39,224 nt of DNA, taken from the NCBI GenBank assembly GCA_030038435.1, contig JASHOY010000033.1:1-39224 (forward strand). The letters are read 5' to 3'. Both the position numbers and the translations under genes were made by a program. The DNA is from Acidobacteriaceae bacterium (GTDB lineage: Bacteria > Acidobacteriota > Terriglobia > Terriglobales > Acidobacteriaceae). The notes below the pieces were generated by a model. The model saw only the letters and a list, made by a program, of their open reading frames with translations, did no database searches and was not told where the DNA came from. Positions 1-39,224 of this stretch are shown one piece after another (positions within the stretch are counted from its first letter, which is position 1; each line of letters begins with the position of its first letter).

Positions 1-1068
1 CTGCAGGAACGGCTGCGCCACTGGCCCCATTCCATGAACGCAACCTCGACGCACGACACCAAGCGAAGCGAGGACATGCGCGCGCGCATCAACGTGCTCT
101 CCCAACTTCCCCGCGAATGGCAGAAATCCCTCCTCCGCTGGAACCGCATGAACCGGCGCCACAAAACCGTGGTCGATGGCATCGAAGTCCCCACGCCCGG
201 TGAAGAATCTCTCCTCTACCAGACCCTGCTTGGGGCCTGGCCTTTCGATGCCATCGAGGAACAGGGACTGATCGCGCGCCTCCAGGAATTCCTCACCAAG
301 GCGGTGCGCGAAGCAAAACAGCATTCCAGTTGGATCCAGCCGAATGAAGCGCATGAAAAAGCGCTCTTGGACTTTGCCGCGGCGATCCTTCACCCCGGAC
401 CAGCTTCGTTCCGCGAAGACTTTCTCCGCTTCCAGCGCAAAATCGCCTGGCATGGCGCGTTGAATTCGCTGTCGCAGCTCCTTATCAAGATCACCGCACC
501 CGGGGTGCCTGATTTTTATCAGGGCTCCGAGCTATGGGACTTCAGCATGGTCGATCCGGATAATCGCCGCCCCGTCGATTTCCTCAAGCGCACCCAGCTC
601 CTCGATGATCTTCGCAAAGGACAAAGCAAAAGGCCGCGGCGCACGCTGCGCGAAATCCTGTCCCGCTGGCAGGATGGCCGGATCAAGCTCTACTTGACCG
701 ACAGAGCATTGGAATTTCGTCGCGCCAATCCGGCACTCTTCGCGGAAGGCGATTACATTCCGCTCCCATGCTCAGGCGCGAGAGAGGCAAACGTCTTCGC
801 CTTCGCTCGCCGCAAGGGCGAAAAGTGGTGCGTCGCCATCGCACCACGCCTCACGACCCAACTTTCGCCCGCAGGCAGAATGCCCTTCGGCAGCGCCGTG
901 TGGCAGGATTCCGCCTTGCATCTGCCTTCCGAAGCTCCAGCGCATTGGCAAAGTATTCTCACTGCCGAACCCCCTTCGGTTGCGGCGCGCAAGACCGGAT
1001 ACCGGGTTCTCATGTTGTCCGGCATCCTGAATCGTTTTCCCGTCGCTCTGCTCGCCGGAAGCGATTGA
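1..1068 (+). CDS. treY: Maltooligosyl trehalose synthase, C-terminal part (5' end outside window)
   Basis: The reading frame is open from base 1, so the gene starts upstream; only about the last 355 residues are present. TreY isomerises the reducing-end alpha-1,4 bond of maltooligosaccharides to alpha-1,1, and TreZ then releases trehalose. Visible family signatures are ATSTHDTKRSEDMRARI near the left edge, APGVPDFYQGSELWDF at about residues 165-180 and the following MVDPDNRRPVDF. These belong to the GH13 catalytic barrel and its C-terminal segment. The first ATG (base 34) is internal, because the conserved LRHWPHS stretch lies before it. A treZ or glycogen-debranching partner would be expected upstream but cannot be seen. 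The gene ends cleanly at TGA, and 195 bases separate it from the next gene. Confidence 0.93.
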   Translation: MQERLRHWPHSMNATSTHDTKRSEDMRARINVLSQLPREWQKSLLRWNRMNRRHKTVVDGIEVPTPGEESLLYQTLLGAWPFDAIEEQGLIARLQEFLTKAVREAKQHSSWIQPNEAHEKALLDFAAAILHPGPASFREDFLRFQRKIAWHGALNSLSQLLIKITAPGVPDFYQGSELWDFSMVDPDNRRPVDFLKRTQLLDDLRKGQSKRPRRTLREILSRWQDGRIKLYLTDRALEFRRANPALFAEGDYIPLPCSGAREANVFAFARRKGEKWCVAIAPRLTTQLSPAGRMPFGSAVWQDSALHLPSEAPAHWQSILTAEPPSVAARKTGYRVLMLSGILNRFPVALLAGSD

Positions 1069-1219
1069 CGCGCCTTCTACTGCGGGACCATCTCTGCTCA
1101 ACGCGCTTTAAAGCTGCCTGCGCCGCTCTATCAACATCCTTGGTTCACCAGCCCCATTTCACGCCTCCCTCACTTGCCGGAATGTTTTTCTTGCTGGACA
1201 TAGGGTAAAGCCGCGGGTA

Positions 1220-1260
1220 TATACTCGCTGGAAATCCAGAATCACACCGTAGCCGGAGGG
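1220..1260 (+). promoter_or_regulatory. Possible -10 box and Shine-Dalgarno of the GH2 gene
   Basis: TATACT at 1220-1225 could be a -10 element. No convincing -35 is visible at 16-18 bases upstream. GGAGGG at 1255-1260 is a strong ribosome binding site and supports the ATG at 1264. The rest of the treY-GH2 spacer shows no clear repeat or hairpin. Confidence 0.3.
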
Positions 1261-1263
1261 CAA

Positions 1264-4263
1264 ATGGAAACGTTATCACGCCGCAATCTCCTCAAAACTG
1301 GCCTCTTGATCCCTGCCGCCGCGGCGGCACAGGGCGTAGCTCCAATCGGTTCTGCCATTAAAGCCGTGGGTCAAGGTTCCGGCCCGCTCTCTCCGCAGAC
1401 CGCCGGTGAATCAGCACACCCCGCGGCCCTTCCATCCTCCGCGCCCCGAGAGCGGCTCCTCTTGGATTTCGGCTGGCGTTTTCACCTCGGCAACGCCGAC
1501 GATCCCACCAGGGATTTCGATTTTGGATACGCGCAAACCGGCAATTTTCAAAAGACCGGCAACTTTCTGCCTGCTAGCTCCATCGCCTTTGACGACGGCG
1601 ACTGGAACGCGGTGAACTTGCCCCACGACTGGGCCATCGAGTTGCCCTTCCAGAACGATCCCATGCTGGCCAGCAAAGGATTCTATCCCCTCGGGCGTGA
1701 CTACCCGGCCACCAGCGTCGGATGGTATCGCCGTGTCTTTGAACTCGCGCCTGAGGATGCCAACAGGCGCATCAGCCTCGAATTCGACGGCGCCTACCGC
1801 GGAACCATGGTGGCCCTCAATGGCTTTTACCTGGGCCAGCATAGCGGCGGATACGATCCCTTCAGCTTCGACGTCACTGACTTCGCCAACTTCGGCGGAA
1901 CCAACGTTCTCCTGATCCGCGTCGACGCCACTCTCAGCGACGGCTGGTTTTACGAGGGCGCGGGAATCTACCGCCATGTCTGGCTGGTGAAGACCAACCC
2001 CGTGCACGTGAAAAAATGGGGAACCTTTGTTGCCTCGCAGGTGAGCGCCTCCCAGGCCACTCTCTCCGTCCGCACCGAGGTCAATAACCACAGCCGCTCC
2101 GCGGCCAACGCCCGCGTCATCTCCACCATCCTCGACCCATCCGGCAAGCCCCTGGCCAAAGACGCCACCGCGTCCGCCGTCATCGCTTCGCAGGCTGACA
2201 ACAGATACGAGCAAAAGATCACCATCGCCAACCCGCGCCTCTGGTCGCTTGAAGAACGCAACCTCTACACGCTGGTCACCGAAATCCGAAGCGGAGGCAA
2301 AATCGTCGACCGCTATCAGACTTCCTTCGGAATCCGCACCATCAAGATCGACCCCGCACAAGGCCTGTTTCTCAATGGCCGTCACGTGAAGATCCAGGGA
2401 ACCTGCAACCACCAGGACCACGCAGGGCTTGGCGCCGCCCTGCCCGATTCCGTGCAGTATTACCGCATTCGCAAATTGAAGGAGATGGGCTGCAACTCCA
2501 TTCGCACCTCCCACAATCCGCCCACCCCGGAACTGCTTGACGCCTGCGACAAGCTCGGCATACTGGTCTTCGATGAGACGCGCATGATGTCTTCCAATCC
2601 CGAGGGCCTGAGCCAGTTCCGTGACCTGGTGCGCCGCGACCGCAATCGCCCCAGCGTCTTCATGTGGTCGATGGGCAACGAAGAACGCGTGGCCAACGGC
2701 GACAGAGGCGTCCTCATCCTCACCGCCATGAAGGAAGTGGCCGGCGAAGAGGATGGCTCGCGGCCGGTTTCCATCGCTCCCACCGGCGCAATCGGAACCG
2801 GCGGCCTCGCGGTCTGCGACGTGATCGGATACAACTACATGGACCCCCAGGCAAAGGCCTATCACGACGCGCATCCTGACCGCCCGGTCATCGGCACCGA
2901 GACCGTGAGCGCCGTCGGCACCCGCGGCATTTATGTCACCGACCCCGCCAAAGGCTATGTCGGCTCCTATGATCCCTGGACCACTACCGGACGCGCTTCC
3001 GCCGTGGGCTGGTGGAGCTTCTGCGATTCGCAGCCTTGGCTCTTGGGCGGATTTGTGTGGACAGGCTTCGACTATCGCGGCGAGCCTTCCCCAAATCAGT
3101 GGCCCAACATCAGTTCGCAGTACGGAATCATCGACACCTGCGGCTTTCCCAAGGACACCTTTTACTACTACCGCTCATGGTGGACCGATGAACCCGTGCT
3201 GCACCTCTTTCCGCACTGGAACTGGACGGGAATGGAAGGCAAACAGATTGCCGTCTGGGTCTACTCGAATCTCGACAAGGTCGAATTGCTCCTCAACGGA
3301 ACCAGCCTCGGCACACAAGACGTAAAGAAGAATCTGCATCCGGCCTGGACCGTAAATTATGCCCCCGGAACCCTCGAGGCACGCGGATACAAGGGCGGCA
3401 AGGTGGTCATGACCACCCGGCGCGAGACCACCGGCCCCGCGGCAAAGCTGGTCATGCATGCCGACCGCAGTCAGGTCTCTGCCGACGGTGAAGACGTCGC
3501 CATGTTCGCGGTCGAGGTGCAGGACGCGCAGGGCCGCGTTGTCCCCATCACCGACAATGACGTGGCCTTCACCGTGACCGGCGCCGGCAAGCTCATCGGC
3601 GTCGGCAACGGCGACCCGACCGATCATGCCCCGGACAAAGGATCTTCGCGCAAGGCTTTCTCCGGCCTTTGCATGGCCATCGTTCAATCGGAAAAAACAG
3701 ATGGCCAGATCACCGTGGAGGCGGCCACCCCCGGGCTGACTCCGGCTCGCGCTAGCATTGAGGCCAAAGCCGTAACCCTTCGTCCCCAGGTTGCGGTCTG
3801 GCAGCGCGCAGTGCCGCAAGGGGCCGGCATTACCGGCCTGTGGCGGCCCGGACCTCCCGCAGCCAGCGATGCCAATAACCCCGCCATCCGCTTCCTCGTC
3901 GGAACCGGCGCCATGGTCTTTTCGCTTCAACAGAACGGCAGCGCTCTCACCGGAACGGTAGATGGTGAAGGAAGCGGCTTCTTCGGCGGCGGCGATGTGC
4001 CCACGCCGATTGAGGAGGGCCAGATCAATGGAAATCGCATCTCCTTCAAGGCGGGTCGAAGCACCTACTCAGGCACGGTGAACGGCGACCGCATCGAACT
4101 AGATCGCACCTTCAATATTCCCCGGCGTTTTCGCACTCCAGAAAAGGAAACCACGGGAGGGCCGGCCGTCGGGCCGCCGCCAGATGGATCGGATCCTTCG
4201 CGCGGCTCTGCCTTCCACCTCCCGTCCGCGATCCCGGTGGTCCTGCATCGCGTGCAGAGGTAA
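1264..4263 (+). CDS. Tat-exported glycoside hydrolase family 2 (beta-galactosidase-like) with extra C-terminal domain
   Basis: A 999-residue exo-glycosidase with an N-terminal twin-arginine signal (SRRNLLKTG, then an Ala-rich segment), so it should act in the periplasm or outside. Domain order: GH2 sugar-binding jelly roll (about 60-240, with LPHDWAIE and FYEGAGIYRHVWL), Ig-like domain (about 240-350), TIM barrel (about 355-650), a DUF4982-like segment, then a GH2 C-terminal Ig-like domain (about 725-830). In the barrel, the GNE motif puts the acid/base at Glu473; Glu546 in IGTETVS is the likely nucleophile. Residues about 850-960 (GITGLW to IELDRTF) look like a separate small antiparallel beta domain. 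Substrate is probably a beta-galactoside, but beta-glucuronide or beta-mannoside cannot be excluded. GGAGGG at 1255-1260 supports this start. Confidence 0.9.
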   Translation: METLSRRNLLKTGLLIPAAAAAQGVAPIGSAIKAVGQGSGPLSPQTAGESAHPAALPSSAPRERLLLDFGWRFHLGNADDPTRDFDFGYAQTGNFQKTGNFLPASSIAFDDGDWNAVNLPHDWAIELPFQNDPMLASKGFYPLGRDYPATSVGWYRRVFELAPEDANRRISLEFDGAYRGTMVALNGFYLGQHSGGYDPFSFDVTDFANFGGTNVLLIRVDATLSDGWFYEGAGIYRHVWLVKTNPVHVKKWGTFVASQVSASQATLSVRTEVNNHSRSAANARVISTILDPSGKPLAKDATASAVIASQADNRYEQKITIANPRLWSLEERNLYTLVTEIRSGGKIVDRYQTSFGIRTIKIDPAQGLFLNGRHVKIQGTCNHQDHAGLGAALPDSVQYYRIRKLKEMGCNSIRTSHNPPTPELLDACDKLGILVFDETRMMSSNPEGLSQFRDLVRRDRNRPSVFMWSMGNEERVANGDRGVLILTAMKEVAGEEDGSRPVSIAPTGAIGTGGLAVCDVIGYNYMDPQAKAYHDAHPDRPVIGTETVSAVGTRGIYVTDPAKGYVGSYDPWTTTGRASAVGWWSFCDSQPWLLGGFVWTGFDYRGEPSPNQWPNISSQYGIIDTCGFPKDTFYYYRSWWTDEPVLHLFPHWNWTGMEGKQIAVWVYSNLDKVELLLNGTSLGTQDVKKNLHPAWTVNYAPGTLEARGYKGGKVVMTTRRETTGPAAKLVMHADRSQVSADGEDVAMFAVEVQDAQGRVVPITDNDVAFTVTGAGKLIGVGNGDPTDHAPDKGSSRKAFSGLCMAIVQSEKTDGQITVEAATPGLTPARASIEAKAVTLRPQVAVWQRAVPQGAGITGLWRPGPPAASDANNPAIRFLVGTGAMVFSLQQNGSALTGTVDGEGSGFFGGGDVPTPIEEGQINGNRISFKAGRSTYSGTVNGDRIELDRTFNIPRRFRTPEKETTGGPAVGPPPDGSDPSRGSAFHLPSAIPVVLHRVQR

Positions 4264-4272
4264 AGCCCTCGG

Positions 4273-4306
4273 GCCGGCGTTCGAGATACCCATCAAGATC
4301 GCCGGC
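4273..4306. terminator. Inverted repeat between convergent genes
   Basis: GCCGGCG at 4273-4279 pairs with CGCCGGC at 4300-4306 across a 20-base loop. It lies in the 123-base gap between the convergent GH2 gene and the minus-strand gene ending at 4387, where a bidirectional terminator would be expected. There is no T-tract and the loop is long, so the call is weak. Confidence 0.25.
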
Positions 4307-4386
4307 TCAACCAGCCTCGAAAGTCCGCGATGAGTACAGCGTTGCGGTGGCACCCCGGGGCGCGCAAGTGGCCACGCCCGCCCGCC

Positions 4387-5688
4387 TCAGCAAATCCACC
4401 TGCGCAGCGAATCGATCAGCGTCTCCACCGGAGCAGGCTCACTTGCTTCCGGCCAGGCAAACTCCGGCGGCGCCACCAGGTAGGCTTCGGCTGCGCTCTC
4501 TGCAACACAGACGCACACCGTGGCCTGCCTGTACTCTTCATAACGGACTGCCGAAAGCCAGATGTAAGCCGCCAGGATCTCCGCGTCCACGGCGCTTCCC
4601 GGATTATCATCGACGGCGGGAAGCGGGTTGATCCGGTCGGGGTTCTCGAATACCGCTACGGCCGTAAATGGCTTGGGCTTGCTGCGCACGCTGAATCTGG
4701 CCGCCAGAAAGCGTGGACGCGCTCTGCGCAGAGCCTCAGACGCGGCCCACTCTACAAACGAATTCCCGAAGATCACGGCCCCGTTGCCGCTCAGGTAAAG
4801 CGCGCGAACAAACTCCCGCACCGCCGCGTCCGCAGCAACTTCCTTCGGGCACCACGGCGATACGTCCACCTTGCGCAAATGATCGTAGACCGAATCCGCA
4901 TTGGCAAGATTCTTGCTCATGCTGTTCATTTCGCGCAGAAAGTTCGTGCGGTAGGAGGCGAGTCTTGCGTGGCTCAGCAGAACGGCATGCGAAGTTGCGG
5001 CCGACCGCTTGTCAACAAGGCAGGCGTCCACCAGGCTGCTCGCTCCATCAATCGCCCACGATTCCGCTGCGGCTTCTTCGTCCGGGGCATCATGTGAATC
5101 CGGCGATCCGCCCCTTCTCGCGGCATCGCCAATCAACCCGACAAGCGCTCCTTGCCATGCGCTAGGCGCAGATATCGAAGGCAGCGGCTGCAATTTCACC
5201 CGCCGGCCCGCGCCGTGCCAATGTTCCCAGGCCTGCTGCGGCTGCACCGGAAGGAGCGCCGGTATATCCAGAACGATGGCGCGATTTGCCGCCTTGGCCC
5301 CCGCACCACCGCTTTGCACTGCATAGCGATCGGCGGCGTCGAAAACCCGCTGCACCGCCTCGCGCCATTGCTGAAAATACGGTGAGCGCGCCAGCTCCGA
5401 CGAGTTCTCGATCGTCTCCTCCTCTGTTGAGAACTGCTGCCAACCTCTGACGCCCATCTTGTCTTCAAGGCGGATCAGATCGCTGAACAGCGCGGCAGAT
5501 TCCTCGGCACTCAGGCTCTCTACGTAATAAACCAGCCTGTCCGTCGACCGCCTCTCGTTGGCGAACAGAAACTCCCACTCATGAAGCTGTTGATTGACAA
5601 AGGGAAGAAAGGTCAATGGAAGCCGTTTGAGTACACCGTGCCGCAGAGCCTCCTGCAGTCTTTCCGGCATTTGCTTTGACGCTTCCAT
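4387..5688 (-). CDS. Unrecognised ~430-residue protein, family B copy 2
   Basis: I do not recognise this family. It is clearly a paralog of the protein at 8271-7063. Shared blocks are an N-terminal stretch (LPLTFLPFVNQQLHEWEF here, LPLSFVPNLLREAIDYDY there) followed by a conserved AxERR/AERS and SLSAEE/SLSASE. A core from about residue 301 follows (GNG.VIF....F.EWA..EALRRA.P, then an R-rich strand), and a C-terminal block (D.E...AYIWL) with a strand ending VAPPEF/VSPSLP. No signal peptide, membrane segment or metal motif is visible, so it looks cytoplasmic unless it travels with a partner. It starts 34 bases after the Tat-exported phosphatase-like gene, with CGGAGAGA ahead of the ATG, and is probably co-transcribed with it. 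It is 31 residues longer than copy 1, mainly through an Ala/Gly/Asp-rich insertion in the middle. Confidence 0.8.
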   Translation of the reverse strand: MEASKQMPERLQEALRHGVLKRLPLTFLPFVNQQLHEWEFLFANERRSTDRLVYYVESLSAEESAALFSDLIRLEDKMGVRGWQQFSTEEETIENSSELARSPYFQQWREAVQRVFDAADRYAVQSGGAGAKAANRAIVLDIPALLPVQPQQAWEHWHGAGRRVKLQPLPSISAPSAWQGALVGLIGDAARRGGSPDSHDAPDEEAAAESWAIDGASSLVDACLVDKRSAATSHAVLLSHARLASYRTNFLREMNSMSKNLANADSVYDHLRKVDVSPWCPKEVAADAAVREFVRALYLSGNGAVIFGNSFVEWAASEALRRARPRFLAARFSVRSKPKPFTAVAVFENPDRINPLPAVDDNPGSAVDAEILAAYIWLSAVRYEEYRQATVCVCVAESAAEAYLVAPPEFAWPEASEPAPVETLIDSLRRWIC

Positions 5689-5722
5689 CCATTCTCTCCG
5701 GCGGGCTGGCCGCTCGGCGCCT

Positions 5723-6949
5723 TCAGCCGCGCAGCTCCCTCAGGCTTGCTCCTTGCGATTCCAGCGCCCGGCAGCCAAGCAAAGCAGCCAGCGTTGGGCA
5801 AAGATCAACCTGCCGGATCGGCCGCTCCACTATCGTGGCCTGGCCGACGCCCGCGCCCAATGCCATTGCCCAGGTATCACGCGTCGACTCCTCGTTGGCG
5901 CGATGATTGAAAAAGCCGTTGGTCGAAGAACCGTCCGGGTCGCGCCCGAATTCAGGCAACACCAGCAACGTGGTCTTTTTGCGATACTCGGGATTCGTCT
6001 CGATCTCCTGCCACAGCTCATAAACCAGCCGGTCCGCCGTGCCGATTCCCGCCAGATGCATCGCATAGGAGCCAAAGTGCGCCGCCTCAACGTCTGAGAA
6101 CACCGTAACCAGCAGGTTCGGCGCGAACTTGCGCATGATCTCGCGGGCCATGAAAAAGGTCAGTTCGTCGCCTGATGTCGGTCCCCCACCGTGAACAAAG
6201 CTGGAAATGGCCGTCTCGATCGTACTGCGCACCCGCGGATCAAGTTGGTCCGCCGCATCAAATACGTTCCATCCCAACCCCTCGTAGTTGCTCCCGGCCA
6301 TGGCCGTCTCCAGCTCCGCCTCCACTTTGTCGCGATCGGCCATGTTCCCGCTGCGTCCGTTGCGCAGCGCGTTCACAATCGCCTGCAGCATAAGCTGCTT
6401 GGGGAAAACCACATTCGCCCCGAACTCCGGCCCGTAGTGCGAAGCTGAGCTCGCGCCAATCTGGCTGGTGAGGGCTTTGTTACTGGCCACAACCCAGGTC
6501 TCTCCCGCGCTTGCGTGCTGCGCCCTGCGGTATTGCTCAAAGAGCGTGGGCGTTGTAGGTGCCTGGTTTCCCCAGTCGTCCACGCGCTGCCAGTTGCCCG
6601 TCAGGATGCTCGAAATGGCGTTGAAATGCGCCGTAACTCCCTCATTGCGCGCATGGAGATAGAGCAGCGAGTTCGGTCCCAGGTCCGAGACCAGATGCGG
6701 AATATACCGCAATCCTTCGGGCGAAAAACTCTCCGCGCGGCGAATGCCGCCGATGATCGCCATGACCACCTTTTGTCCCGATCCCGCAATTTCCCCGCTG
6801 CGCGCCCCGCGGGCTTCGGGAAGCATAGCTCCGGCAATCAGCAACCCGGCCGCGCTCAGGAATCTGCGCCGCGAAAGATCCGCATGCCGGCTATCGCCAT
6901 CCGGCACCCCTGCGCCCGGCTTATCATCGGCGCAATGGCCATTCTCCAT
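5723..6949 (-). CDS. Tat-exported alkaline-phosphatase-superfamily protein (DUF1501-like), family A copy 2
   Basis: A 408-residue protein with a twin-arginine signal (DLSRRRFLSAAG at about residues 25-36), so it should be periplasmic. The fold looks like the alkaline phosphatase/sulfatase superfamily, closest in style to DUF1501. Features seen are a first strand ending in IIGGIRRAESF, an SSILTG turn, a metal-type block SDVEAAHFGSY, and LPEFGRD followed by FFNHRANEE. The usual Asp after the first strand is Gly, and His occupies the position where sulfatases carry the Ser/Cys/Thr nucleophile, so hydrolase activity is doubtful. It is paralogous to the protein at 9473-8277. ATG 6949 is chosen because GAGGAGG lies 7 bases before it; GTG 6952 immediately upstream is less well spaced. 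It has its own promoter (7020-7048) and precedes the family B gene by 34 bases. Confidence 0.85.
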   Translation of the reverse strand: MENGHCADDKPGAGVPDGDSRHADLSRRRFLSAAGLLIAGAMLPEARGARSGEIAGSGQKVVMAIIGGIRRAESFSPEGLRYIPHLVSDLGPNSLLYLHARNEGVTAHFNAISSILTGNWQRVDDWGNQAPTTPTLFEQYRRAQHASAGETWVVASNKALTSQIGASSASHYGPEFGANVVFPKQLMLQAIVNALRNGRSGNMADRDKVEAELETAMAGSNYEGLGWNVFDAADQLDPRVRSTIETAISSFVHGGGPTSGDELTFFMAREIMRKFAPNLLVTVFSDVEAAHFGSYAMHLAGIGTADRLVYELWQEIETNPEYRKKTTLLVLPEFGRDPDGSSTNGFFNHRANEESTRDTWAMALGAGVGQATIVERPIRQVDLCPTLAALLGCRALESQGASLRELRG

Positions 6950-6959
6950 CACAACGCCT

Positions 6960-6981
6960 CCTCAGGGATAGCATCCCGAGG
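6960..6981 (-). promoter_or_regulatory. Hairpin overlapping the ribosome binding site of the family A copy 2 gene
   Basis: CCTC-A-GGGAT at 6960-6969 pairs with ATCCC-GAGG at 6973-6981. This gives nine base pairs with one bulged base and a three-base loop. In the transcript the last four stem bases are the first half of the Shine-Dalgarno GAGGAGG (6963-6957), so the site would be partly sequestered. Confidence 0.45.
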
Positions 6982-6998
6982 TTCAGCTACTGACAGAA

Positions 6999-7018
6999 AC
7001 TTCAGTTGAAATTGAAGT
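6999..7018. promoter_or_regulatory. Operator-like inverted repeat just downstream of the A2-B2 promoter
   Basis: ACTTCA at 6999-7004 and TGAAGT at 7013-7018 form a perfect 6-bp inverted repeat with an 8-base spacer. A second, overlapping symmetry TTCA-GT-TGAA lies at 7001-7010. The element sits at about +1 to +20 relative to the -10 box at 7025-7020, a typical place for a repressor. The cognate regulator is not in the window. Confidence 0.4.
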
Positions 7019-7019
7019 A

Positions 7020-7048
7020 ATTATATGCGGAGAATGAAGCCGGATCAA
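7020..7048 (-). promoter_or_regulatory. Sigma70-type promoter for the A2-B2 pair
   Basis: Read on the minus strand, TTGATC (7048-7043) is followed by exactly 17 bases and a perfect TATAAT (7025-7020). It lies in the 113-base gap between family B copy 1 and family A copy 2, so the second pair can be transcribed independently of the upstream genes. Confidence 0.6.
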
Positions 7049-7062
7049 TGCCCTTCCCGGTA

Positions 7063-8271
7063 TCAGCTCAGGGCAAGATCGAGAAGCTTCTCAAGACCCA
7101 CCGGCGATGCCGACTCCACCCCATGAGGCAGGCTGGGAGAGACCACTACCGCCTGTTGGTGATCTTCAAACCAGGCCACGAAGACCGATTGCGACGCCCC
7201 CGGCAGGCGCTGCTGATTGATCCAGTGGTAATAGGCGCCCATGTCAGCATCCATAAGCGACCCCATGAAATCAAGCTCCGGTTTCGTGTCCGTGTTCGCA
7301 AGCAGTTCGTTCATCGGCCGCAGGCGCTGGCGCGGAGCAAATCGCACCAGCAGTGTCAGCGGTTGCGCCCGCCGCAGCGCCTCGCGCCCCGCCCACTGGG
7401 CAAAGGTGGTGCTGAAGATCTGCGTCCCCGAGCCCTCGGTGAGGACTTTCAATTGAAAGCGCTCCAGCACCGGGTCGCCGCTTTTATCCATCCCAAGATC
7501 GGAAGGCTTTAACTCGGCAAGGTGGGTGCGCAATTCCTCCGGGCCCATCCCCGGACGCCGTATCTCCGCCTGCATGTTCTTGAGCAACGCCTCGCGCGCC
7601 CGGCCCAGAGCCTCATACGAGACGCACGTCAACAGAGGACTGTGTTCAGCCGCCCCACCCCCGTCCACATACCAGTGTCCGTAGGTCATGGGGTGCATTT
7701 TGGCGCGCGCGTCCACCGCGGCAAGAAGAAGCTGCAGGCCATTTCCCGGACTCACATTACTGAAAAATGTCCCATGCGCTCGCAGGTCGCGGAAGATTGG
7801 CTTATCGTACTCGGCTACCCCTTTACCAATGACCGCGATGCCCAGTCTTGGCGCCGGCGGCCGACCCGGCGGCGCCGCCGCCTGCAAGCGCGCGCCGTAG
7901 GCCAACGCGGCTTTGGTGAAGGCATCCTGTTGATGCGTGGTCCAAAGATAGGCGGATTCCTGCTCACCGAATCGCGACGGATGATTCACCCAATCCACGT
8001 GCTCTAGCTCTGACGATAAAGTGATCTGCGAGAAGCCATGAAACCAGTCGTCACGCTCAGAGGCCGAAAGCGAACTGAGGACCGCAAGTTCTTTGTCAAT
8101 TGCGGATCGCTCCGCCGGAAACATGTAATCGTAATCAATCGCTTCACGTAACAGGTTCGGAACAAAACTCAAGGGCAGCTCACGAATTGTGTCCAGGTGT
8201 GCAACGACCAACTGGCGAGCCTCGGGCGCATACCTGGAAAAATCTTCGGGTTTGAGGTGCGAAGGCTGCAT
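7063..8271 (-). CDS. Unrecognised ~400-residue protein, family B copy 1
   Basis: A 402-residue protein with no signal peptide, membrane segment or known domain that I recognise. It is the paralog of the gene at 5688-4387, sharing the N-terminal LPLSFVPNLLREAIDYDYMF block, the core beginning near residue 280 (GSGTQIF....FAQWAGREALRRAQ), and the C-terminal DADMGAYYHWI block. Further motifs seen only here are FFSNVSPGNGLQ and MTYGHWYVDGGG in the middle of the protein; copy 2 is diverged in this part. The ATG is five bases beyond the stop of the Tat-exported phosphatase-like gene, which implies translational coupling and a shared function. No strong Shine-Dalgarno precedes it, consistent with coupling. 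An enzymatic or adaptor role cannot be told from sequence. Confidence 0.82.
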   Translation of the reverse strand: MQPSHLKPEDFSRYAPEARQLVVAHLDTIRELPLSFVPNLLREAIDYDYMFPAERSAIDKELAVLSSLSASERDDWFHGFSQITLSSELEHVDWVNHPSRFGEQESAYLWTTHQQDAFTKAALAYGARLQAAAPPGRPPAPRLGIAVIGKGVAEYDKPIFRDLRAHGTFFSNVSPGNGLQLLLAAVDARAKMHPMTYGHWYVDGGGAAEHSPLLTCVSYEALGRAREALLKNMQAEIRRPGMGPEELRTHLAELKPSDLGMDKSGDPVLERFQLKVLTEGSGTQIFSTTFAQWAGREALRRAQPLTLLVRFAPRQRLRPMNELLANTDTKPELDFMGSLMDADMGAYYHWINQQRLPGASQSVFVAWFEDHQQAVVVSPSLPHGVESASPVGLEKLLDLALS

Positions 8272-8276
8272 GTGGC

Positions 8277-9473
8277 TTACAACAATTCCTTGATTTGCTT
8301 CCCCTGTGCAAGTTCTGGCGAAAAACCCATGATCGCTCCCAGCGTGGGAACCAAGTCTATGGATTGCATAGGCTGGTCATAGATCACTCCCTCGCGCACG
8401 CCTCTGCCCAGCGCCATCATCCAGGTTGTGCGGCTGGCGGCATCGCCGGTGCGATGATGCTGAAACCCGTTCCCACCGGCATCATAGTCCGCGTCGCGGC
8501 CAAAATCGGGAAGGATGAACACCGTTGTATTGTCCTTGTATTCCGGTTCGCTCTCCACCGCTTTCCATATCTCTCCGCACAGTCGGTCGGTGCGCCGGAT
8601 TCCCTCAATATAGAGCGAGTAGGCGCCGGAATGAGCAATGTCCATGTCATGCATAGTGATCCAAAGCAGGCTCGGCGCCTCTTGCTGCATGAGCCGCCTG
8701 GCTACGTAGACCGAAAGCTCATCGGGGCTGGAAAGCGTGCGCGCGTGCGCCATAAAATCATCCACCGAGAGGCGCAGAATCTGATCTAACTGCTGCAGTT
8801 CGAACTCACCACCTTCCAGCGTCGGCGTGTAGAGCGGATTCTCATAGTTGTCGAGCAGAAGATGATTGAGGTTGAGTCCCGAGCCTGCGGTTGCAGCCTG
8901 CAGCAGATGCTTGGGAAGGATGACCGTGGCGCCCATCCCGTAGGACCGGCAGTCGCTCTCGCCAATGCGATTGAATCCATTGCTCGGCGCAACCACCCAG
9001 GTGTCGGATGGCGGCCGCCGCAAATCCTGGCGAAAATACTCAAACACCGTCGGGTGGTCTGGCGGTACCGCGGCAAAATTGTTCAGCGTTTCGTAAACTC
9101 CGGTGGCCAAGCTCGCGGTGGCCACGTAATGGCCCAGGATTCCCTGATTGGTAACGTGGGTGAAGAAACTCGACTGCGGTGCAAGCTCGTTCAGAAGGTG
9201 GGGTATATTCTCCTGCCCCTGCGGCGCAAACGTCTCCTGGTCTCGCGCCCCGCCGCCAAACGTGATGACGATGATTTTGCGCTTCCGCCGCGGTTCATCG
9301 CCATACACAAACGGACTGGCGCCGCTGAGAGCCGAGCCGATAGCTGCGCCTGTCGCTCCGCGCAGAAACTCGCGCCTGCTCAAGCTGAGGCGCCGCGCCA
9401 CCTCGCGGGGACTCAAAGCCTCTTCTCCCGTACCGCCCGCCCGAACACTCGTAAAGGGAAGACTCTCACCCAT
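8277..9473 (-). CDS. Tat-exported alkaline-phosphatase-superfamily protein (DUF1501-like), family A copy 1
   Basis: About 398 residues from ATG 9473. This start places a clean twin-arginine signal (LSLSRREFLRGATG) about 30 residues in; the longer frame from 9620 would overlap the preceding TPR gene and is unlikely. Superfamily features are VITFGGGARDQETF after the first strand, GHYVATASLATG, HDMDIAHSGAY, LPDFGRD, and FQHHR. As in copy 2, the Asp expected after strand one is Gly, and His stands nine residues before the TG turn where a nucleophile normally lies. The remaining D/H residues could still bind metal. A binding or scaffold role, or unusual chemistry, is as likely as phosphatase or sulfatase activity. 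The following family B gene starts five bases after its stop. Confidence 0.85.
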   Translation of the reverse strand: MGESLPFTSVRAGGTGEEALSPREVARRLSLSRREFLRGATGAAIGSALSGASPFVYGDEPRRKRKIIVITFGGGARDQETFAPQGQENIPHLLNELAPQSSFFTHVTNQGILGHYVATASLATGVYETLNNFAAVPPDHPTVFEYFRQDLRRPPSDTWVVAPSNGFNRIGESDCRSYGMGATVILPKHLLQAATAGSGLNLNHLLLDNYENPLYTPTLEGGEFELQQLDQILRLSVDDFMAHARTLSSPDELSVYVARRLMQQEAPSLLWITMHDMDIAHSGAYSLYIEGIRRTDRLCGEIWKAVESEPEYKDNTTVFILPDFGRDADYDAGGNGFQHHRTGDAASRTTWMMALGRGVREGVIYDQPMQSIDLVPTLGAIMGFSPELAQGKQIKELL

Positions 9474-9554
9474 AACATCCGACTCGAATAGAGAAATAAC
9501 CTCTCGCACACACGACAGCCTCGGCGCCCCCGGAGATTCCTGTCTTATGACCCT

Positions 9555-9575
9555 CGCAGAGACGACCCCTCTGCG
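9555..9575 (-). terminator. Hairpin between the TPR gene and family A copy 1
   Basis: CGCAGAG (9555-9561) and CTCTGCG (9569-9575) form a perfect 7-bp stem with a 7-base loop, four bases after the TPR gene's stop on the minus strand. No T-run follows, so it may be a weak terminator or an mRNA-stabilising element within the operon, not a full stop. Confidence 0.35.
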
Positions 9576-9579
9576 CGCG

Positions 9580-10995
9580 TCACTGCTTGCCGGAATCCGG
9601 TCCCTTGGCCGAATACACAAATTGCTTCACTTCCGCCCGTTCTTTGTCGACCTCCGCCAGATGTTCGGCCCGCAGCTTCTGGTAGAATGCGAACTCCTGC
9701 TGCGCCTTCTCTCGTTGACCTAAGTGAACATAGTCCGTTCCCAGCCGGTAATGGGCGTCGGACAAATTCGGATTCAGCGCCAGCGCCCGCTCATACTCCG
9801 GTATCGATTCTTCATAATAGTGCTGATCCGCGTAAAGATCGCCCAGTTGCAGATGTGCCTCGGGAAGCCGATCGTCGAGCGAGATTGCCCTTTTCAGCAA
9901 AGATTCTACTAGTTGCAAATCAGGGTCCGATCCCTCCGAGCGCCGCCCCTTCCATAAACTCAACGCGTAATAATACTGTGCCTGCGCATTCCGGGGCTCG
10001 GCCTCGGAATATCGGCGAAACGCCTCAATTACCCCGTCCGCCTGGTTGGGAGAACTATTGTAGGCCTTGGAAAGAAAGTAGTAACAGCGCGGATCGCCTG
10101 GCATCAGCGCCACCGCCTTCAGCAGTGCCTTCACCGCCTCATCGAATCTGTCGCGCGAATAGAATGCCAGTCCCAGACCAATCTGCATGCGCGCTGAATT
10201 GGGATAACGCTCCACACCGGCCTCGAAAATGTTTATGGCCGGCTCGTAAGTTCTGTGCAGAAGCATTTCGCTTCCCCAATCGAACAGATTGTCTTCGGTC
10301 GGGTCAAGATGGGCAGCCGTCTCGTACTCGTTTGCCGCGTCCAGAAAATTTCCCTGCTTCTCCTCGATCTGCGCCAGCAGGTTGTGCAGCTCACCGGTGC
10401 TCTTCTCTTGGATTAACTCCTGCGCCACGTGCCGCGCTTCGTCCAGCCGCCCCAGCAAAAAATCGGCCATCGCAAGATCGTAGCCATTGTCATACTCATC
10501 CGGTTTCATCCGGAAGGCCGCTGCCAGCAGCGGCTGCGCCTCGGCAACATGGCCGGAGCTCGCGTAAAGCTCGCCAAGGTTACGGTTCGCGTCGTAGTTT
10601 TCCGGTTCCAGTTGCAGAGCTTTCCGGAATTGATCGACGGCCTGGGATGCTTTGCCCGTATGCAGCAGGATGGCGCCCAGATTGGTTCGCGCAGCCGCTG
10701 AATCCGGCTTCAGTTCAACAGCGAGCTGCAGTTGGTTCATGGCCTTGGCATTCTCTGACATCGCGGCATAGTCAAGTCCAAGCAGCTCGTGCACCTCGAA
10801 GTTCTTTGCGGCCTCGGGAAGAATCGCTTCCAGCCCCTGCGCCGCCTGCGCATATCGTCCCGCGTCGTAATTCTTCACTGCCGCCCGATAGGCGGCTTCG
10901 AACTTCTCGCTATTAGGACCCTGAGCGCAAAGAAGCGCACCACCGCCACCTGCGGCCAGCAACACCAACCAGCTCAGCCGAGGCCTCCTGCTCAC
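9580..10995 (-). CDS. Secreted TPR-repeat protein, copy 1
   Basis: About 471 residues from a GTG start at 10995. GGGAGG lies six bases upstream of this start, and it gives a normal Sec signal (SRRPRLSWLVLLAAGGGGALLCAQG). The longer frame from 11058 begins inside a hairpin and lacks a ribosome site. After cleavage near CAQG, the protein is almost entirely tetratricopeptide repeats (about 8-10 units), so it is probably a periplasmic protein-protein scaffold. It is a paralog of the protein at 22976-21315: both contain DP(T/S)EDN.F.WGSE(M/L)L.HR and YP(N/D)SARM, and both end in a charged helix finishing with VKQFV. It sits between the TonB receptor and the phosphatase-like/family B pair on the same strand, which suggests a joint transcript. 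Confidence 0.85.
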   Translation of the reverse strand: MSRRPRLSWLVLLAAGGGGALLCAQGPNSEKFEAAYRAAVKNYDAGRYAQAAQGLEAILPEAAKNFEVHELLGLDYAAMSENAKAMNQLQLAVELKPDSAAARTNLGAILLHTGKASQAVDQFRKALQLEPENYDANRNLGELYASSGHVAEAQPLLAAAFRMKPDEYDNGYDLAMADFLLGRLDEARHVAQELIQEKSTGELHNLLAQIEEKQGNFLDAANEYETAAHLDPTEDNLFDWGSEMLLHRTYEPAINIFEAGVERYPNSARMQIGLGLAFYSRDRFDEAVKALLKAVALMPGDPRCYYFLSKAYNSSPNQADGVIEAFRRYSEAEPRNAQAQYYYALSLWKGRRSEGSDPDLQLVESLLKRAISLDDRLPEAHLQLGDLYADQHYYEESIPEYERALALNPNLSDAHYRLGTDYVHLGQREKAQQEFAFYQKLRAEHLAEVDKERAEVKQFVYSAKGPDSGKQ

Positions 10996-11041
10996 CGCTT
11001 GCCTCCCGCTTCTTGGTTTGAGCAAAGCGCCCCCAAGTAGA

Positions 11042-11083
11042 ACACCCCAGCCAGGCACTTTGAAACGTGCCGTGCCGGGGTGT
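11042..11083 (-). terminator. Long imperfect hairpin between the TonB receptor and TPR genes
   Basis: ACACCCC (11042-11048) pairs with GGGGTGT (11077-11083), and GGCAC (11054-11058) pairs with GTGCC (11067-11071), with a partly paired middle and an 8-base loop. The hairpin lies in the 150-base gap after the receptor gene on the minus strand. No T-tract follows. It could be a partial terminator or processing site that lowers expression of the downstream genes. Confidence 0.45.
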
Positions 11084-11145
11084 CGTTCATCTTAAACCAT
11101 CTCATGCGAACCCTACCTGCTCTTCCCAGGCATGGCGCGCAGGCC

Positions 11146-14100
11146 CTAATAATTGAGCTTCAGTGCAAACTGGATCTGCCGGGGATTGAATGGATCGCCC
11201 CGAGTTGACCCGATTGCACCAAAGGCGCTGTTGGTGTAGTCAGTCGAACCGCCAACCGAGACCACGCCGTTTCCGCCGAAGCCGGGAGGATTGAAGTTCG
11301 GGTGGTTCAGGATGTTGTAGAACTCTGAGCGGAAGACAAGATTGAACCTTTCCGTCAACTGGAAAGCCTTGAATGCCGAGAAATCAAGACGATGGAATCC
11401 CGGTCCCGGAATCTGATCGCGTTTGTCACCCAGCGCCGCTGCGCCGGTCAGTGGAACGCAATTGGGAGCCGAGCCTGCAATGGGAGTAAGCGCTTCCGGC
11501 GTCCCTCCCAACTGGCAGGCTTGCGTAAAGGCAGACGGATTGCCGATCCAGAACGGGTATTTGGTGCCCCCGACGATCTTGGTCTTGATCCCGAGTTGCG
11601 GATCCTTACCGGGCAGGAGAATGGCGTCAGAGCCCAAGCCTGAGACCGTTCCGGAATGAGTGCCAAATCCCAGCGGTTGCCCACCCTGCAATGTCACAAT
11701 CCAATTGGTGGACCAGCCCCCCAAAACCTGGTTGGCAAATCCTCCATGGTTCATAAATTGCTTGCCTTTTCCGAAGGGCAAATCGTAGCCGCCGCTGAAG
11801 TGAAACACGTTGCGGAGATCGAAATCGGCCAACGAGTAGTCGAACTTCGGCCCCAGGCCCGGAACAGCGTAGGCGCGGAGCGTATCAGCAGCAGTGCCAT
11901 TCAGCAGGTCGCCGGCGTCAGTCATCGCCTTCGACCAGGTGTAAGTGAACAGGAAGACCAGGCCATTCGAGTATTGCTCCTGAAGCGTGGTCTGCAGGCC
12001 GTGATAGGAACTGGTGCCGTAAGTCGCCTGGTAGCTGCCGCCGCCAAAATCCGGGAAAGCATAACAGCTCAACTTCCCCGGTGCGGTTCCTACCGCGTAG
12101 TTCCCGTATGGGCACCCAGTGCCGGTAGTGATGCCGGCAGGCAGAAGCTCCGAGACATGTTGATAGCCCACGCCGCCCTGAAGATTAGTGTCATGGGTGT
12201 AAACGTACGCCGCTGTCAGCGCCAGCGTAGGCGTGACTGAGTACTGGAAGGTAAGGTTTGCGCTGTAGGTGCGGGGCGTCTGGTAATTGAACTGCAGACC
12301 CTGCAGCCCGAGGCCCTTGGCATTGACTACGCTGGGGCTGAAATTGATACAGGAGAAGCCCGATTCGATGGATGCAGTGCCGCCCGGACCGGCAGTCGAG
12401 CAACCGGCGAATGCGGTGTTGTAGCTGACCGGCGCGACCTGCGAAACGATTGAAGCATGCGGGTCGGAGGGATTGGCAACCACGCCATATCCGAAGTTGA
12501 ACACAAAAGGATAGTTCTCGCCGATGTTCGGTCCGTATCCCTGGTTCTCGAACGAGTTGTAGAACACGCCAAAGCCGCCGCGGCCCACCAGTTTCCGAGT
12601 GATCTGGTACTCCATGCCAAGGCGTGGGGCGAAATTCTCTCTTTGCGTCTGCAGCAGTCCTTGCCCGTACTTATCGGTCACGTCCAGAGTGATGCCATCT
12701 GCCGCCAGAAGATCGACCAGGCCATAGCATCCAGTTCCGGCGCAGGTGGAGTTTGTGGACAGCGTCCGATTGTCTTTCCCGCTGGCCGGAACGATAAACG
12801 TCGGATTGCCAATGCCCAGTTGCGGCAATGCGATGGGAACAAAGTTTGCCTGCCCACCGTTGGTCTCGTTGATTGGACCAAAGTAATCCCATCTAACACC
12901 TAGATTCACCGTCATCTTCGCGGTCATCTTCCAATCGTCTTGGAAGTAGACGGCAACGTACTTCTTCTCATCGTAAGTCTTGTTGATGTTGGATGCAGTA
13001 ACGCTGTTGGAGCCGCCGGAATAGCCGTAGCCATTGGGATTCGGATTCCCGTCCAGTGTGCCAGGCGCTGCAATCGGAGTCAGCAGGAACTGCGCCAAGC
13101 CGCCCGTCGTAGCCCCCTGGTTGGGAATATCCGTGTAAGTGCCGCTGTAGGCAAAGTCGCCATGCGAAGCCTCTGGTTGCAATGTCGAGAACTTCGCGTT
13201 CTGGAACTCGATGCCCATTTTGAAGCTGTGCCTGCCGTAAATCCGGGTGAAGTCATCGGTAACCTGGAGGGTCGCCGTGGCCTCATCGGAGGGCAGATAT
13301 TCGTTGCTGCCCAAGGTCTGCAAGTTGGTAATGGCGATGGCGGGCAGACCGCCGTTTTCCGGTCCGGCTGTAGGTGGCTGCGGGATGCCTTGAATCCCAT
13401 ATTGCGCTGGAATCCCTGACTGGGTAGCAACCGGTCCGTAGCGCGTGGTGTGCAGGTGGGCGAAACCCGCGCGCGCCTGGTTCACGACGTTGGGGCTGAA
13501 TACGTGCGTATACGCCGCCACCATCTGCGCCGATTTTGCGCTCTGCAGCCCCTGCTGGAAGGCGCCGCCGTCAGCTATACCCTTAAACGGCCCGGGAATG
13601 AATTGCGGGTCGTCGGAATAACTGAAGCGGGCGAACACCTGGTTGGAATCGTTGGGGTTGAAATCCTCGCGCGTATCGAATTGATTCTCGTGCTCGAACA
13701 GCGCCGGGCTGGTCTGGTAAGTGCCAAGGCCGGAATTCGGCGCGGGAAAAAGATCCAGGAGCTTGACCGCATTTTGATCGATGCGGCTGGCGGGAAGCAT
13801 GTTGAGATCCGGGCACGCGGCAATTGTAAAGTTCGCAGTTCCCGGTCCGCACACGCTGCTGAAAGGATCGCGCACATAGCCACTGGATCCGGAGTTGTTC
13901 GTCAATCCTGAAACCGGATCGACCGCCCCGGCAGCCACGTACCGCGTGGTTCCCGGGTCGAGAATGGTCGCATATTGAATGCTGCGGCCCAGGATGTCGG
14001 TTCTGGCGCCTCCGGTGTATTGCGTAAGAATGTCCTGCAGGTTTTGGAAGTTGCTGCTTCGCTCGTTGTTGGTCGGCACTGCAGCCGTAGCCGACGTGCC

Positions 14101-15078
14101 TTGCACGCGGCGCGTCCCTTCGTAGTCGCCGAAGAAAAAGACCTTGTTCTTGATGATGGGCCCGCCTGCCGTTGCTCCGAACTGGTTGAACCGGTATTCG
14201 CCCTTCACCGGAGTCGGAGTATCGTCCTCAAACCAGTCGGCGGCGTCGAGCTTGTCGTTGCGGAAAAACTCCCAGGCATCGCCATGGAGCTGGTTGGTGC
14301 CCGATTTGACGGTTGCGTTCAGCACCGCGCCAGCCGCCCGCCCCAGCTCCGCGCTGTAATCGCTGGTCTGCACCTTGAATTCCTGAATTGCATCCGGTGG
14401 GGGAAGGATCACGTAATTGGTGCCGTTGAGAAAGTCCACATTGTCGGAGTTGTTGTCAATGCCGTCCAGCAGGTAGTTGTTCTGCGCCGGACGCTCGCCA
14501 TTGGCTGAGAATGCACCGGAGGCGGCATTGCCGCGGGTGTCGTCCTGGGGCGTTTGCATGCCTGCGCCAAGCTGCGCCAGGAAGGTGAAATTGCGGCCGT
14601 TGAGAGGCAGATCGTTTACCTCCTGCCGCCCAATCACCTGGCCCGTCGAAGCTTCCTCTGTCTGCAGCAACGGCGGCGCTGAGGTCACCTGCACCGTCTC
14701 TGATGCCGCACCCGGCTTCAGCGTCACGTTCACTGTTAGAGGCGTCGCAACCAAAACCGTAAGGTTCGTCTGCGTGGTCGTCGCAAAACCCTTGGCCACC
14801 ACCGTAACCGTGTAGTGTCCAATGCGGACAGGCGAAAATGTGTATCCGCCGGTGGAGTTTGTGCGTGATTGCACGCTGATGCCCTGATCGGTATTCAGCA
14901 GCGTCACCTGCGCGTCCGGCACCACGGCTCCCGTAGTATCGGTCACCGTGCCGGTAATCGAGCTTTCATCGACCTGGCCATAGGCGAATTGATTTGGAAG
15001 TAGAATGAGAAATACGCACGAAAAGGCCACTCCGCAGAGCGCCCTTCTCAGAGTCATTGCACTGCTATCACGAAGCAT
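11146..15078 (-). CDS. Oar-like TonB-dependent receptor with N-terminal carboxypeptidase-regulatory-like domain
   Basis: About 1310 residues. ATG 15078 is preferred over 15096 because GGAGGG precedes it by seven bases. A Sec signal ends near QFAYGQ. A carboxypeptidase-regulatory-like beta-sandwich follows (about 40-125: ITGTVTDTTGAVVPDAQV), then a plug-like region (LPLNGRNFTFLAQL, YLLDGIDNN). The rest is a large outer-membrane barrel ending in an aromatic strand (FNPRQIQFALKLNY), as expected for BamA recognition. This is the expanded acidobacterial Oar/TonB type, likely for import of oligosaccharides or other large ligands. The substrate is unknown. It heads the minus-strand set TPR-A1-B1 and is divergent from the two ASPIC/UnbV genes, across an intergenic region with a LacI-type operator. 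Confidence 0.92.
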   Translation of the reverse strand: MLRDSSAMTLRRALCGVAFSCVFLILLPNQFAYGQVDESSITGTVTDTTGAVVPDAQVTLLNTDQGISVQSRTNSTGGYTFSPVRIGHYTVTVVAKGFATTTQTNLTVLVATPLTVNVTLKPGAASETVQVTSAPPLLQTEEASTGQVIGRQEVNDLPLNGRNFTFLAQLGAGMQTPQDDTRGNAASGAFSANGERPAQNNYLLDGIDNNSDNVDFLNGTNYVILPPPDAIQEFKVQTSDYSAELGRAAGAVLNATVKSGTNQLHGDAWEFFRNDKLDAADWFEDDTPTPVKGEYRFNQFGATAGGPIIKNKVFFFGDYEGTRRVQGTSATAAVPTNNERSSNFQNLQDILTQYTGGARTDILGRSIQYATILDPGTTRYVAAGAVDPVSGLTNNSGSSGYVRDPFSSVCGPGTANFTIAACPDLNMLPASRIDQNAVKLLDLFPAPNSGLGTYQTSPALFEHENQFDTREDFNPNDSNQVFARFSYSDDPQFIPGPFKGIADGGAFQQGLQSAKSAQMVAAYTHVFSPNVVNQARAGFAHLHTTRYGPVATQSGIPAQYGIQGIPQPPTAGPENGGLPAIAITNLQTLGSNEYLPSDEATATLQVTDDFTRIYGRHSFKMGIEFQNAKFSTLQPEASHGDFAYSGTYTDIPNQGATTGGLAQFLLTPIAAPGTLDGNPNPNGYGYSGGSNSVTASNINKTYDEKKYVAVYFQDDWKMTAKMTVNLGVRWDYFGPINETNGGQANFVPIALPQLGIGNPTFIVPASGKDNRTLSTNSTCAGTGCYGLVDLLAADGITLDVTDKYGQGLLQTQRENFAPRLGMEYQITRKLVGRGGFGVFYNSFENQGYGPNIGENYPFVFNFGYGVVANPSDPHASIVSQVAPVSYNTAFAGCSTAGPGGTASIESGFSCINFSPSVVNAKGLGLQGLQFNYQTPRTYSANLTFQYSVTPTLALTAAYVYTHDTNLQGGVGYQHVSELLPAGITTGTGCPYGNYAVGTAPGKLSCYAFPDFGGGSYQATYGTSSYHGLQTTLQEQYSNGLVFLFTYTWSKAMTDAGDLLNGTAADTLRAYAVPGLGPKFDYSLADFDLRNVFHFSGGYDLPFGKGKQFMNHGGFANQVLGGWSTNWIVTLQGGQPLGFGTHSGTVSGLGSDAILLPGKDPQLGIKTKIVGGTKYPFWIGNPSAFTQACQLGGTPEALTPIAGSAPNCVPLTGAAALGDKRDQIPGPGFHRLDFSAFKAFQLTERFNLVFRSEFYNILNHPNFNPPGFGGNGVVSVGGSTDYTNSAFGAIGSTRGDPFNPRQIQFALKLNY

Positions 15079-15183
15079 CCCAATACCCTCCAGCATGGTT
15101 ACACGTACTACTGTTTGGTCTTTCCCGAGGGTAGAAATACATTTTTAAGAACCCTTCCCGAGATTGCGCGGAGAGAGTTCCCC

Positions 15184-15197
15184 TGTAAACGGTTTCA
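15184..15197. promoter_or_regulatory. LacI-family-type operator
   Basis: TGTAAACGGTTTCA fits the LacI/GalR (cre-like) consensus TGNAANCGNTTNCA at every fixed position. The site lies downstream of the proposed -10 of the receptor promoter, where a bound repressor would block transcription. No LacI-family gene is in the window. Confidence 0.6.
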
Positions 15198-15213
15198 GAA
15201 TTTGCAACGAAGA

Positions 15214-15240
15214 CTAGTACATTCGCACTATTTTTGTCAA
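15214..15240 (-). promoter_or_regulatory. Probable promoter of the TonB receptor operon
   Basis: On the minus strand, a consensus TTGACA (15240-15235) is followed by TACTAG (15219-15214). The spacer of 15 is short; shifted hexamers give 16 or 17 with poorer matches. The LacI-type operator begins about 16 bases further downstream. Confidence 0.4.
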
Positions 15241-15541
15241 CCAAAAGTTTTAGATAACGTCAAGACCATTGGCACGGTCCAAGATCAGGCAGGCAGTCCG
15301 AGCCCTAGCTCAAAACATAACGTTTTCTATTTCATTCATTTGCATCCTCTTCCACGCACCGGCCGCACCCCAGTTTTCCCTATCCGAGGCTGTTGCGCTA
15401 CGTGGCTTTTCAACCTGACGTAAACGGCGAGTTTCGCCCGGAGCCCTTTCCCTCTCCAGAGGTCGTTCCCCCGGGGGCGAACGGATCGAATCGGCCGGAT
15501 GCTATGATGCGGTCATCCCAATTGCTGCACGGACCCTCGGA

Positions 15542-18500
15542 ATGTCGTCGCGCCGCATCGACGGAAGCCATTTGTCCACTCGCCGGGAGATTCTGAAGGG
15601 CATGGCGCTGTCGCCGATGGCCTTTGCTGCCTCATCACTCCTTGCATCACCGCTCCGGGCAGCTCCAGTGATTCTGGCTTCGCATCGGCAAGGCGGAGTT
15701 CCTTTTACCGATCTTCGCCTGACGCCCCACTATCCTGCCCAATCTCCGCTCGCCGATATCCTCGCTCTGGTAACTCCCGGTTCCGACCGTTACATCACCG
15801 AGAAATATGCCGATGAAATCGGTTCCGTGCTGAAGAAATGGAGCAATGCTCTCAGAGCGTCTTCGGCAGGGCTGAGTGTGCTTGCCGAATCGCTCGACGA
15901 CTCGCTCGAAGCATCCACGCTGACGCCGGCTTCAGAAACGGCGCTTCGCTCTTCCTATGGCATCCGCAGTGTCCGACGCCAGTTCGCGCTCGAGTTTGGG
16001 AGCGGCCGCGACCGCTTTATCGACAGCCTGCGGCGCTGGCTGGCAGGGCCCCTCCAGATCGAGACCGCAGAATTTGAAATCTTCGCCATCGAACAGATCG
16101 CCGAAACCCCACTCGCTGTGCGTGCCGATATCCGCTATGACATCGTTTCGACCCGCGGCGGTGAGCGCAAGGAAGAGCGGGTTGGCTCCTGGCGTACGGA
16201 ATGGATCGTCAGCGAATCCGGCGCCTGGAAGGCGCGTAAGTGGCAAGCGGACCAGGAGTCGATCGCCAGCGCGGAGGGTTCTGTCTTTGTCGACGTCACG
16301 GCCCAGGCCCTCGCTGGAACCGACTCCTACCACCAGCAACTTCTCCACGGGGCCGATTACTGGCGCACCGTGCTCGACGGCGCTATCGGCATGGACGTCT
16401 ATTGTAACAATGGCGTTGCCGTCGGCGACTTCGATAATGACGGCTTCGACGATTTCTATGTTTGCCAGCCCGCGGGCTTGCCCAACCGGCTATTTCATAA
16501 TCGGGGGGACGGCAGCTTCGAAGATGTAACCGAAAAAGCCGGCCTCGGCATTCTCGACAATACCGCCTGTGCGCTCTTTGCCGATTTCGAAAACAAAGGG
16601 CTCCAGGATCTCCTTGTCGTCTGCGGAACCGGGCCCCTTCTTTATTTGAACCAGGGAAACGGAAGCTTCCGTCTCAAGCGGGACGCATTCCGTTTTTCGC
16701 GCCAGCCGCAGGGCACGTTTACGCATGCCGCAATTGCTGACTACGATGGCGACGGCCGCCTCGACGTGTACTTCTGCATGTATATGTATTATCTCGGCCT
16801 CGAACAGTATCACTATCCCGTTCCCTATTACGACGCTCGCGACGGGCCGCCAAACTGCCTTTTTCACAACCAGGGCAACGGGACTTTCGTGGAGACGACT
16901 GAAGCCGCCGGCATGAACCGGGACAACGATCGCTACACTTTCTCCTGCGCCTGGGGCGACGCCTATGGCAACGGCTTGCCCGACTTGTTCGTGTCCAATG
17001 ACTTCGGAACTTCCCAGCTTTACCGCAACAACGGAGACGGCACGTTTGCGGTTGTTTCCGCTCAGGCGGGGGTAGAGGGAGTGGGCGCGGGCATGGCCTG
17101 CTGCTGGTGCGATTTCGACAACGATGGCCGCCAGGACATCTACGTCCCCAGCATGTGGGAGGCCGCCGGGCAAAGAGTCTCCGGACAAAAGCAGTTCCAC
17201 GCCGCGGCGCCGGAGCGCATCCGCGAACTCTACCGCCGCCACGCGCGTGGCAACGCGCTGTATCGGAACCGGGGAAACGGTACGTTCGAAAATGTCGGCC
17301 ATCAGGCTGGGGTCGAGATGGGCCGCTGGTCGTGGTCCGCGGACTTCTTCGACTTCGACCACGATGGCTATTCCGACCTCTACGTGTCGAACGGCTATCT
17401 CTCCGAGCCTGACAAATACGACCTGGCAAGTTTTTTCTGGAGACAGGTTGTAGCCAAGTCCCCGGAAGACGCAACGCCCGCTCCGGCCTACGAACGCGGC
17501 TGGAACGCCATCAACGAACTGGTGCGCTCGGACCGCACCTGGCACGGTTACGCGCGCAATGTCCTGTTTTCCAATAACCATGACGGCACTTTCAGTGAGA
17601 TATCCGGGCCCTCGGGCCTGGATTTCTTTGAGGACGGCCGCACCTTCGCCCTGGCCGATATCGACCACGACGGCCGCTTGGAAATCATCCTTAAGAACCG
17701 CAATGCCCCCCAACTGCGCATCCTGCACAACGTGATCCAGGAGATTGGCGATTCCATTTCCTTTCGCCTGCGCGGCACAAAGAGCAATCGCGACGCCATC
17801 GGCACGGCAGTTACCGTCGAAGCCGGTGCACTCCGCCAAACAAAATTTCTTCAGGCCGGATCGGGGTTCCTGGCTCAGCACTCCAAGGAACTGTTCTTCG
17901 GCCTCGGATCGACGGGCGGAAAGATTGGCGCCACCATTGAGTGGCCCAGCGGCCTCAAGCAGCGCTTTGACGATCTCCCCGCGAACCACCGCATACAGAT
18001 CGACGAGGGTTCAAGCCGATTTAATGCCGCGCGCTTTGCATCTTCGCCGGCGGGCTACGCTCATGCCGGACCGCAGCCCGCCCCGGAACAACTGCCTCAA
18101 ACCGTCGCAACCTGGCTCATCGAGCCCTTGAAATCGCCCGAGTTTTCTCTGCCCGATGCGGAACGAAATATCCGCGAACTCAGGTCGTACCAGGGGAGAT
18201 TTGTACTTCTGAACTTCTGGTCTGCCATGAGCGCCGAGTGCCTTGACCAGCTTCGCAGGTTGCAAATAGGGGATCCAGCGTTAACCGCGGCTTCGCTCGC
18301 AACGCTCGCCGTCAATGTAGATAACGCCGCGAATCTCTACGCAGCTCGTTCCCTCGCACAAAAGGAGCGCTTCTCTTTTCCCGTTCTTTTTGCGACTGCC
18401 GAGGTTGCGGGCATCTACAACATCATCTACCGCCACCTGTTCGACCGCCGCAGAGATCTCCCCCTTCCGGTGTCCTTCCTCCTCGATCGGAATGGCATGA

Positions 18501-19381
18501 TCGTCAAGGTCTATCAGGGTCCGGTCGTCGCCGATCTGCTGCTCGAAGATTTGCAGTCCATCCCTGCCGGCAGCGCCGAGCGCATGCGCAAAGCACTCCC
18601 TTTTAAAGGACAACTCGTGCAGGACGCCTTCCAGCGCAACGACTTTACTTACGGCGTCGCGATGTTCCAGCATGGATATCTCGATCAGGCTGCGACTTCG
18701 TTCCAGCAGGTCATCGCTACTCGACCCAACGATGCGGACGCCTATTACAACCTGGGCACGCTCAGGCTCGGGCAGCACGACTTCGCACAGGCTCGTCAAT
18801 ATCTCGAAGCAACTCTGCGCTTGAGGCCCGACTACCCCGAAGCCTGGAATAACCTCGGCATGATGGCCGCACAAATGGGCGATGCGGATGAGGCAATTCG
18901 CAGTTTTCAAAAATCGCTCGCTCTGCGTCCTCAATATGCAACCGCGCTGCTGAATCTCGGCAACGTCTACCGCCGGCAACAGGACTTTGCAAACGCGCAG
19001 CAATGCTTCAATCGCGCCCTCCGCCTTGAGCCAGACGACGCGGAAGTGAACTACAGCTTGGGAATGCTTTATGCGCAACAAGGCCAATTCCAACAAGCGG
19101 CGGCCTATCTTGAAAAAGCTATCGCCCTGCGTCCCGACTATGCTGAAGCGCTGAACAATCTCGGCGTTCTCTTTGTCCGCAATCAGGACTTTGCGCGGGC
19201 CGAGGAACAATTCAAAACCGGCATCCGCGTAGCCCCGCAATATGATCAGTCTTACCTCAACCTGGCGCGGCTCTACGCCATGCAGAATGACCGGCAAAGG
19301 GCGCGGGATGTTCTGCTCGAATTGCTGCGCGTGCAGCCTCAGGATGCGGCGGCAAAACAGGCTTTAGAGATGCTGCAATGA
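15542..19381 (+). CDS. Tat-exported FG-GAP/ASPIC-UnbV protein fused to thioredoxin-like and TPR domains
   Basis: 1279 residues. An N-terminal twin-arginine signal (TRREILKGMA) directs export. Residues about 60-260 are a region I do not recognise. From about 285 to 735 there are FG-GAP/VCBS propeller repeats with calcium-type DFDNDGFDDFYV and DYDGDGRLDVYF loops, each paired with an N.G(N/D)G(S/T)F motif. Residues about 738-815 match ASPIC/UnbV (RGTKSNRDAIG and WPSGLKQRF). A thioredoxin/TlpA-like domain follows (about 860-1020), but its active-site motif reads SAEC at 897-900, so the first cysteine is Ser. The C-terminal 240 residues hold about seven TPRs (YYNLGTLRLGQ, AWNNLGMMAAQMGD, YAEALNNLGVLF). 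It is probably a periplasmic or surface binding/scaffold protein. The next gene, 55 bases on, is a shorter ASPIC/UnbV paralog. The start lacks a strong ribosome site but is the only one that includes the Tat motif. Confidence 0.9.
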   Translation: MSSRRIDGSHLSTRREILKGMALSPMAFAASSLLASPLRAAPVILASHRQGGVPFTDLRLTPHYPAQSPLADILALVTPGSDRYITEKYADEIGSVLKKWSNALRASSAGLSVLAESLDDSLEASTLTPASETALRSSYGIRSVRRQFALEFGSGRDRFIDSLRRWLAGPLQIETAEFEIFAIEQIAETPLAVRADIRYDIVSTRGGERKEERVGSWRTEWIVSESGAWKARKWQADQESIASAEGSVFVDVTAQALAGTDSYHQQLLHGADYWRTVLDGAIGMDVYCNNGVAVGDFDNDGFDDFYVCQPAGLPNRLFHNRGDGSFEDVTEKAGLGILDNTACALFADFENKGLQDLLVVCGTGPLLYLNQGNGSFRLKRDAFRFSRQPQGTFTHAAIADYDGDGRLDVYFCMYMYYLGLEQYHYPVPYYDARDGPPNCLFHNQGNGTFVETTEAAGMNRDNDRYTFSCAWGDAYGNGLPDLFVSNDFGTSQLYRNNGDGTFAVVSAQAGVEGVGAGMACCWCDFDNDGRQDIYVPSMWEAAGQRVSGQKQFHAAAPERIRELYRRHARGNALYRNRGNGTFENVGHQAGVEMGRWSWSADFFDFDHDGYSDLYVSNGYLSEPDKYDLASFFWRQVVAKSPEDATPAPAYERGWNAINELVRSDRTWHGYARNVLFSNNHDGTFSEISGPSGLDFFEDGRTFALADIDHDGRLEIILKNRNAPQLRILHNVIQEIGDSISFRLRGTKSNRDAIGTAVTVEAGALRQTKFLQAGSGFLAQHSKELFFGLGSTGGKIGATIEWPSGLKQRFDDLPANHRIQIDEGSSRFNAARFASSPAGYAHAGPQPAPEQLPQTVATWLIEPLKSPEFSLPDAERNIRELRSYQGRFVLLNFWSAMSAECLDQLRRLQIGDPALTAASLATLAVNVDNAANLYAARSLAQKERFSFPVLFATAEVAGIYNIIYRHLFDRRRDLPLPVSFLLDRNGMIVKVYQGPVVADLLLEDLQSIPAGSAERMRKALPFKGQLVQDAFQRNDFTYGVAMFQHGYLDQAATSFQQVIATRPNDADAYYNLGTLRLGQHDFAQARQYLEATLRLRPDYPEAWNNLGMMAAQMGDADEAIRSFQKSLALRPQYATALLNLGNVYRRQQDFANAQQCFNRALRLEPDDAEVNYSLGMLYAQQGQFQQAAAYLEKAIALRPDYAEALNNLGVLFVRNQDFARAEEQFKTGIRVAPQYDQSYLNLARLYAMQNDRQRARDVLLELLRVQPQDAAAKQALEMLQ

Positions 19382-19436
19382 CATCATTCGCAGGAGCGCG
19401 GGCGGACGCCGGATACCTCTATAATGGGCCTATCCC

Positions 19437-21218
19437 ATGACACTGCCCCGCAGGCATTTCCTCGGCTCCTCGCTCGTCGCTTTGGGCGGTACTCTTCTCG
19501 ATGCCCTACTCACTCCCATCTGGAAATGGCGAAATCCGATCGTGGTGGAAGCGGCCACCGACACCACTGAAACCTCACCTGTGCAGTATTTCGACGTCGC
19601 TCAACAGGCCGGGCTGCGCATTCCCAATGTGTGGGGCGGAATCAAGCATAAGGTGCTGATCGTCGAAACCAAGGGGAGCGGCATCGCCTTTTTCGACTAC
19701 GACAACGATGGATGGCTCGACATCTACCTGACCAACGGCAGCCGGCTGAATGAGCATTGGCCTCCCGGCCAGGCCCCCACCACGCATCTCTACAAAAACA
19801 ATCGTGACGGCACCTTCACCGATGTCTCCGAGAAGTCGGGAATCGCGCGATCCGGCTGGCAGACCGGCGTCTGCGTGGGCGACTACGACAACGACGGCTG
19901 GGACGACTTGTTTTGCACCTTTTGGGGAAGAAACATCCTCTTCCATAACAATGGAGACGGCACCTTCACCGACGTAACCCGCAAGGCCGGCCTTTACCAG
20001 GAGAAAGGGCGCTGGGGAACCGGCTCCACTTTTCTCGATTATGACCGCGATGGCCATCTCGATCTCTTTGTCTGTAACTTCGTCAAGCTTGATCCCGACA
20101 AGCCTCCATCCCCTGACGACATGACCTTCTGCCAGTGGAAAGGCATTCCCACCATGTGCGGCCCGCGCGGCCTTCCCGGCGACACCAACCTGCTTTACCA
20201 CAACAACGGCGACGGCACCTTCACTGACGTAACCGAGCAAGCCGGCATTCTCAAGCCCGGCACGCGCTATTCCATCACCGCCGTCTCTTATGACTTCGAC
20301 AACGACGGCTGGCCCGACATCTACGTCGCCGTCGATTCCATGCCCAGCATCCTCTTCAGGAACAATCACAATGGCACCTTCACTGACGTTGCCGTCATGG
20401 CCGGCTGCGCCTATAACGATGATGGCCACGAACAGGCGGGCATGGGCATCGGCGTGGCTGATTACGATTGCGACGGATGGCTCGACATCTTCAAAACCAA
20501 TTTCGTCGACGACACCTGCGACCTCTACCACAACAACGGCGATGGCACCTTCTCCGAGGTCTCCTTCAGCTCCGGCATCGGCGTCAACAACCGCTACGTG
20601 GCCTGGGGTTGCGGATTCCTGGATTACGACAACGACGGATGGCCAGACATTATGCAGGTCAACGGACACGTTTATCCCGAAGTGGATAAATACAACATCG
20701 GCGAAAGATTCAAGAATCCCCGCATCGTCTATAAGAACCTGGGCAACGGCCATTTCCAGGATGTCTCAAAACAGATGGGACCAGGCATCAGCGCCCGCTA
20801 CTCAAGCCGCGGCGCCGCCTTTGGCGACTACGACAACGACGGCGGCATCGACGCCCTCATCAACAACATGAACGATCTTCCCTCCCTCCTCCACAATACC
20901 GGCGGCAATAAACAAAACTGGATCAAGATCAAGCTGCTCGGCACAAAATGCAACCGCACCGCCATCGGCGCGCGCGTGCGCGTTGTCATCGGCAAGCACG
21001 CGCAGATCGATGAAGTCCACAGCGGCGGCAGCGTCATGTCGCAAAGCGACCTGCGCCTTCATTTCGGACTGGGCCGCACGCAAACCGTCGACCTCATCGA
21101 GGTGAAGTGGCCAACCACACAGGCGGTCGAGCGCTTCACCGCCGTCAGGGCAAATCAGATTCTCACCATTCGCGAGGGCGCCGGAATCGTTTCCAATTTC
21201 ACGCCGCAGAAATCCTGA
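19437..21218 (+). CDS. Tat-exported CRTAC1-like FG-GAP/ASPIC-UnbV protein
   Basis: 593 residues with a twin-arginine signal (LPRRHFLGSSLVALGG). Residues about 50-490 are FG-GAP/VCBS repeats with at least six calcium-loop motifs of the form DYDNDGWLDIYL. They alternate with YKNNRDGTFTDV-type strands, as expected of a seven-bladed propeller. Residues about 494-585 form the ASPIC/UnbV domain (LLGTKCNRTAIGARV, then LRLHFGLG and VKWPTTQAVERF). This family is common in Acidobacteriota and Planctomycetes, and its function is not established. It lacks the thioredoxin-like and TPR extension of the upstream paralog. The 55-base gap and shared strand suggest co-transcription. TATAAT at 19420-19425 lies just before the gene but has no clear -35. 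Confidence 0.92.
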   Translation: MTLPRRHFLGSSLVALGGTLLDALLTPIWKWRNPIVVEAATDTTETSPVQYFDVAQQAGLRIPNVWGGIKHKVLIVETKGSGIAFFDYDNDGWLDIYLTNGSRLNEHWPPGQAPTTHLYKNNRDGTFTDVSEKSGIARSGWQTGVCVGDYDNDGWDDLFCTFWGRNILFHNNGDGTFTDVTRKAGLYQEKGRWGTGSTFLDYDRDGHLDLFVCNFVKLDPDKPPSPDDMTFCQWKGIPTMCGPRGLPGDTNLLYHNNGDGTFTDVTEQAGILKPGTRYSITAVSYDFDNDGWPDIYVAVDSMPSILFRNNHNGTFTDVAVMAGCAYNDDGHEQAGMGIGVADYDCDGWLDIFKTNFVDDTCDLYHNNGDGTFSEVSFSSGIGVNNRYVAWGCGFLDYDNDGWPDIMQVNGHVYPEVDKYNIGERFKNPRIVYKNLGNGHFQDVSKQMGPGISARYSSRGAAFGDYDNDGGIDALINNMNDLPSLLHNTGGNKQNWIKIKLLGTKCNRTAIGARVRVVIGKHAQIDEVHSGGSVMSQSDLRLHFGLGRTQTVDLIEVKWPTTQAVERFTAVRANQILTIREGAGIVSNFTPQKS

Positions 21219-21314
21219 GCCAGCCATACAGGAGCCAAATCCGCACTCCGGCCTCACATCGGCCGGCGCTTGAGCATCACCATCTCTGCTTGGACACAGG
21301 CGGCAAAGGCTCGC

Positions 21315-22976
21315 TTATTGCGCGGGCTGCTGCTTATCCGCCCGGCCGGGCAAAACCACCACAAACTGCTTCACCGCCAATCGCTGGCGCTGGATCTCCG
21401 CAGCCTGTTTCCTGGCGATCGCATCGTGCAGTTGAAATTGCTCCCGCGCCTTCGTCTTTTCCCCCGCGCGCTCGTATGCGACTCCCAGCCGATAGTGGGC
21501 TTCGCTCAGCTCCGGGTTGGCTTCTATCGCCTGCAGATAAAGACCAATGGCCTGTTCCCACTGCTTCTGCCCCGCGCTCAGGTTCCCAAGCTCGAAATAC
21601 CCATCCGCGCATTCAGGGTCGAGTGTTACTGCCCGGGTAAGCAGCGCTTTCACGCTCTCCATGATCCGCGGGTCCGCTTCCTGGCCCTGTTGCTTCCATA
21701 ACGCCATACCGTAGTAATAATTGGCCAGGGAATCTGCAGGCCTTAGCTTCTCGAATCGTTGCAGCTTCGCCACCACGCAAGGCAGCGGATCAGGCGCCGC
21801 AACCTCGATCTTCCCCATGAACAGGTAAGGCTCCGGATTCTCCGGGCTCAGATCCGATGCCCGGCACAGATCCAGCGCCGCCCTGTCGTACTCTGCGCCG
21901 GCAAACAGCGCCGCGCCACGCGCCGTCAGCATCCGCGCCGAATCCGGATAAAGCCTCACCCCTTCGTCAAACACCTCATTCGCCTGCCAGATGGCGCGAT
22001 GAATCAGCAATTCCGATCCCCAGGCAAAATAGTTGTCCTCACTCGGGTCCTCGCTGGCCGCCTCCTGAAACTCCCGCACCGCCGACAGCGGATCGCCCAG
22101 CTTCTCATCGAGTTCGCCCTCCATGCGGCGCAGCTCCGCGCTGGGACGCCGGGTCAGCATCCGTCGAACATGCTCGCGCGCCTGCGCATCGTCGCCCGCC
22201 ATTCTTAGCGCCTGCGCAAGATCGTATTCGTCGTCATAACTGGCGGGATCGGCCTCATACGCCCTCTGCAGCGGCAAAAGGGCTTCCTTGTACCTTCCCG
22301 CCTGAATATAGAACGCCCCCAGCCGGTAATTGGCCGCGAAGCCTTCGGGATCCTTCGCCGCCGCATCGCGCAATGCAGTCTCCGATTCCTCCCCCCTGCC
22401 CGCTCCGCCAGCCGCACCCGCCGCCGCAGCTTCCGCGCTGCCCGCTTTCAGGTCCACCGCCTGCCGCGTAAGCGCCTCGCTGGTCCTCAACATCGAATCC
22501 GAACCGTGCCCTCCCGCAGCCGTCCAGTCGGTCACCGCGGCAATGGCAAAATCGGGTTTGTCCGCAAACTGCATCGCCTGGCTGGCGTCGCCCGCCGCCG
22601 CTCCTTTCGGCTGCGCGCCGGCGTCGCCAAGCACCAGGCCCACCGGCGGCTGCTCGCCGCTCCCGGTCACGGTCACCGCAACTGGCGCGCTGCGCAACCT
22701 TCCCCGGCTTGCCGTCAATGTAAATGCTCCCCTCGCCACTCCAGGAAAGGCGAAGCGCCCTGCCGTGTCGGTGCTGACCGCTCGTGAAACCTCCAGGCTC
22801 TTTCCCTGCAGCACCACCTGCGCATCGGCCACCGCTCTCCCGGCAGCATCACGCACCACCCCGCGCAAAACGGCGCTCTGCGGCTGCTCTCCCCCCGCCG
22901 CCCGCGCCAACACCAGCGCCACCACCGCCAGGAGCAATAAAGGCTGGGCGCGCCGCAACACTTGTCTCACTGCCAT
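21315..22976 (-). CDS. Secreted TPR-repeat protein with carboxypeptidase-regulatory-like domain, copy 2
   Basis: About 553 residues from ATG 22976, which begins a good signal sequence (RRAQPLLLLAVVALVLARAA) and has AGGG eight bases upstream. ATG 23003 and 23087 are in frame but add an untypical N-terminus. Residues about 35-110 form a carboxypeptidase-regulatory-like beta-sandwich (VLRGVVRDAAGRAVADAQV), the same module type that heads the TonB receptors. A low-complexity Ala/Gly linker and about eight TPRs follow. The TPR part is paralogous to the protein at 10995-9580 (DPSEDNYFAWGSELLIHR, YPDSARM, C-terminal VKQFV). It is convergent with the ASPIC/UnbV pair and is probably a periplasmic scaffold of the same system. 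Confidence 0.83.
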   Translation of the reverse strand: MAVRQVLRRAQPLLLLAVVALVLARAAGGEQPQSAVLRGVVRDAAGRAVADAQVVLQGKSLEVSRAVSTDTAGRFAFPGVARGAFTLTASRGRLRSAPVAVTVTGSGEQPPVGLVLGDAGAQPKGAAAGDASQAMQFADKPDFAIAAVTDWTAAGGHGSDSMLRTSEALTRQAVDLKAGSAEAAAAGAAGGAGRGEESETALRDAAAKDPEGFAANYRLGAFYIQAGRYKEALLPLQRAYEADPASYDDEYDLAQALRMAGDDAQAREHVRRMLTRRPSAELRRMEGELDEKLGDPLSAVREFQEAASEDPSEDNYFAWGSELLIHRAIWQANEVFDEGVRLYPDSARMLTARGAALFAGAEYDRAALDLCRASDLSPENPEPYLFMGKIEVAAPDPLPCVVAKLQRFEKLRPADSLANYYYGMALWKQQGQEADPRIMESVKALLTRAVTLDPECADGYFELGNLSAGQKQWEQAIGLYLQAIEANPELSEAHYRLGVAYERAGEKTKAREQFQLHDAIARKQAAEIQRQRLAVKQFVVVLPGRADKQQPAQ

Positions 22977-23300
22977 TCTTCGCGCCCTGCGCGCGCCGCC
23001 CATGGCTGAAAACAAGCCCTGCAAATCGAAGATCCCTTCTTCCAGCCCCTCTCGAATGGGCCTACCCATCTGGCTCGCAAAGCTCATCGATTCCCCTGAG
23101 ATTTCATCCAGATTGTACGACTACGGCAACAAACACGGAATCCACCCCTACACCCGCAGCCTCAAGTTTCCATCCCAATTCGGGCCTGCCATCCTCTCCA
23201 AACTCCCCATCCCGCCCAATTTGGCAGTCGGCTCGCCCAGGCGCCCGGAGGTGTGCGATTCGTCACAAGTCAGCAAGAAAAAGAACGCCATAATGCCCCC

Positions 23301-23320
23301 AATCGCACCAGAATCGCACC
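23301..23320. repeat. Two direct repeats spaced one helical turn
   Basis: AATCGCACC occurs at 23301-23309 and 23312-23320, with an 11-base period, so both copies face the same side of the helix. The pair lies about 60 bases upstream of the small gene at 23378. It may be an activator site, or chance in the otherwise featureless spacer 22977-23377. Confidence 0.3.
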
Positions 23321-23377
23321 TTCGTAATCTGATCATGTGTGCGGAGCCGGGCGAAGAACCAATCGAGAGCATTGACC

Positions 23378-23728
23378 ATGGCAGCGTCCACATCTACGGC
23401 TTTCCCGGTCTCCATTCCGCCTGCGGCCGGCCACTCCTTCTCCGCGCCCTCCAACCGCCGCCGCCACATCGACCAGGCTTCCGGACGCGCCCTCGAGGCC
23501 CTCAGCCACGCCATCGAGTACCTGACTGACGAGCTCATCCACAACGGCGGCCTGATCTCGGCCAACAACCCCCAGGTGGAAGCTGTTCAGCTCCTCATGG
23601 CCCTCAATCGCCAGGTTTACTTCGAGTGCCCCATCGTGCAGACCTTCGCCGACCGCTGCCGCTCATTTCTTCGCTTCCGCTCCGCTTCCGCCGCCCCATC
23701 CACTTCCATCTCTTCGAGCCGGTGGTGA
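23378..23728 (+). CDS. Small conserved-looking hypothetical protein
   Basis: 116 residues. The N-terminal 30 residues are Ser/Pro/Ala-rich and probably disordered. The middle is a compact helical segment (RALEALSHAIEYLTDELI, then QVEAVQLLMALNRQVYFECP, then FADRC) with codon use like real genes here. I do not recognise a domain. No signal peptide or membrane helix is visible, so it is likely cytoplasmic. ATG 23378 is preceded by CGAGAG at a suitable distance; the longer frame from 23339 has no ribosome site. The gene is convergent with the permease gene ending at 23769. Confidence 0.7.
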   Translation: MAASTSTAFPVSIPPAAGHSFSAPSNRRRHIDQASGRALEALSHAIEYLTDELIHNGGLISANNPQVEAVQLLMALNRQVYFECPIVQTFADRCRSFLRFRSASAAPSTSISSSRW

Positions 23729-23768
23729 AACTCCCCAACTGCCGCGCCTTCGGCGCCCCCGCCCGGCC

Positions 23769-25010
23769 TCACTCATACCGCAGCGCTTCCGCGGGCAGAA
23801 TCCGCGACGCCGCATACGACGGATACAGCGTCGCCAGCAGCGATATCCCAATCGAAACCGCCGCCACAATCACCCCGTCCAGGGGCCGGATCGCAAACGG
23901 CAGCTTGTCGATCGAATAAACATCGGGCGAAAGTGGAATTCCATAACGGCCGCCCGCCCATGCCCCCAGATACCCCAGCCCCAGCCCCAGCCCCGTGCCC
24001 ACCACGCTGATCAGCAGACCCTGCAGCAGAAAAATCCGCCGCACCTGCCCCGGCTGCACCCCAAAGCTCATCATCACCGCGATATCCCGCGTCTTCTCCA
24101 TCACCATCATGGTCAGCCCGGTCAGGATATTCAGCGCCGCCACCACCACGATCAGCGCAATCACAATGAAGGTCACCGTCTGTTCCAGTTGCAGCGCCTC
24201 AGACAGCGCATGGTTGGTTTCCTTCCAGTTGGTCGTCTGGTAGCCCTTGCCCGCGGCTTTTTCAATGGCCTGCGCAATCTCCGGCGCGCGGTCCGGATCA
24301 TCGACCTTAAAGCTGATCACCGTGATCAGGTCCGGTTCGCCGTACATCCGCTGCGCATCGCTCAACCGCATCATGCCGCCCTGGTCGTCGTACTCATAAA
24401 AGCCGGTGTGATAGGTGCCCGCCAACCGGAACGGCAGCCACTGCGGGATGATCCCGAACGGCGTCATCTCCCCCTGCGGGCTGATCACCTTCACCACGTC
24501 CCCGATCTTGGCGCCGATCGAGTCCGCCAGGTCATTGCCCAGCACAATCGGCGGCGGCGCACCCGTCTCCGCGCCGTTTGCTCGCGGCTCCAATGCCTTC
24601 ACGGCTCCCGGCGTGGCATGGGCAAGCACCGTGCTCACCTTCTCTTCGTATTGGGGCAGAATGCCCAGCACCAGCGCGCCGCCGGGCCGCGCTCCCCGCG
24701 CCACTTCCACCTCTTCCCACAGCTCCGGCGCCGCCGCCACTACGTGCGGCACTTTGCTCACCCGCCGCAGCAACGGCCGCCAGTCTCTGATTCCCAGTCC
24801 GTTGACGGGCATCAACTGCACTTGTCCCGAGGTCTCCACCAGCTTGCCCAGCAGGTCCTGCTGCATGCCCGCGGTAATTGCCAGCGCGATAATCAGCGCC
24901 GCCACTCCTGCGGCCACTCCCACCACGGCGATAGCCGTCACCACGCCCACCACCGCCTGCCGGCGTTTCGCCCTCAGATATCGTGCCGCAACAAAAAGCT
25001 CAAAGCGCAT
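23769..25010 (-). CDS. LolC/LolE-type ABC transporter permease (FtsX/MacB family)
   Basis: 413 residues with the LolC/E plan. An N-terminal signature (RFELFVAARYLRAKRRQ) leads into the first membrane helix (about 20-48). A large periplasmic MacB-PCD domain follows (about 49-270), then three C-terminal FtsX helices (about 272-300, 322-355, 372-400). LolCDE extracts lipoproteins from the inner membrane and hands them to LolA. The ATPase LolD is not adjacent, so this may be a single-permease system with the ATPase elsewhere. MacB-like efflux or an orphan FtsX-type function is an alternative. The start is five bases beyond the stop of the beta-propeller gene, so the two are probably translationally coupled. 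Confidence 0.87.
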   Translation of the reverse strand: MRFELFVAARYLRAKRRQAVVGVVTAIAVVGVAAGVAALIIALAITAGMQQDLLGKLVETSGQVQLMPVNGLGIRDWRPLLRRVSKVPHVVAAAPELWEEVEVARGARPGGALVLGILPQYEEKVSTVLAHATPGAVKALEPRANGAETGAPPPIVLGNDLADSIGAKIGDVVKVISPQGEMTPFGIIPQWLPFRLAGTYHTGFYEYDDQGGMMRLSDAQRMYGEPDLITVISFKVDDPDRAPEIAQAIEKAAGKGYQTTNWKETNHALSEALQLEQTVTFIVIALIVVVAALNILTGLTMMVMEKTRDIAVMMSFGVQPGQVRRIFLLQGLLISVVGTGLGLGLGYLGAWAGGRYGIPLSPDVYSIDKLPFAIRPLDGVIVAAVSIGISLLATLYPSYAASRILPAEALRYE

Positions 25011-25015
25011 CGGCT

Positions 25016-27310
25016 CTACTTCTTCTCGTTACCGTCCTGTTTTGCCTGCGTCTCGAAGACCGACTTCGCCAGTCCCACGTTGTCATAGCGGTCGTAGGCG
25101 CGCACCGTAATCAGGTGCTCGCTCACGTTCGCGTCCAGCGCCGAGGCCGGCACCACAAAGTCATAGTGCTCGTGCTTGGAGTCGGAAAGTCCGCCCACCG
25201 GCGCCACAAACTGCCACGGCCCCGCGTCCACCGAGTAGCTGGCCCGCGCAATCGGCGACGTGGCATCCGTAGCGTCGAAGACCACCCGCACCTGCTCTGC
25301 GCAAGGCGCATGGCTGCACCCCGCGGCCTCGGCCGCCGCCGACACTGCCGAAAGCACCGGCGGTGTGGTATCAATCACGAACCGATCGCTGATCTTGAAT
25401 CCCGTCACCGCCTCTCCCGGCGGTTCCGATGGCGCGTCTGAAGCCACCACCTTAACTCTGTATCCGCCATCGGGAACCTGCGTGGCGTCAAAGCTGTACG
25501 CCGTATCCCGGATGTCCTTCTTCAGCGGCCACCATTGTGTCTCGCCGTCGCCGCGCAGATAGAGCGAATAGCTCATCTTGTCCCCATCTTCATCGTGAGC
25601 CGACCATCGCACTGTCACCGCGGTCCGGTCCTTGATTGCCGAAAGCGGCGAGCTCGAATCGTCGATGGTCACATCGCCCTGCCCCGACGAGGGAAACGAG
25701 ATATTCACCGTCTGCGGACCGCTGCTCACATTCTGCTGGTTCAACCTCGCGCCCGGAACCACCACCAGTTGATCCACGACCGGCGCCGAGCGCACAGGCA
25801 GATAATTCACCCCCACGCTGCCCAGCACGCCGCCCGTTTGCAGCACCGCCTTCCACTGCAGAAACCGCCCCGGCGGCGATGCCACCACGCCGTCTTTCAG
25901 CGCTACCCAATCCGTCCATCCCCGCACCGGCTGGTCAATATTCCCGCTCCGCGTCAGAATCTGGTAATTGGCCGACCCCGGCTCAATCTCCACTCTCCCA
26001 AACCGAGCCACCGCGCCCGCATCCAGCACGTCGCTCGCATACTCGTGCTTCTCCGTCTTTCCCAGCAGAAACACCTTCCCCGTATTGCCCGTCCCAATCA
26101 GCACTTCGCCCTGCGCGCCCGGCCTCTGCGCCACGCAAAGGCCCTGCTGCGCATCCAGGTGCCCGATGTCCGCGTAGCTCCCGTCAGCATGAATCAGGTA
26201 CACATGTCCCTGGTTTCCGCTCACCGCCAGCAATCCATCCGGCCGCATCACCAGCGCATACACCACATCGTCCTTGCTCGACCACAGCGTCCGCGGCGCT
26301 TCTCCCTCGTTCAGCGCATAAATCTCCGTGCCTTCCGGCACCGTCGTGCTCGCATTCGCCGCCTGCATCGATCCCGGCTGCACGATGCTGATGGTCACCG
26401 TCGCCATGCCCTGTACCGGCAGCGGAGGCAGAGGATTGTGCCCCTTCTCACCCACCCCGGCAGCATAGATCGTTCCATCCGGCGTCACCGCCAGCGAGGT
26501 GATCTCCCCCTTCGGCGAATCGAAGATCACATATCCCTTCCCCGCAGGACTGATCCGGTATACCAGCCCCGATCCCGCCGACCCCGCGATCAGGTTGCCC
26601 TTCCCGTCCCACGCCAGGGAGCGGATATGCGCCTCGTCGCTCTTGAAAAATTCCTCTGGCTGAGCCCCCGGCTTCGCAACATCCACGCGGAACACCGCCG
26701 CCGGATCTCCCGTCGCAATATAGAGCCGCCCCTCCTTGTCGAACGTCATATCCCAGATGTAATGCGTCTTCGACTGCTTGTCCGCGCCGCCCTCCGCCGC
26801 CGGCAGCTTCGACATGTCGAAGACCACCGTCGCACTGGCGTCGTCCTGCCTGGCCGTCGCCTCTGGGTTCAGCTTGTACACCTTCCCGCTCGGCATCGTG
26901 GCCACGTACAGCGATCCGTCCGGACCCAGTCGCACCACCTGCGCGCTCACGTCCTTGGTCGAAAACAGCGTAAACGGCTTCTCCCCAGCCTGCGCGCTCA
27001 CCCGCAACACTGTCGCCGGCGCCTGGGTCCCCAAGTACGCGGTGCCGTTCTTGTCCACCGCCACGGACCACACAAACGTCGAAGGCGTAGTCACCAGCGA
27101 AGTCAGCCCCGGCCCTTCGCGCAGATGGCCGTCGCTGGTCAGCGCCACTCCTTCCACGCTGCCCTTTTCCAGTTGATCGAACGTCGATTGCTTCCAGAGA
27201 TGGGTGCCCTGCGCCGTGGCCACTCTTGCGGCCGCAGCCACAACCACCATCAGCACTGTTAAGGCGAATACAGATCGGCAGAAATTTGCCATGCGGCGGG
27301 AATTACACAT
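25016..27310 (-). CDS. Secreted beta-propeller protein with Ig/Fn3-like C-terminal domain
   Basis: 764 residues with an N-terminal signal (FALTVLMVVVAAAARVATAQG). ATG 27310 or the in-frame ATG 27292 could be the start; neither has a strong ribosome site. Residues about 35-430 contain repeating strand motifs of NHL/WD-like propellers (VDKNGTAYLGT, LGPDGSLYVAT, FDKEGRLYIATGDPAAVFRVD, VTPDGTIYAAG). A middle beta region follows, then an Fn3/Ig-like domain (about 575-690: VRWSAHDEDGDKMSYSLYLR, SDAPSEPPG) and a last domain with FDATDATSPIARASYSVD. Catalytic residues are not evident; a binding or surface role is likely. It is immediately followed by the LolC/E-type permease. Confidence 0.82.
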   Translation of the reverse strand: MCNSRRMANFCRSVFALTVLMVVVAAAARVATAQGTHLWKQSTFDQLEKGSVEGVALTSDGHLREGPGLTSLVTTPSTFVWSVAVDKNGTAYLGTQAPATVLRVSAQAGEKPFTLFSTKDVSAQVVRLGPDGSLYVATMPSGKVYKLNPEATARQDDASATVVFDMSKLPAAEGGADKQSKTHYIWDMTFDKEGRLYIATGDPAAVFRVDVAKPGAQPEEFFKSDEAHIRSLAWDGKGNLIAGSAGSGLVYRISPAGKGYVIFDSPKGEITSLAVTPDGTIYAAGVGEKGHNPLPPLPVQGMATVTISIVQPGSMQAANASTTVPEGTEIYALNEGEAPRTLWSSKDDVVYALVMRPDGLLAVSGNQGHVYLIHADGSYADIGHLDAQQGLCVAQRPGAQGEVLIGTGNTGKVFLLGKTEKHEYASDVLDAGAVARFGRVEIEPGSANYQILTRSGNIDQPVRGWTDWVALKDGVVASPPGRFLQWKAVLQTGGVLGSVGVNYLPVRSAPVVDQLVVVPGARLNQQNVSSGPQTVNISFPSSGQGDVTIDDSSSPLSAIKDRTAVTVRWSAHDEDGDKMSYSLYLRGDGETQWWPLKKDIRDTAYSFDATQVPDGGYRVKVVASDAPSEPPGEAVTGFKISDRFVIDTTPPVLSAVSAAAEAAGCSHAPCAEQVRVVFDATDATSPIARASYSVDAGPWQFVAPVGGLSDSKHEHYDFVVPASALDANVSEHLITVRAYDRYDNVGLAKSVFETQAKQDGNEKK

Positions 27311-27505
27311 ACTTCCGTTGAGTCTACTAAAGTTGCCTCGATGGGGCCTATTCTCAATTCAGCGCCTTGCCCGGTTCATGACGGAGATAACGCGGTTCTT
27401 GTTTGAGAGCAAGCCGGATGCGCGAACCGCCCTCACTTCCAATGGCGTCCTCGCCCGCTTCGTTTTGTTTGAGGCCAGGCGCTCGGCGAATTTCCTTCCC
27501 GCATC

Positions 27506-28162
27506 TCAGTGCCCCTGGTCATTTCCCAGCTGATCGCCCGCGAACTGCGGAATCCCGAAATGCCCGCGCAGGTGCAGCAGATCAACCGGGCTCAGGTTTC
27601 CGGCCACGGTCACCAGGGTCAGGCTCTTTGGAGTCTCCGCCAGCACCACCGCGCCGCGCACGTTCACGCCGTCCATCACCATCCACACGTCGGTGGTGCC
27701 GTCATGCACCGGGCCCCCGGCATTGGTCGTCGTCACCAGGTGCTTCCATCCGCGGAGGTGATAGGCAGCGCGGATCGAGTCCACGGCGCTCTCGTCGATC
27801 GCGCCGGCGTCAGCAAAGCGTAGCATGTGTACGCAGATCCCATCCAGCCGGTTAATTGCCTGCCGGGCATCCGCATCCGAATCCGGCAGCAACGCCCCGG
27901 CCGCAATCAGCATCGTCCTGTCCAGCGTGAAGCTCTCTTTCATCGACGCGTGTTGGCTCAGGTACTGCAGTGCCGGAGGGGTCCATTCCAGCACCACGGG
28001 GCCCTGATACACGGGCGGCGCTGTGGCCATCGGCGATGGCGCCGAGCCCGGCTCCTGCGGCGCGCTCTGATCCTGAGACGAGGTTGGCGCCTGGGCGCCG
28101 GCATAGCCGCATGCCAACCCTAAGCACAGCAGCCAACTCCACACTGCAGACTTGGTTTTCAT
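27506..28162 (-). CDS. Secreted DUF4252-like protein
   Basis: 218 residues. The signal peptide (WSWLLCLGLACGYAGAQA) includes a cysteine, but the context is not a strict lipobox. A Gln/Ser/Pro-rich linker follows to about residue 50. The remainder resembles DUF4252: SFTLDRTMLIAAGALL, then DAGAIDESAVDSIRAAY with GWKHLV, then VWMVMDG.NVRGAVVLAETP.SLTLVTVAGNLSP. The family occurs in Bacteroidetes and Acidobacteriota and has no settled function. The gene is divergent from pdaD. The 195-base spacer to the propeller gene (27311-27505) shows nothing I can support. Confidence 0.78.
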   Translation of the reverse strand: MKTKSAVWSWLLCLGLACGYAGAQAPTSSQDQSAPQEPGSAPSPMATAPPVYQGPVVLEWTPPALQYLSQHASMKESFTLDRTMLIAAGALLPDSDADARQAINRLDGICVHMLRFADAGAIDESAVDSIRAAYHLRGWKHLVTTTNAGGPVHDGTTDVWMVMDGVNVRGAVVLAETPKSLTLVTVAGNLSPVDLLHLRGHFGIPQFAGDQLGNDQGH

Positions 28163-28421
28163 CTCTAGTTAAACGCGCTTCGCAAGGGAAAGTTTCGTCT
28201 CCGGACTCCGGAAATCCGCCGCGCACACCCCGCATTATCTCCGCAAAGTTGCCTCCCGTCCTGCCCCGTTCTGCCTCTGTCCCTCCTTGCCCGCCGCCTC
28301 GCAATATAAACAAAAAATGAATTCCTCCCCCGCCCTGTTACTCGCCCGCCGAATGCGATAGACTCTACCGGGAACGTTTTCAAAATCTCTCATCTCAAGC
28401 GCCACGGAGGCTACATCGAAA

Positions 28422-28982
28422 TTGGGCAAGAACATGGTCCCGAAGAAGCTTTTCTTCACCAAGGGGGTGGGCAAACATAAGGATCGGCTGACCTCCTTTG
28501 AGCTCGCCCTCCGGGATGCCGGAATCGCTTCGCAAAACCTGGTGCGCGTCTCATCCATCTTTCCGCCCCAGTGCAAAGTGATTCCCCGCAAGCAGGGCCT
28601 CACCTACCTGAGCGACGGCGAAGTGGTCTTCGCGGTCATCGCCGAGAATTCCACCCGCGAGCCACACCGCCTCATCGCTTCCAGCATCGGCGTCGCCATT
28701 CCCGCCGACCGAAACACCTACGGCTACCTCAGCGAGCACCACAGCTTCGGCGAAACCGAAGAGCAGGCTGGCGAATACGCGGAAGAACTGGCCGCCGAAA
28801 TGCTCGCTACAACCCTCAACGTCGAATTCGATCCCGACAAAAGCTGGGACGAGAAAAAAGAGATCTATCGCTTCTCCAACAAAATCGTCCGCACCAGCAA
28901 CATGACGCAATCCGCCGTGGGCGACCGCTACGGAAAGTGGACCACGGCCATCGCCGCCGCCGTGCTCATTCTCGACACTTAG
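28422..28982 (+). CDS. pdaD: Pyruvoyl-dependent arginine decarboxylase
   Basis: 186 residues. PdaD decarboxylates arginine to agmatine, using a pyruvoyl group made by self-cleavage of the proenzyme. Family blocks are [40 protein letters not shown], and the C-terminal [15 protein letters not shown]. The cleavage site is Ser44-Ser45 in RVSSIFPP (numbered from the TTG start), with Ser45 becoming the pyruvoyl. TTG 28422 is chosen because GGAGG at 28406-28410 is 11 bases away; ATG 28434 would be 23 bases away but remains possible. It precedes aguB and aguA, which complete the route to putrescine. A 297-base spacer with repeats separates it from aguB, so it may be a separate transcription unit. Confidence 0.93.
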
Positions 28983-29043
28983 GTCTTCGGCGACTTACAA
29001 GCTGTCATACCCGGAGACGCACGGGCCTCGATCAGGAGAACAC

Positions 29044-29124
29044 GGTTTCGATCCTGAAAGCGATGAGGGCGGCACGGTCTCGACAGGGCTACCCTATGTC
29101 CGCACGGGGCGCCAGAGGTCTCGA
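29044..29124 (+). repeat. Three copies of GGTYTCGA between pdaD and aguB
   Basis: GGTTTCGA at 29044-29051 and GGTCTCGA at 29076-29083 and 29117-29124, at spacings of 32 and 41 bases. The surrounding 297-base spacer holds no supportable gene. The copies may be binding sites; the last overlaps the inverted repeat at 29115-29136. Confidence 0.3.
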
Positions 29125-29136
29125 TATTGAGACCTC
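29115..29136 (+). promoter_or_regulatory. Perfect inverted repeat upstream of aguB
   Basis: GAGGTCTC (29115-29122) and GAGACCTC (29129-29136) form a perfect 8-bp stem with a 6-base loop. No T-run follows, so an operator or RNA element for aguB/aguA is as likely as a terminator of pdaD. Confidence 0.45.
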
Positions 29137-29279
29137 GGAATTGTAAGGGCCAGATTTATAGCTTTTCGCCACAGGCATGGCCGATAGCCTCACCCGGATC
29201 TGCCGGTTTGGTCCGGGCGGTCGCGGGTTGGGCGTTAGTCTATTTTGCACAGGATTTCAGGAGGGATCGCCGCCGCCCG

Positions 29280-30224
29280 ATGGCAATATCATGTACCTAC
29301 AAAATCGGCCTTGTTCAAATGAGCATGGGCCCCGACCCCGAGGCTAACTTCGCTTCAGCCGTAGATCGCATCCGCCAGGCCGCCAATCAGGGTGCGAATA
29401 TCGTCTGCCTGCCTGAGCTCTTCCGTGCGCAATATTTCTGCCAGCGCGAAGACCTCCGCCTCTTCGATCTTGCCGAGCCCATACCCGGTCCGTCCACCGA
29501 AGAGCTCGCCGCGGTGGCCCGCGAGACCGGCGCCGCCATTGTCGCTTCACTCTTCGAGCGCCGGACCGCTGGCCTTTACCACAACACCGCTGTCACCGTG
29601 GATGCGAGCGGCTCCATTGCCGGCATCTACCGCAAAATGCATATTCCCGACGATCCGCTCTACTACGAAAAGTACTACTTCACTCCCGGCGATCTCGGCT
29701 TTCACGCCACTGACACCAGCTTCGGCCGCATCGGCACTCTCGTCTGCTGGGACCAGTGGTATCCCGAAGGCGCACGCCTCACCGCACTTCAGGGCGCTGA
29801 AGTCCTTTTCTATCCAACGGCCATCGGCTGGCACCCCGCGGAGAAAGACGAATACGGCGCCGCGCAATATGACGCCTGGCAGACCATCCAGCGCGCCCAC
29901 GCCATCGCCAACGGCGTTTATGTCGCCGCCGTCAACCGCGTCGGCCACGAACAGGGCGACGTTCTGGGCAATCGCGCCCCCGGCCCGGGGCTTGAATTCT
30001 GGGGCGGCAGCTTCGTCGCCGACCCTTTCGGCCGCATCATCGCCAAGGCCGCGCACTATGCCGAAGAGATTCTCATCGCTAAAATCGATCTCGAACTGCT
30101 TGAAGACACGCGCCGCAACTGGCCGTTCCTGCGTGACCGCCGCATCGACGCATACGCCCCCATCACCCGCCGCTTCATCGATCCGCAACAGCATCGTGAG
30201 CACAAGCCGGAATCAAAATCATGA
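29280..30224 (+). CDS. aguB: N-carbamoylputrescine amidohydrolase
   Basis: 314 residues of the nitrilase/CN-hydrolase superfamily. It converts N-carbamoylputrescine to putrescine, CO2 and ammonia in the cytoplasm. The Glu-Lys-Cys triad is visible: Glu46 in CLPELF, Lys119 in GIYRKMHIPDD, and Cys156 in LVCWDQWYPE, the last two being characteristic of AguB. ATG 29280 starts the conserved TYKIGLVQM strand. AGGAGGG at 29259-29265 is somewhat distant (14 bases), but no closer in-frame start exists, and the upstream extension to 29127 is not family-like. The stop overlaps the aguA start by four bases (ATGA), indicating translational coupling with the enzyme of the preceding step. Confidence 0.95.
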   Translation: MAISCTYKIGLVQMSMGPDPEANFASAVDRIRQAANQGANIVCLPELFRAQYFCQREDLRLFDLAEPIPGPSTEELAAVARETGAAIVASLFERRTAGLYHNTAVTVDASGSIAGIYRKMHIPDDPLYYEKYYFTPGDLGFHATDTSFGRIGTLVCWDQWYPEGARLTALQGAEVLFYPTAIGWHPAEKDEYGAAQYDAWQTIQRAHAIANGVYVAAVNRVGHEQGDVLGNRAPGPGLEFWGGSFVADPFGRIIAKAAHYAEEILIAKIDLELLEDTRRNWPFLRDRRIDAYAPITRRFIDPQQHREHKPESKS

Positions 30225-31318
30225 GCTCAGTCCCGCCCGCAAAAACCCCGCGCGAGCTGGGCTACCGCATGCCCGCAGAATGGGAACCGCACCACGCCAC
30301 CTGGCTCGCCTGGCCCCACAACCCCGAAGACTGGCCCGGGAAATTCCCGTCCATCCCCTGGCTCTACGCGGAAATCGTCCGCCTCCTCGCCGCCCGCGAG
30401 CACGTCGAGCTCATCGTCGAAAACGCCGCCGCACAGCGACGCGTCACCGGCATGTTGCGCCGCGCCGCTGTCAGTCTCGACCGCATTCGCTTTCATCAAT
30501 GGCCCACCAACCGCGGCTGGACCCGCGATTCCGGCCCCATCTTTGTTCGCAACGCCCAAGGCCAGGTAGGCCTCACCAACTGGCGCTTCAATGGCTGGGC
30601 CAAATATCCCGACTGGCCACTCGACAATCAGTTGCCCGCCCGCGTCGGGGTACTCCTCGGCCTTCCCGCGTGGCAACCATCCGTCCAAAGCCAGGACGGC
30701 GCGAAGCACCTCGTGCTCGAAGGCGGCTCCATCGACACCGACGGCGCCGGCTCATTGCTCACCACAGAAGAGTGCCTGCTCAGCGATGTCCAGCAGCGCA
30801 ATCCCGGCGTCGGCCGCGAACATCTCGAGCGCGCTTTTAGTGATTTCCTCGGCATCGATCAGGTCCTCTGGCTCAACCGCGGCATTGCCGGCGACGACAC
30901 CCACGGCCACATCGATGACATTGCCCGCTTCGCCGCGCCCGACCTCATCATCGCCGCCGTCGAACCAGACACTAGCGATCCGAACTACGTCCCGCTTGCC
31001 GAAAATCTTGGACGCCTCAAATCTGCGCGCACTCCGGCCGGCAAGCAATTCACCATCGTCGAGCTGCCCATGCCGCGCCCCATCGTCTTCCGCAATCAGC
31101 GCGTTCCCGCCAGCTATGCCAACTTTTACCTTGCCAACGGCGTCGTGCTTGTCCCTACTTTCCACGACCGCAACGACCGCACCGCCCTCAACATCCTCGC
31201 CGAAGTCTTCCCCGATCGCGATGTCATCGGCGTACACAGCGTCGATCTTATCTGGGGCCTCGGCGCTCTCCACTGCATGACCCAGCAGCAGCCCGCGGAG
31301 ATCACCAATAGCCTATAA
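30221..31318 (+). CDS. aguA: Agmatine deiminase
   Basis: 365 residues of the Porphyromonas-type peptidylarginine deiminase family. It hydrolyses agmatine to N-carbamoylputrescine and ammonia. Signatures are MPAEWEPHHATWLAWPHN near the N-terminus, NRGWTRDSGPIF, LEGGSIDTDGAG, DDTHGHIDDIARF, and the catalytic Cys352 in ALHCMTQQQP close to the C-terminus. Length is normal for the family. With pdaD and aguB it gives arginine to agmatine to N-carbamoylputrescine to putrescine. The start overlaps the aguB stop (ATGA). Confidence 0.96.
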   Translation: MSSVPPAKTPRELGYRMPAEWEPHHATWLAWPHNPEDWPGKFPSIPWLYAEIVRLLAAREHVELIVENAAAQRRVTGMLRRAAVSLDRIRFHQWPTNRGWTRDSGPIFVRNAQGQVGLTNWRFNGWAKYPDWPLDNQLPARVGVLLGLPAWQPSVQSQDGAKHLVLEGGSIDTDGAGSLLTTEECLLSDVQQRNPGVGREHLERAFSDFLGIDQVLWLNRGIAGDDTHGHIDDIARFAAPDLIIAAVEPDTSDPNYVPLAENLGRLKSARTPAGKQFTIVELPMPRPIVFRNQRVPASYANFYLANGVVLVPTFHDRNDRTALNILAEVFPDRDVIGVHSVDLIWGLGALHCMTQQQPAEITNSL

Positions 31319-31319
31319 T
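31314..31319 (+). promoter_or_regulatory. Possible -10 box overlapping the aguA stop
   Basis: A perfect TATAAT spans the aguA stop codon and lies 22 bases before the small gene at 31342. No good -35 is visible. It may let the PIN pair be expressed apart from aguBA. Confidence 0.3.
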
Positions 31320-31341
31320 CGATTGTCCGGGAGAATTTCCA

Positions 31342-31623
31342 GTGATCGATGCAGCTCAGGCGAGGGGAAAGGCTCAGGAGTATCTGCAGCAGTTTATTCC
31401 TGATTTCGCCGCTCTGGACCCCAAGGTGGACGAGATCACACTTGCCCCCAACAGCTCCACTTGGACCATTGGTTTGTATGCGTACACCGGTGATCAGTCT
31501 CAAGCGGCCACTCTGGCTGAGCTTCTTAAATTCCGGCGAATCCGGAAGGTAGTGGTGATTTCCGCTGAAGATGGTTCGCTTCTTGGCATCAGCAATCCTG
31601 CTCCCGCCGCGTTGGCGTCATGA
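31342..31623 (+). CDS. Small PepSY-like protein overlapping a PIN-domain gene
   Basis: 93 residues from a GTG start, with GGGAGA ahead of it. The pattern is an N-terminal helix (AQARGKAQEYLQQFIPDF), then strands (KVDEITLAP, STWTIGLYAYTG), a helix (AATLAELLKF), and a final strand RKVVVISAEDGSLLGI. This resembles a PepSY-type alpha/beta fold, but I cannot name the family. There is no signal peptide. The stop overlaps the start of the PIN gene by four bases (ATGA), so the two are co-translated. By position it would be the antitoxin if the pair is a toxin-antitoxin system, though it has no recognisable DNA-binding motif. Confidence 0.72.
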   Translation: MIDAAQARGKAQEYLQQFIPDFAALDPKVDEITLAPNSSTWTIGLYAYTGDQSQAATLAELLKFRRIRKVVVISAEDGSLLGISNPAPAALAS

Positions 31624-32126
31624 CGAAAGAGGAGCAACTGTTCTCCCAGCATCGAGGCGGAACGCTGCTTCTGGATTCGAATTTGTTGTTGCTGTTTCTA
31701 GCCGGCAATCTCGGTTCCGATTTTCTCCAGCGATTCCCGAGAGTCAGGGAATACGACTTCGATGATTACGAACTCCTGAGACAGACTCTCAAACAATTCA
31801 AGACCATTCTGACCACGCCTCACGTGCTCACCGAAATCACCAACCTTGCAAATAAGCTGTCCGGTGCAGATCGGGTCGAGTGGTCTGAATATCTGGTCAG
31901 ATTCATCACTTCAGATGCCGTTCAGGAGAAGTGGATTGCTGCGCGTGAACTCGCCCTGGCGGGGGAGTTTATCGAGTTCGGAATCACCGATAGCGCGATC
32001 GGCGCCATCGCTTCGGAAGCCCTCGTCCTTACCGATGATTTTCCGCTCTCGGGAAACCTGAGGAGCCGAGGATTTGACGTGTGGAATTTCAAAGAATTGC
32101 GCTCAATCTGGGATGGAATCTATTGA
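31620..32126 (+). CDS. PIN-domain protein (putative ribonuclease)
   Basis: 168 residues. PIN domains are metal-dependent ribonucleases, and VapC toxins belong here. The acidic residues are in order: Asp19 in LLLDSNLLL, Glu72 in HVLTEITNLAN, Asp124 in GITDSAIGA, and Asp139/Asp140 in VLTDDFPL. The protein is longer than typical VapC (about 130 residues), with a helical insertion between Asp19 and Glu72. It is coupled to the small upstream gene. It lies directly before tadA, but that adjacency may be incidental. A toxin role is inference; PIN proteins also act in RNA processing. Confidence 0.8.
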   Translation: MTKEEQLFSQHRGGTLLLDSNLLLLFLAGNLGSDFLQRFPRVREYDFDDYELLRQTLKQFKTILTTPHVLTEITNLANKLSGADRVEWSEYLVRFITSDAVQEKWIAARELALAGEFIEFGITDSAIGAIASEALVLTDDFPLSGNLRSRGFDVWNFKELRSIWDGIY

Positions 32127-32572
32127 TCTCCGACTTTGACCCCATGCAATCCGCACTCGCCGAGGCCCGCCAGGCTGCGGAAGCCGGCGAAGTCCCCATC
32201 GGCGCCGTCATCGTCTGCCAGGACGTCATCATCGCCCGCGGCCAGAACCGCGTTCTGCGCGACAACGACCCCACCGCCCATGCCGAAATCGTCGCCCTGC
32301 GCGCCGCTGCCGCCGCCCTCAATAACTACCGACTCAACGGCTGTACCCTCTACGTCACCCTCGAGCCCTGCGCCATGTGCGCCGGCGCCATGATCCATGC
32401 CCGCCTCGACCGCCTCGTCTTAGCCGCACCCGATCCCAAAGCCGGCGCCTGCGGCTCCGTGCTCTCCGTGATCAATCATCCAAGACTCAACCACAAGATG
32501 TGGGTGGAACAAGGAGGCGGCGCGGAAGAATCGGCCGAACTGCTCCGCGGCTTCTTCCGCGAACGGCGATAA
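32123..32572 (+). CDS. tadA: tRNA-specific adenosine deaminase
   Basis: About 149 residues. TadA converts A34 to inosine in tRNA-Arg(ACG). Zinc and catalytic motifs are intact: HAE at 53-55 and PCAMC at 82-86 (from the TTG start), with the GEVPIGAVIV strand before them. Start choice: TTG 32123 overlaps the PIN stop (TTGA), has GGGATGG upstream, and supplies the short N-terminal helix seen in family members. ATG 32144 has no ribosome site and would trim that helix; ATG 32081 lies inside the PIN gene. The coupling suggests one transcript with the PIN pair. Confidence 0.93.
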   Translation: MISDFDPMQSALAEARQAAEAGEVPIGAVIVCQDVIIARGQNRVLRDNDPTAHAEIVALRAAAAALNNYRLNGCTLYVTLEPCAMCAGAMIHARLDRLVLAAPDPKAGACGSVLSVINHPRLNHKMWVEQGGGAEESAELLRGFFRERR

Positions 32573-32573
32573 G

Positions 32574-33098
32574 ATGATTCTGACCATGAAGGCCCCAATG
32601 GAGAAGTTCGACCCCTCGCCGCATATCAGGAACAGTTACAAAATCACCGACGTCTTCGGATACTGGCCGTCGTTTCAAGACGCCGAGATCCACGAATTGC
32701 GGCTGACGGTCGCCGGCGCGGAGCCGTGGGTCCTTGGTTCCGATTCGCCGGCCCTTGAAATGACCATTCACGTCTTTGAAAGAACCGATGAGCTAACTCC
32801 CGAAGGCCGTTTCGTCCTGTCGAAGCACACCCTGGTCCGGCTTCGATTCAGCAACATTGACGGCCTTCAATTATCGAATTTCTGGTACCAGAATTGTATT
32901 TCTGACCTCGATTTCGAGATCGAGCCCGTGCGCTCCTTCCGTGCCGGTGTCCCAGTCGAAGAAAGTCCTTCCAATCTCCTGCTCGTAAGCATTCATTCCA
33001 GCGTCGGGCTGTCCGGCAAATTCAAATGCCGGTCCGCCGAAGTGATTTCTTCCGCGCCGTGTGACCAATCGGGAAAGCCGGCTGGCTCCGCCAACTGA
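32574..33098 (+). CDS. Imm50-like immunity protein (no toxin adjacent)
   Basis: 174 residues, cytoplasmic by lack of a signal. The segment VFGYWPSFQDAEIHELRL near residues 27-44 is typical of the Imm50 family, which occurs as immunity protein in polymorphic toxin loci. Later strands (LEMTIHVFE, LVRLRFSNIDGLQLSNF) fit the same mostly-beta domain. No polymorphic toxin, Rhs or secretion gene lies beside it, so it is an orphan immunity protein or a domesticated relative. It starts one base after the tadA stop; ATG 32586 is an alternative start. The assignment rests on a single motif and general shape. Confidence 0.6.
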   Translation: MILTMKAPMEKFDPSPHIRNSYKITDVFGYWPSFQDAEIHELRLTVAGAEPWVLGSDSPALEMTIHVFERTDELTPEGRFVLSKHTLVRLRFSNIDGLQLSNFWYQNCISDLDFEIEPVRSFRAGVPVEESPSNLLLVSIHSSVGLSGKFKCRSAEVISSAPCDQSGKPAGSAN

Positions 33099-33326
33099 TG
33101 TAGCTTTTCTGTCCGCTATGCTTTCCAGGCTGCGACGGCGTAAATTCCAGTGATCTGTAATGGCGTTTTGCGAGAAGATGTGCTTGGCGGCCTCGCCTGG
33201 GCGGCTTCGGCACTCGCGCGCGCCACTTTTCCGCGCAGCGAATCCGCCGTCTTCGGGCAAACCGAGGGCCAGACGCAATGGGTCGGCTAGCCGCAATTGT
33301 TGTACCACACCCGGTCCCGATTTTCC
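33099..33326. other. Spacer with a possible coding remnant
   Basis: 228 bases between the Imm50-like gene and the convergent cupin gene. One plus-strand frame (about 33149-33289, ending in TAG) has C/G-rich third positions and reads like NGVLREDVLGGLAWAASA, but it lacks a start codon and ribosome site. It may be the relic of a lost gene. No terminator-like hairpin with a T-run is visible. Confidence 0.3.
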
Positions 33327-33812
33327 TTATCGCCTGGTGAGCGCGCGAATGCGCTGCTTTTCCGCCGGCCATTTCTTTGCCAGTTCCGCATACTTTCCGC
33401 CGCGATAATCCGCAAAATCAAATCCCGGAGCCACGGTACACCCCAGCAGCGCCACCTTCCCACTCTGCACCAGCCGCGTCCCTTGCCACACCCCCGCCGG
33501 AACCAGCAACTGTACCTGCTCACCTCTTTCCAAATCCGGTCCCAGAGTGAAAAGCGCGGAGCGCCCGCCGGGACCAAGCTGCAGCATTTCCACCGGGTCG
33601 CCAAGATAAAAGTGAAATATCTCGTCTGACTGGAGCATATGCATCTCCGAGAACGTCCCCTCTTCCAGCAGGTAGTAGATCGCCGTTCCCACCGCCCGCA
33701 CCCCGCGCTCCAGCTCCACCGTTGCCGCCGCGGCATAAGTGCGCCGATACCAACCACCCTCCACCGGGTGCGGCTCCAGCCTCAGCCTTGCCTTGATTTC
33801 CGCAGCGGTCAT
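33327..33812 (-). CDS. Cupin_5 (DUF985) family protein
   Basis: 161 residues matching the Cupin_5 family: PVEGGWYRRTY near the N-terminus, AIYYLLEEGTFSEMHML with SDEIFHFYLGDP, then VPAGVWQ and GCTVAPGFDFADY. These form a double-stranded beta-helix, with His in MHML and Glu/His in DEIFHF as candidate metal ligands. The biochemical role of the family is not settled; a sugar-epimerase-like or small-molecule binding fold is usual. No Shine-Dalgarno precedes the ATG and a -10 box lies seven bases upstream, so the mRNA is probably leaderless. It is divergent from the glutaredoxin gene. Confidence 0.88.
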   Translation of the reverse strand: MTAAEIKARLRLEPHPVEGGWYRRTYAAAATVELERGVRAVGTAIYYLLEEGTFSEMHMLQSDEIFHFYLGDPVEMLQLGPGGRSALFTLGPDLERGEQVQLLVPAGVWQGTRLVQSGKVALLGCTVAPGFDFADYRGGKYAELAKKWPAEKQRIRALTRR

Positions 33813-33819
33813 GCGTCAC

Positions 33820-33848
33820 ATATAACATCCCCGCGAGCACAGTACAAT
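33820..33848. promoter_or_regulatory. Overlapping divergent promoters for cupin and glutaredoxin genes
   Basis: Minus strand: TTGTAC (33847-33842), 16 bases, TTATAT (33825-33820), then seven bases to the cupin ATG. Plus strand: TACAAT (33843-33848), then six bases to the glutaredoxin GTG; its -35 is poor. Neither gene has a Shine-Dalgarno, which fits leaderless transcripts. The plus -10 overlaps the minus -35, so the two directions may compete. Confidence 0.45.
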
Positions 33849-33854
33849 GTCCGG

Positions 33855-34112
33855 GTGAAGGTTCAGGTCTATACCTCCAGCTGGTGCCGCGACTGCCGGG
33901 CCGCCAAGCAATTCCTCGATGCCCACGCCATCCCCTACACCGAGATCAACGTGGATGCCGACCCCGCCGCCTCCGCCGAAGTGGTTCGCCACGCCGGCAA
34001 GCGCGCCATACCGCAACTCGTCATCGACGGCGAGTGGTTCCAGCCCTACACACCCGGTCGCGGCCTACTCTTCGACGAGCTCCACCGCAGGCTCGGCATC
34101 CCCCGCAGATAA
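33855..34112 (+). CDS. Glutaredoxin-like protein
   Basis: 85 residues from a GTG start. Thiol-disulfide oxidoreductase of the glutaredoxin/NrdH type: KVQVYTSSWCRDCRAAKQFL has the active-site Cys11-x-x-Cys14, followed by PYTEINVDADP and the cis-proline block RAIPQLVIDGEWF. The motif CRDC differs from the classic CPYC and is typical of Grx-like proteins in this context. The frame is open upstream to 33639, but that part overlaps the divergent cupin gene and is not Grx-like. It lies upstream of purB on the same strand with a 128-base gap. Confidence 0.87.
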   Translation: MKVQVYTSSWCRDCRAAKQFLDAHAIPYTEINVDADPAASAEVVRHAGKRAIPQLVIDGEWFQPYTPGRGLLFDELHRRLGIPRR

Positions 34113-34195
34113 ACCACAGCGTCCTCGTACAATAATGGTTTGTTGGCCGCAGCCATCTCATGCCCGTAGCCAAGAGCCCGCAGTGGGAAGTCAGA

Positions 34196-34220
34196 AGCTA
34201 CGAGCTACCGGCTACAAGCT
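34196..34220 (+). repeat. Heptamer repeat in the purB leader
   Basis: Three and a half units with a 7-base period: AGCTACG, AGCTACC, GGCTACA, AGCT. They lie 21 bases before the purB start. This may be a chance short tandem repeat or part of a dispersed family. Confidence 0.35.
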
Positions 34221-34240
34221 TCTTTTCCAGGAGACTCCGC

Positions 34241-35548
34241 TTGATCGACCGCTATACGCGCCCCACCATGGGCCGCATCTGGACCGACGAAAACAAATAC
34301 CGCTGCTGGCTCCGCGTCGAGTCCGCCGCCAGCGCCATCCTCGCTGAAGACGGCGTCATTCCCGCTGACGCCGCCCAAGCCATCGCCAGGGCCGGCTTCT
34401 CCGTCGATCGCATCCGCGAAATCGAGGCCGAAGTGAAGCACGACGTTATCGCCTTCACCACTGCGGTAGCGGAGACGATGAAAGAACAAGGCCCGGACGG
34501 CCAGTCCCGCTGGCTGCATTATGGCCTCACCTCCAACGACATCGTCGATACCGCCCAGGCCCTGCAAATCTGGGAAGCCTCCACCCTCATCCGCGAAGAC
34601 ATCGTAGCCTTTTCCGCCGTCCTCAAGCGCCGCGCCCTCGAGTTCAAGCACACCCCCACCATCGGCCGCACTCACGGCATCCACGCCGAGCCCACCACCT
34701 TCGGTCTCAAGCTCCTCAACTGGTACGCAGAAATGCAGCGCAACCTCGCCCGCTTCGACGCCGCCGCCGAAGACATGCGCGTCGGCAAGCTCTCCGGCGC
34801 GGTCGGCACCTTCGGCCACCTCCGGCCCGAACACGAAGACCGCATCTGCGCCCGCCTCGGCCTCAAGCCCGCGCCCATCGCCACCCAGGTCATCCAGCGC
34901 GACCGCCACGCCGCCTATATCTCCACCCTCGCCATCGTCGCCAGCACCCTGGACAAAATCGCCGTCGAAATCCGCCATCTGCAGCGCACGGAGGTGCGCG
35001 AGGCGCAGGAGTACTTCAGCGAGAAGCAAAAAGGTTCCTCCGCCATGCCGCACAAAAAGAACCCAATCACTTCCGAGCAAATCAGCGGCCTGGCGCGCGT
35101 CATCCGCGGCAACGCCCAGGCGGCCTTCGAAAACATCCCCCTCTGGCACGAACGCGACATCTCCCACTCCTCCGTCGAGCGCATCATCTTCCCTGACTCG
35201 ACCATCCTCATCGATTACCTGCTCGCCAAAACCACCGACCTCATCGATCGCCTGCTCGTCTACCCCGAGCGCATGAAGAAAAATCTCGAAAGCTCGAGCG
35301 GCCTCATCTTCAGCGGCCAGTTATTGCTCGATCTCGCGGAAGCCGGCATGTTGCGCGAGGACGCCTACCGCCTCGTGCAATCCCACGCCATGCGCGCCTG
35401 GCAAGAAGATCTTGCCTTCCGCGACGAAGTCTCCCACGATCCGGAGATTGCAGCCCTGCTCACTCCCGAGAAGCTGGCCCGCACCTTCGACTACCAGCGT
35501 CAGTTAGGCAACGTAGACGCCATCTTCAAACGCGTTCTCGGCGAATAA
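34241..35548 (+). CDS. purB: Adenylosuccinate lyase
   Basis: 435 residues from a TTG start. PurB acts twice in purine synthesis: it cleaves SAICAR to AICAR, and adenylosuccinate to AMP, with release of fumarate. TTG 34241 is decided by AGGAGA at 34229-34234, six bases upstream, and gives the family N-terminus IDRYTRPTMGRIWTDENKY. The longer frame from 34160 adds repeat-derived, non-conserved residues. Signatures are GLTSNDIVDTAQAL, TIGRTHGIHAEPTTFG (catalytic His), and the fumarase/lyase loop GSSAMPHKKNP starting at residue 265. Length is normal. TACAAT at 34128-34133 may be its -10 box. Confidence 0.96.
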   Translation: MIDRYTRPTMGRIWTDENKYRCWLRVESAASAILAEDGVIPADAAQAIARAGFSVDRIREIEAEVKHDVIAFTTAVAETMKEQGPDGQSRWLHYGLTSNDIVDTAQALQIWEASTLIREDIVAFSAVLKRRALEFKHTPTIGRTHGIHAEPTTFGLKLLNWYAEMQRNLARFDAAAEDMRVGKLSGAVGTFGHLRPEHEDRICARLGLKPAPIATQVIQRDRHAAYISTLAIVASTLDKIAVEIRHLQRTEVREAQEYFSEKQKGSSAMPHKKNPITSEQISGLARVIRGNAQAAFENIPLWHERDISHSSVERIIFPDSTILIDYLLAKTTDLIDRLLVYPERMKKNLESSSGLIFSGQLLLDLAEAGMLREDAYRLVQSHAMRAWQEDLAFRDEVSHDPEIAALLTPEKLARTFDYQRQLGNVDAIFKRVLGE

Positions 35549-35831
35549 AAAGACTGCTCTTCTTCCCTGCTCTAAACACCTGCGCGGAGACATCCCGGCC
35601 AGCCTTACAGGCTTCTAAAAGCTTTGGCTTCTAAAGAGGTGCCTGTTAGATTTGCCGTTGAACGATTGCCCCCTAAGTTATTGAAAGCAAGACTGACTTA
35701 CGTTTGCAGCAGAATGTCCTCGAAGCCTGAATAGAAGAATAAGCCGCAAAGAAGAAAATCGAATTCTTTGTCCTTGCCGCCGTCACCTGCGCCGGCAAGC
35801 ATACGGGCCTGTCTGCTTATTTATTCCTTAA
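35549..35831. other. Leader region upstream of the second TonB receptor
   Basis: About 283 bases without a gene, more AT-rich than the flanks. It contains a near-tandem direct repeat GGCTTCTAAA (two copies between about 35605 and 35635) with an AAAGCTTT palindrome between them. No promoter with a good pair of hexamers was found, although the promoter of the receptor should lie here. Confidence 0.5.
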
Positions 35832-35845
35832 AGGAGAGCTCTCCT
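35832..35845 (+). promoter_or_regulatory. Palindromic ribosome binding site of the second TonB receptor
   Basis: AGGAGAGCTCTCCT is a perfect 14-bp palindrome that includes the Shine-Dalgarno and abuts the ATG. In RNA, AGGAG can pair with CTCCT over an AGCT loop, hiding the ribosome site; in DNA it could be an operator. Confidence 0.5.
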
Positions 35846-38800
35846 ATGGATTCCCCCGCGTCAAACGCAGCCTCCCCATCCATGCCGCGACGCCCCAATC
35901 AAATGGCGCCTGCTCTGCGCTGGCTCATTCCGGCCCTGATGCTGCTGCTGCCCGCGGCTCTGGCCCACGCCCAGTTTGCCGCTTCCCTTCGCGGCACGGT
36001 CACTGATCCCTCTGGCGCCGTCATTCCCGGAGCTACCCTCACTCTGATCGACTTGGACACCAATGCCACCCAGGTCGCCAAAAGCAATGCCGCCGGTATA
36101 TACACCTTTAACGCTTTGGCCCCCGCGCCATACAAGCTGACCGTCTCCCGCGCCGGCTTTCAGACCAAGCTTCTCGCTCATGTGCAGATCATCCCCGAGC
36201 AAGCCAACCAGTTGAACATCGCGCTGCAAATCGGCGCCGTGAAACAGACGGTGACCGTTTCCGCCCTCAGTCAGGCCCTGCCGGCCACACCCACGCTCAG
36301 CACCAATATCACCAGCACCCAGATTCAGCATATGCCCTCCTTGAACCGCGACGTCTTCCAGTTGGCCCAGCTCACGCCCGGCACGTTTGACATCGCCGGC
36401 CAGGGCAGCGGCGGCGGTGCATATAATCTTCCCGGCAACGAAGGTCCCGGCGCCGCCGCCGGCGGCTCTTCCGGTATCTTCCAGACAGAGAACGTTCCTC
36501 AACTCCAGTCCAACGGCGGGCAAAGTGACACCAACGGCATCTCGGTCGACGGCATCAGCACCGAGAGCGCCGTCTGGGGCGGAGCCTCGGTCATCACCCC
36601 CAGCGAAGACTCTGTGCAATCGGTCCACGTTGTCTCCAACAGCTACAACGCCGAAGACGGCCGCTTTACCGGCGCCGACATCCAGGTTCTCACCAAATCG
36701 GGCTCCAACACCGTCCACGGCAGCGCCTTTTTCAAGGCCTCCCGCCCCGGCCTCAATGCCTACCAGCGCTGGAACGGCACCGGCTCCAACATCGTGGGGC
36801 CCGCCACCAACCCCGACGGCTCGCCCACCACACCCGCCCAGCGCGCCGCCATCCGCGGCGTCAATCGTTACACCGCACGCTTCAACAACTTCGGCGGCAG
36901 CCTCGGCGGTCCGCTTTGGAAAAACAGGCTATTCGCCTTCTTCAACGTCGAGGCCAGCCCGCTTTCCTCCAACACCACCTCGCAGGGCTGGTATGACACC
37001 TCCCAATTCGACTCCCTCACCGGGCTGGCGCCCATCGCGACCAAGTATCTTACCTTCCCCGGCGAGGGCGTAGCTTCAGGCGCCACTCTGATCTCTCGAA
37101 ACTGCGCCTCCATCGGTCTCACCCAGGGCGCCAACTGCAACGCCGAAGCTGGAGGATTGGACGTAGGTTCGCCGCTCACCAGCGGCGTCGGCAAGCAGGA
37201 CCCCACCTATGGCGGCAACTCCAGCACCCCCGGCGTCGGCGGCGGCCTCGACGGCATTCCCGATATCGCCTACTTCAACACCGTCAATCCCACTACCACC
37301 TCCCAGGCCCAGTACAACGGACGCCTCGACGCGCAGTTGACCTCCAAAGACCGCCTCACCTTCGCCCTCTACTGGGTGCCCGTATCGACAACCGATTACT
37401 ACGGCCCCACGCGCGCCGCGAATTTGTGGCACCACTCCCAGGTCAACGACGCCTTTTCCCTCATCTGGAATCACATCTTCTCGCCCACGCTCCTCAACCA
37501 GGCGCGCGCCAACGCCGCCGGTTGGCGCTATAACGAGATCGCCAGCAACCCCCAGGAATCCTTCGGGCTGCCCTCCGACACCATTGAAGATATCGGCAGC
37601 GCCGCGGTGCAAGGCTTCGGCGCTCCCAGCCCCGCAGTCTACGACCAGTGGACCTACCAATACAACGACGTCTTGACCAAGGTGATCAAACGCCAAAATA
37701 TCAAGGCCGGCGGCAGCCTCACCCGCCTCTACTACCTCAATGACGCCGTCGGCGCCGCACGGCCAAACTTCAATTTCGATAACCTCTGGGATTTCGCCAA
37801 CGACGCCCCTTACTTCGAATCCGGAACCTTCAATCCCTCCACCGGCGTCCCCCTCGACAACCGGCAGGACGACCGCGAAAACATCTGGGGCTTTTTCGTG
37901 CAGGATGACTACAAGATCCGTCCCAACCTCACCATCACCGCCGGTCTGCGATGGTCTTACTTTGCCCCCTTTTATTCCAAAGAAAATAATCTCGCCGTCG
38001 CCCAGTTAGGCTCCGCAGCCAATGCGCTTACGGGAATGAACATCCGCGTGGGCGGCAATCTGGCCACTTCGTCTATCGACGACTGGGGCCCACAGTTAGG
38101 CTTCGCCTGGGAGCCGTCAGATGAGCATGGCAACTTCGTGCTCCGCGGCGGATTCGGCATCAACTACAACCAGAATGAAATCGCCATTCTCGCCATCGGT
38201 TTCGCAAATCCGCCCAACCTCACCTATGCCAGCTACACCTGCCCCTATCCCTACACCAGCAATCCCTCCTGCTCGGGAACCGGCATCCTCTATGAGACCG
38301 CATCCAGCGCCAAATCCCTCTTCGGATACGCCCCCAACCCCGCCACCGTCACCAGCTTCAGCAGCGCCAACCTGCCACTGACGGGAACCACCGCCGTCAC
38401 CGGCTATCCCGCCCATACCAAAAACATCGCTGACTATCACTACTCCCTGGAGACCGATCTCCAGCTTCCCGGCAACAACGTCTTCACCCTCGGCTATCAA
38501 GGGAGCCTCATGCGCCACCTGCTCATCCAGAATGACTGGCTCGCCATCGCCGCGCAACAGGGACTTGCCATGAATCCCCGGGTCAACTTCCTCGACTACT
38601 ATGAAAACTCCGCCAATGGCAATTACAACGCCATGCTCACCACACTTACTCATAACTTCGCCCATAACTTCCAGGCGGAGGCGCAATACACCTGGAGCAA
38701 GACCATGGATGAAGGTTCCGGCCCCTACGAGGAAGATCCCTACCCATATAACACCCACGCCGCTTACGGCCGCGCCGACTATAACGTAGCCAACGCCATC

Positions 38801-39224
38801 AAGTTATTCGGACTCTGGTCGCCCGACTTTTTCAAAGGAAACTCGTGGCAGCAAAAAGTGGCTGGCGGATGGACGCTCAGCGGCATTTGGAACCTCGACG
38901 GCGGATTCCCCTGGAACCCCGTATATCAAACCACCGGCATCTATTTTCAGGGCAGCGGTTACGGCGCCATCCGTCCCGCCGCCTACCTGGGCGGCGCCGG
39001 CACCAGCAAATCTAACTCCGCCTTCGAAGGCAAAGGCCCCGGAGGCACCAACCCCAATTACGGCGGCAACGGCACCAAATTCTTCGCTCCTCCCACTTTC
39101 ACCACCGGACCCGCTTTTCCGGCCACCGCGCCTGGACCGCTGCCGGGAATCCAGCGTAACAGCCTCACCGGCCCCGGGTACAACGACTTCGACGGCAGCC
39201 TCACCAAGGCCTTTGGCCTGCCCA
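35846..39224 (+). CDS. Oar-like TonB-dependent receptor, 3' end outside window
   Basis: 1126 codons are present and the frame is still open at the window edge. After a signal peptide (WLIPALMLLLPAALAHAQ), a carboxypeptidase-regulatory-like domain spans about residues 48-130 (LRGTVTDPSGAVIPGATLTL). A plug-like region follows (HMPSLNRDVFQLAQLTPG, then GISVDGISTES and VLTKSGSNTVHGSAFF), then a long outer-membrane barrel with FGGSLGGPLWKNRLFAFF, FFVQDDYKIRPNLTITAGLRW and LRGGFGINYNQ. It is the same architecture as the receptor at 15078-11146 but only distantly similar in the barrel, so a different ligand is likely. A strong Shine-Dalgarno (AAGGAG) within the 35832-35845 palindrome decides the start. 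The gene lies 297 bases after purB and its partners, if any, would be to the right. Confidence 0.9.
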   Translation, partial: MDSPASNAASPSMPRRPNQMAPALRWLIPALMLLLPAALAHAQFAASLRGTVTDPSGAVIPGATLTLIDLDTNATQVAKSNAAGIYTFNALAPAPYKLTVSRAGFQTKLLAHVQIIPEQANQLNIALQIGAVKQTVTVSALSQALPATPTLSTNITSTQIQHMPSLNRDVFQLAQLTPGTFDIAGQGSGGGAYNLPGNEGPGAAAGGSSGIFQTENVPQLQSNGGQSDTNGISVDGISTESAVWGGASVITPSEDSVQSVHVVSNSYNAEDGRFTGADIQVLTKSGSNTVHGSAFFKASRPGLNAYQRWNGTGSNIVGPATNPDGSPTTPAQRAAIRGVNRYTARFNNFGGSLGGPLWKNRLFAFFNVEASPLSSNTTSQGWYDTSQFDSLTGLAPIATKYLTFPGEGVASGATLISRNCASIGLTQGANCNAEAGGLDVGSPLTSGVGKQDPTYGGNSSTPGVGGGLDGIPDIAYFNTVNPTTTSQAQYNGRLDAQLTSKDRLTFALYWVPVSTTDYYGPTRAANLWHHSQVNDAFSLIWNHIFSPTLLNQARANAAGWRYNEIASNPQESFGLPSDTIEDIGSAAVQGFGAPSPAVYDQWTYQYNDVLTKVIKRQNIKAGGSLTRLYYLNDAVGAARPNFNFDNLWDFANDAPYFESGTFNPSTGVPLDNRQDDRENIWGFFVQDDYKIRPNLTITAGLRWSYFAPFYSKENNLAVAQLGSAANALTGMNIRVGGNLATSSIDDWGPQLGFAWEPSDEHGNFVLRGGFGINYNQNEIAILAIGFANPPNLTYASYTCPYPYTSNPSCSGTGILYETASSAKSLFGYAPNPATVTSFSSANLPLTGTTAVTGYPAHTKNIADYHYSLETDLQLPGNNVFTLGYQGSLMRHLLIQNDWLAIAAQQGLAMNPRVNFLDYYENSANGNYNAMLTTLTHNFAHNFQAEAQYTWSKTMDEGSGPYEEDPYPYNTHAAYGRADYNVANAIKLFGLWSPDFFKGNSWQQKVAGGWTLSGIWNLDGGFPWNPVYQTTGIYFQGSGYGAIRPAAYLGGAGTSKSNSAFEGKGPGGTNPNYGGNGTKFFAPPTFTTGPAFPATAPGPLPGIQRNSLTGPGYNDFDGSLTKAFGLP

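Follow-up and report, generated by a model that had tools for sequence, protein, structure and literature searches.

SusCD loci of Bacteroidota combine an outer-membrane receptor that carries an N-terminal carboxypeptidase-like domain with exported binding-type proteins, glycoside hydrolases, and sugar-type regulation, the control being exerted by SusR, hybrid two-component, or ECF systems. The Acidobacteriota locus described in this article has a receptor-like barrel with a carboxypeptidase-like domain, putative exported binding-type proteins, glycoside hydrolases, and apparent sugar-type regulation in common with them. However, it is devoid of a SusD match and contains FG-GAP/ASPIC proteins, TPR proteins, and a pair of proteins termed A and B instead. 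Its control also differs, with a LacI-type operator-like site in place of SusR, hybrid two-component, or ECF control. Further resemblances concern the single components. The FG-GAP/ASPIC proteins have their domains in common with the CRTAC1 family (FG-GAP plus ASPIC/UnbV) but are bacterial and carry Tat-like signals, and one contains, as fusions, a TPR array and a redoxin-like domain that lacks CXXC. Protein A shares a Tat signal and a predicted AlkP fold with DUF1501 (PF07394) and the alkaline phosphatase/sulfatase superfamily, as well as a [DE]FGR motif with DUF1501 proteins of related genomes; it differs from both by scoring under both Pfam cut-offs and by lacking the sulfatase signature. 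For DUF1501, no partner comparable to B is known to us. The A–B pair is reminiscent of Tat hitchhiker complexes such as PaoABC and FAD-glucose dehydrogenase, in which one subunit carries a Tat signal and the co-encoded partner does not. These known hitchhikers are redox enzymes, whereas both partners of the A–B pair have predicted AlkP-like folds, and B would have to be exported in the same manner. Precedents for Tat co-export of a signal-less subunit are given for PaoABC (PMC4273604) and for FAD-glucose dehydrogenase with its hitchhiker subunit (PMC6719666).

The window, meaning the whole stretch of 39,224 nucleotides that was analyzed, is the entire contig C463 of an assembly of 512 contigs (94.5% complete, 7.1% contamination). 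Between positions 4387 and 23087, the minus strand carries B1, A1, B2, A2, TPR1, and the receptor; the plus strand then carries the FG-GAP/ASPIC genes, two in number, and TPR2 lies on the minus strand again (Table 1). The original prediction that A, B, TPR, and FG-GAP/ASPIC proteins each occur twice around one receptor-like barrel is thus confirmed by ORF layout, Pfam, and BLASTP. For TPR2, a start at 22976 is preferred by eye, because the signal-like stretch comes after that codon. Searches of the window for RNA families and tRNAs found none, and scans for sigma-70 promoters and terminators gave matches not above those of shuffles.

Table 1. Features of the locus and its adjoining gene, with positions in the window.
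Feature	Positions	Strand	Basis and remarks
GH2 glycoside hydrolase, beta-galactosidase-like, with DUF4982 and Glyco_hydro2_C5	1264..4263	+	Pfam; adjoins locus, convergent with B1
B1, paralogue of B2, without Tat motif	4387..5688	-	BLASTP, alignment; without Pfam/NCBIfam match
A1, Tat-signal protein (SRRRFL), paralogue of A2	5723..6952	-	BLASTP; separate old clade, 99/98 support
B2, helical N-terminal part and C-terminal AlkP-like domain (predicted), without conserved His	7063..8271	-	
A2, Tat-signal protein, predicted AlkP fold	8277..9620	-	start near 9473 better by eye
TPR1, signal-like N terminus (by eye)	9580..11058	-	Pfam
Receptor: CarboxypepD_reg, weak plug, OMP_b-brl_4 barrel	11146..15096	-	Pfam
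LacI-type operator-like palindrome, divergent intergenic region	15184..15197	.	about 88 nt before receptor gene
P0007: Tat-like signal, FG-GAP propeller, ASPIC/UnbV, TlpA-like domain without CXXC, TPR array	15542..19381	+	
P0008: Tat-like signal, FG-GAP and ASPIC/UnbV (CRTAC1-like)	19437..21218	+	Pfam; 9etn match
TPR2: signal-like N terminus, CarboxypepD_reg, TPR	21315..23087	-	Pfam; in 8/8 relatives with far flank read

Protein A is represented by two paralogues that are 34% identical over 394 aa (E 8e-75, pairwise BLASTP). A2 remains under the Pfam cut-offs for DUF1501 (14.3 bits versus 27) and Sulfatase (15.2 versus 25), and A1 matches neither; by sequence, solved relatives of the A profile are restricted to weak sulfatase matches (E 0.015). 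Structure prediction places protein A in the alkaline phosphatase superfamily fold. Its invariant residues include H164, D325, H330, D376, D378, and H389 (A2 numbering), as derived from a sequence alignment; they are candidates for the Asp/His metal-ligand set of the superfamily. H164 might stand at the position of the nucleophile, an idea from our own counting and known motifs that is not claimed here. A sulfatase was considered for A and rejected, the C/S-x-P-x-R maturation motif being present in none of 41 sequences. Of 87 A genes, 85 carry the Tat motif [RK]R-x-[FLVAM]-[LMVFI], as detected by motif search, and 80 have a strict RR; the two A genes without the motif are both cut by contig ends.

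B1 and B2 are far more distant from each other, with 23% identity in the best piece (E 2e-6, pairwise BLASTP). Nonetheless, B1-type and B2-type relatives align along their length and have 19 invariant columns in common (21 sequences). B1 matches no Pfam or NCBIfam family, and the B profile has no solved relatives by sequence. The larger domain of B is predicted to be AlkP-like and similar to the fold of its partner A, a prediction less firm than that for A, and the N terminus is modeled as part of the fold; at the sequence level, no link between A and B was found. Conserved His residues, which would be expected as metal ligands, were not found in B: 49 sequences were compared, and none of the well-filled columns reaches 90% His. 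None of 88 B genes contains the Tat RR motif; motif search and adjacency combined therefore place the Tat signal on one partner only of the co-encoded pair. A and B form an unnamed pair, with a predicted phosphatase/sulfatase fold in both members and an export signal on one of them. For two predicted proteins of the window, the search for solved relatives by sequence gave nothing (P0002) or nothing convincing (P0003, best E 0.15).

The receptor consists of a CarboxypepD_reg domain and an OMP_b-brl_4 barrel (E 2e-187), with a plug match of 20.1 against a cut-off of 23.9, and has no solved relatives by sequence. About 65 OMP_b-brl_4 receptors are encoded in the genome. TPR1 and TPR2 are 36% identical (E 1e-68), and an extra CarboxypepD_reg domain is found in TPR2 alone. 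The two ASPIC proteins (29%, E 1e-48) differ in architecture, since the TlpA-like domain and the TPR array are present only in P0007. A thiol-redox role for this TlpA-like domain was considered and rejected, CXXC being absent in all nine aligned sequences, the window's included. For P0008, a solved relative exists in 9etn, cartilage acidic protein 1 (E 6e-21). Of the genome's 16 ASPIC matches, eight are at most 7 kb away from an OMP_b-brl_4 gene, the window's own two among them; by our own arithmetic, an even spread would give about two. Acidobacteriota are abundant in soils, and ASPIC/UnbV and TonB-receptor paralogue families are among those listed for Candidatus Solibacter usitatus (PMC3174227).

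Across the phylum, B was found in at least 21 of 247 genomes, the window's included. It is concentrated in the same family, with at least 19 of 26 genomes as opposed to at least 2 of 221 from other families. In many genomes, the first six or seven candidates were scored in the A and B searches, and copy counts are to be read as "at least". Among the matches scored in these 247 genomes, A copies with more than 370 bits number 24, and B is adjacent to every one of them. Next in rank are A fragments beside B fragments (G155:C4, 166 bits), followed by an A-like gene of 129 bits in a genome without a B match (G015); one genome contains a B fragment without an adjacent A (G195). A scan of 84,980 species yielded 201 B relatives, the best 80 of which were used, and the synteny counts refer to those with enough flank. 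Of these best 80, 78 are titled as members of Acidobacteriota, and one is a MAG labeled Rhodanobacteraceae. A adjoins B in all 79 loci with room and lies directly upstream in 77, the two genes being about -4 to 58 nt apart; the exceptions are L084, where A lies 497 nt upstream, and L080, where it lies downstream. Upstream of the A–B genes, a TPR gene is present in 63 of 72 and the receptor in 63 of 66 of these loci, and a divergent ASPIC-redox-TPR gene in 49 of 54. The recurrent order across Acidobacteriota is therefore a divergent ASPIC-redoxin-TPR gene facing receptor, TPR, A, and B.

As a control for the edges, about 15 kb past TPR2 were read in eight relatives from the same family, of which two are near-identical. 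All eight have B, A, the receptor, the two ASPIC genes, and TPR2, and seven have TPR1, whereas the next seven annotated families on the TPR2 side of the window (MacB, propeller, DUF4252, CN-hydrolase, PAD, Imm50, and ADSL) occur in none. A receptor similar to the one at the end of the window (51%) is found in one of the eight. Because synteny is conserved with clear edges, the A, B, TPR, ASPIC, and receptor genes are, as far as gene order can tell, one unit. The proposal of a single system is supported by this synteny, and the scattering of homologues without a conserved neighborhood, which had been named as its refutation, is not seen. The A–B pair itself is not tied to this type of receptor locus, because no receptor is in view around the copies of L067 and L068. 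A description of such a locus was not found among open-access titles and the beginnings of abstracts, which is weak evidence of absence.

The doubling of the A–B pair has a narrower distribution. In the flanks fetched for 74 loci, a second pair, A1–B1, is present at eight, six times in tandem and twice inverted. In a tree of 61 A proteins, these eight A1 rows form one group (99/98 support), and B1 adjoins each of the eight A1 genes. The A1 side of the tree also holds L067 and L068, from two other families, and L066, from the same genus. A quick tree of B gives the same split, with a support of 58 for the B1 label. A recent tandem duplication of A–B is rejected, as A1 forms its own clade with relatives from other families on its side; hence, the two pairs are old. 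The two-copy symmetry noted originally is, in view of these 8 of 74 loci, no property of the system. Judged by its distribution over the loci, the doubled symmetry is lineage-specific.

The locus was furthermore described as following SusCD-like logic, with FG-GAP/ASPIC proteins replacing SusD and without clear hydrolases. The latter part does not hold, since the GH2 gene lies just outside the range originally considered (Table 1) and GH2-like genes recur: one starts within 600 nt after the last A–B gene in 15 of 72 loci, 14 times on the same strand, and all three that were tested by Pfam were confirmed. Close relatives of the window's GH2 stand beside A–B in L076 (80%), in L107 (64%), and, truncated where the contig ends, in L074 (85%). 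Other A–B copies are adjoined by GH36 and GH30 (L056) or GH32 (L059). Linked carbohydrate-active enzymes, as in SusCD-type PULs, are thus present. An SusD-like surface lipoprotein was not found: the SusD family is absent among the matches listed for 20 window proteins, and the SusD models PF07980 and PF14322 gave no match in the genome, with a positive Bacteroides control. The SusCD-like logic is strengthened by the hydrolase genes, the operator-like site, LacI and GH genes at sister loci, and the missing SusD match.

Regulation is suggested by a palindrome in the divergent region that resembles operators of LacI-family regulators. TGTAAMCGKTTACA is matched at 12 or more of 14 positions in 30 of 37 divergent regions, the window's included, versus 0.4 in shuffles, a count that is partly circular because the consensus was built from words common in the same regions. 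In the 61 loci with a parsed receptor, 43 operator-like sites fall in the 46 kb before receptors, as opposed to 26 in 1,087 kb elsewhere. Twelve divergent regions stand outside the 37-region count for their length, one of which could not be parsed; the 11 longer ones together contain two weak, distant matches. Since it is essentially missing from these 11 regions, the operator-like site characterizes part of the family only. The window's site is the sole match with up to two mismatches in 39 kb, where 0.06 are expected. Its exact sequence recurs on contig C130 before a receptor–TPR row, which is followed by a GH5-like gene with a Pfam score just under the cut-off. A genome-wide regulon built on one-mismatch operators is not claimed, as 13 sites were found versus 10 in the control. 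The genome's only perfect TGTAAMCGKTTACA lies on contig C96, between the B gene of a third A–B pair and GH35, in a sister locus with a LacI gene, receptor, TPR, ASPIC, GH35, SSF symporter, and A–B. This sister locus is evidence independent of the operator counts in divergent regions.

With moderate confidence, the locus is best read as a glycan-acquisition locus that dispenses with SusD and in which B is exported on the Tat signal of A; herein, we infer the substrate, the binding of the repressor, the export of B, and catalysis. A sugar cue would release a LacI-family repressor from the operator in the divergent promoter region, upon which both arms would be transcribed. The OMP_b-brl_4 receptor would import an oligosaccharide, while the exported FG-GAP/ASPIC and TPR proteins may bind substrate and enzymes and position them at the envelope, and GH2 enzymes, encoded nearby or in the operon, would cut the product. 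A would fold together with B, whose AlkP-like domain appears to have lost its metal ligands, in the cytoplasm, and both would cross the inner membrane together on the Tat signal of A. Outside, A–B may target a charged part of the glycan, either as an AlkP-fold hydrolase or as a binding pair. A more specific version, which is put forward tentatively, is that the receptor, the FG-GAP/ASPIC and TPR proteins, and an A–B AlkP-fold heterodimer constitute the core of SusD-independent glycan import, with the signal-less and metal-less B passing through Tat on A as a specificity or binding subunit.

Within the same carbohydrate locus, B might instead remain cytoplasmic and serve A as a dedicated partner for folding or proofreading. 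REMPs chaperone other Tat enzymes in this way, and the missing Tat motif in all 88 B genes, the position of B about -4 to 58 nt behind A (77 of 79 loci), the close pairing of the two, and the five cysteines in the B1 sequence are in line with this role. However, known REMPs are small helical proteins, and the larger domain of B, predicted to resemble its partner's fold, fits a heterodimer better than a chaperone. This reading is rather doubtful. Comparably doubtful is the uptake of a non-glycan, i.e., a peptide, metal chelate, or phosphate ester, by a locus whose GH genes are incidental neighbors. The predicted AlkP fold of A would suit phosphate esters, 57 of 72 loci have no GH2-like start within 600 nt of A–B, and the substrates of some 65 receptors of one barrel family may be diverse. 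This reading is opposed by the LacI-type operator-like sites and the LacI gene at the sister locus, as well as by GH2, GH30, GH32, GH35, and GH36 adjoining A–B copies of different lineages.

Even less probable is a function of A–B and the ASPIC and TPR proteins in envelope assembly or surface display, for instance in the modification of envelope glycans, with the barrel being a secretion or adhesion porin and not a TonB-dependent importer. The plug match of the receptor under the cut-off would agree with this, as would the adhesion-like character of FG-GAP/ASPIC proteins and the solved relative 9etn. Against it stand the catabolic regulator signature together with the hydrolases, and the 7 of 26 same-family genomes without a B match among the candidates scored, because of which the locus is not considered essential.

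The glycan-acquisition reading bears on how receptors are paired with substrate-binding partners, as this genome contains about 65 receptors of the barrel family without any SusD match. ASPIC, TPR, and A–B proteins are candidates for such partners, and relatives in culture exist, among them Edaphobacter, Granulicella, and Terriglobus. If true, the A–B pair would be unusual in that a pseudo-enzyme partner is exported by its folded relative.

The word GGTTGACA, counted on either strand, is present in 20 of the 37 compared intergenic stretches between divergent receptor and ASPIC arms, with any word in shuffled regions reaching at most 6. It is a conserved −35-like element of these divergent regions; the window's copy is located upstream of the operator-like site. 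The pair A1-B1 may have its own, putative promoter, since a good promoter-like match lies between B2 and A1, although the total of such matches is at chance level.

The operator-like site also occurs in identical form on contig C130 of the same genome, ahead of a receptor-TPR row (L200), whose divergent neighbor is a fusion protein with histidine-kinase domains and a 3-keto-disaccharide hydrolase domain. Contig C96 of this genome holds a second, diverged locus (L072, L060), which comprises a LacI gene, receptor, TPR, ASPIC, SSF symporter, GH35/DUF5597, and an A-B pair. Herein, three operator-like sites are found: one perfect and two with one mismatch.

True DUF1501 proteins are found in the same or related genomes (L155–L173 and others), and the [DE]FGR motif is common to them and to A, the Tat-signal protein with a predicted AlkP fold.

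Coordinates of features in the window and on contig C130.
Feature	Location	Strand	Remark
Promoter-like match TTGATC-17-TATAAT	window 7020-7048	-	between B2 and A1
Carbon-nitrogen hydrolase and peptidyl-arginine/agmatine deiminase	window 29127-31318		paired
Imm50-family immunity-like protein	window 32574-33098		
Second OMP_b-brl_4 receptor	window 35768-39223		runs off contig end
Operator-like site copy	C130:34903-34916		

A relative (51%) of the second receptor is located in the flank of one relative (L180). No toxin partner stood out for the Imm50-family protein. The hydrolase–deiminase pair likely forms an agmatine-to-putrescine route.
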